From Amia ocellicauda (lineage: Eukaryota > Chordata > Actinopteri > Amiiformes > Amiidae): 64,000 nt of DNA. A model generated the notes under the pieces. That model did not search any database, was not told the DNA's origin, and worked only from the letters and a program-made list of their open reading frames with translations. Of this stretch, positions 1 through 64,000 are shown one piece after another (within the stretch, counting starts at the first letter, position 1; the number at the start of each line of letters is the position of its first letter). The position numbers and the translations under genes were made by a program. Location: NCBI RefSeq assembly GCF_036373705.1, contig NC_089858.1, forward strand, positions 33,258,249-33,322,248, written 5' to 3'.

Positions 1-185
1 TCGCTCGACACAACAGGTGAGGTTAAATAAATAACGTCTCACTGTAATATATTTCTACTTCTCGTCCTCTTTAATCCTCTTCCTCTTTTCTGCACCCGAC
101 GTGAATGCTCTTTTAAAAAAGGCCATCTCTCGCTCCGCCTGGTACCGCTCTCGCATCAGCAGCTACATCACTCCGCTCCATAATA

Positions 186-390
186 TGGCAAGCCAAATGA
201 TCATTAAAAGATATCTCTAAATATTTCAAGATATCTCTAAATCATTTAAAGATATCTTCAAATCATTTAGAGATATCTGCAAATCATTTAGATATATCCT
301 TAAAAAGCACCTAATTTAGATATGTCTAAATGGATTGCAGATATCTCTAAATGATATAGTGATATCTCTAAATGATAATTTGCCTTGCCA
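186..390. mobile_element. Short non-autonomous palindromic element (GATATC family)
   Basis: The two ends are inverted copies of each other, beginning TGGCAAG and ending CTTGCCA, and a TA dinucleotide stands outside both ends, as expected for Tc1/mariner-type insertion. The interior is made of degenerate palindromic units built on GATATCT and AAATCATTT. Two longer relatives lie at 13442-13686 and 56260-56455. No coding capacity is seen. Confidence 0.6.
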
Positions 391-3300
391 TAGGCACTTT
401 TTTATGTTTTTGTAAAAAAATATTATTTATGTCATATGTTAGGGGCCCCTTGATATTCTGGGGCCCTAGGCAACCACCTAGGCTACCTGTACGTCGGGCT
501 GGCCCTGCACTGACTGACCGGCACACTGACACACTGACTCACTCACAGCCTCTCTGACTGAGCTGCAGTGAGGTGTTGTCACTGATCGGTTGGGAGTTTT
601 AGCCAAGGAAAGAGGATGTGGTTTTAATGCCAGTAAACAAACTACCCCAAGTCAAGAAAAACAAACAGATAAAAAAATAGCTCAAATAAAAATACGCAGT
701 AAATCATTCTAGTGTGTTTATATGAGTGTGTCTGAGTGTGTGAGTGTGTGAGAGTGTGTGATAGAGTGCAGCACTGGGTTGCAGAACAAACAGGGCTCTT
801 TGAATTGATCTCGCTGCTCTATTTGTGGGGCATTTTAAATCAGAGGTAAAGCACAGTCTGGTACAATTCATTACCGGCGGGGAGAGAAAGAAGCTCGTCC
901 CAGACCTATTTGTAATATAATGTGTATCCTCTGTACTGCCCTGGAGCTCACAGCACAGCAATAAATAAATGCATACATACATATACAAACACAAATCACA
1001 GCCTGCTGTAATGTGTTGGGGCTGGCCTTGACACCTGTGTTGTCCTCAGTGTCCACAGAGCCCTGCACTCTCTCTCCTCACTTCACTGCAGCCATTAGCA
1101 CACTGCTAGTGCTGAGAGAGAGAGAGACAAACTGATAGACAGAGACATGCCACAGATATGGTTCGAAAGAGAGAGAGGAAAATGGACAGAGTGAGAAAAT
1201 GAGAGAGGGAGGGAGAGAGAGAGAGAGCGAGAGAGAGAGGGAGAGAGAGAATGGTCAAAAGCCTAATAAATAAATAAACTGAGCTGGGGTGGAGGTGCTG
1301 TTCGCTGCTCAAGCCCGGCTTTCTCTCATCGTGTGGAAGATGGATGCGAATCTCAGAGCAGCTCCTGCAGATCCTGACGGGCAGTAATGAGTAATGAGGG
1401 CGAGGGGCCGGCTGTGGCTGGCAGGGCCCAGAACTCTCTGTCATCTTTGTCCTTTTTCTTTCCTTGGACCATTATTATTTGTGTGTCTACACACGCATGT
1501 GGGCCGTGCTCCTCTCCTGCCTCGGGAAAATTATGAAACATCGATAACCAGGCAGATGTCACTGTTAAACAGGCATAACTGGTGCTGTACATCCTGTTCT
1601 CACAGCTGTGCCAAGTGCTGATCTACTGCCCTGACCCAGCTCCCAGAATCCCCGTCTCTCCTCCAGGCGTGACGTAGCAGTCCAGGGACTGCCTGTCATA
1701 TATCATAGCAGTCAGATATCTCGGGGTAGAGATACAGGACAGCTGTCGACACTCACAGCTTCTCACCTGCACTGGTGTCTTTCTGCGATGTGAATTAATT
1801 GATAGTCACTTAATCACCAATTACAGGAATGCCATAGGTCAACATTGAGGAGCTCCCCTCCATACGCAACACAACAATACCCGGCACTGTGCTGCGCTCT
1901 GCCCTACACTACATTACCATACGATACAGTGCAATATTCTAGTTTAATGAAAAGCTAAATCAGCCACTAATGTTAAAGAGTCCCAGTGTTGTATTGCGCT
2001 GCATAGAAGGAGCTCCCTGCCTTATTCACTGACAGCACAGGCTCAGACAAACTATTAAAGATATTCTGGATGCATAAAGATTTAATTGAATGTGTCTGTA
2101 TATTAATATACTTCACCCCCAATGTTTTGGGAAACTGAAATTATGTTTAATTATGAGTCCAACAAGGGTGTACACACACACACACACACAAACATATTTA
2201 GATACACACGCATACAAAGGCACACAATCCAGGAAAGAATAGGAAGCCAGTTCCATAGAAATCAGGGATAGAGTACTGAGCTCATGGACTCATGACAACA
2301 GTGGCTGCAGAGAGAGAGAGCGAATGAGAGAGACAGAGAGATAGAGTGAAGGAGAGGTAGAGAGAGAGAAAAGGAGAAAGAGAGGGAGAGGTAGAGAGAG
2401 AGCCATAATACATTTTAATTTCCTATTGCAGTCTGAGCTCTCAGTTAATTAGTCAATTAGATCATTTAACTAACGATACAACTGTCTGTGTCCCTCACAC
2501 ACCTGTGCCAGGGCATGGGCCACCAGCAACCCGTGAAGCCGTGCCCTCAGTGGGGCAACGAAGGTGGCTGCGATGGCATTGTGCATTGTGACTGCAGCGT
2601 CTCTCTCTGGGCCCCGGGACCCTCTTTTCTGGCTTGCAGAGTGTCACAAAGCCGCTGTGGAAAAATCCACCATCTCCCCCAGCTCTGCAGCAGGCAGCTT
2701 GAGTACAGGAAATCAAATTGTAATTATGTTTCCCCCCCCGTTTGTAATTAAAACAGCCTCCTAGCTTTTCGATGATGAATGCCTTTGGGGCCGGCTTGTC
2801 AAACAGCGCTCAGGAAAATTGATATAATAATAACAATAACAATAAATATTACAGGAAACACAATAATAAATACACCTAAGCCATAAGCATAAGGGTGTGC
2901 AGTGGGCTCAGTACGCTGGGAGTAAATTATTCAATCGTTTTCAATCCATCTATCAACACTTTCTCACTTTCTCAACGTATCTACACTCTCTCTCACACAC
3001 ACACACAATATAATGAAGTAAAGGCAGAACCAAAGAACAAACTGAAAAATGAAATCTGAGAAAATACTTTGGAATCCGTAAAGCATTTTAAAGACGGGGG
3101 GGGAGACCATCTGTGGGTGATTCAGCAGAGGGGTGTCCCTTCTGTTGTGCTGTACCGTAGAGCTGCCCCCCCACCCCCCACCCCACTCCCCACTCTCACA
3201 TAGGACTAACAAGCTTCTCTAGGGAACCCACGCACCCCACCCCTCGCTCTCTGCATCTCTTCCTCTCCGTCACTCAGTCTGTTGTTCTCTTCTTCTCCCT

Positions 3301-3600
3301 CTTCCCTCTTCCCTCCGCTTCCCACCCTCTCCCTCTCCCTCCCTCACTCTTCACCTCTGTCTCCCTCTCCTCTCCCTGGAGACTCCCTGCAGCTCCTACC
3401 AGTCTGGAGGACCGATCAGCGCCCGTCTGTTCTCTCTCAGTTTGTATGAAGATGCTTCTTCAGACTGGTCCCCATGTCCACCCACTCCCTCAGTCATACA
3501 CACTCAAACACACTAACACACTCACAAAGATACCCCCCCCCCGACCCCCCATCCGAGAAGCAATAGAATCACAGGAACACAACCATTAAATTCTCTGCAT
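391..3600. other. Intergenic DNA, no gene recognised
   Basis: No convincing exon is seen. The stretch holds GA-rich low-complexity tracts at 1106-1252 and 2311-2400, a short CA run near 2170-2190, and CT-rich DNA at 3240-3380. Two unique, non-repetitive blocks (about 1500-1620 and 2640-2830) contain TAATTA-like AT-rich motifs and could be conserved regulatory DNA of the neighbouring receptor gene, but this is only a guess from their appearance. Confidence 0.4.
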
Positions 3601-3606
3601 TTTATT
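3601..3606 (-). terminator. Candidate polyadenylation signal of the ADRA2B-like gene
   Basis: TTTATT on the plus strand reads AATAAA on the minus strand, about 570 bases beyond the receptor stop codon. It is a plausible end of the 3' untranslated region. Another TTTATT near 3904 is closer to the stop codon, so the choice is uncertain. Confidence 0.35.
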
Positions 3607-4173
3607 TCTGTTGTTGTTGTCCCTTACACTGCCAGTACACACAGCACTTACACAGCCAGTACACACACAGCACTCATCTCAGTGGTATGTCTGGGTGCTT
3701 TTGTGGAGTGATATATTCTAATCCATGTCTTACTGGTAATAAAACCCAGCACCAGTCCCAGCCCCAGTCCCTACACACATGGCTGGCACCGCGAGGGTTA
3801 ATCCAAAAGGTTCTTTCCAGTTTCCCCAAAGACGTGCACATCCAGGACCTACTCCACATGGCAGAGTTTCACACAGAGTCAGGGAATTCCCTTCTTCCCT
3901 TTGATTTATTTTCTTTCTTTTTCGCAAAGTGCAGTTAATTTGAAAAGAAGCTTCAAAAGCCGTCGATCGCACACACTCCACAGCCAAGCAGACGCAGCTG
4001 TTTTCTGGTTTTTCTTTTTTGTACTTTTTAAATGGATTGTTTCTTGTTTTTTAAGTAAAAGAAGCGGGGCAAGTTCAAGTGCCTCAGTTGGGTTGGCTGG
4101 GGAGGGGGATGCACACATGCTGCCAGGTGGGTCTGTACAAGCTGGTTGGGGCGCCTCTCTGGCCCGACACGCC

Positions 4174-6246
4174 TTAGAAGAAGGTGCCCTTGGTGCCCCT
4201 CTTGCACAGGATCTTCTTGAAGGCCTGGCGGAAGTCCTTGTTGAAGACGGTGTAGATGACGGGGTTCAGGGAGCTGTTGCAGTAGCCGATCCAGAAGAAG
4301 AACTTGAAGAGGGACTCGGGGAGGCTGCAGGCACAGGGGCACACGGCCTGCAGGGAGTAGGAGAAGAAGAAGGGGAACCAGCAGAGCACGAACACCCCGA
4401 TGACCACGGCCAGCACGAAGGTGAAGCGCTTCTCGCGGTTCAGGGTGGCGCCGCGCCGCACGGTGACCGAGGTCCCGGCCCCGCCTGCCCGCCTGCTCCT
4501 CCACTGCACATCCGTCCGCACCGCTCCCCCGCCCCCTGCTCCGCCAGCCCCGTCCTTATGGGTACTGCACCTGCCCTCATCCCCTGCTCCCTCCCCTGCC
4601 CCTTCTCCCGCCGCGCCCACCGTGTCCACAGCAGCGGTGGGGCTGGGGCTGGGCGTGGGGGAGAGGGAGGGATCTGGGGTGCTGTTGAGTTCACTATCGG
4701 GGGATTTTGCTCCTGTGCTCCCTCTACCCTTCCCCATTCGCTTCCCAGTCTGGACCCTCCCCTGTGCTGCTACCCCTGTCCTACCCCCATCTCCCTCTGA
4801 CTGCCCCTCTCCTTCTCTCCCTCTCTCTCCCTCCCCCTCACTCTCTGTTCTCTCCCCCTCCCCCTCTCTCTGTAAGCTTGGACTGCACTCCTCTTGCAGC
4901 TCTCGGTCTGCCTCTGTCCTGTGAGTCTGTCTCTCAGACGCCCCCCCCAGACTCCTGGTGTCTTCAGCGTGAAGGCTGGCCTCCTCCCCATCTCCCACCT
5001 CCTCTCTTTCTCTCTTGTCTCCCTCTTCCCCCACCGCACTGCCGCTGTTCCTGCCCTGAGGCCGCTGAGATGAGGAGAGGGAGAGGCAGAGCGAGGAGAG
5101 AGAGGGTGAGGGGGTGAGGCAGCCAGAGGTGGAGACAGAAGGGAGGCGGATGGGGGGGGGGACGGCAGTGGTGGCGGAGGGGTCGGGGAGGGGCAGGGGC
5201 TGTGGTAGTGGCGGGGCGGGGGCAGGGGGGTGTCCGTTGGCATGGAGGGCAGTGGCCGGAGCGTCACCGGCTGAGACCGCAACCGGGTTCCCCTTTCCTC
5301 CTGCCCCTGCCGCCCCCTCCCTGCTCCTCTGGCTGCTGCGGGTGGGGCGGCGGGTGCGCTGCTTGGCGATCTGGTAGATGCGCAGGTAGACGAGGATCAT
5401 GATGAGGCAGGGGGCGAAGAAGGAGGCCACGGAGGAGGACAAGATGTACCAGCGCTCGTCGTTTAACTGGCACTGCGGCCGCTCCGACCCGCCCTCTCCT
5501 CCTTCCCCGCCGCCTCCCTGCTTCTTGTTCATGGAGAGCAGGGGCGGGAAGGAGATGACAGCGGCCACGAGCCACACAGCCAAGATGGCGGCCTTGATGC
5601 GGCGGGGCGTGCGGGCGGCGCTGTAGCTCACGGCCCGCGACACTGACCAGTACCGGTCCAGGCTGATGGCACAGAGGTGGACGATGGAGGAGGTGCAGAA
5701 CAGGACGTCCAGAGCCAGGAAGATCTCACACCAGGCGGCCCGGAAGTACCAGTAGCCCATGAGCTCGTTGGCCAGGGAGAAAGGGATGATCAAGGTGGCC
5801 ACCAGGATGTCCGCCGCCGCCAGCGACACCAGGAAGAGGTTCTGCGGGGCCCGGAGCGCTCGGCTGGTCAGCACGGCTGCAATCACCAGTGCGTTGCCAA
5901 AGATGGTGAAGACGACCATCAAGGAGACGGCCGTGGCGAAGGCGGCGGTTGCCTGGGGGGAATACGGCTGCTCTGCGTCCTGCGAGAGCCAGAGGGCGTC
6001 GCCGCTCTGGTTGCACACAGAGGCTCCTCCCACCGAGGCCTCGCCCCCTCCAGCACCCCCAGTCCCGCCCCCCGTCCTACTGACTCCTCCCCCTGCACCT
6101 GCTGTGACGGCTGCTGTGCTGCTGACTCCTCCCCCTGGTGGGAAACTCATGCCATGCCTACTCACACCAATCACTGCCAGGCTGATGTTGGCGGTCACAC
6201 CTCCTGAGCAGTGGAGGGACAGGCAGGATGACTCCAGAGAGGACAT
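4174..6246 (-). CDS. ADRA2B: Alpha-2 adrenergic receptor, ADRA2B-like
   Basis: A single-exon, 690-residue, seven-transmembrane receptor of the plasma membrane. The family binds adrenaline and noradrenaline and signals through Gi/o. Visible family features are the amine-binding Asp180 in TM3, Cys173 and Cys259 for the extracellular disulfide, the DRY motif at 197-199, the Ser-containing TM5 (about 270-288), CWFP in TM6 and NPVIY in TM7, followed by a Cys in the short tail that is usually palmitoylated. TM1-TM2 wording ([19 protein letters not shown]) fits the 2B subtype better than 2A or 2C. Two features are unusual. About 94 mostly Gly/Ser/Thr/Ala-rich residues precede TM1, where human 2B has about a dozen, and the third cytoplasmic loop is about 310 residues with Glu/Gly-rich repeats. 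The chosen ATG has A at -3; the only other Met before TM1 is Met33. Predicted N-glycosylation sites lie at Asn20 and Asn79. Proximity to DUSP2 supports the call. Confidence 0.93.
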
Positions 6247-6249
6247 GGT

Positions 6250-8060
6250 GAGAGAGAGGGAGAGGAAGGAGAGATAGAGAAGGTGTGTGCTGTACAGTGA
6301 TGGGGTTTAGGGCCCAGCTGAGTGACAGTCCCTGTAGTCACAGAGAGGAGAGAGAGACAGGTCTTTTGCTGGAACTGTGGTGTTGCAGTTGTGGCTGTTG
6401 TCCTATGTGTAGCTGTTGTCCTTGTTGTGGTGGTGGTGATGTAGTGGACTCCAACAGCTCCAATCAAGGCACTTTCGGTTGGCACCTCCACTAGCTGAAA
6501 ACAATGTTTCGTAAAATCATAGAAAGTAGCAACTGCCACAGACGGACGCACAGGAGGCAGACAGACGGACGGTGTGTGCAATGCTGGGTCTCAGAGACGG
6601 CTGGGGGAGGACGGGGTGTCGCTCGGTTTCCAGGCTTCTCTCCGCAAATCCACGCACCGTCTGCTTGCACCACCCTGCCTCACCCCGACTGCCACGGCAG
6701 CTGTGTCTCAGTGTCCCTCTTTCCCTTTTCTTTCTTGTTGCTCTTTCTCTCTCTGATATGGTTTGCGTCTCTCTCGGAATTTATGTATCCATCCTACTCC
6801 ACTCTGGTGTGTTAGACTTCTCCCCCCTTCCCAGTGCGTGGGAACTCGGCTCTCTCTCTCCCGCAGCACCGCTCTCTGCGCCGGGTTATCGATCGGGTAT
6901 TAAGAGTAGCTCCTTCAGTTAGATCAATGACCTATCAATCTCCCCCTCTCGGTTCAAAGAGGTTGTCTTCGGGAATCCGATCAACTCAAACACGGGAAGG
7001 GATCTGATCGGGAGAAGTTTGACACGCGGGGTCGATCTCTCTGTTGCAATCACGGGAGGAGGATGAGAAATGAGCAACACTGTATAGGTCCTGATCTCCA
7101 CACTGCGAGCTTCCAACAATAACAATTACAAATCGTGGTATGTGTGCTCTTGTGCCTGTTTATCGTTTACCTTTAAACAACAGTAATAATAATACCAATG
7201 ATAGAAACTGAGTCTGTATTGACATAGCATGTATAGATTATTAGTTTGCACCCAGTCTTAATTAGTCCGATGTGGATGTTTAAATTAGTGGGAATACTGT
7301 GATCCCCCCACCCCACTCTCTCTCTCGCTGTTTCAGACACTGGCCGGTGGACAGGAGTGGACAGACGGTGTTCAGTCGGACAGGCTCTTCCGAGGGTCAC
7401 CGAAAGCAGGACGTATCCCAGTCGAGTGCATATCATTTAACATGGGTATTATTTAATGTAGACCACAGTTCACAAACGTCTTTAAAAATATATATTATGA
7501 TAATAATCCTTTAGCTTTTAGTATGTTTTTTTTTACAATTCCCCCAGAGGAGAAAGAGACCCGGAATCCCCTGATCGAGGCTAAACGCCAACAAATAGTT
7601 TCACTGTCTCCGACTGTCCTCACGGGAGAATTTATCAAAATTAAAAATTAAAATAGACTCAAATTGCAGATGTTCAACAGATTAAAATCCTCTTATGGAA
7701 AACACTTTCTCCCTCACGGGCACTGGTCACTGTATGTCTCTCTCTCATTCAAACTGCCGCAGAGGCGGTGGGTCCAGTTTGGGGTCCGAGAGAGGGACTG
7801 TCCTGTTCCAAAAGTGACAAAGTTATCCAAACTGTGCCCGGGGTCGGTCTGCAATGCCTCTCTCTATCGGGGTGTAATAAACACCGAGTTAATAAACCAA
7901 GACACGTATGTAATAAATGTCTTCATCGACAGAAGTCCTGTCTCTGGCGATGTCCTCTCTTGGTCTGTCCCTTGCGACTGCGCTGCTCGGTTTCTGTCCG
8001 TCTGTCGCTCTTTTTCTCCTCCGCCCCCTCCTGCTTGGTGCGTCTCTTTTTGTCTCAACA
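6250..8060. other. 5' flank of the receptor gene
   Basis: No exon or repeat is recognised. The DNA is unique, moderately GC-rich near the gene and AT-rich at 7120-7300 and 7430-7650. It probably contains the 5' untranslated region and proximal regulatory DNA of the receptor gene on the minus strand. Confidence 0.4.
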
Positions 8061-8073
8061 TTACAGCTGCGAC

Positions 8074-8125
8074 TTTATAAAGACGACTATCGTCCAACCC
8101 CCCCTCCCCCCGAACTGTGATGTCA
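8074..8125 (-). promoter_or_regulatory. Possible minus-strand promoter: TATA-like box with a CRE-like site
   Basis: On the minus strand a TATAAA sits at 8079-8074, and about 40 bases upstream of it is TGATGTCA (8118-8125), one base from a consensus cAMP-response element. The DNA downstream is GC-rich. It faces the receptor gene, but about 1.8 kb from the start codon is far for a proximal promoter, so this is tentative. Confidence 0.25.
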
Positions 8126-8464
8126 CAAAGCACTAAACGTAAACGGAGCCTCACCGACCGGTCTCCCCTCCCTCTCACTCCCCTCCCATCCCTCTCTCTC
8201 CCCCTCTTCACCCCTGCACACACTCTATCCGGAGAGAGTGGGAGACAGAAGCGAGAGAGAAAGACAGAGATTGAAAGCTTCACAGTTATTTACAAAAACA
8301 CATTTGAGGGGGTGAAGCGAGAAAGAAGGATACAAATGCAGCAGGACAATGTGTATTATAAATATTTAGTTTGGTATAACACGGTTGGTATTTCTTATTT
8401 TGTGACTGAAACAAACAACAACAACAAATACAGCTTCATAGTAACACTTTACGACTGTGTGTGT

Positions 8465-8466
<2 letters not shown>

Positions 8467-8540
<74 letters not shown>
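8467..8540. repeat. (GA)n microsatellite
   Basis: An uninterrupted GA dinucleotide run of about 74 bases. Confidence 0.98.
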
Positions 8541-8542
<2 letters not shown>

Positions 8543-8734
8543 TGACTCAAACGCCGCATTTTCTTCAGTTTAATGTGCGCTCGAGTTCCATGGAGAAGAA
8601 TTCTTCAACAGCGGTCTCTCATACAGCCCTGATATATTATTATTTACTATTATTTGAAATAACGGTCTATTATTATTATTATTATCATCAGCAGTAGTAG
8701 TAGATAATGGCAGTAGCCATACTATTCTAAAGTT

Positions 8735-9010
8735 GAGATCTTGCAATCCACAGAAAATAACAACTTGGATGGGAGACCTCCTGGGAAAACTGAGATTGCT
8801 GCTGGAAGAGTTGTTGGTGAGACCAGTAGAGGGCGCTCACCCTGTGGTCTGTGTGGATCCCAATGTCCCAGTCCAGGGATGGGGTCCCACTGCTGGGGAT
8901 GAGTGCCATCCTTCGGGTGAGACGTAAAACCGAGGTGCTGACTCTCTGTGGTCATTACAAATGTATCGAAAAGAGTAGGTGTATTATCCTTGCCAAATGT
9001 CCTACCATGG
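8735..9010 (+). repeat. 5S rRNA-derived SINE (SINE3-like)
   Basis: The head contains ACTTGGATGGGAGACC, the hallmark of the 5S rRNA internal region, followed by a non-rRNA body with CAGTAGAGGGCGCTCACC and GAGACGTAAAACCGAGG. This matches the general layout of 5S-derived vertebrate SINEs. The copy is diverged and its 3' end is not sharply defined. Confidence 0.7.
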
Positions 9011-9014
9011 ACCT

Positions 9015-10320
9015 AATCTATTAAGGCCTCCATTGACAGGGGGGGGCGTCACTCGATTTTTTTCCAGTGGTGGGATTGTGATTGGTGAGGGGCAGGCAGG
9101 GTCTTCTCTCTTCACTCCTAAAGCACCCTTACAGTCCCCCACGCAGTCTCTCCCAGAGCAGCCCGGGGACACACCGGAGGAGCGCCTCCACTGCCGTCAC
9201 GAACAGAGCATCACCGGAGTCAAGTGCCGAGCCGTGAAAACACTTAACTCGATAATGACGGTGTTTTTGAGGTGTTTATATTAGGCAAACAAACAAACAA
9301 AATCCGTTTAGTTCGTTATTTGTTTATTATTTGAAGGGCATTGCGTGGGTAAAGCAGAGGCACACGCAGCAGGGGGGGGGTCGTGGTTCAACCGTGTTTC
9401 TGCTGTGGCAGCTCTCAATTATATAATTAAAGGCTAAATTGCTTAATTGGCGTTTATTTATATAGCTTGCCCGTCTCTAAACACACTTTCTGGATAAGTG
9501 GACCATTTCATAACACACACGCACACACGCACACACGTCTTAGGTGTATGTATTAGCGATTCTCTGTTATATTGGGATATCTGTGCGCACTTCGTGATTG
9601 GAAACTTTTAACGGTGAATAAAAGGTTATTTTTAATGGGTTTAAATGGGAGCGGTTTGTATGGGCGTCGCTCTCGGTCTTCCTTCTGTTAATCTGGAGGA
9701 TATCATATCAGCTGTGTGTATGTGTATTTGTATAGGAGCTGAACTCATTTAATGAACAAGTACATTAGTGCAATTAAGGCCAAAATTAAGTAATTGTGGG
9801 CTAGCAACACTGACAATATCATGGGCACAGAAAAATAGCATTAACCTTCACCTCACACGGCCTCTTCCTTCTCTTATTAGAGTGAAGAGTGGAGTCACAA
9901 TCAACAGATCCACACCATTAGCAGCCAAACGAGGCTTCACTGGGTGACTAAGCGGTGAGGCACTCCGAGTGTCCGACTGGATGCCACTCGCTTAGGAGCT
10001 TCCATTGCACAACAAGCTATTTCTGTCACCATAAGCACACATCTCTAGTAAAAGGTTTCTCCTCCCTCCAACCATTCACATCTGCGGTGGTCAAATGGAG
10101 AGAGTGCATCTGGTAATCTCGCTCTGAAGAGCGTGGGAGGGGAGCCACTCCACGATGCGGTGCGACATGCCCGACCGCCACTCGCACTTCATCACTCTCT
10201 TCAGTGCTTGATTGTGAGTCAGAAGCCAAGTTCACTGCCCTCACCCACCAAATCCTGCTCATAACATTCACACAGATTTTATCCATCAATGAACTGTCAT
10301 TAGATTTCCAATTTAAGTCC
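9015..10320. other. Intergenic DNA, nothing recognised
   Basis: No gene or clearly classified repeat is seen. There is a short CA-rich run near 9515-9537 and a G-run near 9374-9381. Confidence 0.4.
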
Positions 10321-11170
10321 TTAAAAACATTTGTTCCCTCTGTTTGGAGAAACAGCCTGGGGGTGATTCCACTCCTCAAAATATCTGCCCTTGACCCTGC
10401 CTCGTCACAGAATTACCACCGTCTCCCTTCCTCTAAAAACCCTTGAGTGGGCTGTTAACCATCAGCTCTCTGTCCCCACTCAGTCCTTGACCCTCTGCAA
10501 ATCAGCTTCCACACGGCTTTCTCCAGTGAAACTGCAGCCTCACCACAACCTCTCCTCACAGGCGTACCTCAAGGCTCTGTCCTGGGCCCCCTCCTGTTTT
10601 CTCTCTACACATGCTCTTTGGGCCCCTCGTCACATCCCATGGTTTCTCCTACCATTGCTATGCAGATGACACCCAGACAGATCTTCCCATCTTTCCCCTC
10701 CTCTGACCCCCTCATCCCCTCTTACATCTCTCCCTGTCTGTGCTCTCCTCCTAGATGCACTTGCATCATCTCCAGCTTAACCTTTTAAAATTGGATCTCC
10801 TTTTCTTCCCCTCTCCTCCTCCTCACCTTCTGCTGATCTTTCCATCTCAATCCCCTTGCAATCTCCCACAGTCTCCCCCTCTTCCTCCACTATGAATCTT
10901 GGAGTGACTCTTGACCCGCTCTGTCCTTCTCTCAGCACATCTCCTCTCTGACACTCTTTCCTGCTGATTCTTCCTGAGCAACATACACAGAATCTGTCCA
11001 TTCCTCACCGACTAATACCTTCAGACTCCCATCTCACCTTTCACTCCCTCCACACCACTCTGGTCCTCCTACACTAGAAGACTCGCTGTACCTCCCTTTT
11101 GTACTTTAAAATGCTTCTTAACTAAGTCACCCAGGCTAAGGGCATTTGCTAATAAATAAATATAAACAAA
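10320..11170 (+). mobile_element. Degenerate L2-type LINE, 3' part of the reverse transcriptase
   Basis: Broken reading frames on the plus strand resemble a non-LTR reverse transcriptase. One block reads [17 protein letters not shown] (about 10560-10612), and the catalytic YADD lies at 10659-10670. The copy ends with GGGCATTTGCTAATAAATAAAT near 11140-11161, the usual L2-like tail. Many frameshifts and stops make it inactive. Confidence 0.75.
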
Positions 11171-11199
11171 TATATAAATCACTTTAAATAGCAAGGGTC

Positions 11200-11870
11200 T
11201 CCAGCCCCAGTCAAGACATTTGAAGCATGTGATCAGTACCATGGACAGGGCTGCACTGAAGATTTGCTGCCACCCAGTGGTGTAAAAGAGAATTACAGCT
11301 CAGACAAACCTGCAGCAACCCGACTCTCCTCAGCACAGAAATTAAATGCAGTAATACATGTATTAAGAGCTGAATAATAAAGCTACAGTATTTTAATTAA
11401 ACATCTTTCAGAATAATGCCGTATTACACACAATTAGCCACCACAGCATCTCTGCAGGGACTCGCTCCCAACCGGGCCTGGAGGAATAAACACATTACCA
11501 GTATAATAGAGAAATGACTGTCTCTGCAAGACCAGGGCTGCACTGTCATGTGAAACTACATCTCTTTGAAAGCTTCTCCGTATCCTGGGGTTCCAGTCGC
11601 TGCACCAACAGGTGCATTTAAATGCGGAAATATGTCACTGCACTCAATTTTATAGCTGGTGCTCACACAGCCGGGGATTAAGGTTTCATCTGGACCGACA
11701 CCAAGACTGGAGCGGAGGGGGGGATAAATTAAAAACAACAACCACCATTTCACACATAACCAGTTCAACACCAGCTGGAAAGGTGGCTGAGATTGATACA
11801 AGTTTGGTGGGGGAGGGGAGACTGCAGCCCTGGCACCGCAGAGTCAGGGCTCAGGATTTAGGTTTCTCTC
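11200..11870. other. Intergenic DNA, nothing recognised
   Basis: No gene or classified repeat is seen downstream of remnant E. A fossil of MAM exon 10 was looked for here and not found. Confidence 0.4.
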
Positions 11871-11871
11871 T

Positions 11872-12480
11872 CTCCCCTGGAAGCTCCTGTCCAGCTCCAC
11901 AAACAGCCACACCTCTGCTCTGGCCCACAGTCTGGCACAGGGGCGGGGGTGTGAGATGAGACCATCGCTCACAAAATCTGTGCTTTATTATTGAATATTA
12001 ATTAAGCCCTCCGGTCCAGGTTGTCACAGTCGATGGTGTTGTGTTTAACAGCAGTTGCTTTTGACCTGCCTGTTCGGCTGCAGCTGGGGGCAGCTGGGAA
12101 AGTCCCGGTCGACATCCACTAGGTTAGCAGTTGGAGCGAGCTCAATAAAACGTATTTTAAAAAGAAAAGCCATATATTTGCATACATGGACCCACTTGCC
12201 AGAAGGATCAGAACTAACTGGATGTAACCCAGTGGAGATCAGAGCAGGATGGCGGGGCCCTGCTGCACAGGCCAGTCCAGCTGCTGCCATCGGCCACCAC
12301 TGATCTAAAGCGCACCTGCACCCCCATCCCTTCTTGCCTGGTAACTCTGCTCTTCTAGGCCCTGGATGGTAAGCTGCCGGTCCTGCCACAGCCGGCTGGC
12401 CTTGCCCCCCACCTGCCACAGCCGCTCCGACTCCTGGGGGGGAGAAGCTGTGACGCACAGAGACAGACACTTGCACTTGC
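11872..12480 (-). pseudogene. Remnant E: degraded two-MAM gene (two exon fossils)
   Basis: Two pieces match exons of the intact MAM genes further right. At 12433-12338, perhaps starting as far up as about 12470, the minus strand reads ESERLWQVGGKASRLW and continues to QSYQ; this aligns with exon 6 of copy B (W, GGK, W and Q-Y positions shared). It is followed by a GC dinucleotide (CAG|GCAAG) where a GT donor is expected. At 11933-11877 the minus strand reads LWARAEVWLFVELDRSFQ, matching exon 9 of copy B, but the following donor is GG. Exons 7, 8 and 10 are not found. This is the most diverged member of the family, so the loss is probably old. Confidence 0.6.
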
Positions 12481-12779
12481 CACACAAACACTCGCACTCA
12501 ACAGCACAATTACTGCTGGCACTATATTAGGACAGTTTATAAAGGAGTTGCACTCACTCTGGCCCTCCCAAAAATATTCTGTACGGGACGGCAGTCTGGG
12601 GCTTGTTGCACAGGGTACTGTCCTGGGGAGGGAGGGGTATTGTCTGAGAGTCCTACTGCTCAATTAAAACACTAGGTGGCATAGTCGTGCATTTTTAGTA
12701 ATTCTGCCAGCCAGATAGAAATCTACCCACTCACACATAGGCAGCAGACTGTGATATGACACCCGACTTGACTTGTATT

Positions 12780-12880
12780 ACTTTTTTTTTACTGTATGTT
12801 TACCACTCTGAAAAGCGCTCTGTGGCTACCCTGTGAAGGGCTCTATACAAATAAAAATAGTTTTATTGATTGATGTCCCC
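12780..12880 (-). repeat. Retroposon 3' tail ending in TTGAT repeats
   Basis: The sequence around GCGCTCTGTGGCTACCC, followed by a TACAAATAAAAAT-like tail and TTGATTGAT, recurs in inverted form at about 16765-16832. The repetition and simple-sequence end suggest a retroposon tail; the family was not assigned. Confidence 0.5.
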
Positions 12881-13441
12881 ATCGTCCTGCGGTATGACAG
12901 AGCAGGGACACGATTATCAAACCCCGTGCGACCGACAACACAACGACTCCAGATCGAGACGGCAACACTCGGGCAAAATAGAAAATTGTTGACGGGAGAA
13001 AAAACAAAATTCCTGTTCAGTGCTACCAGGGAGGGGAACACGTTCATTTTTTAAAAAGAAGAGGAGAAGACCAAGGGGCTGTCCCGTGCGACACCCACCG
13101 TCGCCTGGGGCCGGACGTCAGGAGCGTCTACTTGTCAACCTAGAAGTGACACTTCACAGCACAGTAACTGCTCTATTAAACGTGCTGCAGCCTGCCTCTG
13201 TGTTATCCAACTCAAGAGCATCAAATAGTGTATCCGTCTGATTTCGGGCAAATTATTCATTTTCGGGAACATTTATCTAGGAGACCACATCGCTTCACAA
13301 GCAAATATGTCAATGATTGCCTGTACCCCTTCCAGAGCAGAGCAGCCGCAACACGACCCCAGTGCAGCCCACCTCCCCCCACGGCTCCTGCACTGAAACC
13401 CACCAACCGCCACACAGACACCCAGCCAGACCAGGCGACTC

Positions 13442-13686
13442 TGGCAAGCCGTTGTGACATTTAATCCATCATTTATGATATCAAAAATTAAATTGCTGAT
13501 ATCAAGAATATTTGGTATTATCAATAATTGGCAGTTAATTGTTGACATCAGCAATTGTATTCTTGATATCAAAAATGCATAATAATTAACATCCGGTTAA
13601 GGTTTAAATGTCACATGAATTGCTGATATCAGCAATTGTATTTTTGATATCAGTTATTATGGATTAAATGTCACAACGGCTTGGCA
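13442..13686. mobile_element. GATATC-family palindromic MITE, copy 2
   Basis: Nearly perfect terminal inverted repeats of about 28 bases, starting TGGCAAGCCGTTGTGAC at the left and mirrored at the right, enclose several GATATCAGCAATTG-type palindromes. A TA follows the right end. A related copy with the same left neighbour lies at 56260-56455, so both were carried by the segmental duplication of copies A and C. Confidence 0.7.
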
Positions 13687-13739
13687 TACACGACTCGACT
13701 GCGCACAAGACAGAGACAATGTGCTGTGCACAGTGCCAT

Positions 13740-13990
13740 AGCCCCTACTCCTCCATCAGCGGCGGAAACGGCTTATTTCCAATGAAGATGCTTATTTCTA
13801 GCAGCGAATCCTCTTACGTTTCAATTACAGAGCTCCACCGAAATACATATTTGATTGACAAGCACCAGAAACCGCGTCTAGTTTCCCTGTATAATGTCGG
13901 TTGATGTGATTTGTCACTGGATGTGCCCCATACTATGGAGATGTGGTTGTGAAACAATATATACCTGATTTCATGGACATTTTGAGTTAA
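13740..13990. repeat. Dispersed repeat R1, copy 1
   Basis: A block with ATCAGCGGCGGAAAC, TTTCCAATGAAGATGC and ATTTCTAGCAGCGA recurs at 45950-46205 and 62855-63135, and inverted at 42440-42675. No coding potential or termini were identified. Confidence 0.6.
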
Positions 13991-14258
13991 GTTACTCATT
14001 CCAGGTATTCAGCTGTGGTGTGTGATGCATTTCCTCCGCACAGACCAACACGAATTCCTGGGTACGCATCTCTCTCTCACCTGCGGGTCTACATATCCCG
14101 CAATTAGCGCCAAGGAGTTCGAATCAATTAATTAATTGAATTAGTTCAGTTAGACACAAAGTGCTCTTGGGATCGTGGAAAACATGTTGTCTCATTGTAG
14201 GAATCACTCAGAAGGGTTATAAGTAGTACTGAATTGCTTAAAGGAGAGTCCAGCATCA

Positions 14259-14509
14259 CAGTGGTTCCCACCCTGGTCCAGGTGGACCCCCCACTCTGCT
14301 GGTTTTTGTTCCAATCCAGCTCTCACTTGCTTAATTGAACCGCTTAGTTGAATTAATTTCTGAAATCAGAGCCTTTTACTTTTAAACAATAGGGGGTTTA
14401 AGTCAAGTATATAATTGTATAAATAACCAACTCTTAATACACACTTTAAAAAGTCAAATCTAAGCAGATTTTTACGTCAATGAATGAACAGCAGGGTTGG
14501 GAACCCCTG
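14259..14509. mobile_element. hAT-like MITE candidate
   Basis: The ends are inverted copies: CAGTGGTTCCCACC at the left and GGTTGGGAACCCCTG at the right. This is the style of hAT non-autonomous elements, but no matching 8-base target duplication is present. Confidence 0.45.
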
Positions 14510-14659
14510 GTCTACGATTTGTCTGTAACTATCTTTTCCACTTTGACTCCGGTTTCTATCGCAGACCGACACTAGAATACCCTGCTTCTCTCGGACGGCT
14601 GTGCAGTCATTATTCTGAGCGCCGCTAATGGCGCGCAAATGCTGCCCTCTAGTGGTTAT

Positions 14660-14760
14660 TTACACGAGGCAAAATAGTTATTATTATTATTATTATTATT
14701 ATTACTTGTCATTTTGCAGACGCTCTCATCCAGGGCGACTTAAATTTGTACCCATTTATA
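14660..14760 (+). repeat. (TTA)n tract followed by a common fish repeat core
   Basis: A short TTA run is followed by ATTTTGCAGACGCTCTCATC and ACCCATTTATACAGCTGGGC, a core I associate with dispersed repeats in many fish genomes. The counterpart in the copy C flank (about 56582) lacks it, so it was gained in the A flank or lost from the C flank. Confidence 0.5.
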
Positions 14761-15269
14761 CAGCTGGGCATTTTTTACTAAGTTAAAATGGGGCTCCCGG
14801 CAACTGCTGCACTCCAAGTCGCAGTTCGAGGGAGAGGGGAGCCTTGAAGGAAAAAGGAAATTGATACTTTGTAATTAGCCCTGCTTCTGCAGAGACACAG
14901 TCCAGCAGAACTGCACCTTCAGCTGACCTAAACAGCCAGATGCCACAGGACTATTCGAGACTGATCCATTTAGACTGGGTGTGGGTGCCAAGCAGGGATG
15001 GGCAGTATTTATGATATGTGTATTTCAAATACGTATTTCAAATACAAAATAGGATTTTGTAATTTGTATTTGATAGGGTTGATGGAAATGGCTTCATATT
15101 TTGTATCAAAATACTTTAGTGTTTTGTATTTTGTAAAATGCTGCCTCTGATTGGTGCCTATAAATTTGCGCAAGACTTGTTGAGATCAGAACAGAAAATT
15201 GATCCATACCTGAAGAAGAAGGTCAAGGTGAGAAAAAGAGATGTCTGTAATGTAGGCCACAGGGCACAC

Positions 15270-16207
15270 ACACTCGTTCCAATACACTCCCTCTCTCACA
15301 CACGCCTACACACACTCACTCAATGGCACACTTACTCTCTCACCCACACTCACTCAATCGCACACTTACTCTCTCGCACGCACTCACACACTCACTCAAT
15401 CGCACACTTACACTCTCACACACACTTGCTCTCTCACCCACACTCACACACTTACTCTCTCACTCACACACACTCACACACTCAATCGCACACTTGCTCT
15501 CTCACCCACACACACTCACACACTCAATTACACACTTACTCTCTCACACACACACTCACTCAATCGCACACTTGCTCTCTCACCCACACACACTCACACA
15601 CTCAATTACACACTTACTCTCTCACACACACTCACTCAATCGCACACTTGCTCTCTCACCCACACACACTCACACACTCAATTACACACTTACTCTCTCA
15701 CACACACTCACTCAATCGCACACTTGCTCTCTCACCCACACACACTCACACACTCAATTACACACTTACTCTCTCACACACACACTCACTCAATCGCACA
15801 CTTGCTCTCTCACCCACACACACTCACACACTCAATTACACACTTACTCTCTCACACACACTCACTCAATCGCACACTTGCTCTCTCACCCACACACACT
15901 CACACACTCAATTACACACTTACTCTCTCACACACACTCACTCAATCGCACACTTGCTCTCTCACCCACACACACTCACACACTCAATTACACACTTACT
16001 CTCTCACACACACACTCACTCAATCGCACACTTGCTCTCTCACCCACACACACTCACACACTCAATTACACACTTACTCTCACACACACACTCACTCAAT
16101 CGCACACTTGCTCTCTCACCCACACACACTCACACACTCAATTACACACTTACTCTCTCACACACACTCACTCAATCGCACACTTACTCTCTCACACACA
16201 CTCACAC
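15270..16207. repeat. CACACT minisatellite with higher-order structure
   Basis: A landmark CAATCGCACACTTGCTC or close variant starts at 15483, 15561, 15637, 15713, 15791, 15867, 15943, 16021, 16097 and 16173. The spacings are 78-76-76 repeated three times, giving a 230-base higher-order unit. The long reading frames across it are products of the repeat and are not genes. Confidence 0.95.
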
Positions 16208-16251
16208 ATAAGTTTGACTGTTTTTGGTAGAACTTTGAACAGTTTTGGAAT

Positions 16252-18122
16252 ACCAGAGGGTTGTACTACGAAGGGAGTTTAACCTACTAAGATTTAACTC
16301 AGGATAGCAAGGAAAGTCAGGGTTGACAAACTCTGATTGCCTACACTGGTGTTAAACGGTACTACGAAGGTGGTTAAGATGCCGGTCAGTTGACTCGGTG
16401 TGACTTCACTGGAGTTAGTGCGCGTTCATGTAAAACAGGCGTGTCTGGCAGCGCATGCTCAGTGTGTGCGCAGCGTCTGTGCGCCCCGGAATAATGCAGC
16501 TGATAATGTCAGGAAATTAGGGGTTTAAAGAAAAGTTAGCGGCTAAATGTAACACCGTGGAGGCCAACAAAGCCAGGCAGGCTTGCTGGCAGCGCATTGC
16601 CGACAGAGTCAATTCGTAAGAACAGTGTTCTTGTCATATATTCTCTCTTTTTTTTCTTACGGATTCTTCTTTTATTTGTAATATGATTGAGATGTAAGGA
16701 CACGCAAAATAGTCTATCTAAATATGTGACAACAATTAGGATAATTCAATTATAGCCTACATATCAATCAATTCAATCAATTTTTATTTGTATAGCGTCC
16801 TTCGCAGGGTAGCCACAGAGCGCTTTACAGACATGGGCTACATCTCTGAAATTGACCCGTTACTCACTGTTAATGAATTAAGATCTACTCCCTAAAGCAC
16901 CCAGGCTGTAGGGCTGCCTGTATGAATTGAATGCTATTGTGTTCAGAATAACTTCATTCTAACAATCATTTCAGCTGCAGCCCCAGTGGAAAGCGCACCT
17001 GCAACAAGTCCGGATGAAATATAAAAATATTCTATCAGGTGGTGTGCATTAATAATGCTCATCAGTAATACACAGTACAGATGTGGTGTGTAGCCTACAC
17101 TCAATAGCCTATTCATATGTTCACAGCAAACAGAAAAAAGGCAGAAAACTGGAGAAGGGCATGATTTACGCATATTTCGGGAATCCACTCTTGGTCGTGG
17201 CTCACCACCTAATATGTCTTTAATTGTCTTGAATATAAGTAGAACTTTTAAGGACAAATAATGTAGGCTAGCCTACATGTCAGATCAAATACGATATGAT
17301 CAAATACTTGAACACTGATGCTGTGAAATGACTTCCTATTCACATAATCCCCCTCATGTTCTCCCAGGGGTGCTCTAATGGGGATATGCGTACAGTCAAT
17401 CACACCAATCACCCTCGGGATTCCTATGGAAGAAAATGTGTTGTGTATATAGGCCCAGCCTATGCATATTAAAAATAGACCAAGTATTTTTTACTGCGAA
17501 TTACCTGCAATCGCATAAAAAGCCTCTATGATTTTTAGCAAGCTTAAATGGCCAGGGAACACAACAAATGCATCCAGCAGTTCAGTGAGAGCAAGTGCCA
17601 CCTTGCGAACTGCACGGCACACAGTATTCTTGCTCAGAGGTTCAGCATCACCGATGGAATACATGAAGTGTCCGCTGGCAAAATATCACAAAGCAAGGCA
17701 CACTGTCTGTTCAACACCGAGGGCATCACTCCGGCAAGTGGCACTGGAGACGTCTGGCCCTAGAAGCCGGCAAAGATACTGAATTCCCTCAAATGAGAAT
17801 CGATATCTTTCATGGAGAGCATCATCGGGGTGAGCTAGAGGAGCTGCCCGTCTCTACACACCCTCGCCCTGCGCAGTGAGCCTCTCACAACCCGGGCCCA
17901 GTGTCGATTGGGTCCCGACAAGACTGTGGGCGGAGAGGCGGTGCTTATACAGTGTAACACCGACTTAACTACGAACATGCCCTGCTCGGAGCAGTGAAGA
18001 GATGCGCGTATATTGCTATGACAGCGTACCTCGGGTAAAACTTATCCACCTTTAACACCCGACTTCACAGTTACTCCTGAAGTTACCTGCAGTTACCTCG
18101 CTTCGTAGTACACCCCTCTGGT
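16252..18122. mobile_element. PIF/Harbinger transposon, degenerate, nested in the hAT element
   Basis: The ends are inverted and share CCAGAGGG and TGTACTACGAAG. The minus strand at about 17840-17500 encodes the N-terminal part of a HARBI1-like transposase, including RKVALALTELLDAFVVFPGH. After an apparent intron, [16 protein letters not shown] at about 17425-17372 carries the first catalytic Asp. The plus strand encodes pieces of the partner Myb/SANT-like protein: CWQRIADRVNS near 16590, WKAHLQQVRMKYKNILSG near 16985-17037 and ANRKKAENWRR near 17128. Divergent transposase and Myb-like genes are typical of the family. The rest of the nuclease is missing, so the copy is dead. The 3-base target duplication could not be fixed. 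Confidence 0.78.
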
Positions 18123-19330
18123 CTGTAGTATTCCCTATTGGAGTTTAAGTAAATGTTCTTACTACACTATTAATGTGTATGTGTCCTCTATACCTATATT
18201 CCGAGGCTCTCAATATATTCAGTGGTTGGAGTTGGGTTAATACTCCTTGACAAGTTCCGTTACTACTTTAGGATTGCGTTTCTGGCTACATTTAAAATCA
18301 AAACATATCGATCATTTAATAATTGTTGACAAAGTGCAAATAGGTGTCCAATGATTTATAAATAATTGATTGCTGAATGATTGTACCCTAATTGAAGTAG
18401 CTGTTTAGTAGGATCATGATTTTGCATACCATTGCATGAATGACACATCATTTATTATATTTATGATTAACAATCAAATGGTTCATTACTTAGAAACTAG
18501 TTGCTATGAATAAAGGTGCCATCAGTTGTCTTCTTATGAATGACTTGTTTGTCATTGAATCAGTGTTGCTGATGAAAAGTAGGCCCTTCATTACCAAACA
18601 CCAAGTAACTAAATTAGGATACAATTATGAGTCATTAGCAAACTGTTAGTTAAACATTAAACTGTTGGTTACTTTAAAACTAACCTTCATCTGGGTGATC
18701 ACAGGGATATGTGAATATTTGATCTGTTAACTGGTTGCATATGTCAGATTTATCACACGACTCGTTAGGCAGAGGAAAACTGTTGCTATCAAACATTGTC
18801 TACTTAATCAGCCGAGTCAGTTTACTGGTGAACTGATAGAGCAAATAGCCCAATAGAAGGAAGGTTTGCAAAGTGATCTCATGCTCCCTTGTTAAAGATT
18901 TTTTTAAATACAAAAATACAGTAGTTTATTTTTATACATGGTGTGGCTGCTATATTTTGTAGTTTATTTTGATACCAAATACACTTAAAATTAAGGTATC
19001 TTATTTTAAAATACATTGATGCATCTTTGTCCATCCCTGGTGCCAAGTTTGTTCTCACATGGAGCTCTCAGTCACTCCATCTGACTTCAGTCAAGCTTAA
19101 GAGGTGCCCTTTACAGCTGACCACTTTAGATGGAGATCTCATTTGGCTCCTTCATTGCTCCATTAGAAGACTAATCCCTCCCTCCCCCAGATTCAAATGA
19201 GCCTTCCCAACAGGCTGGCACTGACAATGTGCATCTCTCACCCAACACCTTCCAAAGGAGAAGCACACGGGTGGTTTAAGTTGTAAAAAGGTTTATTGGT
19301 TCCTGCAGGTTCACACACATCCTGCACAGC

Positions 19331-22300
19331 TCACTGCCCCCCACAGCGGCCCCTCGGAACCATGAGCTCATCCAGGGCTGCGTCACCACAGGGCTGCTCC
19401 CCCAGCAGTCCTTCCAGCACCAGCTTAGGGGGGCACAAAGAAAGAGAAGGTCAGTTCAATAGGTTTGCCATAGGAATGTAATTGTGACAGGGGGCTGATG
19501 CACATATTTAGGATTTAAGAGCGAGTCTGCATCCCCCACTAACCGGTAGAGGAATCCAAGCAGGGTTCGATGCAGTATCCGTACAGTCCATGCCCTCTCA
19601 CCCACACTTACCTGGAAGCTCCTGTCCAGCTCCACAATCAGCGGCACCTCTGCTCTGGCCCACAACCGGTACTGGAGCTCAGGGGTGTCCAAGAACAGCA
19701 CATACACACTAAGGGAGTCTGTGGGGGTTGGAAAAGAGAGGAGGGGACATTTGTAAACTACATAGCCCACAATACTGCATACAAGAACTAAAGTGTACTT
19801 GTAGAGGGAAATTCAGTTCCAGTGAAAAATAAAACCCAGTAGAGAAAACTTGGGATAAAACTTCATTGCGATAACGTACAATACACATTTAAAGGACAGG
19901 ATCTGCCACAGACAGGCGTCCACAGACCAGTGTGGGACCATCCGTCCTGAAGTACCTCACAGCTAATCCAGCTACTGCACAGAAACGTGTGCAGCTCTGA
20001 CTGGACCGGCCACAGGCTGCCATTTAAACCCCATTGTAAAAGACTACAGCGATGCAGGCCAGAACCCCCCAGACTTACCCACTCTATGGCCCAGCAGGCT
20101 GTACCAGAAGCTCAGGCACACAGAGCCACCGAGAGGGGGGCTCACCAGCCGCCTGCCCAGAGAGCTCCAAGTACTTCAGGTACACTGACAGGGAGTCTGA
20201 AAGTGAGAGAAGATGGACATCAGGGCCCAGTTTTTCAAACCTTTTCTGAAAGGATTTAAGTAAATCGGATTGGATAACATTTGAGAATTGGGTATTTCAA
20301 AACTGAAAAAGGAGATTCTGATCTTGGAGATTGGGATTTGGACCTGATAATCCAATCCTAACTTTAAATCAAGCTTAAAAGTTGTTTTGGGGTTTTTCAA
20401 AACTCAAGGGTGAGATAAGGATAGTTTTGATGTTGAAAATCAGGATAATCTTGACCACACTGGAAGGGTGGATTTAGACATTGTGATGTTACTACAGTGG
20501 GGAATCTTGGAAAAGATATACAACTTGACTATAAATCATAAATGGTACTTAAATGTTTACATTTGATTAAATTGACACAAGAAATAAGATGTTCCAATAA
20601 TTAACAAATGCCTCAATATATAAAACACAAATATAGCATTTAAGCAATGGAAAATCTGCAAAAAAACAAACGTCTAAAGTTCAATCGGAAAAATTAATCC
20701 CAGCATTTTGCAGTTGTTTTTGAAGACGACGAATGTGCAATTTTGCTTCTGTTGGAGCAAGGACAACTTGATTTACTCTTCAGTTAGATGAATCTGTTAT
20801 TTAGCTTTTTCAGTTTCCCTCTACACAAGTTCCCCATAAGCATCATTATTGTTTTTCTCAACATTTTTTCTTCTTTTGGGGGGTGGTTCTACCTCTGGAG
20901 TGTGAGGATCATCTGATTGTTGGGGTGTGCCACTAGCTGGTGGGTCTCCAGACTGTCTCCACAGGAGTTAGGATGATTGAGGTCAGGAGGTGGTCTTCTG
21001 ACTCATTAAGGGGATCAGAATCCCCAACATCATTCTCAGTCCCACAAAGCCCCGACTCCCCTTCTTGCAAGACAGATGAAGTGCCATGCAGAGCCTGAGA
21101 TCTTGGTTCACCAATGAGATCTGTGAATTCTCCTCGTTTGTGGGGCTTGTTCCTTGTTTTTGACTCACTGTGGTCTTTGGTAGCCTTCTGCTTTAAACTC
21201 TTCCACCATAATTTCACTTGCTCTACCGTTCACAGCTGACCAGTTCCTTTGGCATTAACATTACTGGTAATGTCAATCCAGATGCCATGCTTCATCTTGG
21301 CTGTCATTGGGGTTCGCTGACCTGAGGTGTTGAATGTGCCCATTAGGCTGTCATAATTGACCCGTACTCCTTCCAGTAGGGCATGCGTTTCCGGTGAAAT
21401 TGGTCCCCTTTGAGATAGTTGCTGGTACATCCATTTTATTTGTCTCTGCAGCTGTAACTGATTGTTTACATTGACATATGTTAAATCATGTTCAGGTGTC
21501 AAACCAGGAGAGGTTAACTGAGAAGTCTTTAAAGCAATTGTAGAAACAAGGGACCATTCCACAACAATGACATCCATTGTTCACCGTCTACAACACCACA
21601 GGAGAAGATATACCACAAGGGTTCACACTGAATTCCCTAAACCACTTGGAGTATACCTGCACGATTTAGATTTAGTCGGGAGGACATTGAGTTCATTAAA
21701 TATACTTCGACCGCATCTGGAACACACCACTCAAAGAGGTTATGCCTTGACTGTGAAGAACAGGTCCTTATGGCTTTGCGCTTTTATGCATGTGGAGCAT
21801 TTTACCAAGTAATTGGAGACAGTTTGCAACTCTGTAAATCCACAATCAGTTCTTTGGTACACAGAGTTTCCTCTGCATTGGGCAGCCTTGTCAGCCAGTA
21901 TGTTTCTTTTCCAACTAATCAAGAACATATCAAGACGTTCAAGCGCACTTTTGATTTGGGAAAAATGCCAAATATTATTGAAAGATTGCACCCATGTCCA
22001 CATCCAGGCACTCCATGAGAGGGAATGGGAGTTTGTGAACAGAAAGGGGTGGCACAGCATCAATGTGCAACTTGTGGGAGATACAGACCTCATCATCACC
22101 AACCACGTGGTGAAATGGCCAGGGTCTGTCCATGTCACACCAATTCAGAGGGAGAGTAATATTTTCCAAAGCTTTCAACAAAACCCCCCAGAGGGCATCA
22201 TACTAGGTGACAGAGTGTACCCACTCTTACCATGGCTAATGACACCTTTTGCCACAGCAAGCACCGATGCAGAGGAAAGATTCAACAGTGCCCATGGAAC

Positions 22301-24255
22301 AACCAGGAGCACAATTGAGCACCTGAATGGAGTGTTGAAGAAGCACTTTGCATGTCTGAACAACCTACACATGGATCCACTGCGAAATTCTCGCCTGTAT
22401 TGTCCTTTATAACATAGCTCAGACACACACAGTTCCTCTCCATCAGGACAGCGGTTATCTTCCACAGCCCCAAGTGGGTGGCCCTGACACACCACTGGCA
22501 GCAGTGCAGCCAAATGGACCAGCTGGAAGGTCAATGAGAGATGCTCTAGTGAACCTTTATTATCAAAAGGGTCCTTGAATTAATTAATAACAGTTTTCAG
22601 AGCAATGTGAAGTTGTGTTATTAATTATTTTTTATCCATTGAATTGAGTTGAATTTGGTCTATAAGTTCTTATGCATTTCATGTATGTATATGTGAATAA
22701 AAGTAACATACAAACTTTGTGCTACACTTTTTTTTAGTCTATTTAACTCATGTCTTTTAGACCTAACATGCTAAACAGAGGCCTATTCAAATCAGGATTC
22801 TGTAAACTTGATCTTGTGGTATCTGAATCAGAATGATTATCTGATTATTTTCTGAAAAATCAGCACAAAATCAGCAAGATTACTCTGATCCTGGATTGCA
22901 GAGAAGGGGATTACAAAATCTGGATCAGAATGATCAGAAGTTTTGAAAAACTGGGCTCAGGGTTCCAGTAGGGAATTAAAGGCAGGAGGCACATGAGAAC
23001 CCAAGTCAGAAGCTTGTTGACCAATAAGTTGAATTGCAATAGAGGACAACAGTTAAGGATTTGGATGCCATGTGTACCTGGAGCAAGGCAGCCGCTCCAC
23101 CCTCAGCTGGCCTCTGGCCTCAGCTCACTCACCCACTCCAGCCCCGAACACACTGTACCAGAAGGACAGGCAGGCCGCGCCAGTCAGCTCCTAGCTGCGC
23201 AGCTCTGCAGTGTAACCCTGGCTGTGCTGGTACGAGGACGTCATGTACAGGTACTGCCCTGTGAGTGACAGTGACCATGAGAACTGGAGGAAGAAGGCCC
23301 CAGGACAATGGTTTACATGGGTGAGGGAAACTAAAACATTTCCATCAACCAACAACTCTGGGCCATACCTGTTTTGTTGCGGCAGCCATCCTCCCCGCTG
23401 ACCACCGCTCCTTCGAAGGCATCCGGCCTCTCGCAGTGCAGCAGCCAGTCAGAGCGGCCCATCCCCGACTGAGTCCAGGCACACAGGTCCGTTTTAAAGT
23501 CACAGAAGAGGCTGTTCAAGGAGGCCAGCTGGAGATGGTCATGGGCACATCCATGGTGGGCACCATGTCCATGGTGGCCGCTCATCAGGGCAGAGCGCTT
23601 GGTGCCACCCGCAGTGGACTGGGGCAGCACAGCAGTGGTGTGGGGCTCAGAAGCAGTGGATTGCAGCTCAGTCGGATTCAGGGCGCTCACAGGCACTAGA
23701 GACTCGGCAGTCATAGTGGAGGGGCTATCTGTGGGCCAATCCACCAGCAGGGCAACGTTGCACTGGCCCAAGCTGGAGCCGTGACCCATGACCTGCTCCC
23801 CAGCGCCGCTCAGCTGGAAGAGTAGGTTGTCTGTGGGAGTTGAGGAGGGGAGAGATTGGGATTACAGACTTCATTTGACAGGCCAACTGCACCACTTGAG
23901 AAGAGAAGAGCATACCCCACCCATGGTCTCCCAGTCTCTACAGCACAAACTGCAGGAGGACCACTAGTGGGAGCAGCTCAGTAACCAATGGCTTGGATTG
24001 CAAAGGCAGTACATAGCACCATTTAGACGACCCAGTAGAACATCCCCTACACTCACTGAAGAGGGCATCATGGATGGCATCAATGGCCTTCAGGGCAGCA
24101 TGCAGGTCCTCAGGGCTGGGTGGGGAAGGCAGCATGCACGCAGGAATGGGGTTAGGTTAGAGTAAATTGAAGTGGGAAAGGATAAAGAAATCCACACTTA
24201 CCCCCTCCATTGAGCTGGGCCCTCCTGGAGACTCCATTCACAGGCAGGGCAGTCA
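19331..24255 (-). pseudogene. Copy A: inactivated two-MAM secreted protein gene
   Basis: Exons found on the minus strand, numbered after copy B: exon 2 24255-24202, exon 3 about 24110-24049, exon 4 23830-23369, exon 5 23258-23133, a fused exon 6/8 20196-20079, exon 9 19718-19612, exon 10 19423-19331. Lesions: (1) no signal-peptide exon is found upstream; (2) exon 3 lacks 28 bases near its 5' end relative to copy B, shifting the frame; (3) TAG replaces a Trp codon in exon 5 (23193-23191); (4) exon 6 runs straight into exon 8, deleting exon 7, with a shared GCTGGT at the junction (20149-20144), and a 2-base loss shifts the frame; (5) a 30-base in-frame deletion in exon 9. The RRAR site of copies B and C reads RRAQ here. 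A Harbinger element sits in the intron after exon 5. AATAAA lies at 19297-19292. Confidence 0.88.
20224..22957. mobile_element. PIF/Harbinger transposon inserted in an intron of copy A
   Basis: The ends are inverted copies (GGCCCAGTTTTTCAAA at the left and its complement with one mismatch at the right) flanked by the 3-base duplication CAG at 20221-20223 and 22958-22960. The matching intron of copy C reads GACATCAGGGTTCC without interruption near 59350, an empty site. The plus strand from about 21600 to 22412 encodes a HARBI1-like DDE transposase in three frames: MALRFYACGAFYQVIGD, then DCTHVHIQA with the first Asp, then LGDRVYPLLPWLMTPF and the final Glu region. The minus strand at 21577-20933 encodes a Myb/SANT-like partner with KMKHGIWIDITSNVNA. 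Frameshifts make the transposase inactive. Confidence 0.85.
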
Positions 24256-24735
24256 CTGTGGGAGAGGATAATTTGCTTGGGTACAACTTTTCAGGGGGGG
24301 GGGAAGAGAACACTGAAGGACTGGAGAGGCAGCATGGAGCCACCGCAGCCCTGCAATTTCAGCAGTCAGGTTAATGCAGGAGAGGAGTCGAGTAAAGCAG
24401 CTCAGGAGTGCCCCCACAATGCCAGGTGTGCAAGTAGTTGTGCATTTCTAAAACCACTCCTTCTCCAGGCAAGCGACACCCACAAGGATTCAAAATGCTG
24501 GCACTGGTCATCGTGTAACTGTCAATCATTGTATGCAGCCAACCACCTGCAGAAGGAACTGGTCAGTCATTTGCTATGTGGCCAATCACCTTTATTTATA
24601 AAAGATGGGAGAAGAGGGAACAAATGTGTCTCAGTGGCATGTTACTAACAAAGTGCTGTTAAATGGATAGTAAGTAGCTGGGAGGTTGTTAATCAGGAGA
24701 TGCAACTCCTGATAAAGTAGCAAGCTAGATTTACA

Positions 24736-25934
24736 ATCCAATGTGCCAACTGACTGGAAGACAGCAAATGTCAAACTAATCCACAAGAAAGGGGACAAAA
24801 CTGATCCAGGAAATTACAGACCAATCAGTCGCACCTGCATCACCTGTAAAATGTTGGAAAAAATGATTACACAGAAAATAGAGGAGCATCTTAATGAAAA
24901 CCATATTCTTGGAGATAATCAACATGGGTTTAGATGAGGCAGATCATGTCTTACTAATTTATTAGAATTCTTTTGAACACGCAACTGCAGCTGTAGATCA
25001 TGTGAAAGCATATGATATACTTAGATTTTCAGAAAGCTTTTGATAAGGTTCCACACCAAAGACTGATCCTCAAATTGGAGGCTGTAGGCATTTAGGGTAA
25101 TGTAAGTAGATGGATTATGAACTGGTTGATGTATAGGAAACAGAGGGTGTCGATTAGAGGAGTTGCTTCTAACTGGAGTGAGGTTGTTAGTGGAGTTCCA
25201 CAGGGATCAGTACTAGGGCCTTTGCTTTTTCTAATCTATATTAATGATCTGGACTCTGGGATAGGTGGCTGAGCAGATACAATCTCGGCAGCACAAGCTA
25301 TTCAAAGGGACTTGGATAATACTCAGTTGTGGGCCGTCACCTGGAAGATGAAATTCAATGTGGACAACTGCAAGGTATTACATGCAGGTAACAAAAATGT
25401 CCACTATAATTACACTATGGGAGGAATAGAACTAGATGAAGTAATGCATGAGAAAGACCTAGGAGTCTATGTGGACTCCTCACTTTCTCCAAGGAGCCAG
25501 TTCAGAGGAGAGCAACCAGACTTATTCCAGGTCTGAAGGGAATGTCCTACTGAGAGACTGAGGGAACTGAACCTGTTCACCCTGAGACTACGTGGGGACT
25601 TGATCCAAGTCTTCAAAATCATAAAGGGCATCAAGCACATCAAACCAGAGGAGCTTTTCCAGATCAGCAGGGACACACGGACCCGGGGACACAAATGGAA
25701 ATTGGGCTACAAGGCATTCAAAACGGAAAACAGGGCACACTTCTTCACACAGAGAGTTGTCACAATCTGGAACAAACTCCCCAGCAATGTGGTAGATGCT
25801 GAAAATTTGGGAACATTTAAAAATAGACTGGATAGGATCCTTGGATCATTTAGTTATTAATGGACACCAAATGAGCATGATGGGTCGAATGGCCTCCTCT
25901 TGTTTGTAAACTTTCTTATATTCTTATGTTCTTA
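24736..25934 (+). mobile_element. CR1-type LINE fragment inserted near copy A
   Basis: Broken plus-strand frames encode a non-LTR reverse transcriptase: GNYRPIS near 24815, FQKAFDKVPHQRL near 25030, [15 protein letters not shown] near 25190, and the 3' domain with RDTRTRGHKWKLGYKAF at 25670-25720. The segment that should hold the catalytic ADD motif is missing between DLDSGIGG and the following block, so there is an internal deletion. It ends with GGCCTCCTCTTGTTTG and a short ATTCTTATGTTCTT tail. Copy B at about 34870-34890 has the same flanks without the insertion. Confidence 0.8.
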
Positions 25935-28420
25935 ATGGGTTTGTTGCTGAAGTTAGCTGTAGGCAGGGCTAGTTTGACTGAAAAGCATGGGGGACTTCAT
26001 TATCGTCAGTGTTCTGAGCTAACTATTCTCCATTTCAGTTGAAGGTCTTGAGCTAGTTTAACCAATAGGATAGTGGAAGAATGTCTCTTTAGACAGGTGA
26101 CCCATCAGGAGTGAACAGAGGAGGGCCATCAGTCTCTCAGGGTTCTGCCTCTTTTGAAGGCTCTGCGTCTGCAGCCAATGGGAGTCAAAGCTCTGACTGC
26201 GGTCCAAATAGGGAGCAACTGTGCAGCCGCCAACATTCATATTCCTGGCTAACGGTCAACCATTTTGCTTGAGATTAAAAATACCTTGACAATTTAAAAT
26301 TTTACATTACAAATAAAAATTATGTAATCTGACAGACATAATCGTGGTTTACAGATCCCTTTTCAAGGAGAACCCTCATTACAATAATAGGTGCATTAAC
26401 GCGAGTTAAGCTCCGTTTGCACAATGTTCAGTTTTGATTTTAGAATTGATTTCTAGATTAAGAAGCGGGTCTTGTTTGGGATAAGATATGAAATGAAAAC
26501 TCGAACTGACTAAGACCGTTTCACTGCCACGCTCGCCTGCAGTCCCTGTCTGTGGCTGCGATGCTGCGATCCTTGCTTTCGCTGCCAGTTTCTTTGCTTT
26601 CGATTTTTTTTTTTTTTTCGTTTAGGAGTTTTGTCTGTTTTGTCGTGAGGGCGGGATTTACTGGGAGGCGTGGATCATGGGTCTACATTGGTCCAGTAGG
26701 TTTGAGTGACGGTTCTTCCTGACCCAATCAGTGAGCAGGGTGGGCTGGTCTGCAGAGATGCAGAAGTATAAATCAGCCTTGTCTGTGCTGTTGTGATTCA
26801 TTGTGGTCAGCAATGGACACATGTCCTGTATTTAACACTCCGACAATTTAAAAACTTCATGAAGTTGGAAAAAGAAATCTGTAAATTCTCAGAAATAAAT
26901 ACATTATGCCTTTGATTTGTAGAATACATTTGTGCAGACTCATACTCACGGTAGATTGATACCACTGCCTTATTTTTTCCTTAAAACATAAGTGCCACAC
27001 AATGTATATTAATCTACCCGTTTTAGTTATTTCACAAAGTCTAAAAGCAGTAGATATTAAGTAAATATGTGTTGAATAAAATGAAGGTGCATTGGTAATG
27101 ATTGAGAGGAAGTGCAGACAAAACACAAAGCAATATGAAGGGTTACCAATGCAGCCAAATGAACAAACTTCTGTTTCTTCTATGTAACGGCAGGGTAATG
27201 AGGGAATCTGAGGGACTTTGATTTTGGGGTAGACTGATTTTAATGGGTTTTTAGATGTACTTTAACATTATAAACCTCAAACTTAATGCGTGATGAATGG
27301 GAATCATGTATTTTACTGCACTGTATCAATACTGCAATATTTAAATGACGTATTCATTGTATGATGAACTTATTATTTAATGTTGTGACATGGTGTTCCA
27401 CTAAGATTGATTTAATTTGAATGAGTATTAAAGATTCTCACTGTACAAAATAAAAAGGGACACATTCCAAAAGTGAACGAGCTAGTGAAGTGCTAATACT
27501 ATTGCTTTTAATATTTGTAAATTGACAATCTGTGAGCAAAAATGAAACCTGCATATTTAGTCTTTTTTGGGAAGAATATGTGCCTCCCTCCCTTCAGCTT
27601 CATACTCTGCAGCAGACTGGAGCTGCTTCCCAGACTACAAAGGGATAAGGGGGAGGCTGGCAGTGAATGCAGGTGGCGGGTGGGTGGGATGGGGTCTATC
27701 TGTCCATAGTTTAGATTTTTCTGTATTGCAGTTTGTTTTGTTGGCATGTTTGCTTAACAACAAGTGTCACAGTGGCACGGTTGAAGATGCACACCCAATC
27801 AGACCACGCCAGCCCAAATTAATTTGTAGTGAGGAGGGGAGTGTGCATAGATGCACAATGGACACTCCAATATAAGCAGATATTTCTAACGTACAATTCA
27901 GCAATAGATCTGATTAGTAGGGCACGAAATCTGCTGTCAATGAATACAAATAAAAGAGGGGGGTTGGGGATTAAATATTCTAAAACTATAAACTGCTAAA
28001 GTCACCTTTAATGCTCTGGGTGATAAACGCTAAAACCATAAGTACAATTTATAAACTAAAACCTACTAAAAGCCTAAACCTAATCCCCCTTACTAAAACT
28101 ACAGTACATACAAATATAAATAAAAAGAATAAACGAAAGTTCACAGTTCAGAGCAATTGGAATCCGTTGAAGAGCATAAAGTCTCGATCCGTCTCTACCT
28201 TCCTACAGCCAGCCGGCTGCGCAGATCCAACTGTGCAGCGCTCCCTTCCTGCAGCTACAGCTTTCACTCCGTGGCAGTCAGTGGAAAAAGCAAAGAAAAC
28301 AGAAGGGGGGAAATCAGAATCAATGCACCCACTATCGTGATAACACTCCTTCTCCCCGACAACCGGAGTACGCCTGTGGACGTCACTTTCTTACCCCTTC
28401 ACTGCGTGTCTCTCCGGAGC
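25935..28420. other. Upstream flank of copy A and intergenic DNA
   Basis: From 25935 to about 26480 the reverse complement matches intron 1 of copy B (about 34340-34865). The block 26058-26240 is nearly identical to 34564-34746. The signal-peptide exon expected beyond 26.5 kb was not found. From 26.5 to 28.4 kb no gene or classified repeat is seen. Confidence 0.5.
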
Positions 28421-28557
28421 GCCTGGTGCAGCTCTCATCCTGGTGCAGCTCTCATCCTGGTGCAGCTCTCATCCTGGTGCAGCTCTCATCCTGGTGCAGC
28501 TCTCATCCTGGTGCAGCTCTCATCCTGGTGCAGCTCTCATCCTGGTGCAGCTCTCGC
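28421..28557 (+). repeat. 17-base tandem repeat, about eight copies
   Basis: The unit CTCATCCTGGTGCAGCT is repeated about eight times with almost no variation, suggesting recent expansion or ongoing length change. Confidence 0.95.
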
Positions 28558-28989
28558 ACTCTCAACACCTGTGTGTCCTTTTTCCCTTCTCTCTTCCTTA
28601 GCCCAAGGGCAGTCTCAAATAGACGGGAGTGTAATCAGTCATGAGTGGGAGCCGATGGTAGTAGCAGTGCCGTGGGTTAGGGATAGGCTGCCTGCTTAAT
28701 TAGGCAGGTGTGCCGCATTACGTGCAAAAGAAAACTCGTGCTTAAGTTCAAAGAAAAATGAATAATCAATCAATAAAACAATCAGTGAAACCAATAAAAC
28801 AATAAGTGAAATTAAACGTGAAAAAAAAAACATAAATGCCAAATAAATGTAAATAAGGTGATAAGGCACCTCTCGTGACACAAATAATATAAATATTGAT
28901 TAAAAAAAAATGCCGTTTAGCCCCTGCACAAACTTATATCCCTAATTTATTATTGGCACCCTTTGGCACTTGGCAAAGTATACAAACCA

Positions 28990-29330
28990 GACTTTGGGCA
29001 TTCCAGCCAAAAATGGAAAGTCAAGAACGAAAGGCTTTGTTAGTTAGAACGGAGAGAAATGAGAGTGATGAAGAAGCCACAGAAGTTGTGAGTGAGAAAT
29101 GCATGGATATTGAACAGGAACCTTCTTTTGAAGTACATGAATACCCACCAGACAGAGAACGCCTTGTCAAGATGCTTAATTACTTGTAGAATGATAAACG
29201 GATACCTGAAGAATTACCAGAAGATATAGCAAAGCAGGAAAAAGATGTACCTGGACAATTTATACCACTTGAAACAATATGTTCTTAATGTCCTGGACCA
29301 ACCACACCACAGCTCTCAGATCCTAAACTG
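28990..29330 (+). pseudogene. Unrecognised acidic ORF fragment, probably from a mobile element
   Basis: A plus-strand frame starts near 29013 (MESQERKALLVRTERNES) and is acidic. It meets TAG at 29187-29189 and then continues in the same frame with a protein-like composition (RIPEELPEDIAKQEKDVPGQ) to a second stop. The read-through of sense-like sequence across stops suggests a decayed gene or transposon protein. I do not recognise the family. Confidence 0.35.
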
Positions 29331-31034
29331 GTGACTAAGAGTTATATAATGATCCCATAGTATAGTGTGTTTGTACTTTAGGCTTCAAAATAGAAGACAA
29401 ATTAATCTCAAATCCTCAATTTCCCTTGCCTTTTATAGCCAACAGTGTCCAATCTAATTTAGTCTACTAAGTAAAATCAATTTAGAAATTAAAAAGAATC
29501 TCCGTATTCACATCCAATTATGACATTAATTTATAAAGTAGAATCCATTTTGTATTTACATCATTTAAAACGAATTACAGATAAGCATACATATTAAGGC
29601 TGAGAGGTAACAAAGTTATTATAGAGAGAGATATGTACTTTAATGGACCTTAAACATAAGTTAAGTCTAATGTCAATTATTTTATTAAAAACACTTTTGT
29701 CAGAATTACTGTTGTATTGAGTCATCGAAGGCACGGCGTGCCTTTAAATGGAGACTGAATGAGGACAGAGGAGCCCGGCTGTACAAGAGGCTGTGAGCTG
29801 GGAGAGCGGCTCATGGAGAAGGAAAATAAAATGAAACCAAAACTTAAACAACGCACTGACACTGAGAGGTTTAAAGGAGGTTGCTGAATTCGCTCCAGTT
29901 GTATTTTGGAGATGGGTGAGAAGTATACGTTCAGACTAATGTGTGTTGTGTCCCATCCTTCCCACCTCGCATACTCTTCTTTTTAACTATTAGTTTTAAA
30001 GCATTGGTATTTATGCTATGTGTATTTTATCCTAGATCTTTTATTGATTGCTACATGGGGGAAAGACTCGAGCCAGGGTTTTATGGAATGTTTTAAGAAC
30101 AAGAAAGTCCCCTTCCACCTTCCCCATGGGTGAGAGCTTGGCTGTCTTTTAAAGATCTAGTTGTGTTAATAAAATCTTTATGGCAACCTGGTGTCATTGC
30201 TCTCTTACTGCTGAAGTGCCCACCAATAATATTAACTTTGTGGGGAAATGGATTGAGGTCCCTTACTTAGACAGGTTATTTGAGAGAATTGTTAGTGGGG
30301 CTGTTAGTCTGTTATTTATCCTACCCCCGCAGACCCCCCCTCTTATATAATATATACATACACACACACAGAAACATAACGTACTAACGCCAACTAAAAA
30401 CAAACAGCGATAAGAATACTCTTCCTCAAAGGACTGACTGAACTCACAATTCAAAGCACAGCAATCACCGCAAGGTGCTCAGCGGAGGAGTCCGGGAAAC
30501 AACAGAGACCACTCCGCAGTGGTCCGCAGCACTCCTGGAACCACTTGGACCAGGCCAGGGACCACTCGAACCACTCGCTCGATATCAATATCGATAACAT
30601 CCGCAATACACTGTCAGCAACCCCCCTGTCACTCACTGGATATGGTCCAGACCACAGACCACAGAATGCTACAACCCCCGAGGTCCGGACCTCGGCACTG
30701 TGGTCCGCAGAGTGGTCTAGATCACGTTGCGTAAACTGGGATGGGTTTTTGTTTTCTTGGACGCCGTTTACTGTAAAATATGTTGTTGACTTGCACATAT
30801 CCAAACTACATTTATAATAATCATAAACATATTACTATTCTAATTATTATTAGCCCTACTGTTATAATGATGATAATAATAAGGTGTTTACTGTTATTAT
30901 TCCGTACAATAATGGGGAAGGGATTAAGTATGTTATGTTATGCTAACCACTAAGTAGCCTATATAGTTATATCTTATACAAAATCAAAAATAAATCAAAA
31001 AGTATTAAAGTGTTCATATGCATACAGTTTCCAG
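29331..31034. other. DNA upstream of the visible DUSP2 exons
   Basis: This is where the first exon of DUSP2 would be expected. No GC-rich exon coding for a rhodanese-like domain is seen. The block 30460-30730 is rich in GGACCAC/GTGGTCC arms, and 30800-31020 is AT-rich. Confidence 0.4.
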
Positions 31035-31920
31035 ACTTCAAGGGCTTCTTCTCGCTGTGGCCGCAGCTCTGTGTGAAGTCCCCGGGCCTGTGTGGGAACA
31101 GAGACCCCGAAACCGTCTGGACTGAGGAGACGCCCCCGCTGTATGAGCAGGTGACACAACAGCTACAGGAGCAAGAGCAAAATGAATGGCTCTAGTAGTA
31201 ACAGCAACAACAGTAGTAACAAGCAACTGAAAGTAGGAGTTGTAGTGGCAATAGTAGTAGAGATAGTAGTGATGGCTCTAGCAATGATAATACTTATAAC
31301 AGCAGTAGCTGCAGCAGTTCTACAGATTGCAAGAACAGCACTATTACTATTATTAATGAGTTGCCCTGCATTTTGATTGACAGGACGGCCCAGTGGAGCC
31401 CCTCCCCTTCCTGTTCCTGGGCAGCGCTCGTGACGCGTCGCAGTGGGAGGGGCTGGCGGGGCGGGGCATCACGGCGGTGCTGAACGTGTCGTCGCGCTGT
31501 CCCAACGTGTTCGAGGGGCGACTGGACTACCGCACCCTGCGCCTGGAGGACAGCCTGGCCACCGACCTCACCCCCACCCTGCCTCATGCCATCCGCTTCA
31601 TCGGTGAGGCCCTGGAGGGATGGGGATGGGGGGAGAGAGAGAGAGCGTGCTTGTTTAAAAGGCGGCTGTGTGCCCATGCCCTGACCCGTGCTCTCTGTGT
31701 TTCAGACTCTGTGCGGGAGCGTGGCGGCAGGGTGCTGGTGCACTGCCAGGCGGGCGTGTCTCGCTCGGCCGCGGTCTGTCTGGCCTACCTGATGGAGTCC
31801 AGGCGGCTGCCCCTGGCCGAGGCCCTGGCCTTCGTGAGGCAGCGCCGCGCCGCCGTGGCCCCCAACCTCGCCTTCATGGGCCAGCTGCTGCAGCTCGAGA
31901 CCCAGGGGCTGTGCCACTGA
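31035..31920 (+). CDS. DUSP2: Dual-specificity phosphatase DUSP2, exons 2-4 (partial)
   Basis: Three exons: 31035-31150, 31384-31603 and 31706-31920, with consensus splice sites and matching phases (1, 0, 1). The product is the C-terminal part of a nuclear MAP-kinase phosphatase of the PAC1 type. The first visible exon covers the linker after the rhodanese-like domain (DFKGFFSLWPQLC). The second starts the catalytic domain (GPVEPLPFLFLGS) and carries the Asp that serves as general acid in LEDS. The third has the active-site loop HCQAGVSRS (31741-31767), the HCX5R signature, and ends ETQGLCH, close to the end of mammalian DUSP2. The exon for the N-terminal kinase-docking domain is not recognised within the window upstream. 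It may lie farther away, be highly diverged, or be lost. ADRA2B on the same contig supports orthology. The 3' region has ATTTA motifs, as in unstable early-response mRNAs. Confidence 0.88.
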
Positions 31921-32506
31921 GAGAGAGCATTCAGAGACCGCTGCGAGGGGCTGACTGCCAGTTTCTGAACCTCCACACTCTGTCCCCAACAGTAACACTA
32001 AACTCTTGTACTGGGTTCCTACCTGAGCCAGTGAGGCATTAATAGAGCTCCTGTAATGTGGTCTGTTCCACAGCCTACACACACCTGATTTTATTTTTGA
32101 CTGTGAATCAAGAGCCTTAAAACTTCAGATTTGGGGTTTATGTTTCCACTGTGCTCAACTCAGCTTCACAGCTAAATACCAACCCGGTGGACTGACTGAC
32201 TTCTGCACACTTGAATCTTCTAGTGGTTTTCCAATGCATCCCAGCCATGTTTGTACTCAAGTATGGAAGAGGAGCATGCCATGTCCTCCATTTTTGTGGA
32301 GACTTTTTTTATTCAGTTTGTTTTTTTAAATTGTACATATGTATTTATTTCCTGATTTTAATTGTTTGGTTTTGCTCTGTTAGGTGTGTGAATGTGTTTA
32401 CGTCACTGCAGCTACTCTTGCATTGCACTGCACTTTATTTTGAAATGCAATCATGTTTTAACTGTAAATTTGTATATTTTATACTTATTAAAATGTTTTA
32501 ATATGA

Positions 32507-32512
32507 AATAAA
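32507..32512 (+). terminator. DUSP2 polyadenylation signal
   Basis: AATAAA about 590 bases after the DUSP2 stop codon, at the end of an AT-rich stretch typical of a 3' untranslated region. Confidence 0.7.
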
Positions 32513-32519
32513 GGCTCCA

Positions 32520-33800
32520 TTTATTATGTATCCAGGACTGTATACCAGACCTCACTACTTTACACCCCATTACAGTCTACACAACACCCTATAGTGCGTG
32601 TGGTTGGGGGCCCTGCTCGGATTCAACTGCCATCTCTTGGACACATCTCCAGCGCGCTGATGCCCACAGCCTCCCAGCAGGGTGACAAAACCACTATGCC
32701 AAAACACTGGTCCCCTGGTGTGGACGTTTAGTACACTGTACTCATTTCAGAGGGATTGCATCACTGTAAAGAGCTCATACACTGAGCCCAGAGAGGGATT
32801 ACATCACGGCAATGAGCTCATACATTGAGCCAGTGAGTCGCACAGCTGAGAGGTGCTGTGCTGTGCTGAACCCGCAACAAGGCTGGCGCATCTCTGAGAA
32901 AACACCAGCGACAAAGTTAGAAAACGGCGTCCAGAATCGAAACGTGTCAGAAATAGCCAATACCATTTCTGTATCAATCAAATCCGTGCTATTTTTGAAA
33001 AGCTTATTTCACTCGTATATAAGTATTATACAACCCGATTAACACACTTTTTATATACGACTGAATTTACCTTGTCAAATTTGTACTATAATTATTAATA
33101 ACAATGGGGATAAAAATAATATGCAAATACGGGCAGCATAAGAACAAGTCTATAGGACAGCCAGGAAGTCAATGAACAAGTTAAGCTTGAATTGTTTTCT
33201 CCATTTCTGATCTTTATTAAACATATTTCTCTATGATATTTTTGTGTAATTGTCTCGCAGTATTCATCTCTTCTAAGATATGATTTCTTGTTCCGCCGGC
33301 TGTGTTTAGATATTGAAATAAACATCTGTTGCCTCGTTAAAATGACACGCCATACATGCTGTTGAGCTCAGGTCGTGTATTGTTTGTGTAGCCTATGTTT
33401 TAACCGTGTTTATGCCTTTATGCATGTATTTTAAAAATAATGTTCAAAATGTTGTGGAGCTTTCTTCCTCGTAATCAGTACGTAAGTGGTTTCAAAGCAA
33501 CCGGACCTCAGTGATGCACGTCCAATGATTAACAGTGGTTTTGAAACAACGTTGGCGTATAGATCTAGTACTAGTACTACTACTAATAAATATAATGATT
33601 CTGGATGTTTTAATATTCCCAGTGTGTGAAGCTACGTGTTCTCCTTTGCAGGTTCTGAATAAATTAACAAAGAAGAAATTGAGAAAAAAAGTCATACAAT
33701 CATTCAATACGAGCTAAGAAAGAAAACAATGCAGCGGGACATCAGGATCAGTAGGCAAGCCAATTAACTAATTAACGGGTTAATTACCTCAGGTGCGGGC
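32520..33800. other. 5' flank of copy B, duplicated upstream of copy D
   Basis: No exon is seen. Blocks at 32780-33000 and 33530-33720 recur in the same order at about 39715-39940 and 40730-41050, upstream of the copy D exon. This shows that the copy B promoter region was duplicated in tandem. Confidence 0.65.
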
Positions 33801-33811
33801 GGGCTGTGTTG

Positions 33812-33818
33812 TATAAAA
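33812..33818 (+). promoter_or_regulatory. TATA box of copy B
   Basis: TATAAAA lies about 150 bases upstream of the start codon, giving a predicted start site near 33842. The aligned position in copy C reads CTCTAAAA, a weaker match. Confidence 0.65.
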
Positions 33819-33963
33819 CAGCCGGTGGGAAGGCGCTCTAGATGTTTCTGGGTTGGGTTGGAGAAGGACGATCGAGCGGCCCTGGGTGACAGAAACGCTG
33901 TTTTATTCGCTCGCACGAAAAGCCGCTTCTTTGTCCGTCTTTCCTCCCGAGTCGCGGCGCGCA

Positions 33964-36900
33964 ATGGGGGCGGCGGAGCTCCTGCTGCGCGTTGTGTTGG
34001 CGGCGCTGTGGCTCCAGAGCGGTGAGTGCGTGTTAGCGGCCCGGTGGATCGGCTCTGTGACCTGTCCGGCTGGGTGATTGTGACCGTCTAGTCTGTTTAA
34101 ACTCAAACCAGCCCGGTGTTGTCACTCGACATCCTTGTGAAAACCTCCCCTGAAGGCAGTGCGTCGGTTTGGTTTCAGGATATTTTTGTGAGGAGATGTG
34201 GGTTTAGAGTCGGTGGGGGTGGGTCGTGGTTTGTCAGATATGAATGACAAATCCTATCAAGCAGACGGGATTGCATCGATATTTGTCGGGGGGCTCATCT
34301 CATGTTTGGGATTAACAAAAGGGTCTCCTTTTATCTAGAAGGCACAAATGCCAACCCTTGTGCCAAATCAATTCTACGATCGTAACTAAACCTTGTGAAA
34401 ACTGAGCTCATGTTAATGAACCCATTATATTGTACTGAGGGTTCTCCTTGAAAAGCAATCTGTAAACCACGATTGTCAGATCACACGTTTTTTTTAATTT
34501 AAATTATGTAAAGGGATTTGCATTTGTAATCTCAAGCAAAATGGTTGACCGTTAGCCAGGAATATGAATGTTGGCGGCTGCACAGTTGCTCCCTATTTGG
34601 ACCGCAGTCAGAGCTTTGACTCCCATTGGCTGCAGACGCAGAGCCTTCAAAAGAGGCAGAACCCTGGGAGACTGATGGCCCTCCTCTGTTCACTCCTGAT
34701 GGGTCACCTGTCTAAAGAGACATTCTTCCACTATCCTATTGGTTAAACTAGCTCAAGACCTTCAACTGAAATGGAGAATAGTTAGCTCAGAACACTGACG
34801 ATAATGAAGTCCCCCATGCTTTTCAGTCAAACTAGCCTTGCCTACAGCTAACTTCAGCAACAAACAAGTTTGATTTTAAATCTAGCATGCTACTTAATCA
34901 GGAGTTGCATCTCCTGATTAACAACCTCCCAGCTACTTGCTATGCATTTACTAACAGCACTTCATTGGTAACATGCCACTGATGCGCATTTGTTCCCTCT
35001 TCTCCCACCTTTTATTAATAAATGTGATTGGCCACATAGCAAATGACTGACCAGTTCCTTCTGCAGGTGGTTGGCTGCATAAAATGATTGACAGCTACTT
35101 GATGACCAATGCCAGCATTTTGAATCCTTGTGGGCATAGCTTGCCTGGAGAAGGAGTGGGCTTTTGAAATGTGCAACTACTTGCACACCTGGCATTGTTG
35201 GGGCACTCCTGAGCTGCTTTATGCAACTCCTCTCCTGCATTAACCTGGCTGCTGAAATTGCAGGGCTGTGGTGGCTCCATGCTGCCTCTCCAGTCCTTCA
35301 GTGTTCTCTTCCCCCTTTGAAAAGTTGTACCCAAGCAAATTCTCCTCCCCCACAGTGACTGCCCTGCCTGTGAATGGAGTCTCCAGGAGGGCCCGGCTCA
35401 ATGGAGGGGGTAAGTATGGATTTCTTTATCCTTTCCCACTTCATTCTGCTCTAACCTAACCCCTTTCCTGTGTGCATGCTTCCCCCCCCCCCCTCTCCCC
35501 CAGCCCTGGCACCGCTGCAGCGACAGAGTGCTGCTGAGGACCTGCATGCTGCCCTGGAAGGCATCGATGCCATCCACAATGCCCTGTTCAGTGAGTGTAG
35601 GGGATGTTCTACTGGGTCAACTAAATGGTGCTATGTTCTGCCTTTGCAATCCAAGCCAGTTGCTGAGCTGCTTGCACTAGTGGTCCTCCTGCAGTTTGTG
35701 CTGTAGAGACTGGGAGCGGGTGGGCTCTGCTCTGCTCAAGTCTGTAATCCTCTCTCCCCCCTACTCCCACAGACAACCTACTCTCCCAGCCGAGCAGACC
35801 GCCTGGAACTGGGGAGCATGGCATGGGTCATGGCTCCGGCATGGGTCAGGACGCTGAGGGTCACGGCTCCGGCATGGCGGCCACAGATGGCCCCTCCACT
35901 GGGACTGCCCAGAGCAACATTGCCCTGCTGGTGAACTGGCCCACAGGTAGCCCCTCCACTATGCCTGACCTGCTGGGGAATGGGCCCTCGGGTAGCCCCT
36001 CCACTGGGACTGCCCAGAGCAACGTTGCCCTGCTGGTGGACTGGCCCACAGGTAGCCCCTCCACTATGCCTGACCTGCTGGGGAATGGGCCCTCGGCCAG
36101 CCCCTCCACTGGGACTGCCCAGAGCAACGTTGCCCTGCTGGTGGACTGGCCCACAGGTAGCCCCTCCACTATGCCTGACCTGCTGGGGAATGGGCCCTCG
36201 GCCAGCCCCTCCACTGGGACTGCCCAGAGCAACATTGCCCTGCTGGTGGACTGGCCCACAGGTAGCCCCTCCACTATGCCTGACCTGCTGGGGAATGGGC
36301 CCTCGGCCAGCCCCTCCACTGGGACTGCCCAGAGCAACGTTGCCCTGCTGGTGGACTGGCCCACAGGTAGCCCCTCCACTATGCCTGACCTGCTGGGGAA
36401 TGGGCCCTTGGCCAGCCCCTCCACTATGACTGAGTCTCTAGTGCCTGGCAGGGCCCTGAATCCAACTGAAATGCAATCCACTGCTTCCGAGCCCCACACC
36501 ACTGCTGTGCTGCCCCAGTCCACTGCGGGTGGCACCAAGCACTCCCGCTCTGCCCTGATGAGTGTCCACTATGGACACGCCCATGATCATCTCCAGCTGG
36601 CCTCCTTGAACAGCCTCTTCTGTGACTTTGAGATGGACCTGTGTGCCTGGACTCCATCAGGGATGGGCCACTCTGACTGGCTGCTGCACCGCGAGAGGCC
36701 AGATGCCTTCGAAGGTGCGGCGGTCACCGGGGAGGACGGCTGCCGCAACAAAGCAGGTACGGCCCAGAGTTGTTGATGGAAACTATCTTTCAAGTTCTCT
36801 CCAGAACCCCCCCCCCCCCAAATGTAAACCATTGTCCTGGGACAACCTTCCTCCAGTTCTCATGGTCCCTGTCACTCACAGGGCAGTACCTGTACATGGA

Positions 36901-39203
36901 GTCTTTATACCAGCACAGCCAGGGTTACACCGCAGAGCTGCGCAGCTGGGAGCTGACTGGCGCGGCCTGCCTGTCCTTCTGGTACAGTGTGTTCGGGGCT
37001 GGAGTGGGTGAGTGAGCTGAGGGACGGTGGGGCAGCTGCTTTGCTCCCGGTACACATGACATCCAAATCCTTACCGGTTGTCCTCTATTGCAATTCAACT
37101 TATTGGTGAACAAGCTTCTGACTTGGGCTCTCGTGTGCCTCCTGCCTTTAATTCCCTACTGGAAGTACTGGAACCCTGATGTCCATCTTCTCTCCCTCTC
37201 AGACTCCCTGTCAGTGTACCTGGTGTACTCGGAGAGCTCTCTGGACAGGCGGCTGGTCTGGTCTGACGGTGGCAAGGAGACCCGGCAGTGGTACCTGGAG
37301 ACTCTGGATCTGGCAGTCACTGGGGCACAGAAATATCGGGTGAGTGATGGGCCGTCTGCCTGCCCAGCTCTTCCATTGCTTCTGTCTGGTCTGTTGATCC
37401 AAAGTGACTCGATTTGGATGTGCAGTGAGCTAGCTCTACATCACCCTGACTCTGCACTACTCCCCACCATCTACCTGTGCATCTGCAGAAATCTCTAGCT
37501 CTGTCTAGCCTACTAGTCTTGGTGCAGTGCTATGGTTTGTGGTCTTGGGCATCAGAGTTGCTGTCCATCTTGAAAGGCTGTTGGCCAACTGACCCATGGG
37601 GTGGGGGTGTGGGAGAGTGTTCCACGGACTCCTCGCTTGCGTTGTTTCTGTAGCAGAGTGCTGGGCTGTGGTTGTGGTCTTGACGCATGGGTGTAAATGA
37701 ACAAATGCCAACTTCTCTCTTCAGGTGGTGTTTATAGGTACTATTGGCAATGGTTGCAACGATGCTGTGCTGGATGATCTGGAGGTGTGGGGCCAGCCAT
37801 GTGCCAGTGTGTCTAGATCCACCTCTAAGACTGCCATCATGACTGCCAATGGGGGTAACTTTAGTACCACTACTGCTTCTAGTTCTACCAATGGGGGTAA
37901 CTTACCTGCCACAGAAAATGGAACTGCTTCAGTCACTGCCAACCTTGCCACCCTCCTGCCAACTACTGCCAGACTGGGTAATGCCACCTCTGCTCCCCCT
38001 GGCTCTGTGCTGCTGTACTGCAGCTTTGAGTCCTCGCTATGCGGCTGGACCCAGTTCCAGGGTGATGACTTTGACTGGCGCCTGCACCGGGAGAGGGAGC
38101 TGACGGCAGGGGTGCGCGAGAGCGGGGCAGGCTGCAGAAACCTGGGAGGTACGGGACTTTGGTATGGGAGCAGGCTGTGCTGGTGAGCACGGTTGTCTCT
38201 GTCCCATCCCCACCCCACCCTCCCTTCCAGAGTTGTTGAAGGGGGGTTGTGGGGGGAAATGTTCTCCTAACTATAACCTTCTATCAGGATGGTACCTGTA
38301 CATTGAAGTGATCTCCCACAGGAAGACTGGTGATCGGGCAGTGCTGGTGAGCCCCCCCCTCAGTGGCTCAGTGTGCCTGAGCTTCTGGTACAGCCTGCTG
38401 GGCCAAGGAGTGGGTAAGTCTGGCGGGCTCCGGCCTACATTGCCACAGTCTTTTTTTTTTTACGGTGGGGTTTAAATGGCAGCCTGTGGCTGGTCCAGTC
38501 AGAGATGCACATTTTCTATGCTGTAGCTGAATTAGCTGAGGTACTTCAGGACGGATGGTCCCACACTGGTCTGTGGACCCCGGTCTGTGGCAGAACCTGT
38601 CCTTTTAAATGTGATTTTTGTACATTTATTGCAATGAAGTTAATCCCAAGTGTCTACTGGGTTTTATTTTTCACTGGGAACTGAATTTCCCTCTACAAGT
38701 ACACTTCAGTTCTTGTATGCAGTATTGTGGGCTGTGTAGTTTCCAAATGTCCCCTCTTTCCCCGCCCTCCCCACAGACTCCCTCAGTGTGTATGTGCTGT
38801 TCTCGGACACGCCTGAGCTCCAGTACAGGTTGTGGGAGAGGCAGGGCTCCAGTGCCCGGCTGTGGGCCAGAGCAGAGGTGCCGCTGATTGTGGAGCTGGA
38901 CAGGAGCTTCCAGGTTAGTGTGGGTGAGGGCATGGACTGTATGGATACTGCATCGAATCCTGCTTGGATTCCTTTACCGGTTTGGGGGGAGGTTGATAGA
39001 GCAAGTCAGTCTGCACCTAAAACCAAAATGTGTGCATTAGCCCCCTGTCACAACTCCACTCCTTTTGGCAAACCTGTTGAACTAACCTGCTTTCTTTGTG
39101 CCCCCCTAAGCTGGTGCTGGAAGGACTGCTGGGGGAGCAGCCCTGTGGTGACGCGGCCCTGGATGAGCTCATGGTTGTGAGGGGCCACTGTGGGGGGGCA
39201 TGA
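33964..39203 (+). CDS. Copy B: secreted protein with two MAM domains, intact
   Basis: Ten exons: 33964-34021, 35356-35409, 35504-35590, 35773-36756, 36882-37007, 37203-37339, 37725-38148, 38288-38413, 38777-38913, 39111-39203. Total 2226 bases, 741 residues, no internal stop, all phases agree. Order: signal peptide (about 1-19), a basic RRAR at 30-33 that fits furin-type cleavage, a short helix-prone exon, a Ser/Thr/Pro-rich region with five 35-residue repeats, MAM1 (about 347-508), linker, MAM2 (about 578-738). The chain ends just after MAM2 with no membrane segment, so secretion is inferred. MAM domains usually mediate adhesion or dimerisation; the Cys and aromatic positions expected of the fold (CDFE, LCAW, CLSFWY) are present in both. 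Both MAM domains use the same exon sizes (126 and 137) and phases, so one arose from the other. I cannot name an orthologue. A Xenopus thyroid-hormone-induced MAM protein is a possible relative. Confidence 0.85.
35901..36425 (+). repeat. In-frame 105-base tandem repeat in exon 4 of copy B
   Basis: GGGACTGCCCAGAGCAAC starts at 35901, 36006, 36111, 36216 and 36321, an exact 105-base period coding for 35 residues per unit. Units differ by only a few bases. Copies A and C have no such array, only a single related segment (VALLVDWPT and YSLVNWPI). Confidence 0.97.
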
Positions 39204-39256
39204 GCTGTGCAGGATGTGTATGTGTGTGTGCGCGTGTGTGAGAACCTCCAGGAACC

Positions 39257-39262
39257 AATAAA
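39257..39262 (+). terminator. Polyadenylation signal of copy B
   Basis: AATAAA 54 bases after the stop codon; the same signal is conserved in copies A (19297-19292) and C (57291-57286). Confidence 0.8.
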
Positions 39263-40147
39263 TGTTTTTACAACCTTAGCCACCTGTGTGCTTCTCCTTT
39301 GGAAGGTGTTTGAGGTACATGTTGTCAATATTGGCCTGTTGGGAAGGCTGAATCTGAATCGGGGGGGGTTAGTCTTGGCTCCTTAAATGCTACAACTAGG
39401 TCTCCACCTTCAGTGGTTGGCTGTAAAGGGCACATTAAGCTTGACTGTACGGAGATGGAGTGACTGAGCTCCTGCTTAAACAAACTGGATCAGTCTAGAA
39501 TAGTCCTGTGGCATCTGGCTGTTTAGGTCAGCTGTTGCAGCTCTGCCTGGGTTATAAGCTACTGTCACACCAGCCTGGGTTTTGGTTTGGAGTGAAAGCA
39601 TGCTTGGAATTGTGGGCTTCCTGCAGACCTGCCCTGCCAATGGACACTGCAGGTCAACCATCCCCCTTGCAGGGGGTGGGGTTGTACACTCTACTACATT
39701 TTAGAGACCTTGTAATGAGCACCGAGCCCAAAGAGGGATTACGTCCCCATAATGAGCTCATTCTGTGAGCAGTTCCCACTGAACTACTTGAGCCCATTGA
39801 GTTGCACAGCTGTACTGAACCCAGAACAAGGCTTGTGCATCTGTGAGAACATCAGCAACATCAAAACCTATGTCAGAATTAAACGGTCAGAAATGGCCAA
39901 TACCGGGTTCTATGTCAATCAAATCTGTTATCTTTGAAAGGTGAAATCATTCATGAATAAAAGTATATTGTTCAAATATAATGCCAGCCTGATTAACACT
40001 TGTGTGGAAGCCTAAATTAAGTTTATCAATGGGTATAGATCTAAGTGTAGTAATTTGGGGTAATATGTAGAACAACAATCATTTATATTTGTTTTTTTAT
40101 TTAGAGGAGCGCGAGGGAAATGTTTACCGTGTGTGTATAATTATAAT

Positions 40148-40185
<38 letters not shown>

Positions 40186-41111
40186 AGGGCTTTAGGTCAG
40201 GCAAGCTTGGAGTGGAGCCAGATCGTTTTTTGACCTCGCTCACACTCTACACTTGTTTTATGTTAATTTCCTTTTGTATATCGTGCTCATCGGGAATTAT
40301 CGCCTTGATTTTTGTGGAATGGAGAATCGCTTTTTGTACTAATTATTTTATGGAGACGTAAACCGTTAAACTTTCTCAAGTGCACGTGTGAGTTTTTTGG
40401 ATGCAGATTCAGACAAAGGTAGTGGAAAAAGAGCGTCAAGCTAAGGCTTCATTCAATTTGGAAACTTATAACTTGTACATGACCAATTTAACTTGTCTAA
40501 TTTGTATTACAATTAAAATAATATGGGCAGGCTAAGGAAAAAAGAGCGTGTATAGGGCAGCCAGAAAGTTAATGAACAAGTTAAGCTTGAAGGTCTTCTA
40601 TTCACCCCTTCTAAGCTTGAATTTATTATTCTGTTGGGTGTGTTTAGATCTACTGTTCCAAATTTTGTGGAGCTTTATTCTTTGTGCTATGTTAAATTTA
40701 AAGCAACCTTACAGATCTGTGATCACAGCCAATGATTAACAGTGGTTTTAAAACTATGTTGGCTAAGGGTTGGTGAAGTGAAGGAGTTCTGTAGACTGAG
40801 CGCAGTCCAGTTTAAAATGGACTGTGTCCCAAGAGACGCATCAAAACGGACACTAATATCAATAACAATCATTTTCGTATTGGTTATATTGCTGCATTTA
40901 GGATCTATACTGTGTACTACTACAATTAATCTAATTATTCTGGATATTTTAACATTCCCTGTGTGTAGCTACATAAAGTACTCTCATTTGCAGGCTCTGA
41001 AGAAATTAACAATGAAAGAGACAACATTGAGAAAAAGTCATACAATAAATCAACACTAGTTAAGAGAGAAAATGCAGTGGGACATCAGGATCAGTCGGCA
41101 AGCCAATGAGC

Positions 41112-41662
41112 TAGTGATGTGCAGTTAGCGAGCGCTTCATTTTGGTGAACGTTGGGAATTGGATCAGTGACGCATTGAATCGGCTCTTTTGATCACCCTG
41201 TGGGCAGCAGCGGCGCTGTGGAGCCGGAGACCCGCCTGTCCACTCTCGTTCAATGACTGACTCTCAGTCTGGCGGATTCGTTCGTCCTGACGAGTCCTTG
41301 AGTGCTTTGAAACTGAAGACCGTATGTGCCATGCTGGTTCCAAATTCCCTCTTGCTTAGTGCACAAAAAAATGTGTATGAGCCAAAATGGCATCAGTTAC
41401 ATTATCCAGACCGAGTATAGACTACTGTCAGAAAATGAGATTAGACGTTTATTAGACGTTTATACTGTACACAATGTGTGTGTATTACAGTCCGTATTCA
41501 TTGGGTACGTCTGCCAAACAAAACAAAAATATATAATAAATCGCTATGAGGTCTGTTTTTGTAATGTTTTATACACGTAAAGTCATCTTGAGATAAATCA
41601 ACAAAATTACCTATATTAATAATAATTGAGAAACACCTATGCGTAAGACATTTATGTAATGA

Positions 41663-41711
<49 letters not shown>

Positions 41712-42038
41712 TCTTACGCCCTTGTCCAAACAATATATTACATTTAATTAGATTAATCGTGTTGGCTAAATAATGTTAATGCTTCAAACTGTTGTTATCT
41801 CCGGGATTTTAAATATATATTTGTCACAACTGTCAAATATAGACTTTCCCTAGCTTTTGTGGTGTGCAGTGAACGACTCGTTCTTTCCGGTTCAAGTCTA
41901 TGTAACCAATCCTGATTCGGGCTGCATTGGTGCGAGTCACTAACTCAGTGAACGAAATTAATGAAATGAATCGATTCACCGAACTGAACTGAATCAAATG
42001 AATCGAGTGACTAAAAAGAATCGAACTGCCCATCACTA
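41112..42038. mobile_element. hAT-like non-autonomous element upstream of copy D
   Basis: Ends TAGTGATGTGCAGTT and AACTGCCCATCACTA are inverted copies. The 8 bases outside (CAATGAGC and AAATGAGC) match at seven positions. The other palindrome arm reads CCAATGAGCTAATTAAC without interruption near 63650-63666 (minus strand), an empty site. The interior holds a (TTA)n run near 41665 and no transposase. Confidence 0.75.
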
Positions 42039-42118
42039 AAATGAGCTAATTGACTAATTAACGTTTTAATTACATGGGCTGCACTCAGGTGCGCGGTGCT
42101 GAGCTCTCTAAAAGGGGG

Positions 42119-42158
42119 ATGGCGGAGCTCCTGCTGTCGGCGCTGTGCCTCCAGAGCG
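42119..42158 (+). pseudogene. Copy D: isolated signal-peptide exon of a MAM gene
   Basis: ATG followed by AELLLSALCLQS and a GT donor with phase 1, equivalent to exon 1 of copies B and C. No later exon is found before homology with copy C breaks off near 43606 and a Ty3/gypsy fragment begins. About 120 bases of the 5' untranslated region present in copy C are deleted just before the ATG. It is best read as a truncated duplicate. Confidence 0.75.
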
Positions 42159-42678
42159 GTGAGTTCGAGTTGTACTTTTTAGGTTTTTAGTTTTCTTGAT
42201 GAAAGCTATACTAAAAGCTGCTGTGACGATGTATGCAGCACTGTTTTCTGAACATAAGGCAATGAAGCAGCGTTTGCGCCAACCAGACCATCACAGTGCT
42301 GCGCAAAGCCCTGTAGGACATTTTGTAACCACCCTTCCAAGCTTGTTGTATTGAATATTTCAACAGATGGCACAGGTTTTGATGGTGGTTGAGTTTTGGC
42401 CGATTACTGTTCTTTGTTATAGTGTTTCAGTCCGTGGCCTAGCCAGGAATTCGCGGAGGGATCAGGCAGATTTTGACTCAAACGTATCTTTGCTTCACAA
42501 CCAGTATTACTATGGCACACATCCAGTGGAAAAAATAAATGAATCGCACATCAGCCGACATTATGCAGACAAACAATAGCGGTTTCTGGTGCTTGCCAAT
42601 CCGATCCATTTCGGTGGAGCTCTGAAATTGAACGGGTGATGATGCACAACTCTGGATTCCTGCGCCTGCTAGAAATGT

Positions 42679-42845
42679 GGGGGCCCCAAGCAAAATAAAT
42701 TCCTGATGGTGAAGCCGTGGGGGGGGTTGGGTGTGCGGCGGAGTTTTCTTCCGTGAGAGCAGGGGGGTTCCCATTTGGGGTGGCCCCCCCTCAGCCTGGG
42801 GCCCCAGGCAATTGCCTAGGATGCCAACCCCTTGTGACGCCCCTG
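42679..42845. mobile_element. Truncated hAT-like MITE in the left palindrome arm
   Basis: Inverted counterpart of 62481-62670. One end (GCGTCACAAGG type) is intact. The other has been removed by a deletion whose ends share ATGTG. Confidence 0.65.
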
Positions 42846-44102
42846 GGTATGCGAGTACATTACACGTGACATAACCCTCAGAAAAAAAAAACCTATATAA
42901 GGCCTTCAGCATCAAAACATGAGTCCAAATTTCAGTGGGTAACGCATTGCTAGGGCGACTAAATTGCCTGAGGTTTGCAGTGTGAATCTCAAGTGGGGAG
43001 CTCTGTCTTTATTTTTCCAGCTTTTTCTTATTCTCGTTTCCGACCACTTAAAGTAAACTCATCTCCTACAGTTCTTCAGCTATCTAAATGACACGGTGTC
43101 CATTTTTTGTACTATTTCTGAAAATGGTTGCTACTACTTTTGGTACTGATTGGTCATCCATATTCTCCTGAGGCCCTCTATGACCCCAAAACTTAACCGC
43201 TAATAAATATTGATAGGTTACGTTTAGCACAATTTACAATTGAACACTAATAGGAAATCCTAGATCTTCTTTCTGATCATGTCATTACTTCTGACCGTTG
43301 ACCTTCTCTGGGCCAGATACGGCAGGTTGGCAATGTTCAGTATCTGAGGACACATTCTAACATCTCATTACTACTTTTAAGGATGCTTTTATCCGTCATG
43401 TTACTATTGAGCATTGATGGGGAAACTGTATGAAGATAGTCCCATTTAGTATTGGACATGTATAGGAAACCATAAGTGGTCTATTTGAAAATGTAAAAAG
43501 CAAGATTTTTTTACTTTTACCTCTATAATGCCTCACAGAGAGGAAATAGGCCTTTTTGTCTATATGGAACATGATCTTTGACCTTTCCTTCAAGGTCAAA
43601 TTCACTATGAGAACTAATGAGCACGTTCTTTTGGTTATTATGAGCTTCTAAGCCGAAGGACATTCTCGCGGACAATGATGTATGTCACCTGCGCTGTACT
43701 ACCAATGACCTGTTTCCACTGCTCCCTGGTGCTAATTGTTTTCCCTTGAGCGCTTTAAATGGGGCATGTGGCGCAGAGAAGGAGAGCTTCATTTCCATCG
43801 AGACGCGGACGAGAGAGCAGGACTGCGAGTCAGCCGGGCGCAGGGAGCTGCTGGGAGAGAGACGCCGCGTTAGGGGAACCGCAAGACCATGCGAGCGAGA
43901 GACTGAGCAGCGCGTCCAGCCAGGAGAGAGACTGGGAGACACGCCTGAGTCAGAAGGCGTACAAAAGATAAGTGCGGGGTTCTTTTTGCCTTGCGATAGT
44001 AGTGACAGACCGTGATGCGAGAGTCACTACTGCAGGAAGTGTGATGGAAACCTTTATTGTACTGAGGTCTGTGTTATAACATGAACTAATCAAAATGCAG
44101 AT

Positions 44103-45692
44103 GTGTTGTCTAGGTTACCGGGAGACGTTGTGGAGGAGACAACCCGTCGGGTGGGAGCCGTGACTGAGGCCCTGGAATTAGGAGAGGAAGGAGCTTGCAT
44201 GACTGAAGAATTCCCATGGGTTCGATGGCAGCAGGAAGATCAGGTCATCCAACGGATCTGTGAGTGGGTGAAGGGCGGCGAGCTGCCTCCAGATTCTGCC
44301 CAGAAGGATATGCCTTTGGAGGGGAGACAGATTTTGCAGGAGAGGCCACGACTGCGGATACATGAAGAGCTGCTAGTTAGGGGACGGCCACCAGCAGAAG
44401 CAGAGGGGGAGCAGATCGTGGTACCCCGTTCCAGAGGGAAGCAGCTATGGGAGGAGTACCACAAGGCTACCGGTCATGCGAGTGGGACACGGACTTTGTC
44501 AGTGTTGCGTCAGCAGTATTTTTGGTACGTATGGGGCAAGATGTGAAGAGGTGGGCCACGGATTGTGCACAGTGTTCTTGGACTAAGGCATGGCCGGGAG
44601 TAGGAGCCCCCTTGGTCTCGGTGACAACCTCGTACCCCCTTGAGGTAATAGTTGTGGATCACCTATTGTTAGGTAGACCTAGTGATCATTTTCCATACAT
44701 TTTAGTAATTATTGACCTCTTTTCCAGATTTGCATGGGCTGTGCCAATAAGAGATCAGACAGCCCCTACTACAGTCTGGGCCATTTGGAGGGCGGTGATT
44801 CAGCCCTTCGGGTGCCCTGAGAGGATCCATAGTGATCGGGGGCCTGTCTTTGAGTCCAAATTGATGGCTGACTTGACCGCCATGTACAGGGTTCATAAAA
44901 GTCGTACCACCCCTTATCACCCCCAGGGAAATGGCGCTTGTGAAATAATGAATCGGACGTTGTTGTCACTTTTGGGGTCCTTGGGGAGAGAAGAACCGGG
45001 GGCATGGCCAGAGAAAGTTCCCAAGCTGGTGCATGCATATAACAATATTAGGCATGAGAGTACTGGCTACTCAACCTTCTTCCTAATGTTTAGTCGGCAG
45101 GCCCGTCTCCCTGTAGATGTGGCCACTGGAGCGCTGCCGAACTGGAGCACCTATACGGTAGAAGGGTGGGTGGCCAGTCATAATCGTCGGCATTGTGAGG
45201 CTTATAGCGCAGCCAGTAAGTGTATACAGCAGCACCAGGCTCGGGATGGGCGACAACGAAATAGACGAGTGAGGGGGGCTCCTTTATTGGTCCCCTGAGG
45301 CTTTTGTGGTTGTGGCCCCCTTGTGGGGAGGTAGCCCAGCATATATTATTAGACCAGAAGGCCAGGAGGGCCCAGAGAGGACTATCCATCTGAGACATTT
45401 GCGGGTAGGAACTACCCCCGTAACCCCCGAGACTAGCCAAGACACAGTAAGGACCTCTATAGAGCCCAAAACCAGACCTTTGAGAGTGGGTGAGGGTTTG
45501 GAATGGTGGCCTGCACCTTTGTTTTCCAAAATCCAGCTCGATCATGTGCCTGGGCCTGGGCCTGTTCCACTGCCAGCACCAGCGGGGGAAGGATTGTACC
45601 CGGAGGAAGATGGGGTGGTGGGTGAGCCCAGTAGCAGCCCTTACTGGTTATTAGCCAATAGGATGTGCCATATTAACACGGGATGTCTGTAG
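44103..45692 (+). mobile_element. Ty3/gypsy retrotransposon fragment: integrase region
   Basis: Three frames in succession encode an integrase: a zinc-binding HHCC region (HKATGH near 44461, then CAQC near 44567), the core with catalytic residues in VDHLL (about 44655), SDRGPVFES (about 44830) and the Glu of CEIMNR (about 44940-44957), and a C-terminal part with IRPEGQEGPERTIH (about 45352-45395). Frames change near 44540 and again near 45300, so the copy is inactive. No gag, protease or reverse transcriptase is seen on either side. Confidence 0.82.
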
Positions 45693-45949
45693 AGCCCGGG
45701 TTCAGTCAGTGAGTTGATTGCGTGCAGATTCCCAGTTCAGGCAGCTCGGTACCGGTCTGGACTGGAGCAAGAGCGGCACTTTGTACTCGTCAAAAACACA
45801 GCTATTTGGTTTGTTTTCCCGATTTCTATAAATATACCGCTAAACTGCGGATCGTTTGACGTGTGGACATATTTCAACCTCACCTCTAAAATATAAAAGT
45901 GCACACACGATCGGGGAGGGGGGGCTCATGGTGCCACAGCTTGTGTTCA

Positions 45950-46205
45950 CCAGAAACCCCTACGTCAGCAGCGGAAACATCTGATTTCCAGTGCAGACGC
46001 GCATTTCTAGCAGCGACGCATCGAGAGCTGAGTTCCTCACCCGTTTCAATCACAGACCCACCAACACAGATCTGTGACTGACCAGCACCAGAACTGTGTC
46101 CACTTTGTTGCAAGATTGTTCGCTGGTGATATGTGGTTGTGAAGCAAAGATATGTTTGAGTCCAAATCTGCCTGATTTCATGGAGATTTTGAGCTGTTTT
46201 TCGAC
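45950..46205. repeat. Dispersed repeat R1, copy 2
   Basis: Same orientation as 13740-13990 and 62855-63135, sharing GTCAGCAGCGGAAAC and CATTTCTAGCAGCGA. It lies outside the duplicated MAM blocks, so it is a dispersed repeat and not only part of the segmental duplication. Confidence 0.6.
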
Positions 46206-46740
46206 TTCGAAATGACTCTGAATCGCGCATTTCAGGTCTCCAATTGTCAAAATCTTCTGGGGGACCCCCCGCCCTGAATTACTCAATCGACTTTGCCCTT
46301 ATTTTTCAACATTAGTTTTGTGCAGTGCACAGTGGGACAGAGGGGAAAATGCTGAAGACTTCAATCTAATAAGACACTAAATGCTTGAAAGTGTCTATTA
46401 TGTTTATCTATATGCCAAATTAAAAGCACTCTTAGAAGTAAAATGTGTTAATAGTAGTATGACAAATTTTGTGTTTTCTACACAACATGTGCAGAGTACT
46501 GTCTTTCTTCTAACACAATCAAAGTGTGTTATTTATTTTTAACCACAATCCTCTGCGAAATGTGTCTCAACCAATCACCTCCCACAGTGTCTAAACTTTC
46601 TACAAAACCTGTTCTGTGGCCACGAAATTACAAGAGGTGAGTAACATTAATTTATTTTAATCCTCAGTTTGTGTTAATCCTCTGAGTTATTTACAATGGT
46701 AACAAAATTATTTTTCACTTATTAATGGATTAATTTCAGA

Positions 46741-46808
46741 TATTAATGGACACCAAACGAGCAGGATGGGTCGAATGGCCTCCTCTCGTTTGTAAACTTT
46801 CTTATGTC
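46741..46808 (+). mobile_element. CR1-type LINE 3' tail, solo
   Basis: The stretch with GGGTCGAATGGCCTCCTCTC and TAAACTTTCTTATGT matches the 3' end of the LINE at 24736-25934. The rest of the element is absent, a severe 5' truncation. Confidence 0.75.
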
Positions 46809-47593
46809 GCGGAAGAGCCCTGGGACCATGTGAAACAAAAACACTCCGCATTTCGACTTTTAAACTCGACATTTAAACTTGTAAGTTTGGGTTTATCATG
46901 AGACAGTCTTGTTGTTTTTTCTTGACATGGCCCATGGCTCTTCCGTACAGATATAACGTGTAGACGAGATTGTTTTGAAGGGTTTAAGTGTTACGTGGGC
47001 GATTCAAAAATTTTTTGAAGGACAGCTTATAGTTGTAGTAGAGTAATAGTCTTATACCCACTATTAAAAACGAGAATTAAAGTACAATATGCCAGTATTG
47101 TAATATTGTAGCGATTGTGAAGTCAGTCCTCAGCGGCGCAGGAGACCCAGATTCCAGTCCCCGCCCTGCTGCGGCCTGTCACCCCCAGTGCGGTACAATG
47201 CGTTTCTGTATTGTGTCTCAGGGGGACTGCAATTTATATAGTGAGGTTTAATCATCGTTTAATCAAACAAAGAAACTGATACATTGTCATTACTTCACTT
47301 TCGACCTGTCATAGGCCTGCTGTGCACTTGACGTCTCCTCCACATGAGGCTCAATGCGCTTCAGCGTCTCTGCAGTCCCATCTGAGCAGCGCAGCCCAGC
47401 AGCAGCATCAGCGCCAGTAACGACAAGATATCACTGCACTGAGTCTGCATGTGGGGCTGTTATACTTGCCAGCATTGAATGTATAACATATTTAGTGTTT
47501 TTTTATCTAGGCTATTTATTATATATTCATTCATGTTGTAGCATTATGTTGGGTGTATTTTGATAAGAGCATTTTAGCTCTAAGCTGAAGCAC

Positions 47594-49341
47594 TGATCTA
47601 AAGAAGACCTCTCCCCCCAAAGTTATCAGATTTCCTTAAAGCGTGGGACTGGTTTACATCAAAGTGGCAGTCTTGGGAGGATGGCACAGAGAATAGGCCA
47701 AATAGTTTGGAATCCTGCTGTGAGATGTCTGGAGAAAGGGGCCTGTAGGTAATAAAAACTCTTTGAAATGGACGAGAGCCGAAATCCAGACACAGAGCTA
47801 CGAACCCGGGCCAACCGGCATTTCCAAAAGATGGCATGGATTGACATCAGTCATAAATCAAGCCCCCCTCCAATAGGACACTGGGGGCTGAAACCGAAAT
47901 CCAATCTCAAGAACTCAGGAACCAATCACCTATTGATCTGACAGACTATAAGGAACAGCGGACAGTCAGTCTCTCTCACTCTCTCTCTCTCTCTCACCTG
48001 AACCAGTAACTCGCTGCCACAGCTCAACCTGTAGCTCTGTTGCCCGAACCGGAACCAGAAACCAACCAAGTCTTTGCCGGCAACAGAAGAGTTAAACTGG
48101 GAGAGAAGATTGAGCCGTACGAAGAATTCTTTTAAAGGACTTTATTAAATAAAGAACTTTACAGACTGCGCTGCCCGCCTGTGCCCACCTGATCAGTGGA
48201 GTTTTACAGCTGGACAATTGACTAAGTCGACTGTATACGAAAGTGTCAGTCATTTAAATAGCTATTGAGTCTTAAGAAACTTGACCCTTGGAACGAACAG
48301 GGCCCTGCTTTCCTCAAAGACTTCGTCTTCAAGTAACTACGGTGGAAAGAAGATTTTGTGCACAACCTTGGAGCCTTCAAACCAGTGGAAAATCTGTTTG
48401 GAAACGACTCTACATTCGCGAAACCCCAACTTCCAGGTGCATCGACTGAGTGGAAGTTCTTGGACAAAGCCGAACCGGACTGCCTTTGTTCCAAACCACA
48501 CGGACCTCGTGCCGTGTGCTGTTATCTGAGCCCGAAGCCAGAGAGGCCTCTCTGCGACGAAGTTCAGATAAGTTTAACAGTTTGGAGTTCATGATTCATG
48601 ACATTTGAGAAATCAATTAGAAATGTTAATCTGTGATTCATAACTCTAGAATGTGTAATATCATTTAGTTTTCTTAAATATAAATGTGTTTTGTTGATAA
48701 TTTTAGAAATAAAATCTGTCAACGCCGAGAAATATCTTCTCATTCCTGTTTAACTGTTTAGTCTGAAATTGACACAAGTTAATAGACATTAGATTATTGG
48801 TGGCCCTGCCTATCCTTAATCATTGAATAATAATCAGTTAAGGGAAATTGTGGTAACAAGTAATGATAGGATCTTTCTCGGCACCTAAACGTAAATGAGA
48901 CTGATATATCTATAACGAGAAGTTACCTGACATAAATACTAACCTGCGTAGTTATTTAATGTCTGACTAACAATACTAATGAGAGACTCACCTTCGTGTT
49001 ACTAACCAGTATTGTAGTCAATGTGTTTATAACCTTTTTTGTTTAACGATTTGTGTGTTATCATATGCGATCCCATGGTCTTTGATTTGGTCATGGAAGG
49101 GATTTGTCTTTGATTTGTTGATCTAGAGTTGAATTTTAATTAGTTTTTCCCTTTTGTATAATTAGTGTAGTGCTACATTTAGTTTTTGTTTTTGAATATA
49201 TTTGACAATTTATATCTTTGGAATTGGTATCTGAGTCCATTTATTACGGAAATTGAGTTCTACAAGATTCCAGGATTCGTGATAAGGTGATACTATAAAT
49301 TCACTTCTTTAATTGAAATTTATAAGTGTACCTTACGCTAC
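47594..49341 (+). mobile_element. LTR-like segment (possible solo LTR)
   Basis: It has the order expected of an LTR: a TATA-like CTATAAGG near 47948, a CT-rich start region, and AATAAA at 48147 and 48709. The presumed ends are TG and CA, but no target duplication or second LTR is seen. There is no coding sequence. The assignment is tentative. Confidence 0.25.
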
Positions 49342-49981
49342 AATGTTATTTACATGTCTAAAAATTGATATTTTAAATGTTTAACAGACGTTTAAGGTTA
49401 ACTTATTTTAAAAAGTGGCTTAACCCACAGATGTTTAATGCATAATACGCTGTATATAACTATATAAAAATTATTGTATTATGCATTATTTGACATAACT
49501 AATTTTCAGAAAAGCATCTTTAGGGTAAATAAGTAAAATGAATTTAAATGATTGCATTTTATATACTGTACTATGTCTTACATAAATTGTTTGATTGTAA
49601 TTGTGTTTTGTACTGAATAAATTACTTAAGACAAAGACATCTGCTACATGGTTTCTCTGTTTTTATTAAACTACCACATAGTTTCCTTTGTTAAATTTAA
49701 TATGTTGTTTAGCTTTAATAAGCCAACATGTTGAGTAAAACTAACATATTACAGTGTTCATTAAATAACACATTATTTGTGCTAATATTCCTACACACAG
49801 CTTGTGGTAACTTTAACACAACATGTTATCCTTAATCACACTCCGTAATGTGTTAAACTAAGAGTGTGGTCTGAACACGTTTTAATACTAATATTTGCAT
49901 TCATTTCAACGTTTTTATGTTTGTACTTTGTCAAATGAATGTACTAAATATAAGCAATGGGGTATATTACTAATTCACAGA

Positions 49982-50012
<31 letters not shown>
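49982..50012. repeat. (GT)n microsatellite
   Basis: A GT dinucleotide run of about 30 bases. Confidence 0.95.
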
Positions 50013-50013
<1 letters not shown>

Positions 50014-50754
50014 GGAAAGGGTCATTTGAGGGGGTGACCCCCATGTCTGGACCTTAACTATATATACCTTGACCAAGTAATTTGGACCCTGACACAAAAT
50101 AATTGACTACCCCTGGTATAGTGCATTGTGTTGCACACGTTTTGCACGCAGCAGGCTTTCAAGGAAAAAAAAAAGCGATGAGTAATGGGGGGCCTGTGCC
50201 CCAGTAGAGCTTTGTCTAGCAATGCCCCTGGTTTGGACTAGTTTCCTTTCTTTTCCTTCTTTTTCTCTATTGTGTGTCATTAGGAGCTCTCTGTCATAGG
50301 CAAAGATAGTTAAATCTTTTAATTTAGTTTTAGGATAGTTTTTAGCCCTGGTTATTAAAGGCATTTTAATTAGTTTTTTTACCTTTATTTTTAATTATTT
50401 TGCTGTGCCGCCTATTACCTTGGTTGAGTTTTCACTTCTAATTTGTTGTATAAATAAAGTGTACGTATCTGCTTCCTTCTTATGCTGTGTTATTATTATG
50501 TGTCTGCCAGTGCGGGGAATATTGGTGGTCGAGGTCCCCCCGCCTACTTGGGGGTGGCGTAGTCAAATTAGTTTTATTTTGTAGTGCACTACCACCCGTG
50601 ACGTTTTCTTACAGCTGTAGTCAGATTGAGCGGATACAGTGATCATTTGTGGGTTTGTGCCAGTGCTGTGAAAACACTGCGAGTGAAATGCCAATTCCCC
50701 CTAATAAATAAAACAAAGATATATATATATAAACAGCAGACATGGCTATATATA

Positions 50755-51969
50755 TACTCACCTAAAGGATTATTAGGAACACCATACTAATACTGTGTTT
50801 GACCCCCTTTCGCCTTCAGAACTGCCTTCATTCTACGTGGCATTGATTCAACAAGGTGCTGAAAGCATTCTTTAGAAATGTTGGCCCATATTGATAGGAT
50901 AGCATCTTGCAGTTGATGGAGATTTGTGGGATGCACATCCAGGGCACGAAGCTCCCGTTCCACCACATCCCAAAGATGCTCTATTGGGTTGAGATCTGGT
51001 GACTGTGGGGGCCAGTTTAGTACAGTGAACTTATTGTCATGTTCAAGAAACCAATTTGAAATGATTCGACCTTTGTGACATGGTGCATTATCCTGCTGGA
51101 AGTAGCCATCAGAGGATGGGTACATGGTGGTCATAAAGGGATGGACATGGTCAGAAACAATGCTCAGGTAGGCCGTGGCATTTAAACGATGCCCAATTGG
51201 CACTAAGGGGCCTAAAGTGTGCCAAGAAAACATCCCCCACACCATTACACCACCACCACCAGCCTGCACAGTAACAAGGCATGATGGATCCATGTTCTCA
51301 TTCTGTTTACGCCAATTTCTGACTCTACCATCTGAATGTCTCAACAGAAATGGACACTCATCAGACCAGGCAACATTTTTCCAGTCTTCAACTGTCCAAT
51401 TTTGGTGAGCTTGTGCAAATTGTAGCCTCTTTTTCCTATTTGTAGTGGAGATGAGTGGTACCCGGTGGGGTCTTCTGCTGTTGTAGCCCATCCGCCTCAA
51501 GGTTGTATGTGTTGTGGCTTCACAAATGCTTTGCTGCACACCTCGGTTGTAACGAGTGGTTATTTCAGTCAAAGTTGCTCTTCTATCAGCTTGAATCAGT
51601 CGGCCCATTCTCCTCTGACCTCTAGCATCAACAAGGCATTTTCGCCCACAGGACTGCCGCATACTGGATGTTTTTCCCTTTTCACACCATTCTTTGTAAA
51701 CCCTAGAAATGGTTGTGCGTGAAAATCCCAGTAACTGAGCAGATTGTGAAATACTCAGACCGGCCCGTCTGGCACCAACAACCATGCCACGCTCAAAATT
51801 GCTTAAATCACCTTTCTTTCCCATTCAGACATTCAGTTTGGAGTTCAGGAGATTGTCTTGACCAGGACCACACCCCTAAATGCATTGAAGCAACTGCCAT
51901 GTGATTGGTTGGTTAGATAATTGCATTAATGAGAAACTGAACAGGTGTTCCTAATAATCCTTTACGTGA

Positions 51970-51972
<3 letters not shown>
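50755..51972 (-). mobile_element. Full-length Tc1/mariner transposon with DD36E spacing
   Basis: Terminal inverted repeats with ACTCACCTAAAGGATT at the left and its near complement at the right end at TA dinucleotides (50753-50754 and 51973-51974). The 1218-base element holds one uninterrupted transposase gene, so it may be young. It has landed in TA-rich DNA. Confidence 0.92.
50787..51824 (-). CDS. Tc1-like transposase, intact, catalytic triad D155/D245/E282
   Basis: A 345-residue cut-and-paste transposase. The N-terminal half (about 1-120) carries the paired helix-turn-helix DNA-binding region. The catalytic core shows WSDECPF (D155), QQDNAPCH (D245) and NPIEHLWD (E282). Between the second Asp and the Glu there are 36 residues, not the 34 of classic Tc1, which fits the DD36E group described in animals as Incomer. 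The frame is open from Met to stop with family-typical length. Whether it is active cannot be told from sequence alone. Confidence 0.9.
   Translation of the reverse strand: MGKKGDLSNFERGMVVGARRAGLSISQSAQLLGFSRTTISRVYKEWCEKGKTSSMRQSCGRKCLVDARGQRRMGRLIQADRRATLTEITTRYNRGVQQSICEATTHTTLRRMGYNSRRPHRVPLISTTNRKKRLQFAQAHQNWTVEDWKNVAWSDECPFLLRHSDGRVRNWRKQNENMDPSCLVTVQAGGGGVMVWGMFSWHTLGPLVPIGHRLNATAYLSIVSDHVHPFMTTMYPSSDGYFQQDNAPCHKGRIISNWFLEHDNKFTVLNWPPQSPDLNPIEHLWDVVERELRALDVHPTNLHQLQDAILSIWANISKECFQHLVESMPRRMKAVLKAKGGQTQY

Positions 51973-52021
<49 letters not shown>
51973..52021. repeat. (TA)n microsatellite
   Basis: A TA run next to the right end of the Tc1-like element. It may reflect expansion of the target dinucleotide or insertion into an existing run. 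Confidence 0.9.
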
Positions 52022-52023
<2 letters not shown>

Positions 52024-52902
52024 CCGTTAATATACATACAAAAATACACACACACACATGAATCAACGTTGATTCTATTTGCAAATCCAATCAATTTTTA
52101 ATGTATAATCAACTTTGAAATATGACGTTGAAACAACGTTGTATCTAATGTATACAACATTGAAATTTATTTGCAAATTGGTTGCATTTGCAAATGGAAT
52201 CAATGTTGAATTGTCAACATAACTTCAACATCAATTTAATACGCAAATGCAAACAACCACAGAAAAAGAGAGAGAGTGATGATAGAGTTAATCAGCGGGG
52301 AGAAGAAAAGAAAACTAAACACTTTCTTGGTGTTAACTATACAGAAAACCGTAGAGGAAAAAAAAAACACAGGATGAACCTAGAATGAAAACTCCAAACA
52401 TCGTTGTTTTGGCTGTAATTACTTTATTTTCATGTGTTTGAAGACAGACAGTACCCTGCATATATTGTGTAGAAAATACCACAAAACGTGTCAGTACTAT
52501 TAACACATTATTTGTGTAGAATTTCTACACTGTATATTAAACCTGAAAAACAGATTTAAAAAATGCGATCAATCTTTAAAACTAGTTTCATGCAAGTTAT
52601 GGTTAGAAAGCACTTTTATACACACCCACAGTTTTTCCAATATGTTATACAGGTCTCCAGCTGAATTAAAGTTGAAGTAAAAAAAAAAAAAAAAAACGAT
52701 GCACATTTTTCAAATTTCAAATATCGCAACGGTCACTGATTAAATATTTTAATCGTCGTTACTATTTTGATAATACATTTGATTAATGTACACATAATAC
52801 AGTTTTGTTATCCTGCACTGAAATATTTTGCTAGTAAAATATTTGAGTTAAACACTCACAAATATTTTTCCTTTAGAGGAATGTGCTTAAATTCTAGTTC
52901 TA

Positions 52903-53901
52903 CAGTGCATCTGGAAAGTATTCACAGCGCTTCACTTTTTCCACATTTTGTTATGTTACAGCCTTATTCCAAAATGGATTAAATTCATTATTTTCCTCAA
53001 AATTCTACAAACAATACCCCATAATGACAATGTGAAAGAAGTTTGTTTGAAATCTTTGCACATTTGTTAAAAAAAGCACATGTACATAAGTATTCACAGC
53101 CTTTGCTCAATACTTTGTTGAAGCACCTTTGGCACCAATTACAGCCTCAAGTCTTTTGGAGTATGATGCTACAAGCTTGGCACACCTATTTTGGGCAGTT
53201 TCTCCCATTCTTCTTTGCAGGACCTCTCAAGCTCCATCAGGTTGGATGGGGAGCGTCGGTGCACAGCCATTTTCAGATCTCTCCAGAGATGTTCAATCGG
53301 GTTCAAGTCTGGGCTCTGGCTGGGCCACTCAAGGACATTCACAGAGTTGTCCTGTAGCCACTCCTTTGTTATCTTGGCTTTGTGCTTAGGGTTGTTGTCC
53401 TGTTTGAAGATGAACCTTCGCCCCAGTCTGAGGTCCAGAGTGCTCTGGAGCAGGTTTTCATCAAGGATGTCTCTGTACATTGCTGCATTCATCTTTCCCT
53501 CAATCCTGACTAGTCTCCCAGTTCCTGCCACTGAAAAACATCCCCACAGCATGATGCTGCCAACACCATGCTTCACTGTAGGGATGGTACCGGCCAGGTG
53601 ATGAGCGGTGCCTGGTTTCCTCCAGACATGATGCTTGCCATGTTGTAGAAACATCTCAAGGATGATCAGTGGAAACAGGATGCACCTGAGCTCAATTTTG
53701 AGTGTCATGGCAAGGGCTGTGAATACTTATGTACATGTGCTTTTTTTCTTTTTTCTTTTTAATACATTTGCAAAGATTTGCAAACTTCTTTCACGTTGTC
53801 ATTATGGGGTATTATGGGAAAATAATGAATTTAATCAATTTTGGAATAATCTGTAACATAAAATGTGGAAAAAGTGCTGTGAATACTTTCCGGATGCACT
53901 G
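52903..53901 (-). mobile_element. Tc1-like transposon (DD34E), internally deleted, IR/DR ends
   Basis: Ends CAGTGCATCTGGAAAG and the complement of CAGTGCATCCGGAAAG lie inside TA dinucleotides (52901-52902 and 53902-53903). The inverted repeats are about 200 bases long, and each carries two direct repeats containing AAGTATTCACAGC, one outer and one inner, the IR/DR layout of fish Tc1 elements. At 999 bases it is about 600 short of full length. Confidence 0.9.
53169..53708 (-). pseudogene. Truncated Tc1 transposase
   Basis: A 179-residue frame keeps the C-terminal catalytic half, with [10 protein letters not shown] and NPIEHLW separated by the usual 34 residues. The DNA-binding half and the first catalytic Asp are deleted, so it cannot be functional. 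Confidence 0.88.
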
Positions 53902-53904
53902 TAT

Positions 53905-55170
53905 ACCATCATCCATTTCTACAGTATATAGCAGTTAAACAGTTAAGCAGCAAAGACCTTTTAAATCACCTACACAATATATATACACTCTTACTTGAGA
54001 AACCCTTCCTCCATACAGCCGGCGATGTTACAATGGAGGCTCTTCCCAGGCTTTCAAGTTCAGAGTCTTTCCCGCTTTCGTCTAATAGGCTGATTACTTG
54101 ACCCTTTCCGACTCTGATTCGTCAGCTAAGTGGTTTGTCATAGAGTAGCATTATATATATCTTTGTTTTATTTATTAGGGGGAATTTTGTGCATTTTTTC
54201 AAAATACACACATGAAAAAAGTACTGACTGGGGAAATACATTAGTTTGAGAGAACATTGTGTTATAACTGGGGGTCTGTTTGATTGTTTGACTGTCATGA
54301 CGTCTATTAAACCTGAAAGCAACGTGCATTTCTTCGTTGATGAGTCGTTGCCAAATCCACGTTGAATAGCAGTTGTATTCTTGTTGATCCACATCGCAAC
54401 CAGATTTCAACCACGAAACAACGTTGAAATGAGGTCGAGTGCTGCTGGGTAGCCTAATGTGTTTCAACAAAACCCAATCCTACGTGATCAATATGTCAGC
54501 CCTGGGGCGTCTTCCCTACCTACCTCGCCCTCCCCAGGCTTACAACAGGGATGGGTGACAGTGGGATTGACCCAGATAAGATGTACAAAAAACAATACAA
54601 ACGCAACCCACAGCAACAGCACAGACCTCTGAACCGCACAGACGCACTTTCAGAATGACGCGCCTCCTGCGGGACGGGACGGGACGGGACGGGACGGGAG
54701 GGTTCAGGCAGTCACCGAGCCTCCTCTGATTGTATGACCAAGGCCAGCACGGGAAACAAACGGACCAATGACGAGGGAGGCGGCAGGAGCCCGGACCCGA
54801 GAGCGACAGCGGGGGACACCGCACAGACTGCGCAAGAGCGGGGTCGTACCAAATCCTTAAGCGGATATTAATTAGTATGTTTTTTTTTAAATATCAAAAT
54901 ACAATTGCTGATACCAAGAATTAACTGCCAATTGTTGATAACAGAAATTGAATTCTTGAGATCAAAAATGCATACTAATTAACATCCGGTTTCGGCTGCT
55001 TTCCGTGATATAGTTACTGTGGACCCAAGGCATCACACCCCCATTCCGGATCCAGTGTGAAGAAGCCCTGCTCAATGCATTTCAGGTGCACCATTTTATA
55101 TCCACATAGCTTCCCGTGCTTACCTATTTCTGCCATCGCAAACAATGCCACTTTCTATTAAAAGCCTCCT
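53905..55170. other. Intergenic DNA with a GGGAC repeat and a partial GATATC-family element
   Basis: A short GGGAC tandem lies at 54672-54698 in GC-rich DNA (54480-54840). At about 54880-54990 the sequence with CAATTGCTGATACC and ATTAACATCCGG is a diverged internal piece of the GATATC family. No gene is recognised. Confidence 0.5.
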
Positions 55171-55173
55171 GAA

Positions 55174-55701
55174 CAGGGGCGGCGCTAGACCCTCTTTAGG
55201 GTCTCCATCAGCAGCCCCGTCCCGGTCCTCTACGCCGCGGCTGGACACTGCGCTGTGCTGGCCGGGCTGCGGCGCCTGCGGTTGGCAGATCGAGTAGCGA
55301 GCAGGGAACTCCGGCTACACTTGTAATCGATATTTTGTCGGGTACAGGTTTTTAAATTAGTATATTTTTGTGGCAGCATTTGAACGCAATGAAACGCATC
55401 AGGCGCATTTTTAAACTATTCGCAGCAGCAATATAGTGTCATTTCCTATCCAGTCCTGTCGTAGAGCGAGGTAACCCAGAAGAACTACACCTGGTCTTGG
55501 ACTACACGCCAAAAAATAAAATATATAAAAATCCCTGGCAGCAATAAGAAAAACAAATATGCCCATGTGGCAGCAATACGTTTCCGTAGTATTTAGCATT
55601 TCAGTATATTAAAAGACGAAATACTTGGGGGGAAAAAAAAATACAATGGAAAAATTCAGCGGGACTGAAGCCCCCCTAAATAGAGTCTAGCGCCGCCTCT
55701 G
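55174..55701. mobile_element. Non-autonomous DNA transposon with GGCGGCGCTAGAC ends
   Basis: The left end CAGGGGCGGCGCTAGAC and the right end GTCTAGCGCCGCCTCTG are inverted copies. No transposase is present and the flanking 8 bases do not match, so the superfamily (hAT-like?) is uncertain. Confidence 0.6.
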
Positions 55702-56259
55702 GTGTACCCTCTCCTGGCTCCTCATGCTGGGGGTCGTGGTGCTCGGCGCGGTGCGGACTCCCCTTCGGCGACTGGCATAATTAGCTTTCATTTTCTTAAT
55801 GTGAAAGATTCAGCTATACACATTCGCTTTCTTTTCATCGAAAGGTTTCTTTGAGGGTATTAGGCTAGTGCATTTGTTCAGTCATAAGAACACTGATCGC
55901 GGCAGGAAAAGGATAAAACGTTGATCCACTAATCCTGCTCCAAAATGTATTGATCATATTTAAAAACCTGCCCACACGTCAGATCACATAACTACTGTTA
56001 GTGCATTTGATTTAACTCTCTAGTTATTACTATTTGTTTCTCACAAAGTGGAAATACTTTATTTACAATTGCATAGTTTATATACACAGTCTGATGGTAC
56101 ACACAGTGTCGTACAGCTGTGGGCAGCACTGTGTCAGGGATTGCCGGAGTGCCTGTACCCCTCCCAGAGCAGCCGCAACACGACCCCAGTGCAGCCCACC
56201 TCCCCTGCACAGAAACCCACCAACCGCCACACAGACACCCAGCAAGACCAGCGCGACTC

Positions 56260-56455
56260 TGGCAAGCCGTTGTGACATTTAATCCAAAATTACATTTCCG
56301 ATATGAAGAACAGTTAATTGTTGACATCAGCAATTGTATTCTTGATATCAAAAATGCATACTAATTAACATCCGGTTAAGGATTAAATATCACCAAGGCC
56401 TACCATGAATTCCCGATATCAGCAACTATGGATTAAATGTCACAACGGCTTGCCA
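56260..56455. mobile_element. GATATC-family palindromic MITE, copy 3
   Basis: Terminal repeats beginning TGGCAAGCCGTTGTGAC match copy 2 and the left neighbour is shared (GACTC). TA follows the right end. The interior is shorter than in copy 2. Confidence 0.7.
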
Positions 56456-57324
56456 TACGGTTTCTATCGCAGACCGACACTAGAATACCCTGCTTCTCTC
56501 GGACGGCTGTGCAGTCATTATTCTGAGCGCCGCTAATGGCGCGCAAATTCTGCCCTCTAGTGGTTATTTACACGAGGCAAAATAGCTAAAATGGGGCTCT
56601 GCACTCCAAGTCGCAGTTCGAGGGAGAGGGGAGCCTTGAAGGAAAAAGGAAATTGATACTTTGTAATTAGCCCTGCTTCTGCAGAGACAGTCCAGCAGAA
56701 CTGCACCTTCATTTCAAAGCAATGTTTTTTCCTCCATTTAAAATCATTTTTGCATTGGACTGTTGAACAGTAGTGTCCATTAGCAGCGCAGGTCTGCAGT
56801 AAGGGCACAGTGCCCAGCGCCTCTCCTCAAGTCAGTGCTGGCTGTCCCACCCTCCTGTCCTGGGTTCAACCCACATGGTCCCCACCTGCATGCTTTCACA
56901 CCCCAAAGCAGGACCCATCTGGGGCTGCAACCCCCCTACCCATGTTGCAGCTCTGCCTCGGTTATAAGCAACAGCTGACCTGAACACCCAGATGGATCAG
57001 TCTAGAATAGTCCTGTGGCATTTCCATTGGGTGGGGGTACCAAGTTTGTTCTCACATTGAGCACTCAGCCACTCCATCGGACTTCAGTCAAGCTTAAGGT
57101 GCCCTTTACAGCGGACCACTTAAGATGGAGATCTAATGGAGCAACGAAGGAGCCATGAGAAGACTAATCCCTCCCTCCCCCAGATTCAAATGAGCCTTCC
57201 CAACAGGTTGGCACTGACAATGTGCATCTCTCACCCAACACCTTCCAAAAGGAGAAGCACACAGGTGGTTTAGGTTATGAAAAGGTTTATTGGTTCCTGC
57301 AGGTTCACACACATCCTACACAGC

Positions 57325-60300
57325 TCACTGTCCCCCACAGCGGCCCCTCAGAACCATGAGCTCATCCAGGGCTGCGTCACCACAGGGCTGCTCCCCCAGC
57401 AGTCCTTCCAGCACCAGCTTAGGGGGGGAACAAAGAAAGAGCAGGTCATTTCAAGTAATTAGCGGACTGAATACTGCAAAGCTCCCAGTCACAGTCCATG
57501 CCCTCTCGCCCACACTAACCTGGAAGCTCCTGTCCGGATCCACAAACAGCGGCACCTCTGCTCTGGCCCACACCCGGGCAATGGAGCCCTGCCTCTCCCA
57601 CAACCTGTACCGGAGCTCAGGTGTGTCCGAGAACAGCACATACACACTGAGGGAGTCTGTGGGGGGTGGGAAAGAGGAGAGGACATTTGGAAACTACACA
57701 GCCCACAATACTGCATACAAGAACTGAAGTGTACTTGTAGAGGGAAATGCAGTTCCCAATGAAAAATAAAACCGAGTAGAGAACACTTAATTGCAATAAT
57801 GTACAATACACATTTAAAAGGACAGGATCTGCCACAGACAGGGGTCCACAGACCAGTGTGGGACCACCCATCCTGAAGTACCTCACAGCTAATCCAGCTA
57901 CGGCACAGAAATGTGCAGCTCTGACTGGACCGGCCACAGGCTGCAGTTTTAACCCCACTGTAAAAGACTGCGGTCATGTAGGCCGGAGCCCGCCAGACTT
58001 ACCCACTCCCTGGCCCAGCAGGCTGTACCAGAAGCGCAAGCACACCGAGCCACTGAGTGGGGGGCTCACCAGCACTGCCCGGTCACCTGTCTTCCTGGGG
58101 GAGATCGCTTCAATGTACAGGTACTGTCCTGAGATGGGGGTGGAGAGAGGTAGTTAGAAGATCAGTTCCCAAACCCCCACCCTACAAAGTTCTGGGGGAG
58201 ACGCAGCAACACCAGCACAGCCCACTCTAGGCACCTGCAGGGTTTGAGACAAAACCCAAAGCAGGGATGGAAACCCAGCCCACCACCCCAGGGCAGTCCC
58301 GTACCTCCCAGGTTTCTGCAGCCAGCCCCGCTCTCGCGCACTCCTGCCGTCAGCTCCCTCTCCCGGTGCAGGCGCCAGTCGAAGTCATCACCCTGGAACT
58401 GGGTCCAGCCGCATAGCGAGGACTCAAAGCTGCAGTACAGCAGCACAGAGCCAGGGGGAGCAGAGGTGGCATTGCCCAGTCTGGCAGTGGTTAGCAGGTG
58501 GGTGGCAAGGTTGGCAGTGACTGAAGCAGTGCCATTTTCAGAGGCAGGGAAGTTACCCCCATTGGCAGTCATGGAAGGGGCACTTGTAGCAATGTAAACC
58601 TCACTGGCAATCATAGAAGGGGTAGGAAAGTTACCCCCATTGGCAGTCGTGGAAGGAGCAGTGGTAATGTAAACCTCACTGGCGATCATAGAAGCGGTAG
58701 GGAAGTTACCCCTGTTGGCAGTAGAAGGAGCAAGGGTAGTGATGTCAGTCTGTGTGGTGGCTCCAGACTGTAACACACTGGCACAGGGCTGGCCCCAAAT
58801 CTCCAGGTCATCCAGTGCAGCATTGCCACAGCAACCATTGCCAATGGTACCTATAAACACCACCTGAAAAGATGGCATTTGTTCATTTACACCCAGACTT
58901 GGAGATCACTGTGTCCCCCACAGCCCAGCACTCTGCTATAGAGCTGCCACATGTGGAAGCAAGGAGTCAGTGGGACACTCCCCCAGTTGGCCAACAGCCT
59001 TTCAAAATGGACACCAGCTCCAACACCCAAGACTACCACCACCACAAACCATAGCAATGCACCAAGACTAGTAGGCTGGACAGAGCTGGGGGGGCTTCTG
59101 CAGATAAACAGGGAGTCTATTAGAGTCACTTTGGATCAACAGACCAGACAGAAGCAATGGAAGAGCTGGGCAGGCAGACGGCCCATCACTCACCTGGTAT
59201 CTCTGTGCCCCGGTGACTGCCAGATCCAGAGTCTCCAGGTACCACTGCCGGGTCTCCTTGCCACCGTCAGACCAGACCAGCTGCCTGCCCAGAGAGCTCT
59301 CCGAGTACACCAGGTACACTGACAGGGAGTCTGAGAGGGAGAGAAGATGGACATCAGGGTTCCAGTTAGATCATAGAGTACCTCCAGTAGGGAATTAAAG
59401 GCAGGAGGCACATGAGAACCCAAGTCAGACACTTGTTCACCAATAAGTTGAATTGCAATAGAGGACAACAGGTAAGGATTTGGATGCCATGTGTACCTGG
59501 AGCAAGGCAGCCACCCCACCCTCTCTCAGCTCACTCACCCACTCCAGCCCCGAACACACTGTACCAGAAGGACAGGCAGGCTGCGCCAGTCAGCTCCCAG
59601 CTGCGCAGCTCTGCAGTGTAGCCCTGGTTGTGCTGGTACGAGGACTCCATGTACAGGTACTGCCCTGTGAGTGACAGTGACCATGAGAACTGGAGGAAGA
59701 AGGTCCCAGGACAATGGTTTACAAGCAGAGAAACTTAGAAATCAATTTCTATTAACCAACTATACTGGACTACCTCCACCACACCACCAAAATACCAGCA
59801 TGACCCCACAGTGGCAGTCCAGCCCAGTGCTAGTCCGTACCTGCTTTGTTGCGGCAGGCATCCTCCCCGCTGACTGCCGCACCCTCGAAGGCATCCAGCC
59901 TTTCGCGGTGCAGCAGCCAGTCAAAGCGGTCCGTCCCTGACTGAGTCCAGGCACACAGGTCCATCTCAAAGCCACAGAAGAGGCTGTTCAAGGTCGCCTG
60001 GAGGCGGTCATGGGTGTGCCCATGGTGGTCACTCACGGAGGCAGAGGTGGACTGGAGCTCAGAAGCAGTGGATTGCAGCTCAGTCGGATTCGAGGCCCTC
60101 CCAGGCCCTGGAGACTGGGCAGTCGTAGTGAAGGGGCTACCTATGGGCCAATTCACCAGGGAGTAAGTGCGAGTCTGCTCAGCTGTCACTGGGATACTCT
60201 GTCTCCAGCACACCAGTAGAGGAAGTCATGGTAGAGTTGAGGGAGAGATGGCTACAGTAGTATTAGAGGAAAGCCCATGCCCTGTCCCCCAGTGCTAGGG

Positions 60301-63300
60301 CACATGCAGCATGCACACAGGAAGGGGGTTAGGTTAGAGTAGAACAAAGTGGGAAAGGATAAAGAAACCGATACTTACCTCCACTGAACCGGGCCCTCCT
60401 GGAGCCTCCATTCACAGGCAGGGCAGTCACTAGGGGGATGGGGGGGCAAGAAAGAGGAGAATTGCATTGTGTACAAACATGAAGGGGGAATTGCTCAATT
60501 AAATTTCAGCAGTCTGGTTATTGATGCAGAAGCTGTGTCCAGTAATGTAGCACAGAGCTCAGGAGTGTGTGCCCTCCCACACCACCCTTAAAAAGCACCC
60601 TTAACCACTTTAGCTCCAGATGAAAAAAGTAAAACCTTTCCCCAGGTACCCAATTTAAAAAATGATAATGTTTAAACATGAAATTGCTTTAAAATGTAAA
60701 TATGGGGGGAAAAAAAAAAACTAAATGCATTTTCCATTAACCCTTTACGCTCCTGTGTACTACATATCCATGTTTAGTAAAAAGAGTTTTCTTCAAGTGA
60801 AGAAACCCTATGCAAATGCCATATAAATAGCTTTTTAGTTAATTATACTTTATAAATGATTTTTTGTAATAAAAAAAAAATCACAGTAAAGTTAAAATAA
60901 ACCACTGAAATAAAATAGGCAATACATTGGAACCAGTGGCGAATTTGTGGGGAGGTGGGCATGGCAATTAAAACTAGATTTAGAAGTTTCTGGAAACTTC
61001 ATCTGTATTGTAAAACTGCCATTTTAAGACCATTTAAAAAGGAGTATCCAATGAACATAAGCAGTTCAGCATGTTACATATTTTAAACTGTAGCTTTAAA
61101 GCAACTTGATTTCTCATTCTTCCACAGAAGAGCTCATTACAGGAAGGTCAAAGGTCATCATACATGGTTTCCTACGTGATCCATAGTAAGGATGAGCCTT
61201 ACTGCACTCTAAGGTGTTAGGAGCCAGTTCTCAGTTTGACCTTAAGGAGAGGTCAAAGGTCACAATGGAGGACATTTTCAAACAGACCACATACGAGTTC
61301 TATATCAAATCATTAGCCCATCTACATTCTTTAGGGCAATATAAGCAGTTGTAGGCATTGACTACTAAGGAGAGGTCAAAGGTCAAAATGAAGATGCTTG
61401 GACTGTTTTAGAAGTGAACATACGATGTTCATTAAAAACCGGAAGTCAGAACCTCAACGCCAAGCTCAAAAAAAAAAAAAAAAAAGTTTTTTTTAAATAC
61501 TCAGTGAATTTTACCTTGAAGGAAAGTTCAAAGATCAAATTCAGGGGCATATTTTGAAACCCCATGCATGGTTTCCTATACATGTTCCATATAGACCAAA
61601 AGGCCTATTTCCTCTCTGTGAGGCATTATAGGAGGTAAAAGTAAAAAGCAAGATTTTTTTACATTTTCAAATAGACCACTTATGGTTTCCTATACATGTC
61701 CAATACTAAATGGAACCATCTTCAATCAGAAAGCAATTAGGCAAAACAATTGACCTTTGAACCCTGAAGGAAAGGTCAAAGTTCAAACACATTTGGGCCC
61801 CTATGACATGATTCATGGTGACTTTGCAAGCTGTAACCCTGAAATGCATGAAAATCTGACCTTGAAGGAAAGGTCAGAAGTCAACTTGAAGGTCATGCAC
61901 AGATAAAGCCCATATGGTTTCCTATACATGTTCTATGCTCAATAGTAACATGACAGATAAAAGCATCCTTAAAAGTAGTAATGAGATGTTCAGTATCCGA
62001 GGACACGTTCTAACATTGCCAACCTGCCGTATCTGGCCCAGAGAAGGTCAACGGTCAGAAGTAATGACATGATCAGAAAGAAGATCTAGGATTTCCTATT
62101 AGTGTTCAATTGTAAATTGTGCAAAACGTAACCTATCAATATTTATTAGCTGTTAAGTTTTGGGGTCATAGAGGGCCTCAGGAGAATATGGATGACCAAT
62201 CAGTACCAAAAGTAGTAGCAACCATTTTCAGAAATAGTACAAAAAATGGACACCGTGTCATTTAGATAGCTGAAGAACTGTAGGAGATGAGTTTACTTTA
62301 AGTGGTCGGAAACGAGAATAAGAAAGCTGGAAAAATAAAGAAACAGAGTAATAAGATCTGCATTTTTCAATGCAGATAAAAAAATAAAAATAAAAACCAC
62401 AGACCGAGCTCCCCGCTTGAGATTCGCACCCCCCCCCCCCCCCCCCGAGGGTTATGTCACGTGTAATGTACTCACATACCCAGGGGCGTCACAAGGGGGT
62501 AGGCATCCTAAGCAATTGCCTGGGGCCCCAGGCTGAGGGGGGGCCACCCCAAATGGGAACCCCCCCGCTCTCACGGAAGAAAACTCTGCCGCACACCCAA
62601 CCCCCCCCACAGCTTCACCATCAGGAATTTATTTTGCTTGGGGCCCCCACATACCCTAGAATCGCCTCTACACATACCATACCAATTATGAGTGCAACTG
62701 GAATGATCATTCAGGGGTTAAGACTACTCAAAACATACTTGCACTCCACTATGAGTGAAGGCTTTATGGTCTAGCGCACCTGTATAAAGACCTCAAACTA
62801 GTGCGTGTTGATTTTATGGATGAATTCGGGCGTCACAACAGGAGACTTGCAGTCACCTAGAAACTCCTACATCAGCGGCGGAACTGCCGATTTCCAATGA
62901 AGACGCACATTTCTAGCAGGCGCAGGAATCCAGAGTTGTGCATCATCACCCGTTCAATTTCAGAGCTCCACCGAAATGGATCGGATTGGCAAGCACCAGA
63001 AACCGCTATTGTTTGTCTGCATAATGTCGGCTGATGTGCGATTCATTTATTTTTTCCACTGGATGTGTGCCATAGTAATACTGGTTGTGAAGCAAAGATA
63101 CGTTTGAGTCAAAATCTGCCTGATCCCTCCGCGAATTCCTGGCTAGGCCACGGACTGAAACACTATAACAAAGAACAGTAATCGGCCAAAACTCAACCAC
63201 CATCAAAACCTGTGCCATCTGTTGAAATATTCAATACAACAAGCTTGGAAGGGTGGTTACAAAATGTCCTACAGGGCTTTGCGCAGCACTGTGATGGTCT

Positions 63301-63472
63301 GGTTGGCGCAAACGCTGCTTCATTGCCTTATGTTCAGAAAACAGTGCTGCATACATCGTCACAGCAGCTTTTAGTATAGCTTTCATCAAGAAAACTAAAA
63401 ACCTAAAAAGTACAACTCGAACTCACCGCTCTGGAGGCACAGCGCCGACAGCAGGAGCTCCGCCATCCCCAT
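57325..63472 (-). CDS. Copy C: secreted protein with two MAM domains, intact
   Basis: Nine exons on the minus strand: 63472-63427, 60429-60379, 60188-59841, 59664-59539, 59330-59194, 58863-58305, 58128-58003, 57656-57520, 57417-57325. Total 1623 bases, 540 residues, all phases agree and no stop is met. The exon equivalent to exon 3 of copy B is missing; exon 2 joins exon 4 in frame through an acceptor at 60190-60189. Order: signal peptide (MGMAELLLSALCLQS), RRAR at 26-29, a short Ser/Thr-rich region, MAM1 (about 101-262), a linker enlarged by 45 residues relative to copy B, MAM2 (about 377-537), then the stop. No membrane segment follows MAM2, so secretion is inferred. Intron 1 is about 3 kb and filled with repeats. 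It shares promoter-proximal sequence with copy B, so coexpression is plausible. The start of exon 4 was chosen by phase; an upstream acceptor would read into stops. Confidence 0.8.
61145..62057 (+). repeat. Degenerate repeat cluster with AGGTCA direct repeats
   Basis: AGGTCAAAGGTCA occurs exactly at 61145-61157, 61250-61262 and 61373-61385. Close variants lie at 61773-61785, 61871-61883 and 62045-62057. The pieces are embedded in repeated phrases such as ATGGTTTCCTATACATG, so the cluster looks like a decayed minisatellite. It lies in intron 1 of copy C. Confidence 0.75.
62481..62670. mobile_element. hAT-like MITE with perfect 8-base target duplication
   Basis: A 190-base element starting CAGGGGCGTCAC and ending CGCCTCTA, with CACATACC directly outside both ends (62473-62480 and 62671-62678). 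Confidence 0.8.
62855..63135. repeat. Dispersed repeat R1, copy 3
   Basis: Shares CATCAGCGGCGGAA, TTTCCAATGAAGACGC and CATTTCTAGCAG with 13740-13990 and 45950-46205. The palindrome partner is at 42440-42675. Confidence 0.6.
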
Positions 63473-64000
63473 TGCGCGCAGCGACATAAAGGAGGAAAAA
63501 GAAGCCGGTTTTTGTGTACTCGATCGTACTTCTCCAATCTTAAAATATCACAACCCAAAACATCTAGAGTGCCTTCCCACTGGGCCATTTTAGAGAGCTC
63601 AGCCTGCCGCCCACCTGAGTGCAGCCCCTGTAATTAAACCGTTAATTAGTTAATTAGCTCATTGGCTTGCCGACTGATCCTGATGTCCCACTGCATTTTC
63701 TTTCTTAACTAGTGTTGATTTATTGTATGACTTTTTTTTCTCAATTTTGTCTTTCATTGTTAATTTTTTGAGAGCCTGCAAATGAGAGTACTTTATGTAG
63801 CTACACACAGGGAATATTAAAATATCCAGAATAATTAGATTAATTGTAGTAGTACACAGTATAGATCCTAAATGCAGCAATATAACCAATACTAACGATG
63901 ATTGTTATTAACATTAGTGTCCGTTCTGATGGGTCTCTTGGGACACAGTCCATTTTAAACTGGACTGCGCTCAATCTACAGACGTTGACTTCCTTTTGAT

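Follow-up and report, generated by a model that had tools for sequence, protein, structure and literature searches.

The two-MAM genes and their neighbours

The window, by which we mean the whole stretch of 64,000 nucleotides that was analysed, carries members of a gene family encoding proteins with two MAM domains. At least seven traces of such genes were found at the locus, and three of them, named B, C and G, are apparently intact. The left neighbour is an alpha-2 adrenergic receptor frame (4177..6306, minus strand), assigned to 7tm_1 by Pfam, whose best match in the Protein Data Bank (PDB) is an alpha-2A/2B chimera (460 bits), with alpha-2A next (455 bits). The receptor is taken as ADRA2B rather than 2A on the basis of this small score margin and of the neighbouring genes. 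As the preliminary description had stated, ASTL is absent between ADRA2B and DUSP2. The astacin signature has no match inside the 64-kb window, and the nearest on this contig (C9) of 31 astacin matches in a six-frame genome search (60 of 60 candidates scored) lies about 6.5 Mb from the window.

Gene B (33964..39203, plus strand) is composed of 10 exons, [33964-34021], [35356-35409], [35504-35590], [35773-36756], [36882-37007], [37203-37339], [37725-38148], [38288-38413], [38777-38913] and [39111-39203]. Its open spliced frame, with GT/AG borders, encodes 741 amino acids that include MAM1 and MAM2, and the gene has a TATAAA at 33812 and an AATAAA at 39257. The mucin-like part of B contains a tandem repeat (35890..36432, plus strand) of 105 bp, or 35 residues, in 5.2 copies, which has no aligned counterpart in C or G in an alignment of the three. 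Gene C (57325..63472, minus strand) has 9 exons, [63472-63427], [60429-60379], [60188-59841], [59664-59539], [59330-59194], [58863-58305], [58128-58003], [57656-57520] and [57417-57325], and lacks an equivalent of exon 3 of B. It also has an open spliced frame with GT/AG borders, encoding 540 amino acids with MAM1 and MAM2, and an AATAAA at 57291. The linker between its two MAM domains contains 2.3 copies of a 75 bp tandem repeat (58546..58722). The third gene, G, is found some 219 kb past the right edge, and its open spliced model encodes 599 amino acids.

The Pfam MAM profile (PF00629, cut-off 26.4 bits) matches two stretches, each above the cut-off, in both B (185.7 bits) and C (201 bits). 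A weak DUF5556 match was the only other result of the Pfam scan, which covered B and C; G aligns to both MAM domains of the family. Sequence matches of C in the PDB are the MAM domains of MDGA1, scavenger receptor C, neuropilin-1, RPTP-mu, enteropeptidase and meprin. The leaders are signal-peptide-like, with a highest 19-residue hydrophobic mean of 1.58-1.74, and no strong membrane or hydrophobic segment was found after residue 30, where the highest 19-residue mean is 1.23. The fraction of Ser, Thr and Pro before MAM1 is 0.34 in B, 0.36 in C and 0.23 in G, which is only moderately rich. From these sequence features we predict that B, C and G are secreted as glycoproteins, perhaps as components of mucus or matrix.

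Broken copies and extent of the array

The remaining members are incomplete. Copy A (19067..26452, minus strand) is a pseudogene that matches B in pieces. A TAG interrupts its exon 5, exons 6 and 8 are fused with exon 7 absent, its insert carries a transposase frame (DDE_Tnp_4 by Pfam), and no exon 1 was found by a protein search of the window. The 3' part of A has a distance of 0.033 to C, 0.046 to G and 0.126 to B, while its exon-2 stretch is about equally near to B (0.084) and G (0.086). Copy D (40788..43606, plus strand) corresponds to the front of a C-type gene, with a portion of the promoter, exon 1 and a portion of intron 1, and it is 90-99.8% identical, by piece, to the 5' part of C. 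Exon 1 of D begins at 42113, its start codon is lost and reads AGG, and its leader lacks about 115 bp, counted by eye, when compared with C. A fossil of exon 9 (11877..11936, minus strand) spans 20 residues, of which 18 (90%) are identical to B (E = 8e-5 when the 64 kb were searched). Past the right edge, an apparently complete DUSP2 is adjoined by a sixth MAM remnant, F.

The preliminary description had counted five traces, namely two intact genes (B and C), a pseudogene (A), a lone first exon (D) and a fossil. All five are present at or near the places given for them, and the sequence bears out the state of each; the total, however, is at least seven, with three intact genes and not two. The array extends past the window, with F and the apparently complete DUSP2 just to the right and G further away. 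When protein C was searched against the whole genome, 28 of 34 matches fell within 0.27 Mb (C9:33.277-33.546 Mb), and the other six, located elsewhere, have identities of 35-48%. A genome-wide search with the Pfam MAM profile, exon by exon, gave at least 75 matches (150 of 170 candidates scored), an undercount due to the exon-by-exon mode, as none of the array's own exons is among the matches listed. All family comparisons were drawn from this one genome. Viral contigs were searched with two peptide patterns, and none of the 74 matching stretches was confirmed as a virus-borne relative. In the literature on fish MAM and zonadhesin-like genes and on the ADRA2B-DUSP2 neighbourhood, we found no paper on this array.

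A local two-MAM family with birth, death and repeat change, as proposed earlier, is well supported by the open gene models, the MAM profile matches, the broken copies and the tandem repeats. In our view the locus is likely to be a multigene array of local extent, parts of which were recently rearranged. It is an ordinary kind of gene-family turnover in which some of the copying between members is unusually exact.

DUSP2 copies and the inverted repeat

The DUSP2 found in the window (31036..33021, plus strand) is a 5'-truncated copy that comprises part of exon 2, the catalytic exons and the 3' flank, and lacks exon 1. Its stretches are 99.2% and 98.8% identical to a DUSP2 located outside the window in inverted orientation. 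This second DUSP2, 5-7 kb beyond the right edge, is apparently complete, with its predicted exon 1 near 71346-70945 in window numbering. The DUSP2 pieces found beside array copies (40 of 116 candidates scored) are the gene itself, a 1150-bp copy of 99% identity, and an exon-1 fragment of 107 bp (95%) about 2.2 kb upstream of exon 1 of G. The notion of an array wrapped around DUSP2 is not supported, because the DUSP2 of the window is a truncated copy. For the same reason, and since the 3' part of A is nearest to C and G, the pairing of A with B across DUSP2 is weakened.

The truncated DUSP2, B and D form the left arm of a large inverted repeat (31036..43606, plus strand). The right arm, on the minus strand, runs from 69873 in window numbering, outside the window, down to 61503, and its part inside the window (61503..64000, minus strand) is the 5' part of C. 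The two arms have the same units in mirror order, DUSP2, B/F and D/C. D and C had been described as a palindrome; they are indeed inverted relative to each other, but they represent only part of the repeat, and a simple D/C palindrome is rejected since the mirror symmetry extends on to F and DUSP2. Identity along the arms ranges from about 86% to 99.8%, with about 99% for DUSP2, 90-99.8% by piece for C/D, and about 86-88%, gaps counted, for the B/F pair in the middle. The arms also carry different inserts and deletions. A single recent event of inverted duplication is insufficient to account for this range, because the less similar B/F pair lies between flanks of about 99% and 90-99.8%, and no single duplication age would fit without later conversion or replacement.

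Mosaic relationships and an identical block

In most compared segments, B, C and G differ from each other by about 3-16%, while two segments, the exon-2 stretch and intron 9, set C apart from B and G by 27-28%. The nearest relatives change along the genes: over exons 4-10, which two of B, C and G pair together depends on the exon (chi-square p = 2.5e-5). In exon 7, 39 sites group B with G and 4 group C with G, whereas exons 8-10 have 5 and 18, respectively (Fisher p = 2.3e-8, for a grouping chosen after seeing the whole-gene run test). That run test gave 187 runs over 448 sites, compared with a shuffled mean of 293, and none of 5000 shuffles was as low. Restricted to exons, the test gave 86 runs compared with 102.6, and 14 of 5000 shuffles were as low; the exon-only test is weaker but safer, because short clustered differences feed part of the whole-gene statistic. 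Switching of the closest relative along the gene exceeds chance, as looked for in an array with conversion. In intron 5, 21 differing sites lie within 30 bp, a micro-inversion-like cluster.

A block of 1,266 bp (32828..34093, plus strand), which comprises the DUSP2 3' flank, the promoter, exon 1 and 72 bp of intron 1 of B, recurs before gene G (C9:33539749-33541014) with 100% identity over 1266 bp and no gap. The two copies are 249 kb apart, and outside the block B and G differ by 3-15%, depending on the segment. The sequence is non-homologous at both edges of the block, which is unexpected under simple conversion within a longer homology. On the left, the neighbouring sequence stops 17 bp short of the block with CCCCTG, which we take to resemble a hAT end; no matching mobile-element end was found on the right side.

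Exact identity with abrupt edges at places so far apart, together with two DUSP2 copies that are about 99% identical, could also be produced by misplaced or duplicated haplotype sequence, in which case the DUSP2 pieces, the palindrome and the B/G block would all be artefacts of assembly. We regard this as quite unlikely, given the differences among B, C and G in most segments, the still larger divergence of C in the exon-2 stretch and intron 9, and arms that are inverted and have different inserts and deletions. In addition, within C9:33198249-33402248 the only N run is at 101874-101947 in window numbering, some 30 kb away from where the arm ends in DUSP2, and the 15 kb at G contain none; the gap search covered these two stretches, which are about 134 kb apart.

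Constraint on the MAM domains

For MAM1 and MAM2 together, dN/dS is 0.33 (0.20-0.56) between B and C, 0.33 (0.19-0.56) between B and G, and 0.39 (0.22-0.65) between C and G. The stretch before MAM1 is looser, with values of 0.55-0.75, and the linker between the MAM domains has values of 0.15-0.71. Both the N-terminal stretch and the linker vary in length among the copies. The MAM domains thus look constrained and the N-terminus variable, as judged from coding sequence. The values of 0.33-0.39 do not support positive selection on MAM, nor do they support the rapid evolution of the whole protein that had been suggested earlier.

The same suggestion had likened the family to rapidly evolving reproductive or immune-surface genes. 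Turnover in copy number and the length changes of the N-terminal stretch and linker are in line with it, as are a dN/dS of 1.38 in exon 1 for B-C and C-G, over 15 codons only, and of 1.9 in exon 9 alone for B-C, with an interval of 0.3-3.2. Positive selection of this kind is nevertheless unlikely in view of the ratios for the MAM domains and for the stretch before MAM1. Moreover, zebrafish zan and salmon zlg, which combine MAM and mucin parts, are reported to be expressed in gut and not in testis (PMC1325057).

Constraint on MAM and the well-formed ten-exon gene are also what would be seen if an old, conserved vertebrate gene had recently been copied here, so that the family would not be lineage-specific. 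This is a serious possibility, though we lean slightly against it: the nearest other MAM sequences of the genome are only 35-48% identical, and a human 2q11.1 gene list (PMC7338361) has ADRA2B, ASTL, DUSP2 and GPAT2 and no MAM-named gene, although it is an alphabetical list of one GWAS locus and not a statement of synteny.

Proposed history and significance

In the array that we favour, an ancestral unit of DUSP2 followed by a two-MAM gene would have been multiplied by segmental and inverted duplication. One copy is an inverted block with its borders within DUSP2 exon 2 and within the first intron of another MAM gene, so that in it DUSP2 lacks its front, B is intact and only the front of D is present. 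The source arm, which lies at the right edge and continues past it, would have kept an apparently complete DUSP2 and an intact C, and would have lost most of the middle MAM gene, F. Stretches would then have moved between copies, probably by gene conversion, which could account for both the identical promoter and first exon of B and G and the nearest relatives that differ from exon to exon. Tentatively, and with somewhat less than even confidence, we propose that the promoter and the signal-peptide exon form a cassette that is exchangeable among array members, with B/G and C/D types that reassort with diverging bodies and with DUSP2-linked copies as templates. The body of G (exons 2-10) would then have received the promoter and exon 1 of B very recently, or the reverse.

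The encoded proteins can be described as a putative leader, a mucin-like stretch that contains His and varies in length, then MAM1, a linker bearing N-glycosylation motifs, and MAM2, presumably with no membrane anchor. To judge from their domains, they may be glycoproteins that work outside the cell, by adhesion or multimerisation, in epithelial mucus or matrix; the MAM pair would be the working part and held under constraint, with the N-terminal stretch as a variable spacer.

The locus is a compact and well-preserved example of a secreted-protein family growing beside a conserved gene. Truncated DUSP2 passengers mark the duplications, and the presence of exact and diverged stretches within the same genes makes duplication, conversion and decay distinguishable. 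It also carries a warning: the DUSP2 seen in a window of this kind may be a copy that lacks its front part, and the real gene and a large share of the array can lie outside it.

Comparison with known MAM systems

MDGA proteins are GPI-anchored and contain Ig domains. Among solved structures, MDGA1 (PDB 5oj2) matches the sequence of C best, in MAM2 (E = 7.2e-19), but the array proteins have neither an Ig domain (Pfam, B and C) nor a hydrophobic tail. The MAM domain of meprins is of the same Pfam family, and meprin beta is a PDB match to MAM1 of C. Meprins are astacin proteases that also have a MATH domain and a membrane region (PMC4545420), whereas the array has no astacin match within about 6.5 Mb, no MATH domain (Pfam, B and C) and no membrane segment.

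Zonadhesin and the zonadhesin-like genes (ZAN, zlg) combine MAM domains and mucin-like stretches in one protein, as found here, and those of fish have an altered domain order (PMC1325057). This likeness would suit array genes that are broken-off front parts of a zonadhesin-like gene with MAM, mucin and VWD parts. In the array, however, the mucin-like stretch precedes MAM1, the proteins are much shorter (540-741 amino acids), and B, C and G each have a stop codon and an AATAAA a short way after MAM2. No VWD was found on C9 among the matches listed (at least 154 in the genome, 150 of 246 candidates scored), and VWD and MAM matches occur together elsewhere, at C7:43.70-43.73 Mb and C20:6.79-6.85 Mb, so that we hold such an origin to be very improbable.

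Birth-and-death arrays with gene conversion between inverted arms are a general phenomenon. The present locus resembles them in its intact, truncated and fossil copies, its inverted repeat and its patchy identity. It differs in that fragments of an unrelated neighbour, DUSP2, were carried along, and in that an exact block of promoter and exon 1 is common to two distant members.

Results

The array of two-MAM genes extends beyond the window and comprises at least seven traces, namely the fossil, A, B, D, C, F and G, of which three are intact, over about 0.28 Mb of contig NC_089858.1 (C9). In addition to the window itself, at C9:33258249-33322248, its left flank was read over 60 kb and its right flank over 80 kb; the further ~134 kb up to gene G was covered by a whole-genome search with protein C. 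This search found G; 28 of its 34 matches lie at 33.277-33.546 Mb of C9, and the six outside C9 have identities of 35-48%. The members and remnants of the preliminary description were all recovered. Gene B (+ strand; 10 exons, 741 residues) and gene C (- strand; 9 exons, 540 residues) have exon models that follow splice signals and contain no internal stop, A is a pseudogene, D is a first exon that lacks the start codon and the leader, and the fossil at 11877-11936 is a 20-residue trace with E = 8e-5, which is better than chance. Gene G (C9:33540885-33545570) has 10 exons and 599 residues with no stop. Remnant F, located between C and an apparently complete DUSP2, retains exon 10 together with fragments of introns 8 and 9.

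The products are MAM proteins. Both B and C carry two MAM stretches that score far above the Pfam cut-off, and MAM1 and MAM2 share 41-45% identity within this family. Three known classes were considered and rejected: a zonadhesin-like protein (no VWD on C9 among the matches listed), a meprin (no astacin nearby, no MATH in B or C and no membrane segment) and, for B and C, MDGA. The absence of ASTL, the mammalian neighbour, holds here, as none of the 31 astacin matches in the genome lies nearby. To the left of ADRA2B there are a match to PCNA and one to a GPAT-type acyltransferase, the latter under the family cut-off. Among the genes on the right are a prenylcysteine lyase and one with an LSM domain. 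Elsewhere, of 75 MAM exon matches in the genome-wide listing, 34 fall within ~0.28 Mb of contig C2 (36.49-36.77 Mb), all on the - strand; this is a much larger MAM array or a giant gene. On contig C20 (6.794-6.822 Mb), four equal-scoring VWD matches spaced by 7.55-7.61 kb lie close to MAM matches and probably reflect recent tandem copying inside a gene that resembles zonadhesin or FCGBP.

The apparently complete DUSP2 is situated past the right edge of the window, in - orientation. Its start codon and rhodanese-type exon 1 are found at ~71346-70945 in window numbering (Rhodanese match 19.7 bits, under the Pfam cut-off of 22.2); part of exon 2 and the catalytic exons are present as well. The copy in the window starts at 31036, inside exon 2, and is devoid of the first exon. 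A genome DNA search with the right-hand gene, in which 40 of 116 candidates were scored, returned the gene itself, the window copy (1150 bp, 99%) and a 107-bp exon-1 fragment (95%) upstream of G; the remaining 88 of 91 matches were short, or at most ~78% identical over more than 100 bp.

The order DUSP2 copy, B, D (31036 to 43606) mirrors the order DUSP2, F, C (69873 down to 61503). The left block is taken as the derived copy because it begins within one gene and finishes within another. Identity between the arms is uneven: ~99% for DUSP2, 86-88% for B/F with gaps counted, and 90-99.8% for D/C, depending on the piece. An open Tc1-type transposase frame of 345 residues occupies 50787-51824 (- strand), and a second copy of this element, 98.5% identical, lies at 66438-67669, between the complete DUSP2 and F. 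A 17-bp unit is repeated 7.9 times with a 100% match at 28422-28555. The window and its flanks as read, 204 kb in all, contain a single run of N, at 101874-101947.

The pairing of B, C and G varies between exons 4-10 (chi-square p = 2.5e-5). Exon 7 has 39 sites that join B and G versus 4 that join C and G, while exons 8-10 have 18 sites for C and G versus 5 for B and G (Fisher p = 2.3e-8, for a grouping picked after the whole-gene site pattern was seen). Segment distances agree, with 0.033 between B and G in exon 7 and 0.032 between C and G in exon 8; for the last exon and 3' part, they are 0.033 between A and C and 0.065 between B and F. In a run test restricted to exons, 14 of 5000 shuffles were as low as the observed value; the whole-gene test (0 of 5000) is stronger but inflated by clustered differences. 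Such shifting of closest relatives is the pattern that transfer between copies would leave. In intron 5 of G, ~27 bp (~7126-7152 of the 15-kb stretch read around this gene, L033) are nearly the reverse complement of B and C, a probable micro-inversion; this bit, spotted by eye, coincides with a 21-site run in the whole-gene test.

B and G, 249 kb apart, also have an identical block of 1,266 bp, which runs from the last part of the DUSP2 flank through the promoter and exon 1 to 72 bp into intron 1. The compared segments outside this block differ by 3-15%, and at G the sequence beyond both edges is unrelated. Three explanations could each account for this arrangement: conversion of a homologous block bounded by insertions, a promoter copy that was inserted recently, and an error of assembly.

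Substitution rates were compared by Nei-Gojobori counts (own script, bootstrap limits). For MAM1 and MAM2 together, dN/dS is 0.33 in both B-C and B-G and 0.39 in C-G, and the upper limits from the bootstrap fall at 0.56-0.65. It is 0.55-0.75 before MAM1, 0.15-0.71 in the linker, 1.38 in exon 1 (from 15 codons) and 1.9 in exon 9 alone for B-C (interval 0.3-3.2). Based on these figures, the MAM pair is being preserved, whereas the N-terminal part is under looser constraint. Among the three sequences B, C and G, positive selection has no firm sign, and the power of the comparison is low. Before MAM1, G has 18 histidines, B 11 and C 4; B carries a 35-residue repeat in 5.2 copies, and C lacks exon 3. 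Just past the predicted signal peptide, RRAR is present at residues 30-33 of B and 26-29 of C, and G has RRAQ; a putative propeptide cleavage at this site may have been lost in G.

Discussion

In several proteins of solved structure, MAM domains mediate adhesion or multimerisation. The proteins of B, C and G are likely secreted, since each starts with a hydrophobic leader and has no other strongly hydrophobic segment; the linker carries two or three N-glycosylation motifs. This profile, the role of MAM domains and the gut expression of fish genes that combine MAM and mucin features lead us to prefer, by analogy, a secreted glycoprotein of epithelial mucus or matrix as the product of this family; the tissue is a tentative part of this reading, and secretion is held with rather more confidence. 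Among those fish genes, zebrafish zan and salmon zlg are reported to be expressed in the gut (PMC1325057), and a later study suggests that such genes act mainly as gut mucins (PMC9275260).
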